A DNA stretch of 64,000 nucleotides from Tribonema minus (lineage: Eukaryota > Sar > Xanthophyceae > Tribonematales > Tribonemataceae). Shown here piece by piece: positions 1-64,000 of the stretch. Below the pieces are notes generated by a model. It made no database searches and had not been told where the DNA came from. It saw nothing but the letters and a program-made list of their open reading frames with translations. The position numbers and the translations under genes were made by a program. How positions within the stretch are numbered: the stretch's first letter is position 1; every line of letters starts with the position of its first letter. The DNA lies in the NCBI GenBank assembly GCA_017506865.1, contig JAFCMP010000048.1:62001-126000 (forward strand). Reading direction: 5' to 3'.

Positions 1-6
1 AGGTAT

Positions 7-603
7 GTGCGGGTGTGCCTCGCGCAGGACTGCAGAGTGCGAGTGAGACTCCGCCAGCAGGGCCGCTTGCTGCGCGCTTGCTGTGCAGTGACCCTGGCGC
101 GACGGTCAGTTTGTGCGGCACACTGTGCACTCAGCGCCAAGTTGCTGGCAGGCACGTTCTCTTCTCATGAGAGGTCTGCAGCCGTGTCGCTACGTACGGC
201 CGTATCGAGCACCACAGCTTGCCTGTTTTGCAAGGCACAATGTGGTGTGTTGTGCAATGACATGCATCAGTGCCGGCGCTGCAGAGGCTGCAGCATTTGC
301 CAGGTGTGTCACGATCGATGGACGCTGCGTCTTCATCGTGTTTCGCAGAGGCGGTGCTCACCGGTGCTATGTGCATGCTGCACAGTGCACATCTATGTAC
401 ATGCTGTGCTGGCACACCTGCTCCCGCCGGACCACCGCTTTGAGCACGCACTGCATACACGACTCTCACCAATCAAATGGTGCGCTGCATTTGCTGACAA
501 GAGTAATGCCGTTCGTGCCATTGCAGCGCTCATGGAGGCGGCGCAGGCGTGCATGGCAGGCGACGCCCTCGCAGACGCCACAGGCCTCCTGGGCCTGCCC
601 TAG
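7..603 (+). CDS. Possible 3' exon of an unidentified gene entering from the left
   Basis: An open frame runs from the left edge to a TAG at 601-603. Most of it is Cys/Arg-rich and unlike protein, but the last 60 codons (about 420-600) read as an ordinary helix-forming tail ending ADATGLLGLP. A plausible acceptor (CCATTGCAG, ending near 526) could open a terminal exon of about 25 codons. I do not recognise a family. It may be the last exon of a gene that lies mostly outside the window, or a chance open frame in GC-rich DNA. Confidence 0.2.
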   Translation: MRVCLAQDCRVRVRLRQQGRLLRACCAVTLARRSVCAAHCALSAKLLAGTFSSHERSAAVSLRTAVSSTTACLFCKAQCGVLCNDMHQCRRCRGCSICQVCHDRWTLRLHRVSQRRCSPVLCACCTVHIYVHAVLAHLLPPDHRFEHALHTRLSPIKWCAAFADKSNAVRAIAALMEAAQACMAGDALADATGLLGLP

Positions 604-3600
604 ACACAACAGATACAGGCGATTTTGCTGCCCAGTCGACCTAGCCACGAGCAGCTGAGAATGGCCGTCGTCCACGAGAACATCCAGCGTCGGCGTCAGC
701 ACCACACGTCACACACATCGCACACCGGCTGTCCGTCGATGCATTTACTACCAAGCATCCTGCGGAAACCAACCGCGGATTGCGGGAACAGTTGCGATCC
801 AGCCAGCTTAGGTTTGCAAATCAGGCTGCGTCGTCTTTGTCGGGAAACAATATGCGCAGGCAGTGGGCCTGCAAGCGGCATACACTCCTTGGTCCAGGAC
901 ACTTCGCGCATTAGTCACTGAGCTTTCCAGGTTACCTCAACGTCAAGTACTGTCCCCTCGACCTGGTGTTGGTTTCAGGCGAGGCTTCATTATTACCATA
1001 ACGACGAAGGTACAGGTAGTAACACAACGTCGTCACCCACACCCTGGCACTGTACATTTACAGCAAAAGTAAATACACCATCGATCCATGTAACACCGTG
1101 TGGCGCCTTCGCATGGCTTGTCTTCGGCTGCAACTGGCTGTGTGCGGCGAATCGGTGCAGGATTCTCCCTACACCACTCTCGTTCGCAGTGGTTTTGACG
1201 CCCAAAAAAATTTTCCAAACCTCGACAGGAACTTCAAGCCCAACTTGACTTTTGCTGGCGTGATGATCACTCTTTAAATCCGGGGCAAGGACGACGTACG
1301 AGCTGCGGGTGCAGGAAGCAAGACGCAAGGAGGCCACGAGGAGCAGCATGGCATGGGGTTGAGAGCCATGCTGCGGGGTGGGGCGTCAGGTGGGGGTGGG
1401 GCGTCTGCAGCAACAACTCCACTACCTGCCAACAGTGAAAGTGCGACCAGAAAGCACGCAGCGACGAGCAGTTCTGGAAGTCGCACCACGGGCTCTGGCA
1501 CCAAGAGGACTGGGCACCATCACTCATTGCGTGCGGAGCTGCAGGTGAGGAGTTCCGGCCAAGCTGCTGCGTCATCCTGACGATCAAGGGGCGCAATGAG
1601 TATGATCGGTGTTTCCGCTTTCTCACAAAATTTCTGGTGCGTGCGTTCAGCGCGAGAGAGAACCTCAGTTGGTTTTACTTTTGTATTCATCCTAGCAGGC
1701 ATATGTGCCAGGTGTTGTCAGTCACGATTTACGCACTCATCCGGGGGCGTCTCTTTTCTAAAACTGGCCTGCAAACCTGGGGTGCCGTTGGCAGAAATAT
1801 CCCACCAAAAGCCTGAACGCGGGACGCCTGTGCTGTGGCCTCAATGCACAGCCCTATTGAAGCTCCATATGTGTTTCAGGCCAAAGATGGGGCGTGTGTC
1901 AAAACTTGAAGTTTGCACTTCAAACGCAGCGGCAATGACAATTTACAGCAGCAATGCTCAGTAAGCGGAGGAGCTTCTTTGCAATTGACAGGAAATGTTG
2001 GCACAACTTCTGGTTCCGCACGATATTACAACGTGCTGAACAACCTCAACATCCGGCACCCATCCCGCCGTCGGTGCTTCATGTACTTGGAAGGTACCAG
2101 CAGGTGCTGAGCATCTGGTAGCGGCTGTTGCCGTTGCACAGCTAGCGCGACGCGCCTCACACGGCGCACGCTGCAGCTGCGACGCGTCAGTCACACGGCG
2201 CTCTGTCGAGCAGCCAGATCCGCCACATGCGGAGCGATGCTGCTCTCAGTGCTCAGCAACCAGCCGCCACACGCGCGCCGCAGCGAAGTGCGTGCTGCGC
2301 ACCAATCGAGGCGCGAATGATGGCATGCATACACACGTACATACATGCGCACCAGGCAAGCACGGTGGCCACACGCGCGTCGCGGCGAAGACGACGCGCC
2401 GCGCACCAGCTGAGCTGCAGATGACGGCATGCGTAGGTAGGGATGCCAACGTGCCCACCAGGCAGCATGGCGGCACAGCCAGCAGCGCATTGGGTATCCT
2501 GCGGCAGGGGCCGCGCGGCGGCGGCGCGTCACAGCCGCCGCGGCTGCGCGACTGGCTGCCTTCGAGGACTGCGCGCGGGGCAAGGCTGCTGGCGAGACGT
2601 GTGTACAAGGCTTGGCTCCGTTGCGCGCCGCGCCCTTTGCAATGGTGCAACGCTCATCCTGCACAGTCAGCGCGCCAGGGTGTGTGACTGCGAACTTGCG
2701 GGGGGCGCTTGCACGCGCTCACGCGTTCGTTGTGCCACACACCACGGGGGTATGCGGGGTGTGCAAGCTCTCTCAGTTGCTGCATACCAGCCCTGGCTGC
2801 GAGCAGCACCGCCCCCTGTCGCCAGATCGACGCATGGCCGACGTGCGTTTTGTTAAACTCCCTTGTCAGGGGGCACAAGCAGCGGCCAGTATCCTGTGAA
2901 CCTTGTCGCCCCTTCCCACTGGCCGCCAACTTAAGGGGGTCCGTCTCTCAGAGAGAATCTGCTGCGGCAGCTGCTCTTGCCTCATTCCGGCATCATCAGA
3001 TCGCACCCGCACTGGAACCCTGCCCAGCAGTGCTGAGCGCTGCTGAGTGCGCTGTTCCTGCTCCCCAACCCTAACTTCACCCCAAACCTCAACCCAGCTT
3101 GTCAACCGCGAACGCAGCCGGCAACGCATCAGCAGCGCGCTGCCGTGGACGTGCAATGTGCACTCTACGCAACCGACGCGGCTGCTCAAGTACTATGTGA
3201 TCACCTGTGCTGTGCATCACCTTTGATCATCGTCCGGCCGGGTATTCTGTGGGAAAACGAGCCAGTTACCGGGAGAGACTCACCTTTTTTTCGGTTTTCT
3301 AGGCGATACCGCAGCAGTACGCAAAGCAGCATCCATCACGTGTTCGGCCCGCTCCTCCATTGCGTGTGTCACGCTTGCAAATGCCTGCCGCCGGCTCCGG
3401 CTGCGCGAGCCGCGCACCGCTTCGCACCGCCAAGGCCACAGACTGCCACATATATGCCGCTGCAGCTGCGGCTGCAGCCGTCATGAACTGACTTGCTGGC
3501 ACCGCAACGCTGGCCAAAAAGCCAAAGCCTCGCCTGAGCTCCGCCTCAGCTAAGCGGCTCTTTACGACTTTAAACTTTAACATTGAACCGATGTTGAATG

Positions 3601-3660
3601 CTTGAGAGGAAGACGGAGTGTGTCACATGCCCACGCCTTGCGCGCGCGCGCGGCGCCCGC
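604..3660. other. Stretch without a recognisable gene
   Basis: I see no exon here that I can defend. Around 2224-2480 there is a diverged tandem duplication: a GC-rich block at 2268-2335 (CCACACGCGCGCCGCAGCGA) recurs at 2368-2433, and both end in a GATGGCATGC/GATGACGGCATGC-type stretch. This resembles the junction-copy ladders seen elsewhere in the window. The GC-rich block 2440-2650 could be part of an exon on either strand, perhaps the missing 5' part of the histidine kinase gene, but no reading frame is convincing. Confidence 0.3.
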
Positions 3661-3673
3661 CTGCCCGCACGCG

Positions 3674-4125
3674 CTCGCAGGCGGCGACCGTTGCGCTGCG
3701 CGCTGCGTGGCGCCCCGAGGCAGTTTGCGAGTGCAGTCCGTCGCGCGTTTGCAGGCACGTGAAGCTGATGGCAAACACAGAAGGCTTGAAGAAGGAGTGT
3801 TACGAGCTGCGAGGTGCTCGTGCAACTGCTCGCAGGCAGCGAGAGTTGAGCTGCACACGGCGCGGCGCGGCGTGCGGAGGCGATTTGCAACTTCCACAGC
3901 CCCTCAGGCGTTTGCCATGCTCCTGAACAAATTGAAGTACGCTCATCGCTCGCGGACCGCTTGCAGGCGGCGAACGATGAGCTGCACGCTGCGCGGTGCG
4001 CCGAGGCGATACGCAAGTATAGCCCCTCGGACATATGCCCTGGCACGATTCGCAACTGTAAGCTCTCAGACGCTCTCCATACTCTTGATGCTGAATACGC
4101 TCATGGCTCGAACCACCGCGCGCAG
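3674..4125 (+). repeat. Three upstream copies of the acceptor edge of kinase exon 1
   Basis: The real junction at 4121-4194 (CGCAG then GCGGCGAACGATGAGCT) is preceded by copies at 3674-3747, 3827-3890 and 3961-4033. Each starts with its own CAG and continues into recognisable exon sequence. The closest copy (3961) even keeps the reading AANDELHAARCAEAIRKYSP against the true AANDELHAAWRAKAIREYSP; the farthest is most degraded. Confidence 0.8.
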
Positions 4126-7100
4126 GCGGCGAACGATGAGCTTCACGCGGCGTGGCGCGCCAAGGCGATCCGCGAGTACAGCCCGTCGGACGCGGCGTCG
4201 TCGGGCGCGGGCCCGCGCACGGGCGACCTCGCGTGGAGCGCGCTGCTGCTGCGCTTCCGCCACGCTGAGGCGGACCGCGCGCACGCCGCGCACAAGGCCG
4301 CGTTCCGGCGCTACAACCTGCGCCTCATCTGCAACGTGCTCGCCGTCACGGAGGGCGTCGCGCTCGTCAAGAACGTCGCCTGCCTGGACTGGGTGCGTGC
4401 TCGTAGCGAGGCTGGAGTCTTGTGTACTGCGGGGTGTGTCGTGTGGTGCTCGGGTGTGGCGTGCTGCTTCGCATTCGCGCGTCGTTGCGTGCTGCAGCGC
4501 GCCTCTTGCTGCTACGAGACGACAGCTTCAGAAGTATCTGCAACATGCGCGTTGTCGCGCACAGGGATCGCGGTCATCAAGAACCTCGCCCGCTTGGAGC
4601 GGGTGCAAGCACACGAGTGTGTGCCCCGTCGCCCCCCCCCCTTCCAGTTGCTGAGCGCAGCGAGGTGAAGCGGCAGTGCTCAACTCGTGATGGCCGCGCG
4701 CGCGTCGGAAACTGTCCGCGTGTGCGTGCGTGCGTGTGTTCTGTCTGCACGGAACGACGAGCGCCCTGACGGCAGTGCTCAACGTTTTGTGGTATACCGA
4801 GCACCCCTGTGGCAGCCGCACGCATGTGCAGTGCAGTGCTGCGGCTCACTGTGCTCATCTTCACTGCAGACCCCAGCTTGCTGGCGGTTCCGTCGGCCTT
4901 CCGAATCGCGTAGTTGAGTGTACCACGCGAGTCGCGGCGGCGCTATGGAACAGTGCACCTATCAGCAGCAGCTGGCGACCATCTCCTCACTTGCTTCCGC
5001 CATGGGCGGTGAACGGCACGCGGACCGTTGGCTAAGGGTAGGATGAGGGTTAGCGCTGATCCTAACACTCGTTGTGTGCACTCATGGTCCTCAGCGTAAC
5101 GCAAGGACACGGATCCTCATGGGAGCGCACGTTAACCTGCCCGCGCCTAGGGTTGTTCGCAGCTGTGATGCTGCAGCACCCGTGATCGCGATGCTGCGCA
5201 CTTAACGTACGAAAACGCGCGGCGCACAACGCGTTATCCCCGCTGCTGCGGCGCCAGGCACAGGCAACAGCGGCGACGCGCACTCACGCCCGTCCGGCAC
5301 ACCGCGCCGCAGCGCCGCGCTACTGCCGTCTGCTGCGCCGCCAGCCCACGTCGCGCAGCCCCTAACCCTAGCTTCGAACGCAACCCTTAGCGCGGCGCCA
5401 ACACCTCACCTGGCCCTACCTAACCCTACCCCCACCCTACCACCGAACGCGCGCGCGCGTGTGCTTCGGGTCGGCATCGCGCAGCCCTCGCACTAGCCGT
5501 GCACGCAACCCTAAGAGCGGTGAGAGCGTAAAGCTCGCCACCGTGCCAGGAATGGACAAACCAAGGGACCCAAGCAGACACAAGACTCACGGCTAGTGCA
5601 TGTGTTGTTAGAAGAGAAGTGATCATTGAGAATCCAGGAGGCAAACATGAACAGCCACGTCAGTTCTCAACAGGACCCAACCTCAACATGAGCTGAGCTG
5701 TGCGCTGTCAAGCGGCGCCCGCACCGCTAACCCTAGGCCCTATTTTAGCCCTACTAACCCTACCACCGCAGGTCGGCGTCGCGCAGCCCTAATTTTAGCC
5801 CCAAACGCAACCCTCAGCACGGCGCCCGCACCTCATCGCTAACCCTAGCCCCTGCTAACCCTAGTCCTAACCCTAACCCTACCACCGCAGATCGGCGTCG
5901 CGCAGCTGGCCGCCGTCGTCGTCACGCTGCTGGCGGCGGGCAACTGCGCGCAGCGGCTGTCGGAGCGCGGCGTCGCGGCGGCGTGCGTGCTGCTGACAGC
6001 GCTGCTGCACGGCGTGTTCTTCGCGCTCATGGTCGCAGACGCCGCGGGGCGCGACCTGTGGACGGAGCTGCGGCAGGGCGTGACGCCGAACACGCTGTAC
6101 ACAACACTCATTATGGTGTTCGACTTCATGCTGGCGCCGTACTGGTTCACCAATGTGAGGGGGTGGTGCCGCGCGTGGCGGTGGATAACATATGTAGGTT
6201 TCTGCTTGCTCGCGACTCAAGCACGTTGGTTTTCTGCTCGCTCGCGACTCACGTAGTGTACTGTGTTAGCTTCTGCAGGGCGCCGCACCTGATGTGCGCT
6301 TCACAGTATGCTCTTGTTGGGCTTGATTCCGCTGCCGTTCTGGCTCATCACCGTGCAAAACGGCTGCTTTCGCGTTGAAAGCGGCTGCATCCACTTTGAG
6401 AGGGTCGCTCGCCTACCTCAGCATGACATTTACGGGGTTGCAGGCAACAACGCGAACTGCAGGTGGACACCTCAGAAGCGGGACACTGTACACATCGCGA
6501 CTGCTCAGGGTTTTGTTGCGTACTCATGACTCATGACGCGCGACGCTTAGCTCCCCAGCAGGCGTATTTCGCAAGCAGTACAGCATCTTCACCCATGCCG
6601 CAGCGCCGCGACCGCAGTCGATGCAGACCCTGGCCCACGTGCTGAAAGCGTGCTTTGCGTTTGCAACATTGCGCAGCTTCTTCAGCACAGGCTCCTTGAC
6701 GTACCAGGGCCTGCACAGGCAGCGCTCGCGTGGGTGAGCATGCAGCAACGTCTGCACTACCTAACTCTAACCCTAACCCTAAGTTGCTGGCCCGGTGCAG
6801 CAGCAGCAGCAGCGCTCACCTGAGTGCGCGAAGTGCCACCATATATACACACCACCACCACTACTCCCTGTGACCCCCCGCCCCCTCATGCCGGCACACG
6901 CGCACGTCAGCAGAATCCTGCCGCGCTCGCACCCCCGAAGGCACGGAGACGCACTGCGCTCTGCACACCGACTCTTGCGAAGAACTCATGCAGAGCCATT
7001 GCTATGCGAGCTGCGAGAAAGGTTGTTTCGAGCGTCTGCCCCAGGCGCCCGCAAGTCCCCCCCCCCCCCCCCCCCCCCCCGCGCGCGCGTGCGCACCTCA

Positions 7101-10100
7101 CTCAACGAATCGCCATTGCAGCGCCACTTCACCTGCGGCTCGCTCTGCCCTGGTGAACGCTCACGTGCCTCTGCCGCTGCCGCATGCGCTGCGCGCCATG
7201 ACACGTTGCTGAGGCATGCTGCCCCACTGTCACGCGACCGCAGGTGCTGATTGGCGCCCCCATATTGGTGGTAATGGGGCTGCAGATCCTCACGGACTTG
7301 GGGCTCGACAAGGTGCGCGCGCCGCGATCGCCCCTGCTGCCGCTGTCACCGTCACGTCATTATGTCGTGATCCTGTCTGTGGCCGACGTACAAAATCAGA
7401 CGCGAAAAACCAAACACACTTGCATGAAAGACGGGAATGTAAATACTGCCAGACTATAGAATCAAAATAGTATTGACACCAAAACATCGTATACAAAACG
7501 AGCGCTGCTGCCGCTGCAACCGCTGCCCCTGTTAAGCGCATGGCTTGGTTGCGTCGAATTGTGCATCAGCGCTGAGCTGAACATAGCGACGGCAGTGCAG
7601 CCGCGGCGGCGGCAAGTCCGATTGGCGCCGCTGCGCAAGGCATCTGCGCGCTTGCTGCCGCTGCTCTTATTGTGTCATCAAAGTGTTGGCAGAGCAGCAT
7701 CGCCCAGGTTAAAGCATTGGGCGGAAGCGCGTTCCCGAGTCAGCTAGTGGCCGCCGCAAGCACCCAGTAGCATGGAGAGCTGCGCGCAGACGCGCAGGCG
7801 TGCAACCAACGGCAGCGGCAGCGCACACGCTATCAACTGATAAGAAACAGAGAATCCTCGGTTTTCAAACACATGCTACGCAGCAGCGGTAGGGAGTGAC
7901 TTGCCACAGAGGCTGTACTCCCCCCCCTCAGCCCGACACTCCAACTTCAATGTCAGATGCATTAGCTTCAACTTCAACTGCACCGCGGCAGACGGAGGCG
8001 GCCCTGGAGGCGCTGCGGCTGCTGGCCATGGCCGCGGCCGTCGCGTACATGACGCACGCGTCGCTGCTGGAGCTCTTTGCGAGCCCCACGGAGGGCCTCC
8101 TCAAGGCGCTCGCGCTGGGCGTGCGCGAGGAGAAGGAGCAGTACATCTCGCAGGTGCGTCACCTCCCCCCCCTGTCACACTTCAACTATTAAGTTCAACG
8201 TAACGCGTCCTCAAGGCGCTCGTGCTGGGCGTGCGCGAGGAGAAGGAGCAGTACATATCGCAGGTGCGTCACCTCCCCTTTGTCAAACTTCAACTGTCAA
8301 GTTCAATGTACCGTCGTCAAGGCGCTCGCGCTGGGCGTGCGCGAGGAGAAGGAGCAGTACATCTCGCAGGTACGTCACACTTCAATGTCAACTTTAACCT
8401 GACAGTGCTGCCGGCGCAAAGCACACACTGCGTTCACCACCATCGCAGGGCGTGCAGTGGCGTTGCGGTGCTGGCAACGGTTTCGGTTTCAGGCCTTCGG
8501 CTCCAAGTCGTTGCTGCCGGCACACGCCCTGTGTTCATCGTCGTCGGTGTATTGTACAGTAGCATTGCACTGCCGGTGGGGGTATGCTTGGTCGGGCCCT
8601 GGATGACACAGACACGCGCAACAAAAATGTGCCAAAGCCGCACACAGGTCGCTTGGCGCACCAGCAATAGCTTCGTCCAGCATTGCCTATGGCTTGTTGC
8701 CTGGCTTGAGAGTTAACATAAACAGTGGCTATAGGCAGGAATGCGATTCGCTGTTTGGTGACGCTGTGCAGGCTGGCCAATACGTCTTGTTCAAGGACAG
8801 CGAGTCTCTCCCGTATGACTCAGCGCTCAGCGGCGCAGCGACGGCGCGGGCCTGTCACCTGCAGAAGTTCATGCAGGCTCCTGTTTGACACAGCCCTAAC
8901 CCTACCCCAGCGCTCAGCGGCGCAGGCGACGCGGGCATGTCACCGGCAGAAGTTCATGCAGGCTTCACCACCCCTCATTTTGCCTCTCCGACGCTTTGCT
9001 CACTTTATTGCGTGAGCACAGCGGTTCACATCTGCCCGCTGCGCCACGGCCGTTGCAGGTGGCGCACGACATTGGCACGCCGCTCACGACGTTCGCTCTG
9101 GGCCTGCAGCTCCTACGGGAGGATCCAGAGCTGACGCCGTCGATGCACCAGGTCCTAGACATGCAGGTCAGGAGTACTTGTCATTGAGACATTTTGGACT
9201 GTCACACGACATGTAGATTCCATGCAGCAAGCTTCAAGCTAGATACCATTTGTTTGGGCTTTTTTCGCGCCCGGAACGAGGATTGATAAAAAGTATTTGT
9301 GACGCATTGCCAGCAGGAATGTATGCGTACGCATATGCGCATCTGCGCGCATGCTTTGGAGTGCGTACCGTGGCGTATCCCCCACCGTGATTGCGTACGT
9401 ACATTCAAGAACATGCATGTTGTGTACATGCATGCATTGACACACATGCATACCTACGCGCACACGCTACATTCCTTTGTGCGTACATCCGTGGTACATT
9501 CTCGAGCACGCACAGTCATGCACGTGCACCAGAGTGCGCACCCCTGCGTGCATGTCGTCACCGCGCCTGCGCTGTTACTGCGTACATCAAGGTGTAAGCA
9601 GCCCAGACATGGCAGGCCTTAACTCCAAGGTCCACGGTAGGGTGTCGTACGCCTCACCCATGCCCCCCACGTGGCTGGCCGCGACGACGCGGTCGTTCGC
9701 AGCGTGCGCACCAACTGCCAGCGTTTGCCTCAGCGCTCACGCATGCGCTGCAGCGCGACAGTGCGGCGTTGAGTCCGATGTCCACTGCGCTGCCATCTCA
9801 CCCTAGCCGCGGCGTTCAACTTGTTGTGTGTCGTCGCCATGGCGGCACGCGCGCTGCCGCCAACGTGACAGTCTTTGCAACAACCTCGTCACGCCCGTGC
9901 GCCATCGCCATGTGCGCACGCGCGCCATTGCGACCTTCGCCATCGTGACGGCCTTCCCTCCTCGTACCGTGCCGGCATCAGCGCTCTACCACGCAGCGGC
10001 ACAGTGCGGTGGCCGCAGTGGCCCGAACGCTGCCGCTCGTGTTTGAAACACAATGTTAGCGCTCCGCTATGCGACAGCTCTTTTGTAGCACTGACGCCGT

Positions 10101-13100
10101 GCTGTCGCGTCGTTGCCCTTGACGCACGATGTCTCACGCGGGGTGTGCGCGCTAGGCGCGTCACAGCAGGATCGTACGTGAACACGTCAATATGCTCTGA
10201 ATGCTTTAGTATGCCTATGTCGCTGCTGAACCGCGCCACGGATCGTAGCGATGAACGCGCTGAACGCCGCTCTGTATGCTTCTCCTGTAGGACATTCCAT
10301 CGTTTCGTCTACCTGTTCACAGGGCCTCTTCCTTCGCATCTGCAGTTAGCTTAGGTTTGGGGGTGGCGTTCGAAGGGGCCTGATGGGTTGTGTACTCGTG
10401 CACCAAGTCGTGACGCGCGATGCCTCACGTGCCATTGGTCGATGCTGACCTCGCCACATACGGTAGCAATGGACGCGCTGAGTGCGATGCGGAGGCAGCT
10501 TGCGATGGCGGTTGGTGTGTGCGCTTGCAGTCCGCACGCGCACAGAGCGGTTGGTCGCGACGGACGCTTACTTGGCGCGACGTTATCTTGTCTCATTGAG
10601 TCGCTCACAGACCGACGTTCCCCGCATATCCACAGACGGTGGCGATGGACGCGCTGAATGCGATGCGGCGGCAAGCCCTCGACGCCGTGGCCTTCTCCAA
10701 CGGCCACCGCCCGCGCCCCGTGCTGACCCGCGGCAGCGTGCGCGCGGTTACGTTCAGGTGCGTCACAGGGGGCACTTGCCGGTGAAAACTTGAATTTCGT
10801 TCGCGATCAGGTGCATCCTGGCGTGGCGCGTGCGTGGTTGTCACGTCACAGCAGGTCCTTGCGTGAATTGCAGCATCTCATAAACATGTTTGTGGGGCCA
10901 GTGCCTGCTCTGTGAGCACGTCACAGCAGACACTTGCGTGAATGCTTTGACATGTTCAAGCTATGGTGCATGACGCGGTGTGTGCCTTGAAGGCACGTCC
11001 GCTGCCGTCAGTATGCATTTGTGCTGACACCTCTTGTCGTGCGGAATTGCGAGCTCTCGCTTCTCATCGCCATGCTCCCGGGGTTGTAACCCCCCCCGCT
11101 CCCCTTCCTCCCACCTGTCTTCCCGCTTTGTGCCCCAGATGCATGCAGATCATGCGCGCAGATCTCGCGAGAGGCTGGGACTCCACTCCGCACCAGGCCG
11201 CGGCGGCGGACCCGGCGGCGGCAGCGGAAGACGGCGCTCTCGCCGACGCCAACGCCGCTGCCGCCGCCGCCGCCGCCGCGCCGATAGAGTGGCACTGGCA
11301 CGTGGAGGATGACGTGAAGCGGTGCATCGTGACCGACTTTGCGTGGGTACAGGTGACGCCCCCTACTTGAAGTTCACGAGGCCTAGTTTTTGGTGCAGTT
11401 TTTGAAGGTATCGTGGCCTTGTGACACCACGCCATGAGGTGCGCGTGAACGTTTTGAAGAGGCAAGAGCGAATGGCACCCGCCTCGAACGGTGCACGCAG
11501 CCCGACCGCATGGCTGTTAGGGTTATGATTCGGGTTGGGGTTAGGCCTGTTAGCCCTGCAGTCAGCAGCGTGGCGTGCGCGCCTTCTGCGCGCACGGCCT
11601 GCTGATGCGCAGCAGCACCGTAGCCTGGAGTGTCACCCTGCGCAGGCGCTGCCTGTATGCACTTGAACTATATCATCCCTGCTGCGAGACCGCGCAGCGC
11701 TCTGCGGCGAAGCACCGCGCAACGGCATCAGGACACCGACTGCGCGCTGGTCGCACAGCCAGTGTGGCATGTGACCCATCGATAGAGATGGAGAGAAGTG
11801 GCCTTCTTAGCAGGCGCTGCACACACTCACACACATCGCGAGGTCTCTGGTCACATGCAGCAGCATGGCCGGCACAGAATGTCCAGTCGGGCCCAATCGC
11901 TGCCAGCTGCGGTCTACTTTTGGGGGCCAAGAAAATCTTCAACCCTAACCCTGACCCTAGCTCTAATCTGATCCAATGTGCAGATTGTGCTAGAGTCCCT
12001 GCCCCTAAATCTAGGGTTTCTCCCGCGCCGCCCCACGCGGATGCAGGCCGTGCTGAATGCTGCTGCACCCCCTGACCGGCGCTACGGACCTGCCTAACCT
12101 CAGCGTCCACCCTGACCTGGGGGCTTGCCGCCAGCCTTAACCTCAGGCTTTCTCGCTCACTGGCCTAACCTCATTGTCCACCCCTGACCTTAGTCATCGA
12201 TTGCCTCCAACGCTCGCCTCAGGCTTGCGCTCTCACCGCACCGTGTTGCAGCGCTGCCTAACCTTAGGGCTTGCCTCCAGCCCCAACCCCAGGCCTCCTC
12301 TCTCACCGCACCACACATATGCAGGACATGCTGCTGCACCTCCTCACCAATGCTCTAGCAGCCCTGACTTTGAGGGGGTCAGCCTCAACCTTAACGCCTA
12401 GGGTTAGGGTTAGGATTAGGGTTAGGATTAGGTTAGGATTAGGGTTAGGGTTAGTGTCAGGGTTAGGGTTAGGCACCAGCAGCCCTGATATTACGGGTCA
12501 GCCGCGACCTCAGCGCTAGCCCTAACCCCACCTTTCCTCTCTCGCCGTGCCGCACCACACACGTGCAGGACATGCTGAACGCTGCTGCATCTCCTTACCA
12601 GCGCTGCGGCTCTGCCTCACCTCAGCGTCCGCCCCTGACCTTACGGCTCGTCTCCTGCACTCACGTTAGGCCTCCCTCTCTCACACCGCACCACGCGTCC
12701 GCAGGACGCATGCTGCTGCACCACCTCATGAGTGCTCCAGCAGCCCTGACCCTAGAGTTCAGCCTTTACCTCAGCGCTCGCCCCACGCGCACGCGCAGCA
12801 CATGCTGCTGCTCCTCCTCACCAATGCTCCAGCAGCCCTAACCTTAGCCTCAACCTTAACGCTTAGGGTTAGGGTTAGGGTTAGGGTTAGTATTAGGGTT
12901 AGGGTTAGGGTCAGGCTCTAGCAGACCCCTAACCTTGGGATTCAGCCTTTACCTCAGCGCGTGCCTCCAGCCGTAACCCCCTCCTTTCCTCTCTTGCCGC
13001 ACCGCGCCACGCATCCGCAGGACATGCTGCTGCACCTCCTCACCAATGCCAAGCAGCACGCGACGGGCACGCGTAGGGTGGTCACCATGGTGGCCGTTGC

Positions 13101-14345
13101 CGACGACGGCCGGCGCCTGCGCTTCGCGGTACGGGACTACGGTCTCGGCCTTTCGCTGCACAGCTCGGCGGGCCTCTTCCAGAAGTTCGGGTGAGTCTCT
13201 TCCAGAAGGTCGGCTGAGTCTTGAAGTTGACATGCCCGGCGGGGGGGGAGGGGGCGCCCACGCGCTCTGCCTGCGTCAGAGGCTCGGCCAGGGCTGCGTG
13301 CGCGCACATACGACATGCGCGCGACGTGCGAGCATTGATGTCTGGCTCGGCCTGTGGTGCGCGCTACTTTTGAGCGCTGTGGCTGCTGCCCAGTGCAAAC
13401 CGGTGCGGCGCGTGCGCCGGGGCGGCAGCAGCGGTCGAGTGTTGAAGTTGGGGACACGCCGCCGCGGCGAGCAAAGCGACTATGCAGCATAAGCGGCCTC
13501 GTAGGGTTAGGATCAGGGTCAGGGTTAGGCGACAAGGCGCGCGCAACACCTCAATGCTCAACCACTCAAACAGAATTACAAACTTCAATTGAACATTTCT
13601 CAGCGACATGAGCATCAACTCCGTCCGTCGCGCCTCAGGAAGCGACGAGTGACGCCTCGCGCGGCGGCCTTGGCGTGCTTCCCTGCGAAGGTACGCATGC
13701 ATGCGCACACTGTGCGCACTCAGCGGCAGCGATTGCGCACAGCATGCGGACTGACTCTGCGGTGCAGCACGCGCAGGTGGTGGCCATGTTCGCCCCAAAC
13801 ATCGGCTGCCCTGCCTCGCGTGTCCCCCCTCCCCCCCAAGCGCGAGCCGCAACACATGACGCGAGAGCAGGAGCGCGCCACAAGCAAAAATCACAGATGG
13901 GGGAGGGGGCAAGAACAGCATAATCATTTGGGGATCAACGCTCATCATTGCCCATTCCTGAACCGCTGTCCCTGCCGCGCCCCCGCAGGCAGCTCGAGGG
14001 CCACGACGCGCGCACGCCGCGCGGCGGACTCGGACTCGGACTCTACGGCGTCAGCATCAAGGCGCGCGCACTCGGCGGCAGCTACGGCGTCGACTGCCTC
14101 CCCGCGGCGGGCCCGCTGGATGCTGCCAGCGGCGCCGGCGCCGGCACCGAGTTCTGGTTCTCGGTGGCGTACGTGCCGTACGACGAGCGGGCGCCGCTGC
14201 CGCTGCCGCCGCCGCTGCCGCCGCCGCCGCCGTCACCGGGGGACGACAGCGATGCGGCGGCGGCGCCGTGGCGGCGGGGGTCGCTGCCTGCAGCCGCTGA
14301 CTTTGCGCACGCCGCTGGCGGCGACGGCGGCGGCGACGGCGGCGA

Positions 14346-14377
<32 letters not shown>

Positions 14378-17300
14378 GCATTAGCCCGGCGGCGCAAGCG
14401 GCGGCGCGCTTCTCGTCGACCATGCACGCTGCGTGGGACGGAATCAACGGCGGCGGCAGCGTGCACTCGCCAGCGGTCACGTCGAGGGAGGATGAGCCCA
14501 GCGGTGGCATGCTGTGCGCAGGGGTGGAGCCGCAGCTGGTGTTCCCGCACGTGCCGTCGCCTTCATCTGTCAGCGCTGCTGCCGCTGCTGCTGCTGCTGC
14601 GGCTGCTGGTGTCGTGACCGATGCCGATGCGGCAGCAGCAGCAGCGCCCTCGGCACGAGAACCGGCAGCGCCGCCGCTGCCGCCGCCGCCAGCCATGCCG
14701 CCATCACATTCTGCAGCGGTGGCAGCAGCAGGCGCAGCAGCAGCCGTGGAGGCGGCGGCGGCAGCCGCTGTGCCTCCACAGCCGTCAGCCGCGCAACTGC
14801 TGCCGCGACCGCCGCCCATGGCAACGGCCGCGGCGGCACCGCCACCCCCATCACCAGGCGCATCGGCTGCACCAGCGCCCGGGGCATCACCTGTGTGCTG
14901 CAGCGGCGGCAGCGGCGGCGTTCCGGAGCCGGCGCTGCCGCCGCCGCTGCGCGCTGTGCCCGAGGCCGCGGCGGCGTGGTGGCTGCCGCGGCCGCGGTCG
15001 GCAGAAGCGCGCCACGCTAGCGTAAGCGCCAGCGACGCGCTGTCGCCTCCGTCGCCGTCGGCAGCGCTCCACGGCGCCGCGGCGATGCCGCAGCAACACA
15101 GCACCGGCAGCGTGATGGACAGCAATGGCGGCGGCGGCGGCGGCGGCGACGTCGCGCGGAGGTGCGTGTGAGGTTGTGCCGCAGGCCGCTCGCTTTCGCG
15201 GCGCCACTGGATTATTGCTGCGTCGCTACGTTTTGGTGAGCTGTGAAACCTAGATGGTGAACCCTAGTTGGTGCGCGCGCCTGCTGCACCGCAGCACCGC
15301 CATCGTCCATATGGCGGCACTGCAGCGCGCAAGGATGCTGTGACTCCACTTCACGTGCCACAAGTGCCGTCGCCCGCCTTTGCCCAGCGCAGGAGCCGCC
15401 CCTGAGTGGCAGCGCTCACGTTTTAGGAACGCGGTGCGTGCAACTGCCGCAGCTCCAACGCTGAGCTGCCGTGGCAGCAGCGGTGCTCCGCTGCTACGAC
15501 CGCCGTCCTCGCCTGCTGCTGTGAGTGCAGCTCGCGCATCCGCCGCGACATCGACCGTGCTTCCACGCGTGCAGGAGCACAGCTCAGCGCTCGTGCGCGC
15601 AGCGCTCGCCTGCCATGAACCGTACACCCCTCGCCCAGAACTGCCGCCGCTGCCGTGCACACGTGCAGCAGCGCCAGCGCCGCCGCCGCCGCTGCCGACG
15701 TCCGACACGCTGACCGCACGTCGCCTGCCTCTGTTGGCCGCGTTTGCACAGCTCAGCGCCCCTATTTGCGGTCCTCACGCGCGGCGACCGCGCGCTGCCG
15801 CGCTCCGCCCTTACCCGTCCCCATGCCGGCAGCCCTCACGTGCGATCAACCGCGCGCCTGTGCCCCGCGCTTATCCATACACCCCCCCACCCTGCTGCCG
15901 CGCGCAGGAGCGCCGCGGCGGCGGCGCCAGCGCGCGCGCGGCCGGCGGCGGCCGGTGAGGAGCGCCGCCTGATACTGGTGGTGGACGACGAGTCGACGAT
16001 CCGCAAGTTCCTGGCGCGCGTGCTGGAGAAGCGCGGCTACGGCGTCGTGCAGGCGGGCGACGGCGTGCAGGCGCTCGAGGCGATGCGCGCGTGCGCCTTC
16101 ACCGCGGTGAGCAGCCCACTCGCTGCGGCTGCCGTACCACTACCTCTGAACTGTGACCATGTCACTAAACCTAGATCCTCGCCACCATGCCAACCCTAGC
16201 GAGGCCATGCGCGCGTGCGCCTCCACCGCGGTGAGCGCGGGGGAGGGGGCTGCATGCATGCCTTGCTCCGGCTGCCCTACCCCTAGCTCTGGAGTGTGAC
16301 TGTATTTCTGACCCTAGACTTTCGCCACAATCCCAACCCTAACGAGGCGATGTGCGCGTGCGCGTTCACTGCAGTGAGCACGGGGGGGGGCTGTGTGGAT
16401 GCCCTGCCGCGGCTGCCCAACCCCTAACTCTAAAACTGTGACCATACCTCTGATACTAGGCCGTCGCCGCATTCTTAACCTTGATGAGGCGATGCGCGCG
16501 TGCGCCCTCGCCGCAGTGAGCAGAGGGGAGGGGGGGGGGGGGGGCGGGCCAAGCGGGCCGCATGGATGCATCACCCGCATTGTTTCCAGCCCCGGACTTT
16601 TGCTCGAATTGCCCCAAATCTAGCCCTCAATTGTGACCGGATGTGTTGCCCCGCTTGCCCCAGCCTTGGCCCCAAACCGTGACCTCAACCCTAACCATAA
16701 ATGCTCCCCACAATCCTAAGCGTACATGGGCAATTTCAACACGTTGAGTGTTCATGCGCGCGTGGCAGCACTCATCGATCCGCTTGCGGCTCTCCGCAAC
16801 GCGCTGGCGGCAGTGCGACTTCGCCCCGCTTGGCGCGCCTGCTGCATGCATACAGCACACCGACTGCTCACTGTCAACGGGCCCTGGTCTCACACACCGC
16901 AGCCGGGCGTTTGTGGCTAACCCTCCGACCCCAACCTCAACCCCGTGTGACGCGCGCACGTGCAGCCAGCGCAGCCGCTCTCCCACCTTGGGGCTAGGGT
17001 TAGGGTCAGATGTGCCGTCCACACGTGTGGACCCGCACACTTTGAGAATTCCTTAGGGTTAGGGTTAGGGTTAGGGTTAGGGCCATGCTCTCTGTACCGC
17101 GACCCTTTGTTGGTCACTGGGCAGATTCTGAAGTGGATTAGCACATCCAGCAGCGGTCCCGCTTGCTCCCTTGCCGGCTTCTCTCGCGATCCACTCAGAC
17201 TGCAGTACTAACGTGTCACCGTGTCGTCCCTCGACGCGCGCCACGTGCGCAGGTGTTGCTCGCTTACTGTACACCTTGCACGAACGGCATCGACCCTCCG

Positions 17301-18264
17301 CCGCGGCTGCACTCACATCACGCCATGTCCCTACTGCCGTCTCTCAACTGCTGAGCACTGTCTGTTCAAGCACGCACCGCACTCACGCCGCCGCCTCTCA
17401 ACGCGCAAACGCAACGCACCGCGCTGCGCGCCGCAGGTTCTGCTGGACAACTACATGCCGCGCATGAACGGCATCGACACGCTGCTGCGGCTGCGGCAGC
17501 TAGAGGCGCGCGACTCAGCTCGGACGCGCCAATACGTTATCGTCGTGTCTGCTAACTGCTCCGCGGCGCACGAAGAAGAGGCACTTGGCAGCGGCGCGGA
17601 CCTGTTTCACGCCAAGCCCATCAACGTGCCTGTGCTGGTATGTATGCTCGTGTAACCCTATGTAACCCCAATACTATCAGTACGTCACAAGTACATATTT
17701 GTGCCATTTACAGCGCTCAGCAGCGCGTGGACTTGTTCCACGCCAAGCCCATCGGCGTGCCTGTGCTGGTATGTATGCATGCGCAACCCTGATCCTACCG
17801 CTTATCCTGACGCTGTCGATACGCCATGCGCATCTGCACCTGCCGCCAATACGCCATATGTATCTACACCTGCCGTCAAAGGCGCACGGCAGCGGCGCGG
17901 ACCTGTTCCGTGCCACTGTTCGTCAACGTGCCCGTGCTGGTATGTAGGCGTGTGTAGCCCTAACCCCAATTCTTCCGTGTTACCCTAACCCTAATCCTAA
18001 CCCTTCTGAAGCAGATGGGTCAGACGCCATAGTCTACGTACATATCTGCCGTTGAAGGCGCTCGACAGCGGGGGGGACCTGCTGCGCGCCAAGCCCGTGA
18101 ACGTGCCCGCGCTCTGTGTACGCATCTCAAAGAGGGTTGATCAGTACGCACACGTAGACCGCCCAATCGCGCCGCTCGGCAGCGGCCCGTGCTTGAAGCA
18201 GGTGGCGATGAGCAGCGCCGCAGCCACCGTAGCCGGCGCGCGCCTCGCCGCCGTCATTGCGTAG
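4126..18264 (+). CDS. Membrane hybrid histidine kinase with receiver domain (5' end not found)
   Basis: Twelve exons with matching phases: 4126-4392, 5891-6154, 7244-7312, 7992-8153, 9059-9166, 10636-10757, 11139-11352, 13021-13190, 13989-15161, 15908-16106, 17437-17637, 18202-18264; about 1000 residues. Exons 1-4 encode a sensor region with about five membrane segments. Exon 5 carries the phosphoacceptor H-box (VAHDIGTPLTTFALGLQLL). Exon 8 holds the N-box (LLHLLTNAKQHA), G1 box (RDYGLGL) and F-box (LFQKFG); exon 9 has the G2 box (GLGLGLYGVSIKARALGG). Exon 9 then runs on as about 330 residues of Ala/Gly/Pro-rich linker. The receiver spans exons 10-11: acidic pair VVDDE, phosphorylated Asp in LLDNYMPRMNG, VVSAN, and Lys in HAKPIN. 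It should autophosphorylate on His and pass phosphate to its own Asp. No PAS or GAF domain is visible. At least one upstream exon is missing because exon 1 begins at an acceptor. Confidence 0.87.
4565..4610 (+). repeat. Downstream copy of the donor edge of kinase exon 1
   Basis: The exon 1 end (GTCAAGAACGTCGCCTGCCT, then GGACTGG and donor GTGCGTGC) recurs about 170 bases into the intron as ATCAAGAACCTCGCCCGCTT followed by GGAGCGG and GTGCAAGC. The donor GTGCGT has decayed to GTGCAA. Confidence 0.7.
5340..5890 (+). repeat. Acceptor-edge copies of kinase exon 2 mixed with CCCTAA tracts
   Basis: The real junction (CTACCACCGCAG then ATCGGCGTCGCGCAG, exon from 5891) is matched at 5755-5790 (CTACCACCGCAGGTCGGCGTCGCGCAG, split here in two: CTACCACCGCAG and GTCGGCGTCGCGCAG) and more weakly near 5467-5490 and 5340. 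CCCTAACCCTA tracts lie directly before the real acceptor, before the 5755 copy, and between copies. Confidence 0.65.
8208..8380 (+). repeat. Two near-perfect copies of the donor edge of kinase exon 4
   Basis: The last 60 bases of exon 4 plus the donor and first intron bases (8094-8165) are repeated at 8208-8276 and 8313-8380. Each copy still encodes LGVREEKEQYISQ followed by an intact donor (GTGCGTCAC or GTACGTCAC). Between copies lies a short spacer containing CTTCAACTATTAAGTTCAA or its variant. Read-through into the intron hits a stop soon after the first donor, so use of a copy as donor would end the protein early. Confidence 0.9.
8824..8964 (+). repeat. Tandem duplication in kinase intron 4
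   Basis: The block CGCTCAGCGGCGCAG...TGTCACC..GCAGAAGTTCATGCAGGCT occurs at 8824-8878 and again at 8912-8964, with a CCCTAACCCTACCC stretch between the copies. It does not match a neighbouring exon edge that I can identify. Confidence 0.7.
9185..9303 (-). repeat. Dispersed intronic repeat, copy A (about 115 bp)
   Basis: Starting 18 bases after a splice donor, this stretch matches, in reverse complement, the sequence at 25508-25622. Shared landmarks in order on the minus strand: ACTTTTTATCAATCCTCG, GGGCGCGAAAAAAGCCCA, GCTTGAAGCTTGCTG, CTACATGTCGTGTGACAGTC, TGTCTCAA. The two copies are roughly 80 percent alike by eye. I see no coding capacity and no clear terminal repeats; it could be a small non-autonomous DNA transposon or an introner-type element. 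Confidence 0.75.
9310..9600. repeat. ACATGCAT/CGCACAC-rich simple-sequence region
   Basis: The intron here is rich in repeated ACATGCATGCA, CACACATGCATACC and CGTACAT words, giving an alternating purine-pyrimidine tract. No exon is seen between 9167 and 10635. Confidence 0.5.
10234..10510 (+). repeat. Upstream copies of the acceptor edge of kinase exon 6
   Basis: The real exon start at 10636 (ACGGTGGCGATGGACGCGCT then GAATGCGATGCGGCGGCA) is closely copied at 10453-10510 (ACGGTAGCAATGGACGCGCT then GAGTGCGATGCGGAGGCA). A weaker version lies at 10234-10273 (CGGATCGTAGCGATGAACGC). The AG of the acceptor is lost in the closer copy (CATACGG instead of CACAGACGG). Confidence 0.8.
12037..12838 (+). 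repeat. Five upstream copies of the acceptor edge of kinase exon 8
   Basis: The real junction at 13013-13050 reads CATCCGCAG then GACATGCTGCTGCACCTCCT. Copies lie at about 12037-12075, 12310-12360, 12558-12600, 12700-12745 and 12785-12838, most with an intact GCAG and recognisable ATGCTGCTGCACCTCCTCAC. TTAGGG tracts separate them (12403-12475 and 12866-12915). All are within one intron of about 1.67 kb. Confidence 0.85.
12403..12475 (+). repeat. Interstitial TTAGGG telomere-like tract
   Basis: Nearly uninterrupted TTAGGG/TTAGGA/TTAGGTTAGG units inside a kinase intron. Similar tracts lie at 12866-12915, 13501-13530, 16995-17010, 17053-17082 and 31339-31362, and CCCTAA-oriented ones at 5835-5882, 6764-6782, 17980-18003, 20945-21000 and 41650-41672. 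Confidence 0.9.
13196..13217 (+). repeat. Donor-edge copy immediately after kinase exon 8
   Basis: The exon end and donor (CTCTTCCAGAAGTTCGG, GTGAGTCT, ending 13198) are followed at once by CTCTTCCAGAAGGTCGGCTG with AGTCTTGAAG. The copied donor GT has become CT, so this one is dead. Confidence 0.85.
16200..16545 (+). repeat. Three downstream copies of the donor edge of kinase exon 10
   Basis: The real exon end (GAGGCGATGCGCGCGTGCGC, then CTTCACCGCG and donor GTGAGC at 16107) is repeated at 16200-16245, 16339-16385 and 16483-16525. Each copy keeps the donor GTGAGC. Each unit is followed by a G-rich run and a CCCTAA-like or AACCCTAAC stretch, so the repeat period is about 140 bases. Confidence 0.88.
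17241..17312 (+). repeat. Upstream copy of the acceptor edge of kinase exon 11
   Basis: The real junction (GCCGCAG then GTTCTGCTGGACAACTACAT, 17430 on) has an upstream counterpart GTGCGCAG then GTGTTGCTCGCTTACTGTAC, rejoining strongly at GAACGGCATCGAC. The phosphoacceptor Asp codon is lost in the copy, so it is not an alternative receiver exon. Confidence 0.75.
17715..18122 (+). repeat. Three downstream copies of the donor edge of kinase exon 11
   Basis: The exon end (GCGGACCTGTTTCACGCCAA, then GCCCATCAACGTGCCTGTGCTG and donor GTATGTATG) recurs at 17715-17775, 17886-17950 and 18059-18122. The first two copies keep GTATGTA; the third reads CTGTGTACG. The last copy still encodes AKPVNVPAL. Confidence 0.88.
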
Positions 18265-19032
18265 TGTCTGCGGCACCACATGCCTTGCATGTATGTTGGC
18301 CCTGGGTGAACTGCATGTACTGCGCCTTGCCTGCGCGCCGCATGCACGGGGCGTGGCTGCACAGGCTTTTCTCATACATCAATTTGATCAGCTCTCGCTC
18401 ACTGCGTGAGCTTGCGCGGGCTGCATTCAGGGATGCCCAGTGCTCAGCCAGCGCGTACCCCTGCATCGACAGCGAGTGCCCCTGCACCAACCGCATCTGA
18501 ATCGGACCTCCTTGTGGTGCTGTGTGGTGTGCCCCGTTCTGCGGCAGATTCAAAGCATCGAGGGGCGAGCGCAGCTGCAATCTGCACATGGCGCTACGGT
18601 GGCGGCAGCAGCGGCGGCGGCGGCGACGGCGGCGGCACCGATATCAGAATCAAAGAGCACAACATGACCCTTGTGATGCGTACTTGTCCAAAGTGCGCAG
18701 AGGGGGGGGGGGGGGGGCATGAGGGATTGGGGGTGGGGTGGGGGTGGGGGGGGGGGGGTTCGGCGTAAGCGCCGTAGGCCGTAGAGTGTTTACGCAGTTT
18801 GGCGCGTTCTGGCTTCGGTTTTGGCTGCCGCGCTTTAAGACAAATGTCTTATCCTGTGCTTGCATGTGGTTACTGATGCTCACTGCGGAGGCACTGTCCA
18901 CCTGGCGGCGGCGGCAGCAGCAGCAGCAGCGGCAGCAGCAGCAGCAGCAAGAGACCTTCCGCCTACTCCGGCGCGTCATATCAAGCAGGCAACTTGCCAG
19001 CAGTCGCTCGAAAACGGTGGCGGCGGCGGCGC

Positions 19033-19064
<32 letters not shown>

Positions 19065-19250
19065 ATCATCCCACCTACTCGGGCGCACAATTCCACGAAG
19101 GCAACTCGCCAGCATTGCTCGGCCATGGCAGCAGCGGCGACGGCAGCGGCAGCAGCAGCAGAAGCAGCCGCGCACAAACCGCAACGCCTTGTAGATGCAT
19201 GGCGCGGCAGCGGCGCAGCGCACCGTTTGTTTTAGATCTTCGGACACACT
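18254..19250 (-). CDS. Possible unidentified minus-strand gene, tail to tail with the kinase
   Basis: Two stretches on the minus strand look like coding. Near 19085-19135 an ORF reads MAEQCWRVAFVELCARV and ends at a GTGGG donor-like site. Between 18254 and 18585 an open frame contains MQGYALAEHWASLNAARASS and QYMQFTQGQHTCKACGA before a TGA. A second, degraded version of the 19100 edge lies just downstream on the minus strand (about 18965-19015), in keeping with the junction-copy pattern. The frames cannot be joined with certainty, and the intervening CAG/CGG-rich sequence inflates ORFs. No family recognised. If real, its stop overlaps the end of the kinase reading frame. Confidence 0.25.
18703..18760. 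repeat. Poly-G and GGGGT runs
   Basis: A run of about 15 G at 18703-18717 is followed by GGGGTGGGGTGGGGG-type sequence. Comparable homopolymers are C runs at 7059-7080 and 21117-21142 and a G run at 16532-16545. Confidence 0.8.
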
Positions 19251-19259
19251 ACCCGTGAG

Positions 19260-22200
19260 GTGCGTGCGCGCCCTTGCTGGCCCTTCATGCGAGGGCCATC
19301 ACACCGGCGCCTAGTGCCGCTCAAAACTTGTAGATGTGTTTGGACGCAATCTCTGCGGGTAGGGCACATCCTCTATCCCTCTGGCGGTCCGCAAGTGAGT
19401 CAGGAGCACTGTAGTAGTCTTCCCAAGGTGTAACTTACGTCTGTTTTCGCTCGCGCGCTCGTGGAATTCCTGACTTTCTGGCACCAAGGTGGCAATGAAC
19501 TCGTCGCTTTCCCTTCGACCCATTGTGGAGTGTGTGCATTTCTCTCGTTTGCTATCACCATGGTGTGTGGTTGATCGTTGAGTTGGGGCACAACAATGCT
19601 CATTCGGGCGCATGCACCTTTGTTGTGGTTGTCTCGACCAATTTGAGTGGGTCTGACGCTAGATGGTTGCATACTGTGCGTGGCGTTTCTACGTCCAGTC
19701 AGTCGCACTGCTGCTGTTTTATCACCAAGCACATTGCTGCTGTCATGTGCAAAGAGCAAACATGTTGTCTCAGACATATTGATGACCCAACATGACATCG
19801 AGCAAACGTCCATGTAGATGTCTGGCTGGACCTGGTGCTACGAATCGCATCTCCTTCTAAGTATGCTGAATTGCAGTTTCGTGCGCACCTCAGCATGCAG
19901 CCTGACGCAGCACTCACTTCACCCGCAAGCTCTGTGCTCACAGACTTGTGTGAGTATGGCCACGAATGCCATGAGGGGGGGCAAACTCAACCTACGCAGC
20001 AATGCAGCCACACCAGACTTGTGCTCGCCGAGAGTTGGCGCGGGGGGGGCTGACGCGTTGCAACAAGCAGAAATGTGTCGTATGTATATATCCACTTGTG
20101 GCAACGCAATTTGCAAGTGGTGGTGCTTGAAAAAGTGGGCCTTCGCACGTGGTAAGGGGGGAGGGGGAGTTGGTGCTGCTGTTGTTGTCCCCTGACAGCC
20201 CCCTCTACGTACATACCACCCATAGGGACTCAAAGGGGAAGCGAGAGGGTCCGGGGGACGACCGCTGTCACCTTGTCATACTATCAGGGGTGGGGGGCTT
20301 TGGCGCTGCTGTCTCAATAGATTTGAGGAAGCAGCTGTTTACACAATTTCAAACCCGCGCATGATGACGAGCCTCTGATGGTCATTGTTAACATGATGAT
20401 GCTGGACCGATCTTACTCATTCATTCATTCAAGGGCTGATCAGGCATAGGGAAGACAGAGTCGCCAAACTGCGGCTGTTGTAAGCATGTCTTGCTGCACG
20501 GAAGCTCACGCAACACATTTCCGCAACCACAGCACGCGCAACGCACACGCAGCAGGAGACCTTGCAACTGGCACAAGTGCAACACAAAAAGCACCTCATA
20601 ATTTTGCATGTCCATGTGGCATCAACATGTTGTCACATGCGCAATGTCGAGAGGCTCCGCGGTCGAGTCTCCATGGTGGATCTAGCTCCAAGGTTTCTAG
20701 CTCCAAGTCGTTTAGAAGTCGCTGCGGCGGGAGCAGGGGAGGATTGGCAAGGACAGTGTCAGGAAGGCGCCATGCACAGGATCGAATGGCGATAGCGTTC
20801 ACCACCGAAAAAGATGCATGGTCACCGATACAGCAGAATTGGCAGAAGTCACGAGTACCCACACTTAATGCGCGACGGCCACATGCCGTGACCACCGCTG
20901 TGTGCACTGGGTCAGGATGCGAAGCACTTGGCATTCATCAGCACCCTAGCCCTGGCCCTTAACCTTACCCTCAACCCTAACCTAGACCTAACCCTAACCA
21001 ACATCACGATGAGCGGGCCGGATAGTCGCTGCGTCGTCCCAAAACATGGTTTAAAGCATGGTTGCTGAGCTTTACGGATCATACGGGTGTAGCCAAAAGT
21101 GCGTAGTTGTCCAGTGCCCCCCCCCCCCCCCCCCCCCCCCCCTTGTGTGAACTGAGTTGGTCTCATCGTATGCATGCCGGCTTACAAGCTCCCGCGCCCT
21201 CGTGCGTGCTGAAGCACTGCAAGACACCTGCATGTGCAGGCCACAACGTGCTGCACTGGGCCACCCCCCACACCTGTACCCCCACCCTTTCATGCTATAC
21301 ACTTCAACATGCGTGGCGTGTCACGTGCCACCTGCGGCTTCAACAATCACGCCACACCTGCGCCCCGCCGCCTTGCTCATGACAACCCTCATGAGCTGTC
21401 AGGAAAGCGATGCCCTTTAGAATCTGCATCAGAGAAGTGACTACTGCAAGTGCATTGCTCGGTTTTCATGATGGTTACTGCTGGAAGGGAGGAATAAAGC
21501 GACAGCTGCATTGCCAACTGCAGCAGCAGCCCGTGCATTGCACAGTGCAAAAGCGCTGGTGGCCGCGACGTGTCATTCGATGTGTCCTTGATCCGAACTG
21601 CTGGCGTTCAGCGAAAAGATGATCGAGCCAACGACTCATCCAAGATCATCATCCTTTCCACGCGTATTGAAGCAGGTGCTGGCAGTGCTACTGACGTGCA
21701 TGAATGCTGTGTTGCCCTTGCCGCATACTCTTGCCGCATACTCGGAGAGTATGACGCAGTTGCATGCAAGCTGGAAAACGGTGTAGCCAGCCCCCCGTGC
21801 TTTTCTCGGAAGCGTGCACCATATGAACTTGCGGTTACACGTGATATGATTGTATGTTCCCCAAAGCGTGCCGTGCATGGTCACTATTTCTCTCAGCATC
21901 ACGATTGTATTTGAGGTAGGGCTTGCAGTGCAAAGCTGCCTGCGGCCATGCTGCAGTCAGCACAGCGACTGCACACGAACCCTCCAGCAAACTGCAACAA
22001 CTCCAACAGCAACTGCCTCTGGCCGTGATACCTACCACTGACCCTAACACCTACCGGCAGTACGCGCATGCGTGTGCTAGAAGTAGCCTGCGCAACGGCC
22101 CCTCCCAACGCTGACACGATTCAAACGGCACTAGCTGCACCGTTGCTGCACGAGAGACATTGGGGCTGCATGCTGCTCAGAAGCGCTGGGGTGTGGCCCA

Positions 22201-22260
22201 ATCACGGGTGTACAACAGTACCCCCGCAATCGCTGGAAGGTGGGTTTATCAGTTGTATGG
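19260..22260. other. Three kilobases without a recognisable gene
   Basis: The base composition is lower in GC than the exons and open frames are short and unlike known proteins. The longest (minus 19400-19813, plus 21570-21914) carry no motif I recognise. There is a CCCTAA-like tract at 20945-21000 and a run of about 25 C at 21117-21142. The downstream part, close to 22260, may hold a further exon of the minus-strand bS21 gene (see that entry). Confidence 0.4.
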
Positions 22261-22485
22261 GCACTTGCGCGGCAACCTTGCGCATCTTGCTGCGCGCGAT
22301 GCGTGCGCGCTTGCGCGCCACAGTCGCCTCTACGCGTTAGCATGCATACATATCGACGCGTACTTGCACAATACAATATATGAACACACATATCGAAGCA
22401 CATGGGTACTAAAAGCGTGAAGGTACTTACGCGGCGAACTTGCGCATCTTGCTGCGCGCGGTGCGCGCGCGCTTGCGCGCCAGGG
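22261..22485 (-). repeat. Two downstream copies of the 3' edge of bS21 exon 2
   Basis: On the minus strand the end of the bS21 frame (AAGATGCGCAAGTTCGCCGC followed by GTAAGTGCC) is repeated at 22433-22485 and, less exactly, at 22261-22325. The nearer copy keeps GTAAGTACC; the farther reads GCAAGTGCC. The copied unit also includes the CGCGCGCGC..GCGCATCG stretch encoding the Arg/Lys-rich tail. Confidence 0.88.
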
Positions 22486-22593
22486 TCAACGCATTCGCAC
22501 ACATACTTGGTGACGTGTGCTTGCACAATAATAACTGTCTATGAACACAGAGATGAAGCACATGGGCACTTCAAATATAAAGCGTAGAGGCAC

Positions 22594-23652
22594 TTACGCG
22601 GCGAACTTGCGCATCTTGCTGCGCGCGATGCGCGCGCGCTTGCGCGCCAGGGTCGCCTTGCGCTTCTTCCTCTCCTGCGTGGTCTCAAAGTACCTCCTGT
22701 ACTTGAGCTCCTGCATGTGCCCCGACCGCCCCACCGCGCGCTTGAACCGCGTCAGTGCGGACTCCACTCTGCGGTTCATGAGTGAGGGATGCAGCAGCAG
22801 CAGCAGTCGGCAAGTGAGCAGCGTGCAGTGGGCAGAGGGGTTGAGGTATCCACCTGGGGCTCTGTCTCAAGTCAACAGAGCGCTATTGAGCTCCACGGCG
22901 AGGCCAAGGAGTCGCAGCGCGGCGAAGAAGTTGCCGCTGGTACTCCTGTAGGACACTGCGTGATGACTCGACTTGACAAAAACCAACGCACAGCTGCTCG
23001 ATAGTACAGCCCCGCGGCAGCACGGTCCAGCGGCACAAGGGGATGACTCTGTAACGTTGCGGTACATGTAGCCGATGAACAATTCCCTCCCGTGAATGAA
23101 GGCGAACACACAAGGCTGTGTCTACATGTACCATTCCCTCCCGTAAATGTAGGCGAACACACAACACCGTTGTCTACAAAGCAAGGACGCCTCCCGCATG
23201 GGCAGTGGTAGTGCCAAACAGCCACATCGCAAGGCATTAACCCAGCGCTTGTTGCGTCACGAAGCGTGCTTGAGAAGCACCAGCAACATACGATAATCCC
23301 TCTGCGATTGCGCCGCTAAGCAAAGCGTCACAACTCTGTGGCGACACACGCAGGGCCACAAAGTCAATTTTTGTTTGATGGGCACGCACGATTCTCCATC
23401 GCCGACGACGATCTTGACCTCCATGGACAGGGTGGATGGGCGTGCTGCTGCGTGCGCAATGCGAAAGCGGCGAGCGGGAGCGGGCGTTAGCGCGCTATCG
23501 TGCAAGAGGCGTCTGACGCAACTGCTGAGCTGAGCCTGAGTTGTGAGCTTACCCGCTATCCGCTGCTGCAGCTGACTCCCCGCGAACGACGTCATTGTGA
23601 ACGCATTGCTGACTGCCAGCAGCAGAGCCAGGCACGCAGCGATCGCCTTCAT
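22594..23652 (-). CDS. rps21: Plastid ribosomal protein bS21, nucleus-encoded precursor
   Basis: Two exons, 23652-23390 and 22768-22594. Exon 1 encodes a signal peptide (MKAIAACLALLLAVSNAF), cleaved before or near FTMTSF, then a basic, Ser/Ala-rich transit-like segment, and the start of the mature protein, MEVKIVVGDGES. The donor is GTGCGT and the acceptor CCGCAG; the junction codon gives GDGES-VESALTRFKRAVGRSG, the classic N-terminal block of bacterial S21. The rest (YRRYFETTQERKKRKA and a very basic tail) also matches that family, and the mature length of about 69 residues is normal. bS21 helps mRNA engage the small ribosomal subunit; here it would act in the plastid stroma after crossing the ER and plastid membranes. 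The apparent TAA stop overlaps a GTAAGT donor, so the gene may continue with another exon below 22260. Confidence 0.85.
23078..23170. repeat. Tandem duplication in the bS21 intron
   Basis: CATTCCCTCCCGTAAATGTA-type units occur twice, at about 23080-23125 and 23131-23175, each followed by GGCGAACACACAA and GTCTAC. Period about 50 bases. Confidence 0.8.
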
Positions 23653-23763
23653 CCTTTTCCGATTGGGGGGTGAAGGTGCTCAAACTTCCAGGAGCGAACT
23701 TCAACCCCACCTTATCACAAAATGTTGTTGCAGCAGCTAGGTGACAGGCCACAGGTGTGCGCA
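23653..23763. promoter_or_regulatory. Short shared promoter of two plastid-protein genes
   Basis: Only about 110 bases separate the bS21 start codon (minus, 23652) from the preferred start of the next gene (plus, 23764; 69 bases if 23722 is used). Transcription of both must begin inside or very near it. No TATA box is obvious. Both products carry plastid-type presequences, so joint control would make sense. Confidence 0.55.
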
Positions 23764-24882
23764 ATGGTTCGATGGGGCTTGCTGCTGCTGCTTTCATCGC
23801 TGGTGGCATGGTGCAGCACCAGCGCGTACTCCTGGCATTCGTGCAGCTTACCGACCGTGAGGCCAGCGGCTTCACATGCAAGGCATCGGGCATTGCACGC
23901 AGGCGATGTCACCGATGACCTGAAGGCGCAGGCCGAGGCCGCCTTACAAGAAGCAGCGAGACTCAGAGCGGAAGCAGAGGCGCTGGAAGACCGGTCCCCT
24001 GAGGCCATTGCGTTGCGTGCTGAACAAGAGGCAGTGATTGCAGCCGCAGGACGTGCAAGATCGGAGCCTGTCAGCCGCGGCGACGGGGGCAGTCTGAAAG
24101 AAGATCTGGTGGGCACCAGATACGTGCTATCTTTTGACATTGGGCGGGAGAAGGGCACCTGGATGCCTCCTCAGGTAAAATTGCACCTATTGACGAGGTT
24201 GCCTGCCTGCGTTTGGCATCAACTTGAAAGGCACAGCACCTGTGGGGCGTTTACCAAAGCCGCTTGCAAAAGATGCTGTGCTACAATTTTCCATTGGCAC
24301 CTGCCATTTCCTGCCGGCATACAAGCCGTGCTGACCTTGCTATGCGTGATGCAGGAACGGCCCAGTCTGCGCTCTCTTGACCGCTTGACCTCGCTATGCA
24401 CGATGCAGCAACGGCACCAGTCGGCACTCTTGTGACACTGAATGCCACCTGTCCTCCCTCGCATTGCCTCAAGCCACGCTTTACTCATCTGCTGTCGCAC
24501 CTCATGATCCATGCAGTGGGGAGCCAGCGGCGCGAGGCTCAACGTGGACGTCCTCGTCGAGTTCGGCCCCAGCGGCACCTTTGCAGAGGTCGCACTCAAG
24601 AGCCCATTCGTCGCCACAGACGTAGCCGGCATCGCCTGGTCAGTGGAAGGAGCCAGAGGAACCGGGTCACTGCAACAGTCCACGCTGCGCTTCTCGCTGC
24701 AGACGAGCGGCGCGGCGCGCGGAGACGTGAGCATACCTGCGGGACCCATCTACTGCTCGGTGCCGGCGTGGGGGGCAAGGCTCTCGCGCAGCAGGGGGAT
24801 GGTGACTGTGCGGCAGAAGCGGTGGGGGATACGCGAGGAGAGCCGCATCTTAGGCGTCTTCTCAGCGCAGAGGGTGGAGTGA
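23764..24882 (+). CDS. Conserved plastid-targeted protein of unknown function
   Basis: Two exons, 23764-24174 and 24517-24882, about 259 residues. The N-terminus (MVRWGLLLLLSSLVAWCSTS) is a signal peptide followed by a Ser/His/Arg-rich transit-like segment. Residues about 45-95 form an Ala/Glu/Arg-rich helix (LKAQAEAALQEAARLRAEAE), probably coiled coil. The core follows: FDIGREKGTWMPPQ at the exon boundary, then WGASGARL and LNVDVLVEFGPSG, and later QTSGAARGDVSIPAGPIYCS. I recall this layout from uncharacterised algal plastid proteins, but the function is not known. An upstream ATG at 23722 would add 14 residues before the signal peptide, so 23764 is preferred. The intron holds a 50-base tandem repeat (24333-24418). 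Confidence 0.75.
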
Positions 24883-25507
24883 GGGAGTGGAGGCAGCCGG
24901 TCGGAGCCTCGTGCTGCTGCTGCTGCTGCTGCTGCCGCTGCCGCTGCTGCTACTGCTGCTGCTGACAGCGCACAAGCTAGGACGTGCGGCTCCTGTAGGC
25001 CCATCCCACAGCGGCTCTGAGAGAGGGAGTAGCGTGTTTCTGATGCAAGAAGGTGTGAAACGACGCAGCAGACGTGGGCAGGGGCCACCCCAATCGTCGC
25101 CACGCGGCAAAGTTATCAGCGCAGACATGCCTCGCTTCTGCGCGGGACGCACGTGGCCTTGCACGCAGGGCACAGCAGTCGCGACGTGCACAGATTGTGC
25201 GCATTGACTTTCAACTGTTCCAGCACAGCTGGTGATGCAGCGCACGCGTTGGCGACGCTGTGTGCGCCGGTTGTGCACTACTTCAGCCATCACGACCCGT
25301 TTCAGGCAGGCCAGCATGTTGAGCAGTCAGCGGTTGACGATGGTGTCATTCAGGATCTTAGCCTTGTGCACAGGCTGCTAGGGAGGGAAGGGCTTGCTTG
25401 CGGCATGTGCTGAAGTGCGGGGGAAGCTGTGGTGTCATGGCCCATCAAGCCCTGTTACAACCCCCAACTCTCACATGAAGGCCGACTGTCAGTGGTAGGT
25501 AAGATCG

Positions 25508-25622
25508 ATGTACTTTTTATCAATTCTCGCTCAGGGCGCGAAAAAGCCCAGATGAATGGCATCTAACTTGAAGCTTGCTGTACGGAAACTACATGTCGTG
25601 TGACAGTCTGAAAGTGTCTCAA
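25508..25622 (+). repeat. Dispersed repeat, copy B (about 115 bp)
   Basis: This is the counterpart of 9185-9303 in the opposite orientation. It runs ACTTTTTATCAATTCTCG, AGGGCGCGAAAAAGCCCA, AACTTGAAGCTTGCTG, CTACATGTCGTGTGACAGTC, TGTCTCAA. It lies between genes here, while copy A lies in an intron, so it is not tied to one gene. Similarity ends abruptly on both sides. Confidence 0.75.
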
Positions 25623-25878
25623 CGGCAACACTCAAACGCCGCCGCCGCCAAATGGCATCTTGGGATCCTCCCCTACGTCCTCCTCCATGTGCCCCCCCCC
25701 CTGGATTCTGCCATGTGTGTCATGACACGGCCAGAGTACGCCATGTGGAGCGCTGCCGACAGTGCTGAGCGTAATGCGTATAGTTGCCTGATGCACGTTG
25801 GGTCGCATCGTGGCGTTCAACAGTTTTGTAGAATTCAAAAACATCTGGCATACATAGACACCTCAAAAGCGTACACGG

Positions 25879-25958
25879 ACAAATGACACGCATCGTCTTG
25901 ATCAGCATACTAAGTTGTGCAAATGACTTGCATCGTCTTGTTCAGCATACTAAATTGT
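25879..25958 (+). repeat. Two-unit 40-bp tandem repeat
   Basis: Units GCATCGTCTTGATCAGCATA (25890 on) and GCATCGTCTTGTTCAGCATA (25930 on) are each followed by CTAAGTTGTGC or CTAAATTGTGC. Confidence 0.85.
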
Positions 25959-26269
25959 GCTACTTGTGTACGAAGCAGGCTCGCTAGCCACAGGAAATGT
26001 ACGCGTGCCATTGTGAGTGAACGACAATGAGCATCTCTTTTGCTGTGTGTCTCTTTTGCCTGTTGAAATACATTGCGATGCTCGACATCATGTCATCAGC
26101 ACACAGCAGAGTTTCTTTGATCAACTGAGGGGGAACCAGGATTTGAAGCAAAGCCAGCCCCCCGTCGCGAAGCCAGTTTCGCCTTATTTGTGGGAAGGGA
26201 GCCAGCCAGCTCTTCTGAGCTCGGCACCGCAGCACAGCGTGTGCGGGAGGGCACCAACATCACACCAAC

Positions 26270-29200
26270 ATGAGGGTTTTCCCGGTGGGAGTCTTAGGAG
26301 CCGTGTTGGCGCTGCCTGCCTTAGCGGGCGGCACCGCCAGCCCCACTTGCATCAGCGCCAACACAGGAGAATCATGTTTGACGGAGTTGACAGCTTCAGA
26401 CATGCCTGGTTCCATCTCGAGGCCTTGTGGCCACGTTGTCCGGCAGACGGCAGCTGTCGCCATGCTGCAGAGAGTGGAAGCTGCTCTGGAGAAGCCACAA
26501 GACTTGCTGCCCAGTGAGCTCCTGGCGCGTGTTGAAAAGTGGTCACAGGCACAGGTGACTTGAAGGCTGCCAGCTTGACTAGCATCAATGTACTACCTGA
26601 GGTGAAGGTTTGCGTTGTTTGAATGGTTTCACTGCCACTTCAGCAAATTAGTGAGCTGTTGTGGCCTTGCAGGAACAGTCAGTCGTCGTTGTGTTGAGGC
26701 TCAGATTTTGTGCAGGCCGTCCTGGTCGTGCTTGACAATGCATCACCATCTTTCTACTGGCAATCTGCCTCCTACATGTGTGAATAAAGCACAGCGGACC
26801 TGTGCTTTGGAAAGTAAGGTCAGGCCTAGCGCTGATCCTTGCCACTCCTTAACTCATTCCTGTGATCCACCCACCTCACCGAGCCAATGACGCCAGCTTT
26901 CCCATTCCCATCGCTGCCCACATGCGCCCGCTGACCACGCAGCCAGAGGAACAGGGCCTGATCCTGGCTTACCTGCAGTCGTGGGCGGTAAACGGGGGGC
27001 ATCTGGCGGTGGCTAGCGCGCGGTTGCTCGCTGCCATCGGCAAGACCCTGGCACGGCGGCTGCCGCTGCTCTGGGACAACGTGGTGTTTGAGGTGCGCGC
27101 AGTGAATACGCTCATGGCGTCCATGCTTGATCGCTAAGATATTGACGTGCTTGTGCGTGCCAGTGGCGTGACTGCGAACAGGCGCAGGCACGGTGCCCGC
27201 GGCGACGAGGCTTCGGAGGGTGCCTTGCAAAGCCGCCATGTGTCACGTGGCAGATGCCGCGCCAACAACAATCACACACGCGGCAGACGCCGCGCCATCA
27301 ACAATCACACTTGCTCGCGGCGGCCAGCAGCAACGCTGTGGCAGTGTCGCAGCACTCGATGCTCATGGCATCGAATACAAGAGGCCAAGGTTCAGGATAC
27401 ACCCTCACCTGTGCAGCAGCTGTGGACGGCTGGTTCAACACCCGCGCCACAACGGACCGTCGCAGCGGCGCGGAGACCCGCAGCACACTTGCCCACATGC
27501 TGTGTTATAGTCCTTCTTTGTAGTATACATCCATGAGAGCAGGTAGCTATGGCCCATGTGCATGCCACCCACGACTGCCGCCAGCTAAAGTCGCCTCCGT
27601 TGCGCTGCTTTCCTGCTCGCTGCTGCAGGTGGCGGGCCTGCCGGAGGACCTCAGCGCTCAGCTCGTGCTGTCGCAGGAGCCGTACGCGGCGCAGGCGCTC
27701 GCGTGCCAGGCGCTCAAGGAGGCGGGCCGCTGGCTGGGGCACTGGGCGGTGTACTCAGGTGTGTAGGGGTGCTGCTGATCTACACGGCTGGGTAGGTATA
27801 CTGCTGGTGCACACACATACTGCGCGCATCGGGTCAGGACGAGGGTGTATGCAGTCAGCTGCCGTGGAAGATCACGACCCTCGTCAGCGTGCCGTCCCCT
27901 TGCGGTGCCAGCCGTGCAAGCTCATCAGCTGGAAGACCAGCGCTGCGCGCCAATTGATGATCATCGGCAGCATCAGCAGCATCAGCAGCGCTCATCAGCC
28001 AGGAGCGTCACCGCAAGACGCCCTTAAACTTGCAGTCTCCGTCAGCGGGCGCTCGCACATACATGCATCGCCATCATCACGCGCCCCCCCCCCCACGTGA
28101 TACACCTCATCGCTGCCGCGCGCAGATCTGCGGCGGAAGGCGTGTTCCTTCGAGCTGGGACCGGTCCCGGGGCGCGTTCTCTCGCTGCCGTGCGCGGCGC
28201 CGCGGCCCTCGTGGCTGTCCCGCCTGCTGAGCAGTGGTGCAGGCAGCAGCAGCGGCGGCGACGGCGGCGGCGGCGCCTGCGCCTGCGCCGGCGGCACGTG
28301 CTTCGTGGCGGTGGGTGCGCAGCGCGCGCCAGAGATTCTGGTGCAGGGGGCGGTGGCGCGGGGGTTGCCGCTGCAGTGCCAGGCGGTGTCGGAGCCGGTG
28401 CTGCGCAGGGTGCGCTTGCCAGGTGAGGCGTGGCGGTCGAGTCGAGTCATTGAGTGAGTCAGTGGGCGACTCGGGCTATGTTTTTAGTGTGAGGCGCTGG
28501 GTGGCTGGCTGATGCTGCCACGTGTGGTGGCTGCGGTACGCATAGCGACGGGGCGCGCAGGCACGCTGTCGCTGGGCATCGAGCGCTCGCGCGCGTGGTG
28601 AGGCGTGGCGCGCGGTGAGTGCCTGAGGGTCACCGTCAGGGTGAGGAGGGGGGCGAGGATCGCAGGGGAACGCTGGCGGGCATCATCAGTGCACGGAGTG
28701 CTGCGCTCAGGCTGGGTTTAGGATCAGAGTCAGAATTGGGCGGGCGATGCTCAGTGCACGACACTGCAAAGGCCGGCAGAGACGGTGCCACGGACACGGA
28801 GTCAGATTTAGGGTTGGGGTCATGGCACGCGGCGCCGTGACAATCACGCCCGCCATGAGCAAAGCCATGTTGCAGGGGGCGCGCACACGCATGGCATCTC
28901 GTCGCGCCTGAGGACCTCAAGACAGGCCTTGACGATGGCCCCGGCCCGTCGGTGCCTCCGCAGCGGGCCACGCACGGCGGGGCTTCTCAAGCCTCGCCCC
29001 AACTTCAACTTCAACTCACCAAGGGGTCCACGTACAGAGCTGCGCAACCGCACCCCAGAAAGGGCTGCCCCTGTTGGTGCGTGCGATGGTGTGACAGCGC
29101 CCATCGCGCTGCGGCGGGTCGGTGCACCTCAACATTAAGTTCAGCTCACCGTGGTAGTGGGGGGTCAGGGCCTGCACCTCGGAAAGGGCTGCTCCTGCCG

Positions 29201-32200
29201 CTGTGCGAGCTGGGGCGATGGCGCTGCTGCCATTCGAGCGCCGCTAGTGGCAGCGCTCAGCACGCCAAGGCACACCTCAAATCTCAACTTCAACTCCATG
29301 ATGTCGACGAATGCACACTATCCACATGCGCGCTAGCCCAGCTCTCGCTCACGCTGGCAACGGTGAATGACCGTCGGTGTGCAGTGCTCTGCAAGAGTGG
29401 GCGCCGCAGGGAGTGTCCCTGCCGCTGCGCGTGCTGGCGTGATGGCGCTGCTGCTAGTGGCAGCGCTCACCATGCCGTGATGCACCTCAATCTTAAGTTT
29501 AGCTGGCGCCATGGCGCCGCTGTTAGTGGCAGCGCGCACCATGCTGCGATGCACAATATCAAGTTCAACTCCTTGATATTGATGAATACCTCAAGTTGAA
29601 CTCGTTGACTCAAGTTGAACTCGTTGATATTGATCGATACATAAAATCCGTGCGCAGGGCTGCAAGAGGGTGGGCACCGAAGGGAGTGCTGCTGCCCGTG
29701 CGCGTGCTGGCGCGATGGCGCGATGCACCTCAACCTCAACTTTAACGCCCTGATGTCGAATGAATGCACAAAATCCGTGTGCAGGGCTGCAAGAGTGGGC
29801 GCCGGAGGGGCTGCTGCTACCCGTGCGAGTGCTGGCATCGCTGGCGGCAGTGCTCATCATGCTGCACGCGGAGGACGTGGCGGAGCTGCAATCTCAACTT
29901 CAACTTCTTGATGCTGATGGCTACCTAACTTAAACTCATTGGTATTGATCGTTAGATACATATATCCGTATGCTGCAGGGCTGCAAGAGTGGGCGCCGGA
30001 GGGAGTGCTGCTCCCCGTGCGCGCGCTGGCGTCGCTGGCGGCAGTGCTCATCGTGCTGCGCGCGGAGGACGTGGCGGAGAGCCGCGCGTTCCACTTTGTG
30101 CTCTCCGCAGTCGTGGGGTGTGCGATAGCGGCGCTGGTGGTGGGCTACGTCGCGTTCAATCTCGGGCGCAAGGTGCGTTTCGGCAGTGTTGAGAAGCGGG
30201 GACTGAGGTGTTGCTGCCGCTGGCGCGATGCTGTTAGCAGAACGTGTGCTTCATCAGCGGCCACAGAGAGCCTTTTTGCAGCGCCGCGCCTGCAGCACCG
30301 CCGGACCCCAAACAGAGGGCGCTTGGTGCTGCATGCTACGCCAGCAACAGTAGCGGCATGCTGTTCAGAGGTGCTGCCATGCAAAAGCATGGAGGCACGA
30401 CAGCGGCCAGCGCCAGCAGCGCGCTTTGTTCGGGCGGTTTTACATGCTGAAATTCCGAAAATGCCTTTTGCTGTCGCCGTGCCGCTGCAGCTGGCGGACG
30501 CGGTGCCGGGCGTGGCGTTCGCACGCTCAGCGTGGGTTGTGTTTTTCGGCGGTTTCACATTCTGAAACTACAATTCTGCTGTTGCCATGCCGCTGGCGAA
30601 CTCGATGCCATGCGCAGCATTTGCACGCTACGCAGCGTGTGTTGTCCGGCAATTTCAGATTCTGAAACTGCTGTTGTGCTGCTGTGCCGCTGCAGTTGGC
30701 GGACGCGGTGCCGGGCGTGGCAGTCGCACGCTACGCAGCATCTTTGCTTTGGCAGTTTCACATTCTGAAACTTAGCAGATTCACATTCTGAAACTGCAAT
30801 TTGCTGTCGCCTCCTATTGCCGCTGCAGCTGGCGGACGCGGTGCCGGGCGTCGCCTTTGCGCGCTACGCGGGCATGGCGGCGCTGCTGTCGGCGCCGCTG
30901 GGCGCTGCCGCGTATGCGGCCACCATCCACAGGGCCGCTGCACTGCTGCTGGACGTGAGCCTCGCGTTCTGGCACTTTGGGTGAGTAACGCCGCTTGCAG
31001 GAGCAGTGTTTGAGCTTTTGACGATACGCCGTGCCTCGCCGAATGGCAACGTTTGGCGACACCCGGCTGTTGGACCGTGGCCGTAACGTCAAGAATCGTT
31101 GACGGACCCTACCATCAACCCTAGCACAGGGTGGCAGCGCCTGATGTCAGCCACACATTTTGGCACTTGGGGGAGCCATGGCGCGAGGGTTGAGTAGTTG
31201 CAGCAGTTCCTCTACGGACTCGCGCTTGTGCCCTTAGGCCAGGTTTTCGATCAGCGCTGACCAGCTATTGCGGCGTTGCCTGGCGCCTCGCTGCTCATCA
31301 TCATGAGCTGGGCATCTCCTTCAGGTGCTATGAGCAAGGGTTAGGGTTAGGGTTAGGGTTAGCTGTCGCGCGTCCGCAGGCGCGGTTTCGGCATTTGCGC
31401 ACTACATGTCAGGCCGTGTCTACTACCACGGTCATTTTCACTGCCATGCCGGATGCTGCGTCGGACGGTGGGCACTTGGAAAGGACAGAAAGCACACATC
31501 GCTCAACTGGCGGCGCTCACGCGCGGCGCCCTCTCCGCTCGTGGCCTGCGGCAACGCTCAGCACATGCGGCGCGTGCCTCGGCAATATCGCGTGCAATGT
31601 GCGTGCAACGCCGGCAGCCGCGCTCGCTCTCACTGCCACACCCCCTTTCTTCACAATCAACTGCAAAGAGGATGATACCCGCAAGAGTACGCGTGTACAG
31701 TGCGGCTGTCATCGGATCATTGTCACGTGCGCGCTGACGCATGCTCGCTGGTCCCCCCCCCCCCTCCCCCCCGCAGCGCCTTTGGCGTGGCGTGGCTCGG
31801 CAAGCTGTACTTTGCGGGCAGTGCTCTAGCGGGCGTGCTGGTAACGTGGCGCTGGGGCCTGCTGCGCGAGCCCGCGGAGGGCGGCGGGTGGCGCGCATTG
31901 CTCAATGCGCAGGCGAACGTGCAGCGCGCCGTTACCGCGGTGGGACTCGCGCTGCTGCTCGCGAGGTGAGGCGCGCCGCAGCCATGCGCGTCAATGTTTG
32001 TACTTGAAGTACATAACATGAGTAGGTATGGCGTCGCCGCGCTCGGCCTCACGCTGCTGCTCGCGAGGCGAGTCGCGCAGCAGCGTGCGCTTCAAGCACA
32101 TGCTTCTACCTCAAATTTGAAGTACCCAAGTGTATGGGGGTAGGTATGGCGTCACCGCGGTCGGCCTCGCGCTGCTGCTCGCGAGGTGCGCCGCGCTGTC

Positions 32201-34019
32201 TGACAGCGTTCCATGTTTCACAGTCATCACCGTTCTCTGCGCGCCTCTGCTGCTGATCGGCCGCCCGCGTGGTCAGTCGCAGACATCGGCAGGCATATAT
32301 ATACATAGATGCATAATACTCAAGTACATGTGCGCATGTCGCTCTACGGTGCTCACGCGCGCAGCACGACCGACGTCGAAGCCGCGGCGCAACCGGATGC
32401 AGACATCAGCATGCATGCATGTACATACACACACTCATTCGTATCAGTACTCAAGTATACATGCACATTGCTCTACTGTGCTTGCGTGCGCAGCACGACC
32501 GACGTCGAAGCCGCGGCGGCAATCGCTGGGGCCGCGCTGCTGAGGGAGTGGGCGGCGTACATCTGGTGGCGTGCGCGCGTGTGGTACGACAACATTGGCG
32601 TCGCGCCGCACTGCGAGCAGATCGGGCATACGGTATGTAGACGTACATGTACTGTACTACTTACCCCATCCGCCACTTTCAGAACAGTATATTGAGAGCA
32701 CCAGCTGTCAGAGTGGCGGCTCCTTGAAAACACACTACATATGTTCAGTTACTCCTACGTAGCTGGATCTGTGAGCGCGGTGTGCACCTGGTTTTCATTG
32801 TGCCCCCTAAGCCTGAACCTAGCCCTGATTCTGACCCTAGCACCCTTTAGATCACCAGCCACTGCACTGCACGCATGTAGCTCGAGAAGCCTCGTCAACA
32901 TCTGCCTCACCACAAGAGGCGCTGTGCTCTGTGGCGGTGCAGCTCAAACCTGCAATAGTATGACCAACCAAGTGTGCTATAAGATGGTGACAATGGTGAA
33001 ATGGGTTTGCCTCTGTGCTCTCTCGACTTTGCTGTTGGTTTGTTGTCATTGACGGTGCTCACATCGGGGCAGTGCTCAAGTTTGTGCTTGTGGATATATG
33101 TAAGCTTGGGGCTGGTGACAGTGTGTGTGAACTGTCACCACATGCCACATCATCCGCACCCCCCCACCCCCCCGCACCCCCCCCCCAATGACATGACGCC
33201 ATGTAAATTCGGCGCGCGGCTTGAGTGCTGCCGTGAATGGCGCTGAACACTGCCATACATGACGGCGAGCGCCATCTCACAGTGTGCCACCGTGCTGTAC
33301 GTCTGTCCGCCGCAGGAGTACGAGATGCAGGGCAGGTCCTACACGGACGCTCAAATAGCCAAGCTGAGGGCGTACATCCAGGTAACGACCCAAGCCGCTG
33401 CGATGCGCGTTGCTGTAGTGTGCGCAGAGGATACGCAGCCATTTGCTGCTGCGCGTTTGGGCGCTTTGCGCTGTGCAGGCTGTCATTATGAGGCAACTAA
33501 CTATCGGACCCTGAGAAAGCTGCAGGTACATGCAGCGCGCAAGCTGCAGGTACATGCAGCGCGCATCTGGAGGACGCCAGCCACAGCATAACCACCTTCC
33601 CTGCTGTCGCCAGACACCTCGCCAAACAGCGTCATTGCTGGCGTATCGCGCTTGAGCAGCGCTTTGTTTTGGGCTGCTGATTGCGCATCAACATGTCATA
33701 GGCGATCCTTTATGAAGCGCATCGGGCGTGGCGGCGACACTCAACGTCAGCAAACAATCAGCATCCTGGGTTACAGCGTGTGGCTCATGTATACTCTGCC
33801 CTTGAAAGGTTAGGGGCTAGGTACACCCCCCCTCATCAACATCTCCCCCGCCCCCGCCCCCTCCCCGTCCAGAAAAACCCCCTCGCGTACCGCAAGGTGA
33901 AGCCCTCAAAGTGGTCGGCGATGGACCACTTCAGGCAGGGCTTCCCGCACGTCTCGCGCGGCGGCGGCGACGCCTGTGAAGACGACGCGCCGGAACGCGC
34001 ATGGCGCGTTTCGCAGTAG
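26270..34019 (+). CDS. Nuclear envelope integral membrane protein (NEMP/TMEM194 family)
   Basis: Ten exons in matching phase: 26270-26554, 26943-27092, 27629-27758, 28126-28422, 29979-30172, 30829-30980, 31777-31965, 32494-32632, 33316-33381, 33873-34019; about 580 residues. Exon 1 starts with a signal peptide (MRVFPVGVLGAVLALPALAG). The middle has five or so membrane segments (e.g. FVLSAVVGCAIAALVVGYVA, then exons 7-8). The soluble tail is the best family match: EYEMQGRSYTDAQIAKLRAY then NPLAYRKVKPSKWSAMDHFR and GFPHVS, the pattern at the C-terminus of NEMP1/TMEM194. These proteins sit in the inner nuclear membrane. The first 290 residues are poorly conserved and assignment of exons 2-3 rests on phase. 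A small extra exon (28561-28597) is possible but does not fit the phase of the next one. Confidence 0.72.
29050..29885 (+). repeat. Ladder of acceptor-edge copies before NEMP exon 5
   Basis: The true exon (from 29979, GGCTGCAAGAGTGGGCGCCG) is preceded by copies at 29782-29885 (over 100 bases nearly identical), 29656-29722, 29389-29487, 29175-29262 and faintly 29050-29090. Similarity falls with distance from the exon. Between copies lie CTCAACTTCAACTTC and TTGATATTGATCGATAC-type spacers, also repeated (29575-29640, 29935-29960). Confidence 0.92.
30474..30790 (+). repeat. Acceptor-edge copies before NEMP exon 6, with a palindromic spacer
   Basis: The real start (CCGCTGCAG then CTGGCGGACGCGGTGCCGGG at 30829) is copied at 30474-30535, 30585-30640 and 30684-30740. 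Each copy is followed by an imperfect palindrome TTTCACATTCTGAAAC or TTTCAGATTCTGAAAC (30554, 30652, 30757, 30780; a weaker one at 30440). Confidence 0.9.
31139..31165 (+). repeat. Donor-edge copy of NEMP exon 6
   Basis: TTCTGGCACTTTGGGTGAGT at the exon 6 donor (GT at 30981) reappears as TTTTGGCACTTGGGGGAGCC; the donor GT is lost. Confidence 0.65.
31339..31362 (+). repeat. TTAGGG tract in NEMP intron 6
   Basis: Four perfect GGGTTA units, 400 bases before the next exon. Confidence 0.95.
32026..32190 (+). repeat. Two donor-edge copies after NEMP exon 7
   Basis: The exon end (GCGCTGCTGCTCGCGAG and donor GTGAGG at 31966) is repeated at 32026-32075 (GCTGCTGCTCGCGAG GCGAGT, donor changed) and 32144-32190 (GCTGCTGCTCGCGAG GTGCGC, donor intact). 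Each copied unit is preceded by GGTATGGCGTC and by a TTGAAGTAC motif. Confidence 0.9.
32357..32395 (+). repeat. Acceptor-edge copy before NEMP exon 8
   Basis: GCGCAG then CACGACCGACGTCGAAGCCG (real exon from 32494) also occurs at 32360-32393 with an intact acceptor, 132 bases upstream. The flanking ATACATGCACA.. stretch before both is repeated too. Confidence 0.9.
33516..33563 (+). repeat. Two-unit 24-bp repeat with donor-like ends
   Basis: AAGCTGCAGGTACATGCAGC is repeated twice in tandem. Each unit holds CAGGTACAT, resembling the exon 9 donor region (ATCCAGGTAACG). Confidence 0.6.
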
Positions 34020-35806
34020 TTGGGGGGAGGTGGCTGCTACGGGGGGGACGCACGACGTCAGCCCTCCCTTTCACGCACCGACAGACGCTTGTTGTAGGAT
34101 GCGGGGGGCGGGTGCGCGGAACGCGCGGCGCCAGCCCTCCCTTTCACGCACCGAAACACGCTTGTCAGGACTTGATTACAGCGGCGCTGCTGCTGTTGGC
34201 GCGGAGCAGCTGCCGCTCAGAAAATTTGGCCCACGGGGCCACGGGCGGCTTGCATAGGCGACGGCGCCGGTTGCTGCTGCTGGTCGCTCTGCTAAATACT
34301 TGCAGAAAGGAGGCGTGAAGAGCCAGACGGCGTGCGGCAAAGGTATCGATCGTGCTGACCGCCAGCAGAGTTCTGGTATAGGCGGCGGCTGTTGACTCGA
34401 AAGGAGTTGAGAGGTGCCAGCGCGTCGGATTGTCGTGCCACCTGACTGTGTAAATAGTTTGTCAAGAGGGGCCTGGTTGTGTGGCCTTTGGTTAGCGTAG
34501 GGGGTACGCCCCTTGTGTGCGGCACTTGTTAGTGCTGCCGTCTCCTTCCCTGTGTTTCGGCCGAGAAAGACAGCTGTAATGCACGCGGTGCGTTTACATG
34601 AGCGTGCGTGAATGGCTGAGTGTCTGCTGCTCTGCCGCTGTTTGTTGATGGGATTAACATGCCGCCATGTCTACTTTCGTATTCGTAGGCGCTACGTATG
34701 TGCCAGAGGCGCGCACTGTCTGAGAGGCAGGGGGATCGACGCTTCAAAGACCGCCCATTTTGATGCAGACAAGTTTGTATACACATGTATACATACACAA
34801 TGCAGAAATGTCACCAACATTGCCTTGATGGGGCATTGCTGTGCAACGGCGAGGCCTCCATGCCCTCGTTTACTGGTCCTCAAGGCTGGTCAACGTGCTC
34901 ATCATGGCAATCCTGTCTGCATTTCGTTTTTTGCTCAAGCAGTGCAGCTTCGTGCAGCAGTGACGAGGCAAATGCACCACGCCGTGCACGCTGAAACTGT
35001 CGTGGCATTCTGAGACATGCCGAAATGCGTTTGCAGGCCAATCTGCTGCAGCATTGAGCAGCTCTGCAGTGGCTGTGCATCATGTTCTTCTGAGAACTGC
35101 AGATGGGCTAGCGCTATCTCGACAAGACACGCAAGCATATGGTTTTGCTGCATGGAGCTGGCAGAGGGGATAGCATAATGCCCCTCGGGCAAGAGCAAGA
35201 GCAGCGCGAGCGGCACGATGCGCAAATCCTCACATCTTGGAGTGTGACATCTTGGAGAGTTGCGGCACCCATTGCATGCTTGTTGTGCATAAGAGCAGCG
35301 GCACACACCAACCAGGTGCTGCACACAGGCAGTGTCTGCACCCTCATAGCAGCTCATGAGCATCGCACAGCACAAGCACAAGCATCTCAAGATTGCAGTA
35401 GACAAAACACGCAAAAATGTAGAGGGTGTAAACGCTGTATTTTTCGCCAAGGCGTTGTGGCGGACCAGCGTCGGGGACGCCGAGCTGTGGTGCTTACGAG
35501 AACCTCCGTGTCTGTGTGTACCTCTAAACGCAGTACAATGTGCGCGTGAGGAAAGACAAGCGCTGCACCACCACCCCAAGGGCTGGCACCACACGCCTAC
35601 TGCCACCGCTTCTAAGGGCCGAAACAACCTCGAACACACTCTCAAGTTACACTACATCGAATGGGCTCCCGCGCGGACCTCAAGAAGTCCACGCGCAGTT
35701 TGGCCAGTGTGTCTAAATATGCATGGTGGCGGCATCGCTATACAAAACTCTAAAAGTCGAGGGCCGTGACCCAGACGATTCCGGCGTGCCTGGACATCGG
35801 TGCACC
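34020..35806. other. Region after NEMP, no gene seen
   Basis: A tandem duplication (GCCCTCCCTTTCACGCACCG at 34062 and again at 34132) lies just beyond the NEMP stop. The rest has mixed composition and no exon I can defend. Confidence 0.45.
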
Positions 35807-35938
35807 TTAGTTGAAGGCGGGGACGAACTTGTCGTTGGCGTCGCACAGCTCCAGTGTCCAGATTGAGGGGCTGTGGTGGAAGACGCCCGCGAAGAAGCCC
35901 TGCTGGTGCTGCTGCTGCTGCTGCTGTTTGCCGGGCAT
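35807..35938 (-). CDS. Small ORF of 43 residues, or last exon of an unknown gene
   Basis: On the minus strand ATG at 35938 opens a 43-residue frame: MPGK, a Gln-rich stretch from CAG repeats, GFFAGVFHHSPSIWTLELCD, and the tail ANDKFVPAFN. The second half reads like real protein, with aromatic and hydrophobic residues well spaced and the DFVPAFN-like end typical of short peripheral proteins. An in-frame extension upstream (to 36088) looks non-coding. I do not recognise the family. It could be a complete small gene or the terminal exon of a longer one. Confidence 0.35.
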   Translation of the reverse strand: MPGKQQQQQQHQQGFFAGVFHHSPSIWTLELCDANDKFVPAFN

Positions 35939-36777
35939 GGTGATGTTGGGGGTGTACAGTAGTCTGTCGCTTGGTGTTGCTGTGGTAGCTGTGCTGGTGT
36001 TGTGATCTGTGTTGAGTGCTCCTTGCTGCGTGCGTGTGTGAGCAGTTTCGCCTGGCCGCTTGCTCTGTGTGGCTGCGGACAAAGGCAATTACTACGGCAG
36101 TTACTGGACGGTTTCGGGATATTGAAAATCCCGTTCGGAGACTCTAGAGTCGGAGATTGTGTGTTCGGTGTTTTTGTTTTCCTACTACACACTGTGCCGA
36201 CGTCCGTAGGCAAGTTTGTTCATCACGCACATCAGATTCATTCCTAACGCAATGTCAGCTTGTTCACAAATATCAGTAGCACGTGTACACTCCCTAATCG
36301 TTACCTTCTTGAAAGCTGTACCATAACCTCCCAACCCTACTTGGTAAGTAAATCAAAGCGCACCAGCCCATCACCAGTCTGTGCATCATGCTTGAGAATG
36401 TTGTCAGACAAGCAACAGGGGCTAGATAATGCTGCAGAACATTAACTGTCACAAGGAAGTACAGGGGTCTTTGTACACCAACAGCAGTGGCCACAACATT
36501 GCATGCCCGGGGTGGCAGGTGCATGCGGAAAATGCTGGGGTGATGCTTATTGGACGTACATGCACGAATGCCATGAGCAGCACTCCGTGTCTCAACGGCA
36601 CCAGGCAAGCCGTGACATGGACACGATTGCAGCGCTCTCGCACAAGATGCACACTGTTGATGCCCTAGCTCCATGCGACACAGCAGCACACAAAGACTCA
36701 CGCAGCATCCCACGGTGGCATCATCAAGTAACATTGTTGTAATAAACTTGAAGTACCCTCGAAGGGCAGCGCTCAGC
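35939..36777. other. Intergenic stretch, nothing recognised
   Basis: Composition is close to 50 percent GC with no convincing exon on either strand and no repeat noticed. Confidence 0.4.
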
Positions 36778-38754
36778 TTACGCCGGCGGCATGCCGAAGA
36801 ACTTTCTCGCATTGCGCGTGGAGTGCGCAGCGACGTCTAGTGCGGACACGCCCATGGCATCCGCCACTGCCTGCACCACAAGCGGCAGCGCCGACGGCAC
36901 ATTGGGGTACTGCCGCTTGGGCTGCGAGTGCCCCTTGCGGCAGCCGGGGAAGCCCAGATACGGCTGCAGCGGCGGGCGGGCGGGGGGGGGGGGGGATACG
37001 AGCCCAGTGTACTCAGTATCGCATGAGCTAGTAGCTGAGACGCTGTTGCAAGAGATGACCTGAAGCGCCATATAACGAGCAACTTAAGTTGCACAGCACC
37101 TGCAAATGAGAGAGCATTAGAGTAAGATGCGTCACAGATCTTGTGCACCCAATGCGCTGGCCATCAGAGCCCCATTGAGCTGTGCTGCAGCGAGCTACAG
37201 ATGTAACTTGCACCTTGGTGGCTGTGCTCAACGGCTGCAAACGCGCACAAGCTGAAGACAGGAAAACCTAACCACATTGCCAGCTTCAAGAAGCTACAGT
37301 CTTTCAAAGTGCAAAGGGCTTACCGCGTCGGTCTCCACCATGAGGCGATCAAGCGGCACCTGCTGCAGGCAGCCGCGCAGCACGTTGCCGTGCGGCTTCT
37401 TCAGCAGGAAGCCTGTTACACCTATGTAGAACCCCATCTGCACGTGGCGGGGGGAGCAGAGGGACACGCGTGCAGCGCATGATGCGGGGCGCAGGCATGG
37501 GGTATGTATGGATGAACCCACGATCTTTTTGATTCGTTTTTCATTCATGACCGCTCGCAACGGGGAGCTGCTATTGGTTGCTGTCAGCGCTCGGCCGTTC
37601 CCTTTCTTGTGTGTCACACACTTCTTGCAATTGGTAGCCTGAACACTGAGGCTGCTGCTTGCATCGCACGCATGGGCTGAGTTCATCGCTTGTCATGACC
37701 ATTATGCAAGTGCCTGCACATAAGTTGTGGCTGAGCGAGAAAGCATGGAAACTGAGGAGGCGGTCCTGGTCGTGTTTCGTAGCAGCGCTCGCTGTGCCGT
37801 AGCAGCAACAAGGGGAGCAAAACAATGTTGGCAGCACACCACCATCCTCTGCTCTAGTGTCACATTGCAACGGCTACAGGGCATTGTATGCAGGACGGTG
37901 GGGGTGATCTTCAAAGCAGCGTCTTCGATGGCTCCGAAATAGGCGGCTTCGATGCAGACACACACAGCATCAGTAGCTCTGACGGCTCCCCAGCCTGCAG
38001 TTTCATATGAGGATGCAGATGGCCCAGGTGCGCTCCACGACATGGCTTCTGCAGCACATGCACACACCTGTAGATACACGGACAGCTCCGACCCAGTGCC
38101 AGTGAAGCAGTGCACCAGGCAGGGCGGCAGTCCCGGCGGCGCCGCATTCGCCGCGCGCAGCACGTCCGTGAACGGCCTGGAAGCCAGGCGCTCGTGCAGG
38201 AAGAGCGGCTTGCGCGTCTCCACTGCCAGCTGCACCTGCCGCTCGAAGAAGGGCAGTTGAAGTTCCGGCTCGGGAAAGCCCTCGGAGAAGTCCAGGCCGC
38301 ACTCCCCTACACACGTGAACAGGGGATCCGCCAGCAGCTCCGCGAGTGTTGACATGGCGGGCTCCAGCTCTCCGCAGTCCTTGACGCAGTAGGGGTGTAT
38401 GCCAGCTGTTGGGTAGAGAATGCCTGGGTATTTGCGTGCTAGGTCCAGGGCTGCTTTGGAATCCGCCAGATCGCTGCCGGGCACGACCATCTGCCGCACG
38501 CCGACGTCCCTGGCCATGTCTATATGGACTGCTGCATCTGCGGCGAGCGCCTCGTGGCACAGATTCGCATCGACATCCACTAGCGGCGGGCCGGCAGCGC
38601 ATGTCGTGCTACTACTTGATCTGCTTGATTGTGCAGCAGCCGATGGGTGTGGTGAGGGAGCGCCTGCAGGCAAAAAAGCCAGGCAGCTTCTCGCTGCAGT
38701 GTGATGCTCTTGACCGCTAAGCTCCTGCATGCTATACGCTGTGCACCTCTCCAA
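36778..38754 (-). CDS. TatD-family metal-dependent deoxyribonuclease
   Basis: Three exons, 38754-38068, 37437-37324 and 36963-36778, about 328 residues, all phase 0. After a 58-residue Ser/Ala-rich leader the TatD fold begins with VDVDANLCHEAL (cf. FDIGVNL in bacterial TatD). Further motifs in order: TAGIHPYCVKD, GECGLDFSEGFPEPELQ with the metal-binding Glu, FFERQVQLAVETRKPLFLH with its His, LVHCFTGTGSEL with the second His, GFYIGVTGFLL, VETDAPYL with the Asp, and a tail NARKFFG. The first His pair of amidohydrolases is replaced by AN, as is usual for the TatD/TATDN1 branch. The enzyme is a 3'-5' DNase tied to DNA repair and degradation. The leader may be an organelle presequence. It is head-to-head with COQ10. 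Confidence 0.9.
37530..37558. repeat. 28-bp dispersed motif, copy 1 (TatD intron)
   Basis: ACGATCTTTTTGATTCGTTT then TTCATTCA inside TatD intron 1. The same string with one change lies at 47225-47252 in an intron of the LRRC46-like gene, in the same orientation relative to that gene. Confidence 0.85.
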
Positions 38755-38848
38755 CTTTCCAACCCCTCAAGTTCAAGTGAGAGTTCAAGACAAAGGTGAA
38801 GTTCGGGCTGTGTGTGTACACATGTGCACGTGAGACGGGCGTTCTGCA
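38755..38848. promoter_or_regulatory. 94-bp shared promoter of TatD and COQ10
   Basis: The start codons of the two diverging genes are 94 bases apart. The stretch contains CAAGTTCAAGTGAGAGTTCA and no TATA box. Confidence 0.55.
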
Positions 38849-39807
38849 ATGATTGCTTGTCGGCGACATCATGTGCTGAGGAGCAGCGGCGCTGGTGCTG
38901 TGATCGCCGAGTGGTGGCTGCAGCGCGCCAGTGGCAGCAGCAGCCACCGCAGCTTGCACAGACAACAGAAGCGCTCATTCTTTGGCGGCATCAGGTGTGC
39001 ACCAACAGCCTTGTGGCAAGTCGCACGTTGTCGTTTCGTCCAATCTTCTGCTGTAAATGTTTGCAATGCATGCAGATGCGCACCAGTCATGTGTGTATTG
39101 GTTAATCAGGCAATTCAGCTCGTGCTCACAGTCTGAGTTGCCTGTCATTCTGCACACACAGGAGTCGCCGCAAGGAGTACCACGAGAGGAAGCTGGTGCG
39201 CTTCACGCCGCAGCAGGTCTACTCGGTGGTCAGCGACGTCGCCAACTACAAAAAGTTCGTCCCCTTCTGTGTCGACAGCCGCATCCTGAGGCAGGTGGGC
39301 CCCGGGTCCACGACGGTGGACGCGGAGCTCGCCGTCGGCTTCAAGGTCTTCACGGAGAAGTACACAAGCAGGGTCACTCTCAAACCTCCCAGCGTCGTCG
39401 CCGCGCGTGCAGTCGACAGCCGCATCTTCAGCGAGCTGTCTTCCACCTGGAGCTTCAAGCCGGGCCCCCGAGACGGCACCACGTACCTGTCCTTCGACGT
39501 CGAGTTCGAGGTCAAGAACCCCATCGCGGCGACCGCCGTCAACGCGTTCTTCGAGGACGTCACGCAGCAGCAGGTGAAGGCATTCGAGCGGCGGTGCAAG
39601 CAGCTGTACGGAGAGTCGAACAGAGAGAGCGAAGCTGCGGTGCTGGCGGCGCGCACGAGGGAGGGCGGAGCGGTGCCCGTCGCGGGTGACGCTTTCGTCG
39701 CAGCGACGGCGGTCGACGGCGGCGACGCTGACGAGGAGAAGCGGCGGCAGGAGGGCGAGTTGAAGTTTGAGGTGAGGTTGCATGGGAGGCATCAACTTGG
39801 TCACTGA
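38849..39807 (+). CDS. COQ10: Coenzyme Q-binding protein COQ10, mitochondrial (START-like domain)
   Basis: Two exons, 38849-38994 and 39162-39807, about 263 residues. Exon 1 is a mitochondrial presequence: Met, Ile, then Arg/Ser-rich (MIACRRHHVLRSSGAGAVIA) ending QKRSFFGGI, the RSFF block found just before the domain in other COQ10 proteins. Exon 2 opens RRKEYHERKLVRFTPQQVYS and continues VVSDVANYKKFVPFC, then FEVKNPIAATAVNAFF and a final amphipathic helix, all characteristic of the family. COQ10 binds ubiquinone in a START-like cavity and is needed for efficient respiration and Q biosynthesis. The C-terminal 50 residues after KQLYGES are unusual and acidic (DGGDADEEKRRQEGE); a GTGAGG donor at 39773 could instead lead to another exon, so the tail is less certain. 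Confidence 0.9.
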
Positions 39808-40208
39808 GCTGCACTGGTTGAGAGAGACAGAGTGGTTTCGCCGGCGCTGTCACGACTCACGACTCGCGTCAGTGCAGACAGGCATCACATCGCGCCGCGC
39901 GCGTGAGCGGCGTGAAGCGCGCGCCGCAATTGCCACACGGTAATGCGTTTCAGCAACCAAGTTGCAGTGCGTAACTCAAACTTCTGAGTAGATGCCAGCA
40001 GCTCTACCAGACACAAGCCCTTGCATGCCCATCAACTCGCACAGCGAGTGTGTGGCGACCATGTCATGTCCCGCTCCAGCAGCACGTATGTACATACCCT
40101 CCTCATGCCGCTGCCATCAACGTCGCAACAACTTGTCATCTGCTCAAAACCGCAGCCTTGCAGAACGCAGGATGACTGGCGCAGGGGATTGTGTTGCTGC
40201 ATCTCGCA

Positions 40209-40669
40209 TCAACACCCCCCCACCATGCCACGTCGCAGCGTGTGCAACTGCGCCTGCGCCACAATTGTCACACCCCGCAATACCTGCGGCTGCGCACTGT
40301 CTGCAGCATCATAATGTAGAAGTACACTGAAGTACGATATGTTGGCACCCACCATTGCCTCACAGGCAGCGCGTTCAAGCGCTTCAGGAACATCGCACAG
40401 CGCCGCAAGTGCGCGTCTCTGCGCACTACCGCCTGTGTGTCGCGCCGCCGCGCACACTGCGCCGTATCGTCCGTCAGCAGCTGTGTGACCCGGCACATGA
40501 GAACCCTTGGTCACGAATGCCGCAAATAGCAGCAATGGCACGCTGTCTGCACATTGTGCCACCAGCGCAATAAATTCATACCTCCCTGCGCACACGGCGC
40601 GCTCGTCGCCTGCGCCTCCATTTCAAACGTGTTGTAGACCCACATGTCGTTCACATGGACAGCATTCAT
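40209..40669 (-). CDS. Possible small unidentified minus-strand gene
   Basis: Two minus-strand pieces look like coding. From an ATG at about 40669 the frame reads MNAVHVNDMWVYNTFEMEAQ and ends at a GTATG donor-like site near 40580. After a CACACAG acceptor near 40485 a second piece reads LLTDDTAQCARRRDTQ and later AMFLKRLNALP before GTGAGG, although the simplest phase match selects another frame. Farther down, near 40105-40130, DVDGSGMRR precedes a GTATGT. I cannot join these with confidence and recognise no family. Confidence 0.25.
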
Positions 40670-40800
40670 CTTCGCCACGTGCGCTACCCATCACGCGTCG
40701 CGTCACAGCCCCCACATACTTCAACTTGAAGCAAACCTCAAAACTCAACACATGGTCGTGACACATCTTCATGACACATCTACACACTGCGTCGCGACAG

Positions 40801-43800
40801 GTTTGCGACGTGGCGGCGGTGCGCTCCGACCTCGCCGCGCTGCGCCGCGTCGTCATGCGCTGCAGCAGGCACGAGCCCCCCCCCGCGCCCCCCCCCGCGC
40901 CCGCCGCCCCCTACCCCACCCCCGTCCCCGCCGCCGCCGCCGCGGCCGTCGCGGCGCAGCGCGCGCATGCGGACGCTGCCGCAGGCGCGCCGCTGCAGAT
41001 GGGGCTGTCATCGCTGGGCCTGGAGGAGTTCATGGCGGCGTGCCGCGAGCTCGGGCGCGGGCAGGGGATGCGCGGGTTCCGCCTGCTGTGCGCCGATGCG
41101 CCGCTCGCGCAGGCCGTGCACAGCAGCCTCGTGTACCTGGTGCGGACGCGGCGCGCGGAGCTCGCGGCGCGGCGCGGCGGCAGCGGCGGCGGCGGCGGCG
41201 GGGGCGGCGGCGGCGGTAGCGGTGGCGGCGCGCGGGAGAAGCCGCTGGTGAGGGGGGCCCGCGCGAGCGCGCGCGCTGCACGCCGCTCATAACGATGCAT
41301 CTCATGCTGTGTTTTAAGACGCGTCTGCATTGTATGCGTCGTTTTCCTGGGGCATGTCGGGAAGCCGCCGGTGAGGGGGCAGCGCGCGTCATGCCGGGTG
41401 CGTGCGTGCATTGTACTTCGAAGTATTGTATGCCATGGAGTGCATGTATCTGCAGCTGCGCTGTCTCGTATATGTTGTGAATGGGTGTGTATCTGTCGAA
41501 CACGGAACTGTATTCCCCTGCCCAGGCGTCCATGGCGTTGGACTCATTCTGCGTTAACTGATACAGAGGAGCCTACACATTGGCCCTTGCGCTAAGCCTA
41601 TTACTTGTGGAAGGGTGGCGGTCCGCAGGACCGTCTAGCCCAGGCCCTGATCCTAACCCTAACCCTAACTAATACCTGCTGCAGGATGATGCTCAGCAGG
41701 ATCGGCTGGCGCTGGAGGACTTCATTGTGAGCCTGTACATGGTCGTGCAAGCCTCGCCGGAGGACAGGTGATAATATGCAGCATTTGCACAAGGCCCAGC
41801 GTCCACTTGCGGATGCTCGAGCAGTATGCATGTACGTAGTGCTGACACATTGCCCAGTCCCAGGACCACTTCGCCCCAGTGATTTCAAGAGCGGGGTGCT
41901 TTCGTGCTAGCGTGTGCATGGCTGTCCAGAGTTTTCCGGATGCAAGACAGGTGTTGGCCAACTTTGCGCATGGCACTCATCACCCTTTCTCGCATTGCAT
42001 TTTGGCACGAGTCAGTTAATGACTCCTCAAGCTTCTTTGCTGATAAGCGCACCACTGCACGAGAGTTCCCATTGTGGAGCTGCTTGCGTGTCTGAGATCA
42101 GCTCATTAGGTCAGTATGCACACTTGCAGAGCACAGTGGCGGCACATGCTACAATGCATATGTACACACATGAACAAAGTGCGTGGACACATGCACACGT
42201 ACCCACAGTGCCATACATTAACCGACGGTGGCTGTCACTGCACTCAGGTCCCGCTACATGTTCTACGCCATGGACACGGACGGCGACCGCGCCATTAGGT
42301 ATGTATGTACTTCACAGTATGTATTGTATGCGCTACCAGTCAAGTGCACGGTTCAAGTGTTCACTGTTCACGTGTGTACTGTACTGCCCATCTCACGTGT
42401 ACATGTACATACATGTCCACTCGTGTGCTGCGCAGCGACCAGCACGTTGTCGTGCCTGCTGGCTCGGTCCCCCCTTGCCAAATGCAGTGCGCATATGACT
42501 GTTGCCGTGAGAAGCCTGGCATCTACACGCCATCATGTTAGTTGCGTGGTGTAAAACAACAGCAGCTCAAAGTATGATATTCATATCAAAGTACACCTAG
42601 GTCCTTGGCGTATTCGTGCAGAGCAATACGGACCCACCTGTGCCTGGCGTGCATTGCCGCCGCCGCCGCTGCAGTCGTGCTGCGAGCTGCAACAGGCGCT
42701 GAAGGCGCATAATTATGAGCCTTGCTGACACTCACTTGAGCACTCTCACCACTGGATGCATTTCGCTACTGTATCAAGGAGCATGATAGGCACATGGCTC
42801 TAGCACGACAATCGCAACTGCTCAGGTCGCATGCATCTGACACCGCTGCCGGTCTCCGCAAGCGCGACAACAGCGACGGCTCACATTGCATGCATCCGCC
42901 GCCGCAAGTACGGCAACAGCGACGGCTCACTTGCATGCATCTGCCGCCATCGCCGCAAGCACGACGATCGCAACTGCTCACGTTGCATGCATCTGCCGCC
43001 GCCGCCGCAGCCGCGAGGAGCTGCAGCGCGCGCTGGAGCTGCACATGCTCAGCGTCTCGCGCGTCATACCTACCCTATTGCGGCACTACCTGCTGCACGG
43101 GGGGCCGGCCACGAACGGCGACGGGCACGGGGATGGGGGGGGCGCGGGGGGGGGAGGGGAGGGGCAGGGGGGGGAGAGGCAGGGGGCTCTGGAGGGGCTG
43201 AGCCCTGAGGAGGTTGATGTGGTGCTGGCCAAGAGCGAGCAGGTGGTGCAGCGGCTGCTCAACGAGATTGTGGCGGAGATACCGTCCGCGGTGGACCAGG
43301 TGCGGCCTGACAGTTATCAACACTTGTCAACAGTATTGAAATGGTATGAGTGAAACCATCTGCCTGAATTGGATTGGTCTCGCCGCAGCTCTGCATCAGG
43401 CGATGTGATGCAGTGACGCAGACGGATCCAATCACTGTCTGTATGGACACACATTCAGCAGTCTTGGGCATGTGGTGCTTGGACAATTCTAGTCACGAGG
43501 CGTCAGACACTTCCGTATCGGGAGGGCTGGGTGAAGCAGCGGCTGTGCCAGCGCGCCCATGCAACCTTCACCTTAATCGAGGGAGCGTATAGTAACTGCC
43601 CGTGAGCTGTGGCTCAAGCCAGTCAGTGCGATCAGTGATATAGTCGCAACATCAACTTCAACTGTAGAGCTTCAACCTGGCTGACAGGGGCGCGTGTTTG
43701 CATCTGCCCCTGTGCTTTGGCTCACGCAAACCAGTGCGGTCCTTGATAACCGCATCTTACGGAGGCAGAGTGACCTGCTGTGTGTCGAGGTGGCATTACC

Positions 43801-44522
43801 ACACACAGCTGCGCAGGGACCGCTCATCGCTTCAACGCATCCCGGCCTCACCGCCAGTGCTCAACGACCGCGCACACGTGCTCATCCGCCGCGCCCTGCG
43901 CTCTCATGTTCAAGTTCAAGTTGAAGTGTGCGCACGCAATCCCCTCATCTCTCCTGATTACCGCCACAACGCTTGCATCTGTGCATGCAAACAACTGCTA
44001 GCGCAGGTGTTCGGACAGGTCGCGGCGGACCGGCGCGGCGGCATCGCGCCCAGCTCCCATGTTTAACTTCAAGTTGAAGCGTGCGCATGCAAATCTTCCG
44101 CAACCCCGATGTCCGCCACGACGCCTGCGTGCATGCATGCACGCACGCACGCGTGCAGGTGTTCGGACAGGTCGCGGCGGACCGGCGCGGCGGCATTGCG
44201 GAGGCGGAGTGGGAGAGAGCGTGGCACGACTACCGCGCTTGCGCTCTCATGTTAAGTTCAACTTGAAGTTTGTTCACAAATCCCTCGCAGCCCCGATGAC
44301 CACCACAACGCCTGCGTGTATGCGTGCTCGCACTTGCGCGTGCAGGTGTTCGGGCAGGTCGCGGCGGACCGGCGCGGCGGCATCGCGGAGGCGGAGTGGG
44401 AGAGCGCGTGGCACGACTACCCGGAGCTGCTGGACATGATGAGCATACGCGGGATGAGCAAGATCGCGCTGTTCGCCACGGAGCTGGCGGGCGCGGGCAA
44501 CGGCGGCAGCGAGCAGCAGTAG
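40801..44522 (+). CDS. EF-hand calcium-binding protein (5' end not found)
   Basis: Five exons in consistent phase: 40801-41247, 41685-41767, 42248-42298, 43011-43299, 44346-44522, about 350 residues. Exon 1 begins at an acceptor, so an upstream exon is missing. It carries a Pro/Ala-rich then Gly-rich spacer around MGLSSLGLEEFMAACRELG. Exons 2-4 join to give EDFIVSLYMVVQASPEDRSR then YMFYAMDTDGDRAISREELQ, a canonical EF-hand loop D-x-D-x-D-x-x-I-S-x-x-E. Exon 4 continues with long helices (LSPEEVDVVLAKSEQVVQRL). Exon 5 (FGQVAADRRGGIAEAEWESA) resembles a second EF hand without the Ca ligands. The overall layout recalls calcineurin-B/NCS-like two-lobe sensors, but I cannot name the subfamily. 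Confidence 0.75.
41346..41395 (+). repeat. Donor-edge copy after EF-hand exon 1
   Basis: GAGAAGCCGCTG and donor GTGAGGGGGG at 41236-41257 recur at 41358-41375 as GGGAAGCCGCCG GTGAGGGGGC, followed in both by GCGCGCG. The donor is intact in the copy. Confidence 0.8.
42865..43010 (+). repeat. Tandem repeat ending at the acceptor of EF-hand exon 4
   Basis: Three units of 50-65 bases share GCAACAGCGACGGCTCAC, TTGCATGCATC and GCCGCCGC..GCAAG. The last ends in the true acceptor GCCGCCGCCGCAG; the earlier two end in CGCAAG at the equivalent place, i.e. acceptors that have lost their AG/exon link or never had it. Confidence 0.85.
43998..44270 (+). repeat. Two partial upstream copies of the last EF-hand exon
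   Basis: GCAG then GTGTTCGGACAGGTCGCGGC occurs at 43998-44047 and 44149-44240 before the real exon at 44346. The first copy matches about 45 bases, the second about 85 bases of the exon, both with intact acceptors. Each is followed by CTCATGTTTAACTTCAAGTT or CTCATGTTAAGTTCAACTT. Both frames are open after the acceptor and stop soon, giving possible alternative C-termini (IAPSSHV and WHDYRACALMLSST). Confidence 0.93.
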
Positions 44523-46647
44523 CAGTAGCTTCGCATGGCGTTGTCGCTGTCGTCGCAGTTGATAGGAAGGCGGCCGGCTGCGGGTGGGCTGGCGTCGCGC
44601 GCCGCGCGGCGCGATGCGTGCGCGAGCGCGAGAGCGTTGCGGGAGCAGCGCTCTGAGCTGCGGAACGGTGCGCACGGCAAGTCCGCTGCCTGCACTTGGT
44701 GCCACCGAGCCCTGGCAAGGACACGCAGCAGTGGCAAAGGACACGCAGCAGTGGGCGGCGCTACAGCTCCACTTGTGTCAAGTCTGCCAGCGGCGTCTGG
44801 GCTTGTGCCTCTGCATACATGCGAACCCATTTAAGCGGCCATGTTTGTCCTTCAAGCAGCGCACATGAAAGCACAGTGCTGCTCAGGGCCGCTCAGTCGC
44901 ACGGGGGCGGCGCTAGCGCCGCCTGCCACGCTCTCAGCAGCACACGCCGCTGCAGCGCGCGCAGCGCTAGCTCTGGGCATGTTATGTATGGCGTGTCAGC
45001 GCACAGCGGCACGAGCGAAGGTGCCGCCGCAGAGCTGGCAGGCTTTGTGCGGAGGTCCACGGCAACTCGTCTCGCCTGCGAGCCATATGTCGTACATGCA
45101 TACGTAGCTGGGAGCTGGGGGCATCGCTGCCGCTGCGCAAGAGAGGTGCAGGTGGCGCGCCGCGCTAGGTTGCGCGCACCGCGGAATGCTAGGCTGCGCA
45201 AGCTGCGCCATTCGCAGCTGCAGCTGCTGGATGTAAGGCTCGAGGCCCTTGACATCATGGCAGAGGGTGGTTGTCTCAGTTGCGCGCAATCACAATGCGT
45301 TGAATGGCACCCTGTGGGGGTGCAGCGGGGGTTAGGGAGGGGGGCATGCCTGAGGGAACCCGCATCATGCAGCTGCACGTTGCATGTAGTGCAATTCCTG
45401 CACCCTGGTTCTGTTTACGTAGACGTGAGGGGGCACAGCATAGCGCCTTTTCCAATGGCAGCGACAATGACTATCGGAGATGAGACGATAGACGTTGCGT
45501 CAACTCCTATTTGTAGGGAGGCGATAGGTAGGAAGTTGAAGTTAGCATGCGCGTCACATGCGGTGGTGACGCATCCGAAACACACATTGGGACATTGTTG
45601 TCGCACATAAAATAGACTGACTGCACCCCTGAAAGTATGACGTGCAGCACATTGCACCAGCTTCCCTCTCTGATCCCGTTCCAATTTGAGATCTGTGTTG
45701 CACATCATGACAGTTTGCACCGGCATATCATGGGCTAGCGATGTTGACGACAGATATGGAGTCTGCATTAGGCTAAACTTGCCGCATGCAGCACGCTAAT
45801 CTGCAACGGCGACGGCAGGAGATGTGAGTATCTGTGTTGCGCACATGTTAAAGTTGCTTGTTGCTGTTTGATGCTTGGCAGCACTGCAGGTTACGCATGG
45901 GTACTGTTGCGTTCGCTAATTGCACATTCTGAAAGCTGCCGAAGCGCATATGTTGACTGCTATCAATGGCAGCGTCTGACAGCGCTGATGTAGTAGTAAT
46001 CAAGATCTAAACGTCTTCCTTGCCTGTATTGTAGGGCTTCAGGCACCAGACCAACTTCAACTGCTTTGAGGATCATACCTTGAGAGTCACACTTGACGGC
46101 CACGAGCGCTCTCAGAGCATTCCTGTTGCGAAATTGCCTTGACGTGGCAGGCGAGCAGCAGATGAGCAGAGAGGCTGATGCTTGCGGCTGGGTAGTGGTA
46201 CGCCACTGCAGTGCTTGCTGTGACCGGGACTGAAAGTAAGTGTATATTTACAGGTTGGGGACTGGGGTGGTGACGCTCCGCTTAGGACTTGAACTTGCGG
46301 TCCTGCGGCTAGGACTTGACCCCCCTGACTACAGGGGGACTACATCCAGCCTGTAGAGCAACAACAACTGCAAGACGGCATGGTAGCAGCGCTCCTCGGC
46401 TTGACAGTGCAGCAGTGCCCGGCGTGCTAACTAGCACTGCGTGCGCCGCCAGAGCCTCCCACTCGCATCAATATGCTTGAGGCAGTTGCCTTCAAAGCCT
46501 GCACGCTGCACCTGCAGCAGCAACGCTCAGCACCCCCTCACACACACAACGTGACAGCGCTCGTCCAGCCTGCGGCCACCATGCCCCCCTCCTCCATCCG
46601 CTTCTGTCACGCCCGCGCCGCCTTTGTACACGTCCATCGCCAGCGCT
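44523..46647. other. Region with a possible minus-strand gene
   Basis: Some minus-strand pieces look like exons but cannot be joined: GLEPYIQQLQLRMAQLAQPS (about 45190-45250, before a GTGCGC donor), ALRALQRRVLLRAWQAAL (about 44905-44960), and a terminal EAQAQTPLADLTQVEL before TAG near 44770. Upstream, MCNTDLKLERDQRGKLVQCA (about 45650-45710) could be another piece. No family recognised. The stretch 45800-46640 shows nothing. Confidence 0.25.
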
Positions 46648-48736
46648 TCACACCACCACGTAAGCAGCCGCAGTACTCGGCCTGCTCTCCGCCGCCGCCG
46701 CCGCCGCTGCTGCTGCGCGCGCCGCGAACGCCTCGTCCGCGCGCCTCCGCAAGCCCGCGCTGAGCTGCCTCTGCTCCAGCGCCTCGCGCGCGCCCGCCGC
46801 CGCGCTGTGCTCGCGCGTCACGCGCAGCGCTTCCGCGACGGCGCGCGCCTGGCGCGCGTCGGCGCGGCGCGCGGCCTGCACGGCGCCGTCCGCGCGCCTG
46901 CGCGCCTCAGCGCTCAGCAGCGCCTCCTCCTGCGAGCAGCGCGCAGTGGCGGCGGCGGTGGCGACGGCGGCGGCGGGGTGGTGTGTTGCTGATGCGTGCT
47001 GCATGGTGCGAGTGGCGGTGACGCTCGCCTAGGGTGCCGTGCACTAGCGTGGCATGGCGTGCTTGTCGAGCAGTGGTGATGGCCGTGAATGTGCGCGTTC
47101 GGGCCACCAGGAGACAGTGCTGCCGCGCGAGTGCGCGCCCAGGTGTTGTTGATGCAACGCATCTCAGTACCTGTATGGCATTGATTCATCTCGGTAGCTG
47201 TACGGTATGAGGTACGACATTCAACGATCTTTTTGATTCATTTTTCATTCACTGTCGTACAGGTACCGAGATGCGATGCGTTGACAACACCTGGGCACAC
47301 ACGCGCAATGGGCAAGCGCGGCACGTCCGGTCAACTGCTGCTGCAAGCGCGTGTGCACCTGACGTGTTACCTCTATAATGACGCACACAACTGCCAGCAT
47401 CGAGGTGCTCCATACAGCAGCTTGCAGGCAGATGGGTGCATGCCGGCAAGGTTCTCAGCAGCAGTTGTCACAAACACTTGCGGCGCCTTTACAAAACAAA
47501 GATTACCACCATCAGCGGATGCAATGGAAGAGGGCATGCGATTCGTGAACCCGTATCTCTGTGTTGACCGTGCAGCAAGCAACAACAACTTGTGAGCTGA
47601 CAGAGGTGCAGCGGGACAATCTGCTTCAACACCAAATAATTGCAACGGCAAGCGCACCAGCTGCGTGACACAACATACCTGCCCCATCAGCAGCGCGCCC
47701 TCCTCCGCCACCCTCCGCTGCGCGTCGCGCAGCGCCGCTGCCGCCGCCACCCTGGCCTGCGCCCCCTGCACGATGCCTGCCTCGGCGCCTTCCACTGCGT
47801 GCGCGCCGCTTCCGTCCCGCACATCATCGCCGCCGGCGGTGCTGCAGGGCGCTTTGGCGGCGCCCGCAGCAGCGAGCATCTCGCTGAGCAGCGCTGCTTC
47901 GCCGTCTGCGATGTCGTGCTGCGCGCAGAAGGCGACGGCTATGGCGTGCAGCGCTGCGCGCTCGCGCCCCCGCGGGAACTTCAACTCCACGTCGCGCGCC
48001 ACGCCGTCGTCGCCGAGCACCGTCACCGTTAACAACACACTTTCTCCAGATTCAAGAATTTTGGTGGTGATGCTGCCAGCAGGGCTCAGTGGCCGGCCGT
48101 CGAAATACTCTAGCGTTGGGAGGGATGCGATGAGTGCGCTGCTGTCGTTGTCAGCGGGGCGGGGGTTGCCGCGCAGGTCGAGGGAGCGGAGGGAGGGGGG
48201 CAGAGCGCCGAGTTCGATGTGTGCGATGGCGTTGTTGGAGAGGTCTAGCAGCACGAGTTGGCGCAGCTGCTGCAGGCCCTGCACCTGTATGAGAGGGCGG
48301 ATGACAAAAGGCAGTGGTAGGTATGGTACGCGTCAGTGCCACCGTTCCACGCGAACCACCGGCAATCGTGTCAGTGTGCCATATGCTGCACCTGGGTACA
48401 GCTCACAGCACAGGCTGGGCCGCAGATGTAGTCAGCAGTGGGAGCTTTCAAGTGTAAAAATGAAGGTGCTATCATCAGCTTTTAAGTGTGAAAATGCAGG
48501 TGCCATCGTCAAAGCTTGAGCAGCATACTGCCTAGATGTCGTGTACCTCTGATATCTCATTGTGGCTGAGAGACAGGAGCTCCAGCGAGCAGAGGTTGTC
48601 GAGTCCTTCTATTCGTTGAATGCAGTTGTGCTGCAGGTACAGTTCCGTCAGCGCTGTGAAGGGCTCCAGGTTGTCTATTTGACATATTCGTAGCCAAGAG
48701 AGGTCCAGGGCGGTGCGAGACAGAAGCTGCTCGATC
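46648..48736 (-). CDS. LRRC46-like leucine-rich repeat protein (flagellar)
   Basis: Three exons on the minus strand: 48736-48547, 48284-47679, 46929-46648. The first begins at an acceptor, so one or more 5' exons are missing (an ORF continues to 48945 but looks non-coding). Leucine-rich repeats run ALDLSWLRICQIDNLEPFTA, LTELYLQHNCIQRIEGLDNL, SLELLSLSHNEISEV, QLVLLDLSNNAIAHIELGAL and PPSLRSLDLRGNP, followed by LPTLEYFDGRPL, the cap found in LRRC46. The repeat order and the ELGALPPSL block fit LRRC46, a protein linked to sperm flagella in animals. The remaining 200 residues are Ala/Arg/Glu-rich and probably form a long coiled coil. The exon 3 end is uncertain. Presence of BBS2 in the same window supports a flagellar role. 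Confidence 0.75.
47129..47310. repeat. Fold-back element with the 28-bp motif in its loop
   Basis: The left arm (about 47129-47176: GCCCAGGTGTTGTTGATGCA, ACGCATCTCAGTACCTGTA) is matched in reverse complement by the right arm (about 47258-47310: TACAGGTACCGAGATGCG, TTGACAACACCTGGGC). A partial second copy of the arm, ATCTCGGTAGCTGTACGGTA, lies at 47189-47208. Between them is ACGATCTTTTTGATTCATTT with TTCATTCA, also present at 37530. It lies in the last intron of the LRRC46-like gene. Confidence 0.8.
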
Positions 48737-48945
48737 CTGGCACCAGAGACACAACGAGGTCGAAAGTGGAATCGGATGTTGCAGGTTGCCAGGTCGAACC
48801 TTGCGTTGCAGGCAATACAGCAGTGAATATGCGTCGAAGACAGGCAGGAAAGCAACACCTGCAATTTGTGCTCCGATTCAAAGGATAGCGACCCAGAAGG
48901 TGAACTCACGTTGCATCGTCGTCCAGTGTGCTCCCTGGTAAACAA

Positions 48946-49197
48946 CGGTCTAGAATCAGCCTCAAGCTGATCTTGTGCTGCGGTTCCGGCATGGACAATG
49001 ATTCGCCAGAGACCCTGATTTAGGCACCGTTGCGCGAGACCCCCTCAAACCCCATCCTTCAACTTCAACTCTCCGTCTAGCTGTTGCAGGCGAGGATTGT
49101 CCTTCCCACGACCACTGGTTGGCTTGCATCTGAGGTCGGTCTGACGTGCCGCCAGCAGCGCAGCCCACTGGACCCGCTTCTTTGGCTCTGAACAAAC
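48946..49197. promoter_or_regulatory. Likely shared 5' region of the LRRC46-like and YchJ-type genes
   Basis: The two genes diverge. The missing first exon of the LRRC46-like gene should lie here or just to the left, so the intergenic space is at most about 250 bases. CATCCTTCAACTTCAACTCT is at 49053. Confidence 0.35.
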
Positions 49198-50052
49198 ATG
49201 CACCCTCGATTAACTACATGTGTTGTATGCCTCGCGGCTATGCTAGCACGGGCTCGGGCATTCGTGCCTGCTGCTGGGCTTATCACAAAGGTATGCCGAG
49301 CACCTGCACTTAGCAGCAGTACGAACACGCTTAGCATGGCGACAAAAGGCTTCGGTGCGCCTCAACAACCCAAGAAGCCGCGAGACAAAGTGCCCAAGGA
49401 TGCTTCCACGGCCTGTGTCTGCGGCAGTGGCAAGGCTTATCAGGTACACTGGTGCGCCATACAGCATGCATTCACAACATCAAAGAGCATTGTGGAATGC
49501 AGATATACATGCTGTGCATTACCGGTGTCCCAAGCTTGACCGCACAAGCAGGAATTACGCACTTGACGAACAACCCTCCAACCACTGCAACTGCTATTTG
49601 TGTCGCGATGCCAGGACTGCTGCAGGCATTACCACGACGGCACGCGGTTCGCGCCCGACCCCGTCGCGCTCCTGCGCTCGCGCTACAGCGCCTACGCGTA
49701 CCGACTCCCAGACTACATCATGGCCACGACGCACCCCGACCACGAAGACTACAAGCCTGCGAAAGACAAGGCAGGGGCCAAGGCGTGGCAACAGAGCCTC
49801 CTCAACTTCTGCGACGCGTACACGTTCCAGGGGCTGCAGCCGGGCGCGCTGGAGCTGGAAGACGACGGCGCGGTTGCTTTCTTGAACTTCACCGCGAAGG
49901 TCAACGCGCTGTCGCAGCGGCTGCAGTTTGTGGAGCGCAGCAAGTTTCTGTGCGGCGGCGACGGGCGCTGGCTGTACGTGAGCGGCGACGCGGACTTCAC
50001 TCCGGAGGTGCTGCTGGAGTCGGGCCAGTTTGCGGACGAGGACCAACCATAA
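49198..50052 (+). CDS. Plastid-targeted SEC-C motif protein, YchJ/UPF0225 type
   Basis: Two exons, 49198-49443 and 49615-50052, about 228 residues, phase 0. Exon 1 encodes a signal peptide (MHPRLTTCVVCLAAMLARAR) ending AFVPAAG, the typical Phe-containing cleavage region of complex plastids, then a transit-like part. The mature protein starts with a zinc-binding SEC-C motif split by the intron: CVCGSGKAYQ-DCCRHYHDG. After it come APDPVALLRSRYSAYAYRLP and DYIMATTHPDHEDY, the family core, then GAVAFLNFTAKV and ERSKFLCGGDGRWLYVSGD. This is the layout of bacterial YchJ, whose function is not settled. The intron (171 bases) is short and free of junction copies, unlike most introns in the window. 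Confidence 0.88.
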
Positions 50053-50704
50053 TAGTCACTTCCAGTACACCTATACACGGCATTGGGTTTTGGTGCAGTC
50101 TCTTTGTGAGCGTCTGCAGTGGCGTACGTGTCTTGATGCGCGTCAGCTTGCAAGCAGCATACTGCTCCACTGCACATGGCCGCTTTCTTGGTAGAACGGC
50201 ATGCAAGTGCTTTGCAACTGGTGTCTGAGGCATGGTCAGAATTATTACCGCACAAGCATGCAGTGCACATGTCTATGTCTGCTATGCAGCTGTGTGACGT
50301 TGACTCTATCAGCAGCCAACAGGGTCACGCTGATCAATCATGCCTTATTTCATTTTGGGACAACTGGCAACATTTGTTTGCAGCAGCAACAGGGGGCCAA
50401 AGTCGTAAACAGCAGCATTGTGCAGGCGTGTGTAGGGACAAAAAATGCCAGTAATATTTAGACAACAGTGCGACATGCATCTGTCAGCCTCAATCCATAT
50501 CGCTCTCGCGCTACCAAGGCACGCCGGCTTTGCACGCACAAGAAAACATCATTACAAGGCCTGCCTGCGGCGCCGCAGCACGCCGAGCACTGCTGCGCGT
50601 TTTCACTTCAACTTTGCCCCGCACTTGACCATGGGCGTTCTATGTACTCCACCCCCCCGCCTCATTATGCGACTGCAGCCAGCGCTGGCTGTCAGTGCTC
50701 AGCA
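50053..50704. other. Intergenic stretch between convergent genes
   Basis: No exon is recognised. It separates the stop codons of two converging genes by about 650 bases. Confidence 0.5.
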
Positions 50705-52807
50705 CTAGTACAGGTCGTCAAAGAGGTCATCTCGTACCGCGCTCATGGGCTCTTGGCTCGTATCCTTGCTGTAACCGCCAGCGCCAAAGAGGCCGTCATT
50801 GGTGCCGGGGAAGACGACGTCCGCCAGCAGTCCTGTGCGTGGTTGAGGGGAGGGAGGGGGGGGGGGGGGGCAGCCATTCCGTCAGGCAACTGTGGCAATT
50901 GGGTGGAGTGGATGAAACGAGGAGGGCGCGCATTCGCGGCGGCGGCGACAGGTGCACACTGTATGGGGAGATGGAGATGGTGATGCTCAGCGTAGCGCCT
51001 GCAGAACACATTTCTCCACATGGGTCGTCAGCTAGCGGCCGGGAACTGATGGCGATCACACGCTGCTGGCGAGCGATTTCTGCAGCCGCGAGGACGGCGC
51101 ACGTCATGCACCACTCTTGACGCCCCTTGTACCGGTTAAATCTTGTGCAGCACGCTGAAATGCGCACACTCCACTGTTGGCTCTCTTGTGCCAAGTCGCC
51201 GCACTTTAAATGCTGGTTACAACAATGCGAGAGACACTGCTTGCGCGGCACGTGCACTGCACACACACACACACAAACCAACGCACGTACACCAATGCGA
51301 CTCCGACGCATGTCGCCAGCGCGGAGCTCTGCCTGTTGAAGCCGCTGCTGTGCAGACAATCGACGTGTGCCGAAGTCCAACGTCACACACACACACTGTC
51401 AGTCTTGTCCGATATCATGGACCGGGCCCAACAAAAGGTTGAGGTTCTGGTGAAAGATGGCGCAACACACAGTGCCAAACACCCAGGGTGGCGGCTGAAC
51501 CTCCACCCTTGCGCCAAAAAGGTTGCACCCCGCCAGTTGCGCCATTCGCGCCCCAATTGAGCATGTCTGGCCAAGGCGCAAGAGGCGCAACTTCATTGAC
51601 CTCAAGCGGTTCCGCACTTTGCGCCACAGGGCAAAACTGGGTTTAGTCTCAGGGCAGGGGGCGGGCGAGATGCAGATGCAGGTGGACACATGGCACTTGT
51701 GGTGGTTCGCAGCACAACTGCCCCTAGTAAGGCAAGACTAGTGTCATTGGCAAGAACAACAGCAGCATACGGCGGCCTGCGCTTCCCGGCGGGCACCGGA
51801 TTCCGGGCGGCACGCAACAGCACACACAGCCCTGAAAGGCGCACCAGTTTCCCGTACGCCCATCTTGCGGGTAGGGTCACCACCGTGCATACGCCGCCAC
51901 AGCGGACGCAGCGCCTGCAGAGCGCTCCGCCCCACCAGCAGACGCTGAGTGCACTGACTGGCAACGAAAGCACGGACCTACATACAACACACACGACATG
52001 CAGCTCACGTTCAATGTCGTCGTGCTCCACTCGGTCCAGCTGCGCGGCCAGCACGTTGCTGCTGTGAGCAGCGGCCGTCACGACGTTGCGCCGCCTGCGC
52101 GCCCCCCTCTGCGGCGCTGGCGTGTCCGCCGCCCCCCTGCTGAGCCACTGATGTACCATCGCCTGCTCCTCCTCGTCCGTCCTGCCGTAGCACCGCTCCG
52201 GCGCCTGCTAGGTGCAATGGGGGGGCGGAGTGGAATGAACATGTCAAATGACAGCATGCACACAGGTAAAAGCAAAGTCGCTTGAGGAGATCTACTGAAG
52301 CAAATAAATATGTGGCACGCATAACATGATCAGTCCTGGAAAGCCGGATAAAGCTCCTGGCGATATGTGGCACGCATAACATTATCAGGCCCTGGGCGAC
52401 AGCACTGCGCAGTCCAGGCTGCTGCACGTGCGTGACTAGGCAGATCGAGCACTCACCTTAAAGCGAGGGCCCGGCGTGGGCACAGCCTTCCTGACAGAGA
52501 GACCACCCAGTGGCACCTGCCTGCCAGGCGTCGCCTTCTCGAGCCGCACAGGCTTCAGCGCGCTAGCCTTGCCACCCCCCCCGTTCAGAGCGCCAACCTC
52601 GTTCGAGATATCCCCCAGCACACGCCGCTTCGGCTGAGCGCTCTGTAAACCCTTGCCCATAGACATCGGCGCTGCGTTCTCGGCATCGTAAGGGACACCG
52701 GGCGTGGTTGCCTCCCTGCTGCCTAGTGCCTTCTTCTTACGTGCTGTGTGCACTGGGAGGTTGTCTTGGAAGCTCACATTCATGTCTCGAGGCTTCAGCC
52801 CCAGCAT
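50705..52807 (-). CDS. Destruction-box protein, possibly securin-like
   Basis: Four minus-strand exons with compatible phases: 52807-52457, 52204-51995, 51636-51501, 50832-50705, about 274 residues. Exon 1 is Lys/Pro-rich and unstructured with a clear destruction box, QPKRRVLGDISNEVG (R-x-x-L-G-D-I-x-N), as in mitotic cyclins and securins, and several TPG/TPGP sites. Exon 2 gives ERCYGRTDEEEQAMVHQWLS and a basic patch. Exon 3 gives EVNEVAPLAPWPDMLNWG. Exon 4 ends SAVRDDLFDDLY. There is no cyclin box. The D-box suggests turnover by the anaphase-promoting complex; a basic N-terminus with D-box and acidic C-terminus recalls securin, but family membership is inference. Exon 3 rests on phase and composition, and its donor (GTTCAG) is unusual. 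Confidence 0.5.
52303..52396. repeat. Two-unit tandem repeat in intron 1 of the D-box gene
   Basis: ATATGTGGCACGCATAACAT followed by GATCAGTCCTGG (52309) or TATCAGGCCCTGG (52365). Confidence 0.85.
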
Positions 52808-53861
52808 TGCTATCGCTGCTGCTGCGCAGGCAGCGAGGCCCAGGAGGCCTTACGTCGTCTGCTTGCGCTGCTCTCGGGCTATATGGCACGTTGGAGAGTG
52901 GCAAGAAAGTGACGGTTGAACATTTTACACTTGAAGTCCAGTTGAGGTACGATGCTTGCATTTTCAGGAAATGATTTGCTGAGGTTGTACAGCAGCTGCA
53001 CAGATCTGCAAGCACAAGAGGCTTCACATTCATTATTCACAAAGTCACATTCAAATGTGAGATCAAGATGGGGTTGCAGCACACACAAGAGTCTGTGACG
53101 AGACTTGACACAAAGAGAGGCCATGGCATGCATGGATCATGTGTAGCCAGCCGCATACTTTATCGATGGGCAGATCAGCATGTCGCACATTAAGTTGGAA
53201 AACATGCCTTGCCACTTGTGAGCAACTTGATGTTACAAGGAGGAAATGGCAGATGCTCACAAACCCCCCACAGCAGAAGTTGAGCACACTGCAGCGTGGG
53301 ATGAGCGAGTCAGATGGTGGCATTCTAGCAGCGTGCCGCGCTGCTGTCGGCGTCCCGCGCATGCAGACAGACATGCGGATGGCACGCCCGAGTCACACAT
53401 GCGCAACGCAGCCCCCGCCCCTCTGCTTGTGAAAACCAATACTTTGCAGTGCACGAGCGGGAAGAGCGCGCCAGTCGAACATAAACTCAGTCGCGCGTCC
53501 GAAACCAGAAGGCACACCCGCCGCCACATGGCTCAGCAAAAGAGTTGCACCGATGCGCGCCGCCCCACGCTTTTGACACTAGCACATACACACTGCTGGA
53601 GTACACGAAGGGCGGCCGCCTTGGCGGCTGCTTGGGGGAACAAGGGGGGCCCGTGGCGATGACGCACTAGGCGCTCTCTAACTGTACACGGATGGCTGCG
53701 GCAGCACGCGCGCCGTCCGCTGAACGGCGAGGCAGCAGCGCCCGCGTCACCCTCTGAGCGGCCGTCGCGTTGCGCTCGTGCGGGCGCCGCGTCGCCGTCA
53801 GCAGCAGCTGTTTGCTGAGCAGTGATGCAGCGAGCGCGCTCCTCCTCCTCCTCCTGCTCAC
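52808..53861. other. Intergenic stretch, nothing recognised
   Basis: No exon or repeat identified. Includes the upstream region of the D-box gene and the downstream region of the PP2C gene. Confidence 0.45.
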
Positions 53862-56800
53862 TCAGCCGCTGGCGCGTTTGTCCGACGGCTGCAGCGCGAT
53901 CAGCAGCGCGGAGATGTCGTCCCTGCAGGCGAGATGAGAAAGAATAGAGAGCTTGATGAAGGAGTGGCCGGAATGCTACCAGAGACTGGCTCTGTGTATG
54001 CATGACAGGATGCAAGCAGTACCACCACTGTCGGCGGTGACAATTGCACGTGAAGATTTCTTGTGGGGCACAAGCTCTGCACAGCGACAAACGCCGTCGC
54101 ACCGTCATCAGAAGATTGTTGGTGACCAGCACCAGAGGCCGTCGCGACGCCGCTGTGCCGCGAGGCGTAACCTCAGCGTGCACTTACGACTCGGCCAGCC
54201 AAACACACACACACGGGCATTGCAGCCAATGCTCGAGCGGCGAGGGTCCCTGTCCCCGGCGTTACGCAGACGCCAGCGCGAACGCGCTTGCGCCGACTGC
54301 CACCAACAGCGCGCCAGCATCAAAGACTCGCACAGCAGCAGCTGGCGCGCAGGGCTCCCGCGCACGCAGTCCCACGCGTGCCGGCACCCCGACCGGACAG
54401 TGCCGCACCTGTAGACGCCGACGCGGTGCGCCCACCGCGCGTTCGCCAGCGACACGAGCGCCTCGCACGCGCCGGCAAGCGCCGCCGCCGCCCCCACCCC
54501 CGTCCCCCCCTGCCCCCCCCCCTGCCGTCCCCCCCCCGCCCCCCGCGCCATCTCCGCATGCACCAGCTCCACCGCCTCGTCCGTGGACACGAATGTCCAG
54601 ATGCCGTCGCTCGCGAGCAGCAGGAAGAGGTCCGTGCCGCGCGTGAGGCGCCACGCCGTGACGACGGGGTCCGGCACGACGCCGACGCGCTTGACGGCGA
54701 GGTCGCCGAGCGAGCGCGACATGGCGAGACCAACCATGGTCTGCTGCGCGTCCAGCCTGGCGTGCGGGCGGGGAGGCGGCGGCGCGTGCGCTGTGAGAAG
54801 TCGTGCGCTCGTGAGAAGCTGGCGCCTGTGTCAGCCGCAGCGATGTGTGGTGGCGGCGGCGCGAGCGCGCATGAGAAGTGTGGCGGCTGTGCTGGCCGCA
54901 GCGACGTGTGGTAGCGCTTGTGAGAAGCCGGCTGCTGTGTCAGCCACAGCAATGTGTGGTAACGGCGATGCGTGCGCTCGTAAGCAGTCGACCGTGTCAG
55001 CCGCAGCGATGTGTGGTAGCAGCGATGCGTGCGCTGGTGAGCAGTTGCCCGTGTCAGCCTCGGCTATGTGTGCGGCAGCAGCGACAGACGAGTATGCCCA
55101 GCAGAAGCTGACGGTGTCGGCGTCAGCGACGCGTGCGACAGCCGCAGCACACGCGCTTACAAGCAGCTGCTGCGTAGCCTCACGAGGAGAGCGACATGGC
55201 GAGCCCCACTGCGTGTGCGATGACGCGTAATTGTGCGCGTATGCGCGCATCATCAGTCATGCAGCTGAGAAATGTCATCACGGGCACGGTGTCCGCAGTA
55301 ATGTCAGAGCGCCCGCCACAATTCATTTGGTGAGGGGGGTACACGAAGTTCTGGATGTGCGCGTTTCGTACAAAACAGACATGTATTGATCTGGCGTAGA
55401 CGCCGCTTCTGCAGTCTTGATCACGAAGGAGACGTTGTGAGCTACGCCTGATAGCATGCTGGGGCACACACGTCCTGTTGCTCACCATACTGTGCGCTGC
55501 TGAGTGATGACTGCAGCGGCCGTCTCGCAGTGGGCGCAGGCTCACTACGCACTCCCGGTCCTCTGACACACATCAATAGCATCATCTTCGCACGTAGAAA
55601 GGCTCCAGCACATTTCGATGGCAGATCAAGCACACAGTTCATCCTGCCTCAGTAATGAACACAATCTCTGAAGCACTTGTGTACTTCAATGTGTACTTCA
55701 ATTCAAGTGCTTATGAATTTATGTGTACGGCCCGCTCGTTCATGCTGCTGAGCTGACTGCAGCGCAGGGTTGACAGTGCCCCGGCATGCTTACTTTCCGC
55801 TCCCGCTGCCCTAAGACATCAGGCGGCTTGACATACACGTGCGCTCCAGCAGTGAACCTTATCATGGCCATGAGTACCCAGGGCTGCTTGCTCCGTTCTC
55901 AGACACTACCAAGCACTGCAAAACATCACCGTAAACACCCCTCCCTGGCTCACCAAGATGAGCTGCTGAGCCCCCGTATGTGCTTCGTACTCTGGCACCC
56001 TTGCACTGCTGAGCGCTGCCGCAGAGGCCCTGTACATGCATACCCCCCCCCCTTCCTTACTCACCACACTCTGCTGCTGAGCCCCGGCTGCGGCGGCGGG
56101 CTCACAAACCCCCCCATGCCCAGTATCCGCTCCCTCTCCTCGGGGACGTCCGGCGTCTGGTCCTCCGTGAGTTGCACAGACTTCACTTCCTCCTCCCCCC
56201 CCCCTCCAAGGTGCGCCGCCGCGACCGCCCGCGAGTCCCCGCAGTTGGCCACCCACATGAGATCGCCGCGCACCAGCGCCACAACCGCCGTGGTGCCGCC
56301 AAACACAGCCTGGACCTTCACATATGGGGATGGGGCAGAGGGGGGTTGGAGGGGGTGCAGGGTTGGGAGGGGGGGAGGAAGTGGGGTGAGGGGGGGAGGG
56401 GGGACATGCGGGTGCTGCGCTTGCGCACGCTGGCCGATTGCATCATCAACAGACGGCGCACGTGGTGCACCTGCACAGGCATTACACAACTACTACAGCA
56501 ACTGAGCTTGTGCCGTCTCAATGCTGCCTGTTAACTGCATCTGCGCCCGCTGATGGCAGCTGCGCAAGGCAGAAACTGCGCAACCTTCGTCAGCCTGGCC
56601 GGTTGTGACAGTGCTCACCTCTGGTTGCTCGAGCAGCATGTCATTCACGCCCACGAACGTCTGCATGCGCGAAGCGGGCAGAACAGCGCAGACGTCCTGG
56701 GTCAGCACTTGAGCAAGTGTGCTGCAGCATCAGGCTTCAGCTCAATGACAGGTCACTCTAGTACGGTGCACAACAGCTGCAGCACGAGGTGCGTAAATGG

Positions 56801-57917
56801 AATGACCCCCCACATGTCTTTGAGATGAACACAAGTCGGCACAGTTGGAGAATGCCAACAGAGAATGGATCCATGTCGTGAGGCGCGTGACAGCCAGCAA
56901 GCTGCAACAGCATTGTAAACGCACAGGACCAACCGGTCCAAGAAGGCATGCGCATGATAGCTGGTGACGCTGTGCGAGCAACACGCTGCCCGGTGATGCT
57001 CCAAACCTAACCTCATGCAGCGCCTTTCGCGGGTTCCGCGCAAAGTCGTGGTGCTCCCCCAGCGTCTGGGGCAGGTTGGCGACGACAAAGTCAGCGACGT
57101 CGCCGCCGTGGTCGCCGTGGCCGTCGAACACGCCGAACAGCGCCTGAGCGGGGTCCCCCATGAAGTTGGGCAACGCCTGCATGATGATGATGATGGCGCG
57201 AAGAAAAGCACATAAGCGCGGAATCAATGTTAATGGTGCAGCGCAGCAGACTAATGTCATTGCGAAGCGACTTGGCGATGCCAGCCTTCACTCCTGTGTG
57301 TCAACTTCACCATCCGAAACGGGCGTCTCTCGCGCTGCCTGCCTCTACTACATAAAACTGCCTGGGCCCACATAAACTTGACGCGACAACAGAACAAGCA
57401 GAAAGTGGCAGGTGACACCAACAAATGTTTTGGAACCTTGAGGGGTAAAGCTTACCAGTACCCTGTCTTGATTCTTTTTCGGCAAAGGATTCCCCTTCGA
57501 AGACACCATCATCCCCGCCTGACAGCACCACGCCACTGACCCAGCGGCGCAGCTGGGAGGGTCCTCCTGAGTCCCACCGCTGGGCGCCTGAATGGTGTGG
57601 GCAGGGGCAGTCTGCTGATTGTGCAAGGGGCCCTCGCCGCCAGCAGGGCAGTCGCAGGCACCCGTGTCGCAATCTTGGCCGGCAGCCAGATGGCGTTTCT
57701 TCTTGCTGTTGAAGAGCCTCGTGACGAACCATACCCAGAGTATGGTCAGTAAGGTGGCGAGGAGGAGGGCGGTGTCCGACTGAGCCCATTCCGCCAGCGC
57801 GAAGCCCATTCCTTGCGCACCAGTGTGAGCGAACCTTGTTTTGGGAGGGGTCGACCCTAGGGTGCCGGCGCCAGGCGGCCTGCTGCACACCGTGCGCTCT
57901 CTAGCGCTGCTGCGCAT
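53862..57917 (-). CDS. Membrane-anchored PP2C-type protein phosphatase
   Basis: Six minus-strand exons: 57917-57456 (or from ATG 57809), 57176-57012, 56660-56619, 56309-56065, 54756-54409, 53922-53862; about 440 residues, all phases agree. The N-terminus has one membrane segment (TALLLATLLTILWVWFVTRL) and a basic stop. PP2C motifs follow in order: KKNQDRVLV, FGVFDGHGDHGGDVADFV, TFVGVNDMLLEQPE, FGGTTAVVALV, WVANCGDSRAV, SSRVWLDAQQTMVGLAMSRS then LGDLAVKRVGVVPDPVV, LLLASDGIWTFVSTDEAV, and RDDISALLIALQPSD. The metal-binding Asp residues (VFDGHG, ASDGIW, DDI) are present, so the enzyme should be an active Mg/Mn-dependent Ser/Thr phosphatase facing the cytosol. Loops in the domain carry Gly-rich insertions. 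The start at 57917 adds 36 residues before the anchor. Confidence 0.92.
54785..55180 (-). repeat. About six tandem units of 55-65 bp in PP2C intron 4
   Basis: On the minus strand the unit reads CACACATCGCTGCGGCTGAC, then ACGGTCGACTGCTTACGAGC and GCACGCATCG, with small changes from copy to copy. It ends at the acceptor of exon 5. Units drift in length. Confidence 0.85.
55183..55217 (-). repeat. Acceptor-edge copy of PP2C exon 5
   Basis: On the minus strand ACGCAG then TGGGGCTCGCCATGTCGCTC matches the start of the real exon (GTTGGTCTCGCCATGTCGCG). It would encode VGLAMSLS for VGLAMSRS. The acceptor AG is intact; read-through stops at once. Confidence 0.8.
55935..55985 (-). repeat. Donor-edge copy of PP2C exon 4
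   Basis: On the minus strand GGGGCTCAGCAGCTCATCTT followed by GGTGAGCC resembles the exon end GGGCTCAGCAGCAGAGTGTG with donor GTGAGT at 56064. Confidence 0.65.
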
Positions 57918-58089
57918 GCTGCTTGAGCCCTTGACCCTGCCAGGACGACTGCAAAGCCGCCCGCATTGCTAGTTGTGTTGTCTCTCCAGGCTGGTGTGAA
58001 GTTGGAATAAAGAGGAAAAGCTCCTTTTTTTTGATTCGAGGTACACACACGACACGGCGAGCGCTCCGGAGCTAAGAGCAGCTGCGGGC
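57918..58089. promoter_or_regulatory. Shared promoter of PP2C and alpha/beta hydrolase
   Basis: The starts diverge with 172 bases between them. TTTTTTTTGATTC lies at 58024 and no TATA box is obvious. Confidence 0.5.
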
Positions 58090-61000
58090 ATGCGCGCCAT
58101 TAGCCTGATATTGGCCCTATGCCTCGTGCACAGCTGCTGGTGCTGGGCGCTCCGGACTCCTCTGGGAACCGCACTGCGATCTAATGCCGCTGCTGCAGCT
58201 GCGAGATCCCATGCATGGAGCAGAGGACTGTCCATGGTGGCGCCAGCAGGCGATGTGTCCGAAAGGTACGTCACATGCAATGATATGGAGCATTGCCACC
58301 ACAGAATCCATCGCTGATTACGTGATAGCTGAACAACCTCAACTTGCTGCATCATGATGGGATCCTGCACAGGGCACTTGACATCAAAGTGGGGCCACTC
58401 AAGAGGGAGTGCCTGCCTCTCACGACGGGCGTATCCATGGAGGTGCTGTCGCAGCTGCCGTCCAGGCGCTCGGACCCGCGCGCGAAGCATCTCCCACCTC
58501 TGCTTTTCATACATGGATCTTATCACGGAGCCTGGTGCTGGGCTGAGCATTGGATGCCATTCCTCGCTGGCAAAGGCTACGAAACGTACTCCATCAGCTT
58601 GCGCGGTACATCTGGCACACCAGCGCCTGCTGCTGCGGAGGGCGAGGTAAGAGATCTTGCGCTGTCCTCATGCTCTCACGACATCAGCACGTTCCAACAG
58701 AGCTGCGTAAGCCGTGTTGAGGGTGAACTGCCACGGTACTGCACTGCATGCGTTGCTGTGAGTGCCCCTGCTTCGTAACATCAGTCGCGCCCGCCACAGC
58801 CTGCATGGTGCGCAGATTACTGCCCTCTCAGCGCTGCGCCAGCCACCACTGCCGTGCACGACAAAGAATGCGCAAGCCTCCAGCGGCTTGCGTACCATTC
58901 CAAGCCAACAGCTGGCGACCAGTGCCACAGCCCCATCACATCACTCACTGTCTCATGCTGCTGCAGTGAGTCATGCACCACATCAGTACTTCATGCCTGC
59001 AGCCGCCTGTGAAGACTACCGTTGCTTGGTAACCGGTCACAAAGAAAGCGCGACACCAGCCCCATCGTCCGTCCAGAGCATCTCGCCCGTCAACCCACTC
59101 CCCCGTGCCTGCGGCGGCCGCTGACCATCACCAATGCATCGCAACAGCTCACAAGCCCCCACCAGCACAAGTCTCACACGCCAACCCAACCGCCCGCGCC
59201 TCCTGCAGCGGCCGGCAACGATGGCATGGTGACAGCTCACATGCCCATAGTCAATAGTAGCGTCTCGCCCACCGGCCTCATCGCCCCTCTGCCTGCAGCC
59301 GCCGGTGAAAAGCGTAAAGGCGTCGGAGCACGTGGCGGACCTGCGCGCGTTCATGGATGCGGCGCTGCCCGGGCGCCGCCCGCTGCTGGTGGCGCACAGC
59401 TTCGGCGGCCTCATCGTCATGCAGGTGTGTGGGGGGGTAGGGGGTAGGTAGGCTTGCTGCATGGTTGAAGCCTCAGCGCTCAACGCTGATGGCGCGCACT
59501 TCGGCGGCCTCATCGCCATGCAGCTGTGGGGGGGGTACGGGTAGGTAGGCTTGCTGCACGCCTGACTGAATTGTGGAAGCCTCAGCATTTGACACTGGTG
59601 GCTGGTCAGTAAGCTTATAGCGCGCCTGACTGCATGGTGGAAGCCTCAACGCTCAGCACTCGAGACGTGCACAGCCTCGGCGGCCTTCTCATCATGAGAT
59701 GGGGGGGTAGGGGTAGGTAGACTACCTATAGGGGGCATGTAGGGCACCTGAAACGCCTGACAGATTGTTTTTCGAACCTCAACGCTCAGCGCTAGTGGCG
59801 CGCAGCTTCGGCGGCCTCGACGTCACGCACTAGGGGTAAGAATGTGTGCGCCTGACAGGCAGTCATGAGGCCTGAACGGTCAACGTCAAGGGTTGGCTGT
59901 CGGAGCGCGCGGGAGCAGAATGTCGGTTTTCGGCACAGCGCGCTGAGCAGCAGCCGCTGATAAACAAGAGCATCTTCTTGGACTCTAAGTTGGCGCGACG
60001 CTAGGAGGCCTTCCGATGTTTGCTGTCCAGTCAGAAAACTTTTTTGCCAAGTTCACCGCTGTGCACTGTGCAATGCAGCAGCCCAGTGGGCCGACAATAC
60101 TGCAGCCCCACTTCATCTGTACAACCTGGGTTTCAGCCACGTGTCGACGCTGCAGTCCCTCCGCGTGCCGAGCCCGTTCCAAGCGCCGCTCCCCGCATGT
60201 AACCCCCTAGACCACATGCCTCAACGCTCAGCTCTCTTGCGACCGCCGCCACAGCTCATGGCCGCCGCAGCTCATGGCGGCGCTACCCGTTTCACTCGCC
60301 CCGCATCGCATGTAAACCCCTAGACTACATGCCTCAACTACATGCTTCAACGCTCAGCTCTCACGCAACTGCCGCCGCAGCTCATGGCGGCGCTGCCGGC
60401 CCCATTCCATGCGCTGCACACCGGACGTATGTAGCCCCCTAGACTTCATGCCTCAACGCTCGGTTCTCTCGCGCGACCGCCCTCGCAGCTCATGGCGCAT
60501 CGCACGAAAACCCCTAGACTACATGCCTCAACGCTCAGCTCTCGCGCAACTGCTGCAAAGTAACCACCTACTTGAAGTAGACTACATGACTCAACGCTCA
60601 GGTCTCTCGCGCGACCGCCCTCGCAGCTCATGGCAGCGCTGCCGGACCCGTTCCACGCGCCTCGCATTGCGAGTATCCCCTCCGCGTGCCGAACCCGTTC
60701 CGCGCGCCGCGCATCGCACCCAACTCCCTAGACTACATGCCTTAACATGCTCAGCTCTCTGTGACCGCCGTCGCAGCTCATGGCGCATCGCACGAAAAAC
60801 CCCTAGACTACATGCCTCAACGCTCAGCTCTCGCGCAACTGCTGCAAAGTAACCACCTACTTGAAGTAGACCACATGCCTCAACGCTCAGCTCTCGCGCG
60901 ACCGCCGTCGCAGCTCTTGGCAGCGCTGCCGGATCCGCGAGCGGCGCTGTCCGGCGCCGCCGTGTTCTGCTCCGTGCCGCCCTCCGGCAACGGGCCGATG

Positions 61001-62863
61001 GCGGGGCGGTTCCTGCGGGAGCGGCCCATAGCGGCCATCAAGATACTGGTGGGGTTCGTGCTGAAGCTGGCGACGCAGTGGCAGTGGCTCGCGCGCGACC
61101 TGTTCTTTGACAGGGCGCTGCCGCAGGAGGACCTATCACGGTGAGCGCTGCTGCTGCCCCGTTCGCTGCCGCAGAAATCTGCTGCCGCACATTGTGCGGA
61201 AACCTGCTGCGACGCTCGTTCTGTGGAAACCCTGCTTGGTGACGCGCGGGTCAGGGTTTTGGGGGAGAGGGCGCGGCGGTTTTTACGTTTTTGTGTGGTG
61301 CACATGAGCTCTGACGCAGGCGGTGCTCGCAGCAAGGTTCAACGCCATTTTGACCGAAACGTAATTGCTCGCCTGAGACATGAGTCGGAGCAGGACCCAA
61401 CCTAGCCAAAATTCTGCCCTAAGTGAAGCTCCGCACCGCCTCACAGCCATATGCCAGCGTGCACTGACGGAAGCATTTCAAATGTGAGGCTTCCCGCATC
61501 GCGGCGGTGTGCGATGCACATGCGGTGCTGTACTTGTGAGCCACATACTTGAAGTTGATGTTTGCGTGGCTGCGAAATGCGGTACGCAGCGGCTTGCCGC
61601 ACGCATGCTGCATGGACACCCACAATAGAGTGTTTGCATGCCCATTGTACTGGACTGGTGCTTGTTGAGTATGCAGAGATCAATGGCGTGATCTGGCCTG
61701 ATGAGCATCGGCCACTTCAAACTGCAAGACAACACGCACGCTTGGCAACTTGAGCGCTGCGCGCAGCATATGCGGCCTGCCAGCGGTGACACTGGTGGCA
61801 AGCAAAACTGATTGAAATCCACCTTCACATCTTCAGAACGTTCAAGTCTTCGTCGAATGCCCTCATACCACATCACACTATACAATCTTGTATCAATCAG
61901 TATATGAATGTATACCATCTCATTTGCGCTGGTGACAGGTACATGAAGCACTTCAAGGCGGACTCGCAGATTGGTCTGGACCTGAAGGACCTGAGCCCGG
62001 TGCTGCCCAGCAAGAGCGCTGATGCGGATGGGCGTGCGCCGTGGCTTGCACTGGCGCCGCCAATCATGGTCGCCGGCGCCGAGAAAGACTACATTGTGGA
62101 TGAACGGTGCGTGCTTGATGCACAGTATAGTAAGACACAGCTGCACGTTGTAGTAAGACACAGCCTTGCAGTAGTCAAATGACCTTGGTGTGGTGTGCAG
62201 CGTGTGGAAATGTGCTCCGACTTTATGGTTCCGGGAAGAAGCATTTCCTGGTCGGTGAGTGGGATACGCATGTGGCGCATACCTACAGGAAGTACACATA
62301 CTGGACCATTTGTAGGCACGAGTTTCATTGCGCTGTCACCCTCGCACTTTCTGATTTTATCAAGCAGTCAGTCTTGAGCTGCAGGGTAACATTAGTATAC
62401 TTGAAGTATGCCTCATCGGCAGCCACCTGGCATGCACTTGTTGATGCATTGCATGACAGCGCCCGGCGCCAATGTCCCTTGTGCACAGGCTGGCTGTAAG
62501 CAGCTGCGTCACTGCATAATGCGTCGCTACAGAGTCACACACGGCTGGGTTCACTGTGACCGACAGACTCTCGAGCGCCACCCCCACACACCTGCTAGGG
62601 CACAGCAGCCGCCATTGTTTGTGAAATTTTCAGCCCACATGATGCTGAGCACCACAGACTGCTTGTCCCCTGCCGCCGTGCCCGCGCGCCGCAGAGGCGT
62701 GATGGACACTGCCGAGTTCATGGGCACGCAGCCCGAGATGATACCACTCGCGCCGCACGACGTCATGCTCGGCCCGCAGTACGTGCTGGGCGTATCGCGC
62801 CTGCTGTCGTGGCTCGAGTCCCAGGAGTTCTCACGGACGGCGCCCGCCGCGCCGGCGCGCTGA
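58090..62863 (+). CDS. Secreted or plastid-targeted alpha/beta hydrolase
   Basis: Six exons in consistent phase: 58090-58265, 58373-58646, 59299-59424, 60914-61140, 61939-62106, 62695-62863, about 345 residues. It begins with a signal peptide (MRAISLILALCLVHSCWCWA) and a Ser/Arg/Ala-rich transit-like part. The fold follows: LPPLLFIHGSYHGAWCWAEH (oxyanion-hole HG), GYETYSISLRGTSGTP, VAHSFGGLIVMQ with the nucleophile Ser, PPIMVAGAEKDYIVDE with the catalytic Asp, and MIPLAPHDVMLGP with the His. The complete triad shows that it should be an active esterase or lipase. A plastid location is likely from the signal-plus-transit layout but no Phe cleavage motif is clear, so secretion is possible. Introns 2 to 4 carry ladders of junction copies. 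Confidence 0.9.
58995..59220 (+). repeat. Acceptor-edge copies before hydrolase exon 3
   Basis: The real acceptor region CTGCCTGCAG then CCGCCGGTGAAAAGCG (59289-59314) has counterparts at 58995-59018 (ATGCCTGCAG CCGCCTGTGAAGAC), 59104-59127 (CCTGCGGCGGCCGCTGACC) and 59193-59216 (CTCCTGCAG CGGCCGGCAACG). Each is preceded by a CATC-rich stretch. Confidence 0.75.
59490..59840 (+). repeat. Three donor-edge copies after hydrolase exon 3
   Basis: CTTCGGCGGCCTCATCGTCA (exon) with donor and GGGGGGGTAGGGGGTAGGTAGG recurs at 59496-59545, 59676-59725 and 59803-59840. The nucleophile elbow codons are kept in part (HFGG, LGG, SFGG). The first copy reads ATGCAGCTGTGGGG, i.e. donor GT lost to CT. Confidence 0.9.
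60140..60830 (+). repeat. Six or more acceptor-edge copies before hydrolase exon 4
   Basis: The real edge (GCGACCGCCGTCGCAG then CTCTTGGCAGCGCTGCCGG, exon from 60914) is preceded by copies with CGCAG CTCATGGC at about 60253, 60378, 60486, 60628 and 60774, plus partial ones. Each is preceded by ACTACATGCCTCAACGCTCA. Some extend to GCAGCGCTGCCGGACCCGTT. Unit length 90-150 bases. Confidence 0.93.
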
Positions 62864-63410
62864 GCAAGTTGAAGATTGAAGTTGAAGTTTGACGGCCGGG
62901 TGGGTGGGGGAGGGGGGGCTGGCGTCATGGATGTTGTGTCGATACTGCTGGACCCTTCTTTGTTGTTCTGTTCAGAGTACGCGCGTCACACCTGGCCCTT
63001 AATACACGCTTACATTAGAGAGGTGATGTCATTGAGGCTGTTCGACACACGTTCATTGTGCTGTTGCCTGCTGTGCGTATGCCACGCTGTCTCAGCTGTC
63101 TGTGCACATATGCCAACTGTGCTTCATCGGTGTTGTCGTGCTGCGGCAGCATGCCATGTGCGATTTACAGCTTTGGTTCACCGAGTCAGGGTCTCCCGCG
63201 AGTCAACGGTTAACTTTGAACTGCCAGCAGCGATGACATCAAAAAAAAGCTAGCACGCATGGGACGCCATCAGTGTATGTTCCACACTCTTGTTTGCCGA
63301 TTACAGTGGGCATCGGTCACCCAATAACGTCGGGCAGCTGCAGCAAGGCAGCACTTCCGCGCTGAGTACATCACTGAAGTTGAAGCTTCAGCTTCGCCTG
63401 AAGTGCGTAG
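62864..63410. other. Intergenic region before BBS2
   Basis: AAGTTGAAGATTGAAGTTGA lies just beyond the hydrolase stop and TGAAGTTGAAGCTTCAGC just before the BBS2 start. No other feature noticed. Confidence 0.4.
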
Positions 63411-64000
63411 ATGCAGCTGTCTCCAGCGTTTGAGTTCAACCTGGGGACGTCCATCAAGCCTAAGCAAGCCTGCATCGGCAAATGTGAGTGGCAAGATCCC
63501 ACAGAAGCTAAGACTTGAGGAGAGGAAAATTGGTTCACGCGTCCTTGCTTGATTCCCATCCTCTGATTGCGCTCTGCAGATGACGGGAAGCATCCTTGTC
63601 TTACGGTGGCGACAGCAGCGGGAAAGGTTCTCATTCACAACGCTCATGAGAAGGCACTCCAACAGGGCGGCACCGCGGATCCTGCGATCAAGTTCCTCAA
63701 CATCAACCGCAAGGCACGTTAACAAATGTGATCATTTGCACGTTCACAAACGTGATCATTTGTTTGTAGTCGAGCCACTGACTGAAGTCACCACCACAAT
63801 AAATAAGGCCATAGCTTGCAATACTCATGCCAGTTAACTGGCAGGGAAAACGAAGCTTTGAGCCTCAACCGCATCATGCATCAATCGGCAGCTGCGTGCA
63901 TGGATCTGACCTGGTTCATCGCACGAGCTGCATTGCTATAGCATCGACGCACCCTTGCAGCAGCGCGCTGACACAGCGACTACGCGCTCCGCACCTGCTG
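63411..64000 (+). CDS. BBS2: BBS2, BBSome subunit (first two exons, runs off the window)
   Basis: Exon 1, 63411-63483, encodes MQLSPAFEFNLGTSIKPKQA then CIGK and ends phase 1 before GTGAGT. Exon 2 from 63580 completes the junction codon to give CIGKYDDGKHPCLTVATAAG, then KVLIHNAHEKALQQGG and IKFLNINRKA. BBS2 elsewhere starts with a short beta strand, then (I/V)GKYDGKHPCL..AT..GKV..H.PH and later FLNIN, so the match is clear and covers the first blade of its beta-propeller. The exon ends near 63713-63717 (GCACGTTAAC; donor ambiguous). The BBSome carries membrane proteins in cilia, so this organism makes flagella. The rest of the gene lies to the right. Confidence 0.9.

What the first reader, a model, noticed from the sequence alone, without database searches (positions are those of the whole stretch)
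3674..62700. Introns built from ladders of copied splice junctions
At no fewer than 15 junctions in six genes (kinase, bS21, NEMP, EF-hand, PP2C, hydrolase) the intron contains one to six copies of the adjoining exon edge together with its splice site. Donor-side copies lie downstream and acceptor-side copies lie upstream, i.e. always inside the intron. The copy nearest the real exon is usually the longest and least changed, so the duplications look serial, with new copies made at the junction and older ones pushed away. I know of no described intron-growth mode that matches this. It would explain large introns in an otherwise compact genome and create many decoy splice sites.
Basis: seen in the sequence. 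Interest (0 to 1): 0.93.

Follow-up and report, generated by a model that had tools for sequence, protein, structure and literature searches.

The report
Introns lengthened by copied exon edges
In this yellow-green alga many introns have grown because a short piece spanning the border between exon and intron was copied again and again into the intron, leaving a ladder of look-alike splice sites beside the real one; this is a common way for introns to get longer in the genes sampled, and we did not find it described.

Summary
The DNA is Tribonema minus (Xanthophyceae). In 42 introns of 17 chaperonin and proteasome loci, fixed by homology and not chosen for ladders, 28 of 84 splice junctions have a copy of the exon edge (20 bp or more) in their own intron. 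Controls: inverted introns 2 of 84, shuffled 0 of 84, foreign introns 0 of 408, exon interiors 1 of 22, wrong-side intron 1 of 42. Median spacing is 152 bp; ladder introns have median 940 bp, others 523, ladder subtracted 498. One of two cpn60 paralogues has ladders at five junctions, the other at one. The nearest copy is usually least changed (18 of 21), not usually longest (12 of 21). Arrays cross junctions more often than random placement predicts (19 of 26 against 8.9), more weakly with exons masked (12 of 22 against 6.8, P 0.013). Most likely: recurrent tandem duplication near junctions, kept and renewed because the real exon edge is under selection. Whether splicing directs the duplication is open.

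The parts
3674..4191 (+). acceptor ladder: real exon start 4126, copies about 159, 290 and 445 bp upstream (exon parts 57/66, 27/34, 49/63)
4327..4606 (+). donor copy: real intron start 4393, one copy 209 bp downstream (exon 50/66)
5713..5906 (+). acceptor copy: real exon start 5891, copy 119 bp upstream in CCCTAA-rich intron; only 15/16 exon bases
8095..8378 (+). donor ladder: real intron start 8154, copies 110 and 216 bp downstream (exon 56/59, 55/56)
10242..10673 (+). acceptor ladder: real exon start 10636, copies 176 and 394 bp upstream (exon 34/38, 21/26)
16076..16534 (+). donor ladder in an exon with a sub-threshold response-regulator match: real intron start 16107, copies at 124, 267 and 409 bp
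17579..18113 (+). donor ladder in an exon with a response-regulator match: real intron start 17638, copies at 132, 301 and 477 bp (the last does not span)
30433..30869 (+). acceptor ladder, same gene: real exon start 30829, copies at 30696, 30593 and 30491
31930..32196 (+). donor ladder, same gene: real intron start 31966, copies at 32068 and 32186
32317..32518 (+). acceptor copy, same gene: real exon start 32494, copy at 32365 (exon 25/25)
55900..56075 (-). PP2C donor 56064, one short copy 111 bp downstream (exon 16/21)
59385..59829 (+). donor ladder of the alpha/beta hydrolase-like gene: real intron start 59425, copies at 100, 275 and 406 bp (the last does not span)
60157..60937 (+). acceptor ladder taken as the other end of the same intron: real exon start 60914, repeated units upstream whose exon parts are short (8 to 24 bp)

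Best explanation
Introns of Tribonema minus lengthen by recurrent local tandem duplication of segments of roughly 100-200 bp that straddle a splice junction (part exon, part intron). The exon-proximal copy stays in use and the others become intron. Shown: the ladders, their side, spacing, additivity to intron length, some excess at junctions, and gene-specific presence in one of two paralogues. Inferred: (1) new units arise by slippage, template switching or unequal exchange; (2) only duplications that leave the coding frame and the exon-proximal site intact survive, which gives the inward polarity; (3) because the real exon edge and its splice signal are under purifying selection, they keep a long near-identical partner for further unequal exchange and gene conversion, so arrays at junctions are renewed while arrays inside introns decay. 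Step 3 is my explanation for the exon parts of copies being better preserved than their flanking intron parts.
For: 28 of 84 junctions with copies against 0 of 408 foreign introns, 0 of 84 shuffled, 2 of 84 inverted, 1 of 22 exon interiors; own side 13 of 42, wrong side 1 of 42. Array clusters cross junctions in 19 of 26 (expected 8.9). In the 14 introns of 900 bp or more, repeat coverage is 0.51-0.57 within 300 bp of a junction and 0.20 beyond 450 bp; in 14,499 bp of the window that I provisionally took as intergenic it is 0.04. Ladder introns median 940 bp (21), others 523 (21), ladder removed 498; spacing quartiles 126, 152, 180 bp. Distal ends of copies lie at ordinary exon positions. Copy against copy within 22 ladders: exon part 0.815, flanking 40 bp of intron 0.590 (baseline 0.471), exon higher in 22 of 22. 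Mismatch by codon position 0.075, 0.071, 0.153, as expected if copies drift freely and the real exon changes only synonymously. GT kept in 30 of 38 donor copies and AG in 39 of 44 acceptor copies, about as well as two exon bases would be. Cpn60 paralogues L049 and L050 share exons, but ladders are at five junctions of L050 and one of L049.
Against: The junction excess is only about twofold and P 0.013 when exons are masked and crossing placements allowed (12 of 22 against 6.8), so random tandem duplication explains a good part. Over all 42 introns the coverage gradient is weak: 0.28, 0.27, 0.37, 0.36, 0.29, 0.20 from 0-50 bp to beyond 450 bp, and with exons masked 0.17, 0.21, 0.31, 0.34, 0.29, 0.18, i.e. 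not highest at the junction itself. 100 kb of unannotated DNA has coverage 0.105, so arrays are not only in sampled introns. Conversion was not observed directly. Exon parts were used to find the copies, which biases their identity upward. A slight synonymous excess (positions 1+2 to position 3, 153 to 183; 1 stop in 1,209 codons), no stop among 342 mismatches, and the L050 exon-4 and exon-2 copies, which differ from the real exon mostly at third positions, hint that some copies are constrained. Gene ends, where selection also meets unconstrained DNA, show few ladders: 1 of 10 stop ends (a weak match of about 23 bp, flanks of 282-389 bp) and 0 of 9 start candidates with an ATG; too few and too short to decide, but anchoring by selection alone would predict some.
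Confidence: 0.55

Rival explanations
1. Tandem duplications of about 150 bp hit introns at random. Because introns without ladders are only about 500 bp, many units straddle a junction by chance, and these stay visible longer because one copy is conserved. Nothing is special about splice junctions.
For: Expected crossing under random placement is already 8.9 of 26 or 6.8 of 22. Exon breakpoints look arbitrary. Exon part 0.897 against intron part 0.707 identity in 39 junction-spanning pairs shows that visibility is better on the exon side. Over all 42 introns the coverage gradient is weak.
Against: Some excess remains with exons masked (P 0.013). Coverage falls with distance from the junction in long introns and is 0.04 in provisional intergenic DNA, where a random process should leave arrays too. 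Intronic copy-copy pairs have better preserved exon parts (22 of 22 ladders), which neutral decay does not predict.
Confidence: 0.25
2. The machinery of splicing or transcription makes splice junctions fragile, and duplications are born there preferentially (junction-targeted intron growth).
For: Ladders at both donors (13 of 42) and acceptors (15 of 42); excess at junctions; gradient in long introns; few or none at start and stop codons.
Confidence: 0.2
3. The copies are themselves selected, as decoy or alternative splice sites or as alternative partial exons that regulate splicing or expression; the ladder is a functional device.
For: Exon parts preserved beyond flanking intron; one stop in 1,209 codons and slight synonymous excess; L050 exon 4 and exon 2 copies differ mostly at third positions; most copies keep GT or AG.
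Against: Pooled codon-position pattern is about 1:1:2, as for free drift of the copies. GT and AG are kept about as well as exon bases, not better. The distal ends of copies are mostly not splice-like, so most are not complete exons. Ladders are absent from 21 of 42 introns and from most junctions of a paralogue. Some spacings, such as 110 and 124 bp, are not multiples of three.
Confidence: 0.13
4. Introner-type transposons or Rogers-type intron creation made these introns.
For: Both leave repeated sequence in or at introns (PMC9860276, PMC3443670; passages).
Against: Units of different sampled genes are not alike apart from the cpn60 paralogues and a few short matches; donor and acceptor windows of the same intron are alike in 0 of 42.
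Confidence: 0.03

Closest known systems
[quoted passage not shown] Hellsten et al. 2011; Gao and Lynch 2009), as described in passages of PMC3443670 and PMC4974935
   Same: Local tandem duplication within a gene, including splice signals, changes exon-intron structure. PMC4974935 describes a duplicated intron-exon structure in potato and mentions in passing an 83-bp duplication inside an intron.
   Different: There a new intron is created, in Rogers' form between duplicated AGGT sites. Here an existing intron is lengthened, repeatedly, at either end, with no change seen in the coding sequence; no donor-acceptor similarity in 42 introns.
Introners (PMC9860276, passages read)
   Same: Large effect on introns across a genome; found in several aquatic lineages.
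   Different: Introners are families of similar introns spread through the genome. Here the units are derived from their own junction.
Minisatellites or tandem arrays with concerted evolution (general knowledge)
   Same: Head-to-tail units of about 100-200 bp, with shared breakpoints in many ladders.
   Different: Anchored at a constrained exon edge; exon parts stay alike while intron parts diverge; some ladders have copy-specific breakpoints.
Splicing decoys and cryptic exons (general knowledge)
   Same: Extra splice-site-like sequence in introns.
   Different: Use or regulatory effect untested here; the copies arise by duplication of the neighbouring junction.

Membership tests
[quoted passage not shown]
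   0 of 42 introns
[quoted passage not shown]
   junction-spanning head-to-tail copies
[quoted passage not shown]
   no related eukaryote DNA was at hand; the cpn60 paralogues appear to share several exon borders
Introners | families of similar sequences in many introns of different genes | tested here: not met
   search among the window and L043-L060 found paralogue exons and a few short matches only; not a genome-wide test
Introners | short target-site duplications or terminal inverted repeats | not tested
   no element ends defined
Tandem array with concerted evolution | head-to-tail copies at regular spacing | tested here: met
   spacing quartiles 126, 152, 180 bp for 81 copies; regular within some ladders, loose in others
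Tandem array with concerted evolution | homogenisation among copies | tested here: inconclusive
   exon parts homogeneous, intron parts not (22 of 22 ladders); conversion not distinguished from selection
Functional splicing decoys | copies spliced or affecting splicing | not testable with these tools
   no RNA reads; public CCT-theta and CCT-eta proteins agree with the exon-proximal sites

The most novel reading that the evidence does not exclude
Splice junctions are duplication hotspots: something linked to splicing or transcription repeatedly duplicates the DNA around donors and acceptors. In this lineage introns therefore grow mainly from their ends by stacking copies of their own borders, with the living exon acting as template that keeps the newest copies fresh. 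This would be an intron-growth mode distinct from transposon insertion, from Rogers-type intron creation and from random expansion.
Probability: 0.25. Interest if true: 0.9.

Novelty: new variant of a known kind. Interest (0 to 1): 0.74.

Why it matters
Intron lengthening is usually put down to transposons and unspecific insertions (general knowledge). Here growth can be read copy by copy, with the conserved exon as ruler, and about 30% of the sampled intron sequence lies inside such ladders. They load genes with good splice-site copies that the cell must ignore, which makes the alga a natural test of how the exon-proximal site is chosen. The paralogue pair with many and with few ladders, and any strain or allele comparison, would make the birth of such copies directly observable.

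Tried and rejected
A home-made gene finder split the DNA into thousands of false exons and was dropped; introns were then fixed by homology. The profile was misregistered at gapped copies and was replaced. The d0 rows are self-overlap and are ignored, so its line '84 of 84' means nothing. The 34-bp intron comparison had a shuffled baseline of 0.73 and was replaced. In one search the third copy of exon 4 was cut out of register (0.19 identity) and the frames given for exons 3 and 5 were wrong; only the other exon 4 rows (0.93-0.95) and exon 2 are used. In one search the L050 exon 4 donor was set two bases late (5632; GT is at 5630). A haptophyte origin was my first guess and was wrong. Gene 3' flanks to test ladders at stop codons could not be fetched. 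Kinase loci that look like haplotypes (L007, L009, L030, L019) were of no further use: one self-repeat in L007, none in L009 or L030.

Rows dropped before counts: eight adjacent-exon pairs of the chaperonin genes without a safe intron, one proteasome pair (L059), and two exon hits that I judged to be intronic copies (L045 4115, L047 5817), removed by hand before the introns were solved; the L047 model was afterwards confirmed by the public protein, the L045 one was not checked. Two chaperonin contigs (C51, C544) and several proteasome loci were not fetched; the ten proteasome loci fetched were those with two or more neighbouring exon hits. The 28-of-84 count uses word size 5, E 1e-3 and an exon part of 20 bp or more; the stricter junction-spanning count is 17 of 42 introns.

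Full report
WHAT WAS CHECKED. Reading the sequence and aligning junctions to their own introns confirms this.

ORGANISM. The window is G000:C48:62001-126000 of a 158-Mb, 554-contig assembly. Relatives of the PP2C protein include many stramenopiles. My spliced CCT-eta from L043 (470 aa) and CCT-theta from L047 (497 aa) match public Tribonema minus proteins at 100%, as the tool rounds it, over 100% of the query, on records of 1,106,895 and 1,271,169 bases, the lengths of C235 and C135. The first residue of the L043 query was read across the exon start and differs. T. minus is a xanthophyte. These matches support eleven of my intron calls: five in L043, where no junction-spanning copy with 20 or more exon bases was found, and six in L047, which is rich in ladders. 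As far as a protein can show it, the public L047 model uses the exon-proximal site at every ladder junction. That the annotation rests on RNA is my recollection, not checked.

READER-INDEPENDENT SAMPLE. Introns were defined from exon-by-exon matches to chaperonin (PF00118) and proteasome (PF00227) families, with splice sites, frame and profile continuity: 30 introns in 8 chaperonin loci and 12 in 9 of 10 proteasome loci. 17 of 42 have a junction-spanning pair at E 1e-3. With a more sensitive junction search, 28 of 84 junctions (13 of 42 donors, 15 of 42 acceptors) have one to eight copies. Controls: inverted 2 of 84, shuffled 0 of 84, foreign introns 0 of 408, exon interior 1 of 22, opposite intron 1 of 42 against 13 of 42 for the own intron.

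ANATOMY. For 81 copies of window and sample together, median spacing is 152 bp (quartiles 126 and 180) and median exon part 52 bp (quartiles 37 and 63, query limited to 130). The distal ends of copies are mostly ordinary exon positions, identical among copies of some ladders and different in others. Units of different sampled genes are unrelated apart from paralogues and a few short matches. Donor and acceptor windows of the same intron are alike in 0 of 42. Ladder introns are longer (median 940 against 523, 21 each, P 0.0005), and the excess is the ladder itself (498 left); 9,960 of 33,328 intron bases lie between a real junction and its outermost copy.

PLACEMENT. Of 26 array clusters, 19 cross a junction against 8.9 expected for uniform placement that may cross (P 5e-6). 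Because a conserved exon copy stays visible longer, I masked exons: 12 of 22 arrays abut a junction, against 1.3 if arrays must lie inside the intron and 6.8 if they may cross (P 0.013). The last figure is the fair one. In the 14 introns of 900 bp or more, coverage declines with distance from the junction (0.53, 0.51, 0.57, 0.51, 0.36, 0.20 from 0-50 to beyond 450 bp; masked 0.32, 0.42, 0.52, 0.51, 0.35, 0.18). Over all 42 introns the gradient is weak (0.28, 0.27, 0.37, 0.36, 0.29, 0.20; masked 0.17, 0.21, 0.31, 0.34, 0.29, 0.18). Provisional intergenic DNA of the window has 0.04, 100 kb of unannotated DNA 0.105, and the sampled introns together 0.30.

DIVERGENCE. In 39 spanning pairs the exon part is 0.897 identical and the intron part 0.707. 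In 82 exactly mapped copies exon identity is flat near 0.89, the first six intron bases about 0.80, then a steep fall, part of which is due to gaps. Copy against copy, both intronic, exon parts are 0.815 and intron parts 0.590 (baseline 0.471), exon higher in 22 of 22 ladders. Neutral decay predicts near equality there, so exon parts are either reset from the exon (conversion or rebirth) or selected. Codon positions differ 0.075, 0.071, 0.153, the 1:1:2 expected for drifting copies, with a slight synonymous excess and one stop in 1,209 codons. I favour resetting but cannot exclude selection on some copies, notably L050 exon 4, where 21 of 26 differences in four copies are at third positions.

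PARALOGUES. The cpn60 genes L049 (matched exons within about 4.1 kb) and L050 (about 8.4 kb) share exons at 76-93% DNA identity. By the matches of L049 exons, L050 has ladders at five junctions: exon 2 acceptor, donors of exons 3, 4 and 5, and the acceptor before 7523. L049 has one clear self-repeat, at the exon 5 donor, and one weak one (E 0.006). Ladders are therefore gained or lost gene by gene.

LITERATURE. Ten searches found tandem-duplication intron gain and introners (passages read) but, in titles and abstract starts, no serial junction copying. Only open-licence papers are held, so absence in print is not shown.

VERDICT. The mechanism is partly inferred; junction targeting is possible but unproven.

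Noticed in passing
window 12399-12473, 12863-12915, 17053-17082, 31337-31362 and CCCTAA-rich 5360-5900: Telomere-like TTAGGG/CCCTAA runs lie in stretches taken as introns.
   Followed up: no
L049 and L050: Two cpn60 paralogues share exons but differ about twofold in length, with many ladders in one and one in the other; a natural pair for dating ladder growth.
   Followed up: partly
L050 5630-6290: Four copies of the last 120 bp of exon 4 are separated by spacers of about 44-48 bp that begin with GT; most are preceded by AG, so they look exon-like, and they differ from the real exon mostly at third codon positions.
   Followed up: partly
L007, L009, L019, L030: Kinase loci on different contigs are 95 to 99.8% identical: haplotigs or recent segmental duplicates that would allow allele comparison.
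   Followed up: partly
L031 (C334:714136) and L032 (C112:516888): Short rbcL-like fragments in nuclear contigs, probably plastid DNA insertions; each reads one TGA.
   Followed up: no
window 54802-55072 (-): A 57-bp tandem array in the PP2C intron close to, but not including, the acceptor 54756.
   Followed up: partly
e.g. L050 5634-5678, L047 around 5900-5990: Words like ACTTCAACTTTGAAGTT recur by eye in introns of unrelated genes; not counted.
   Followed up: no
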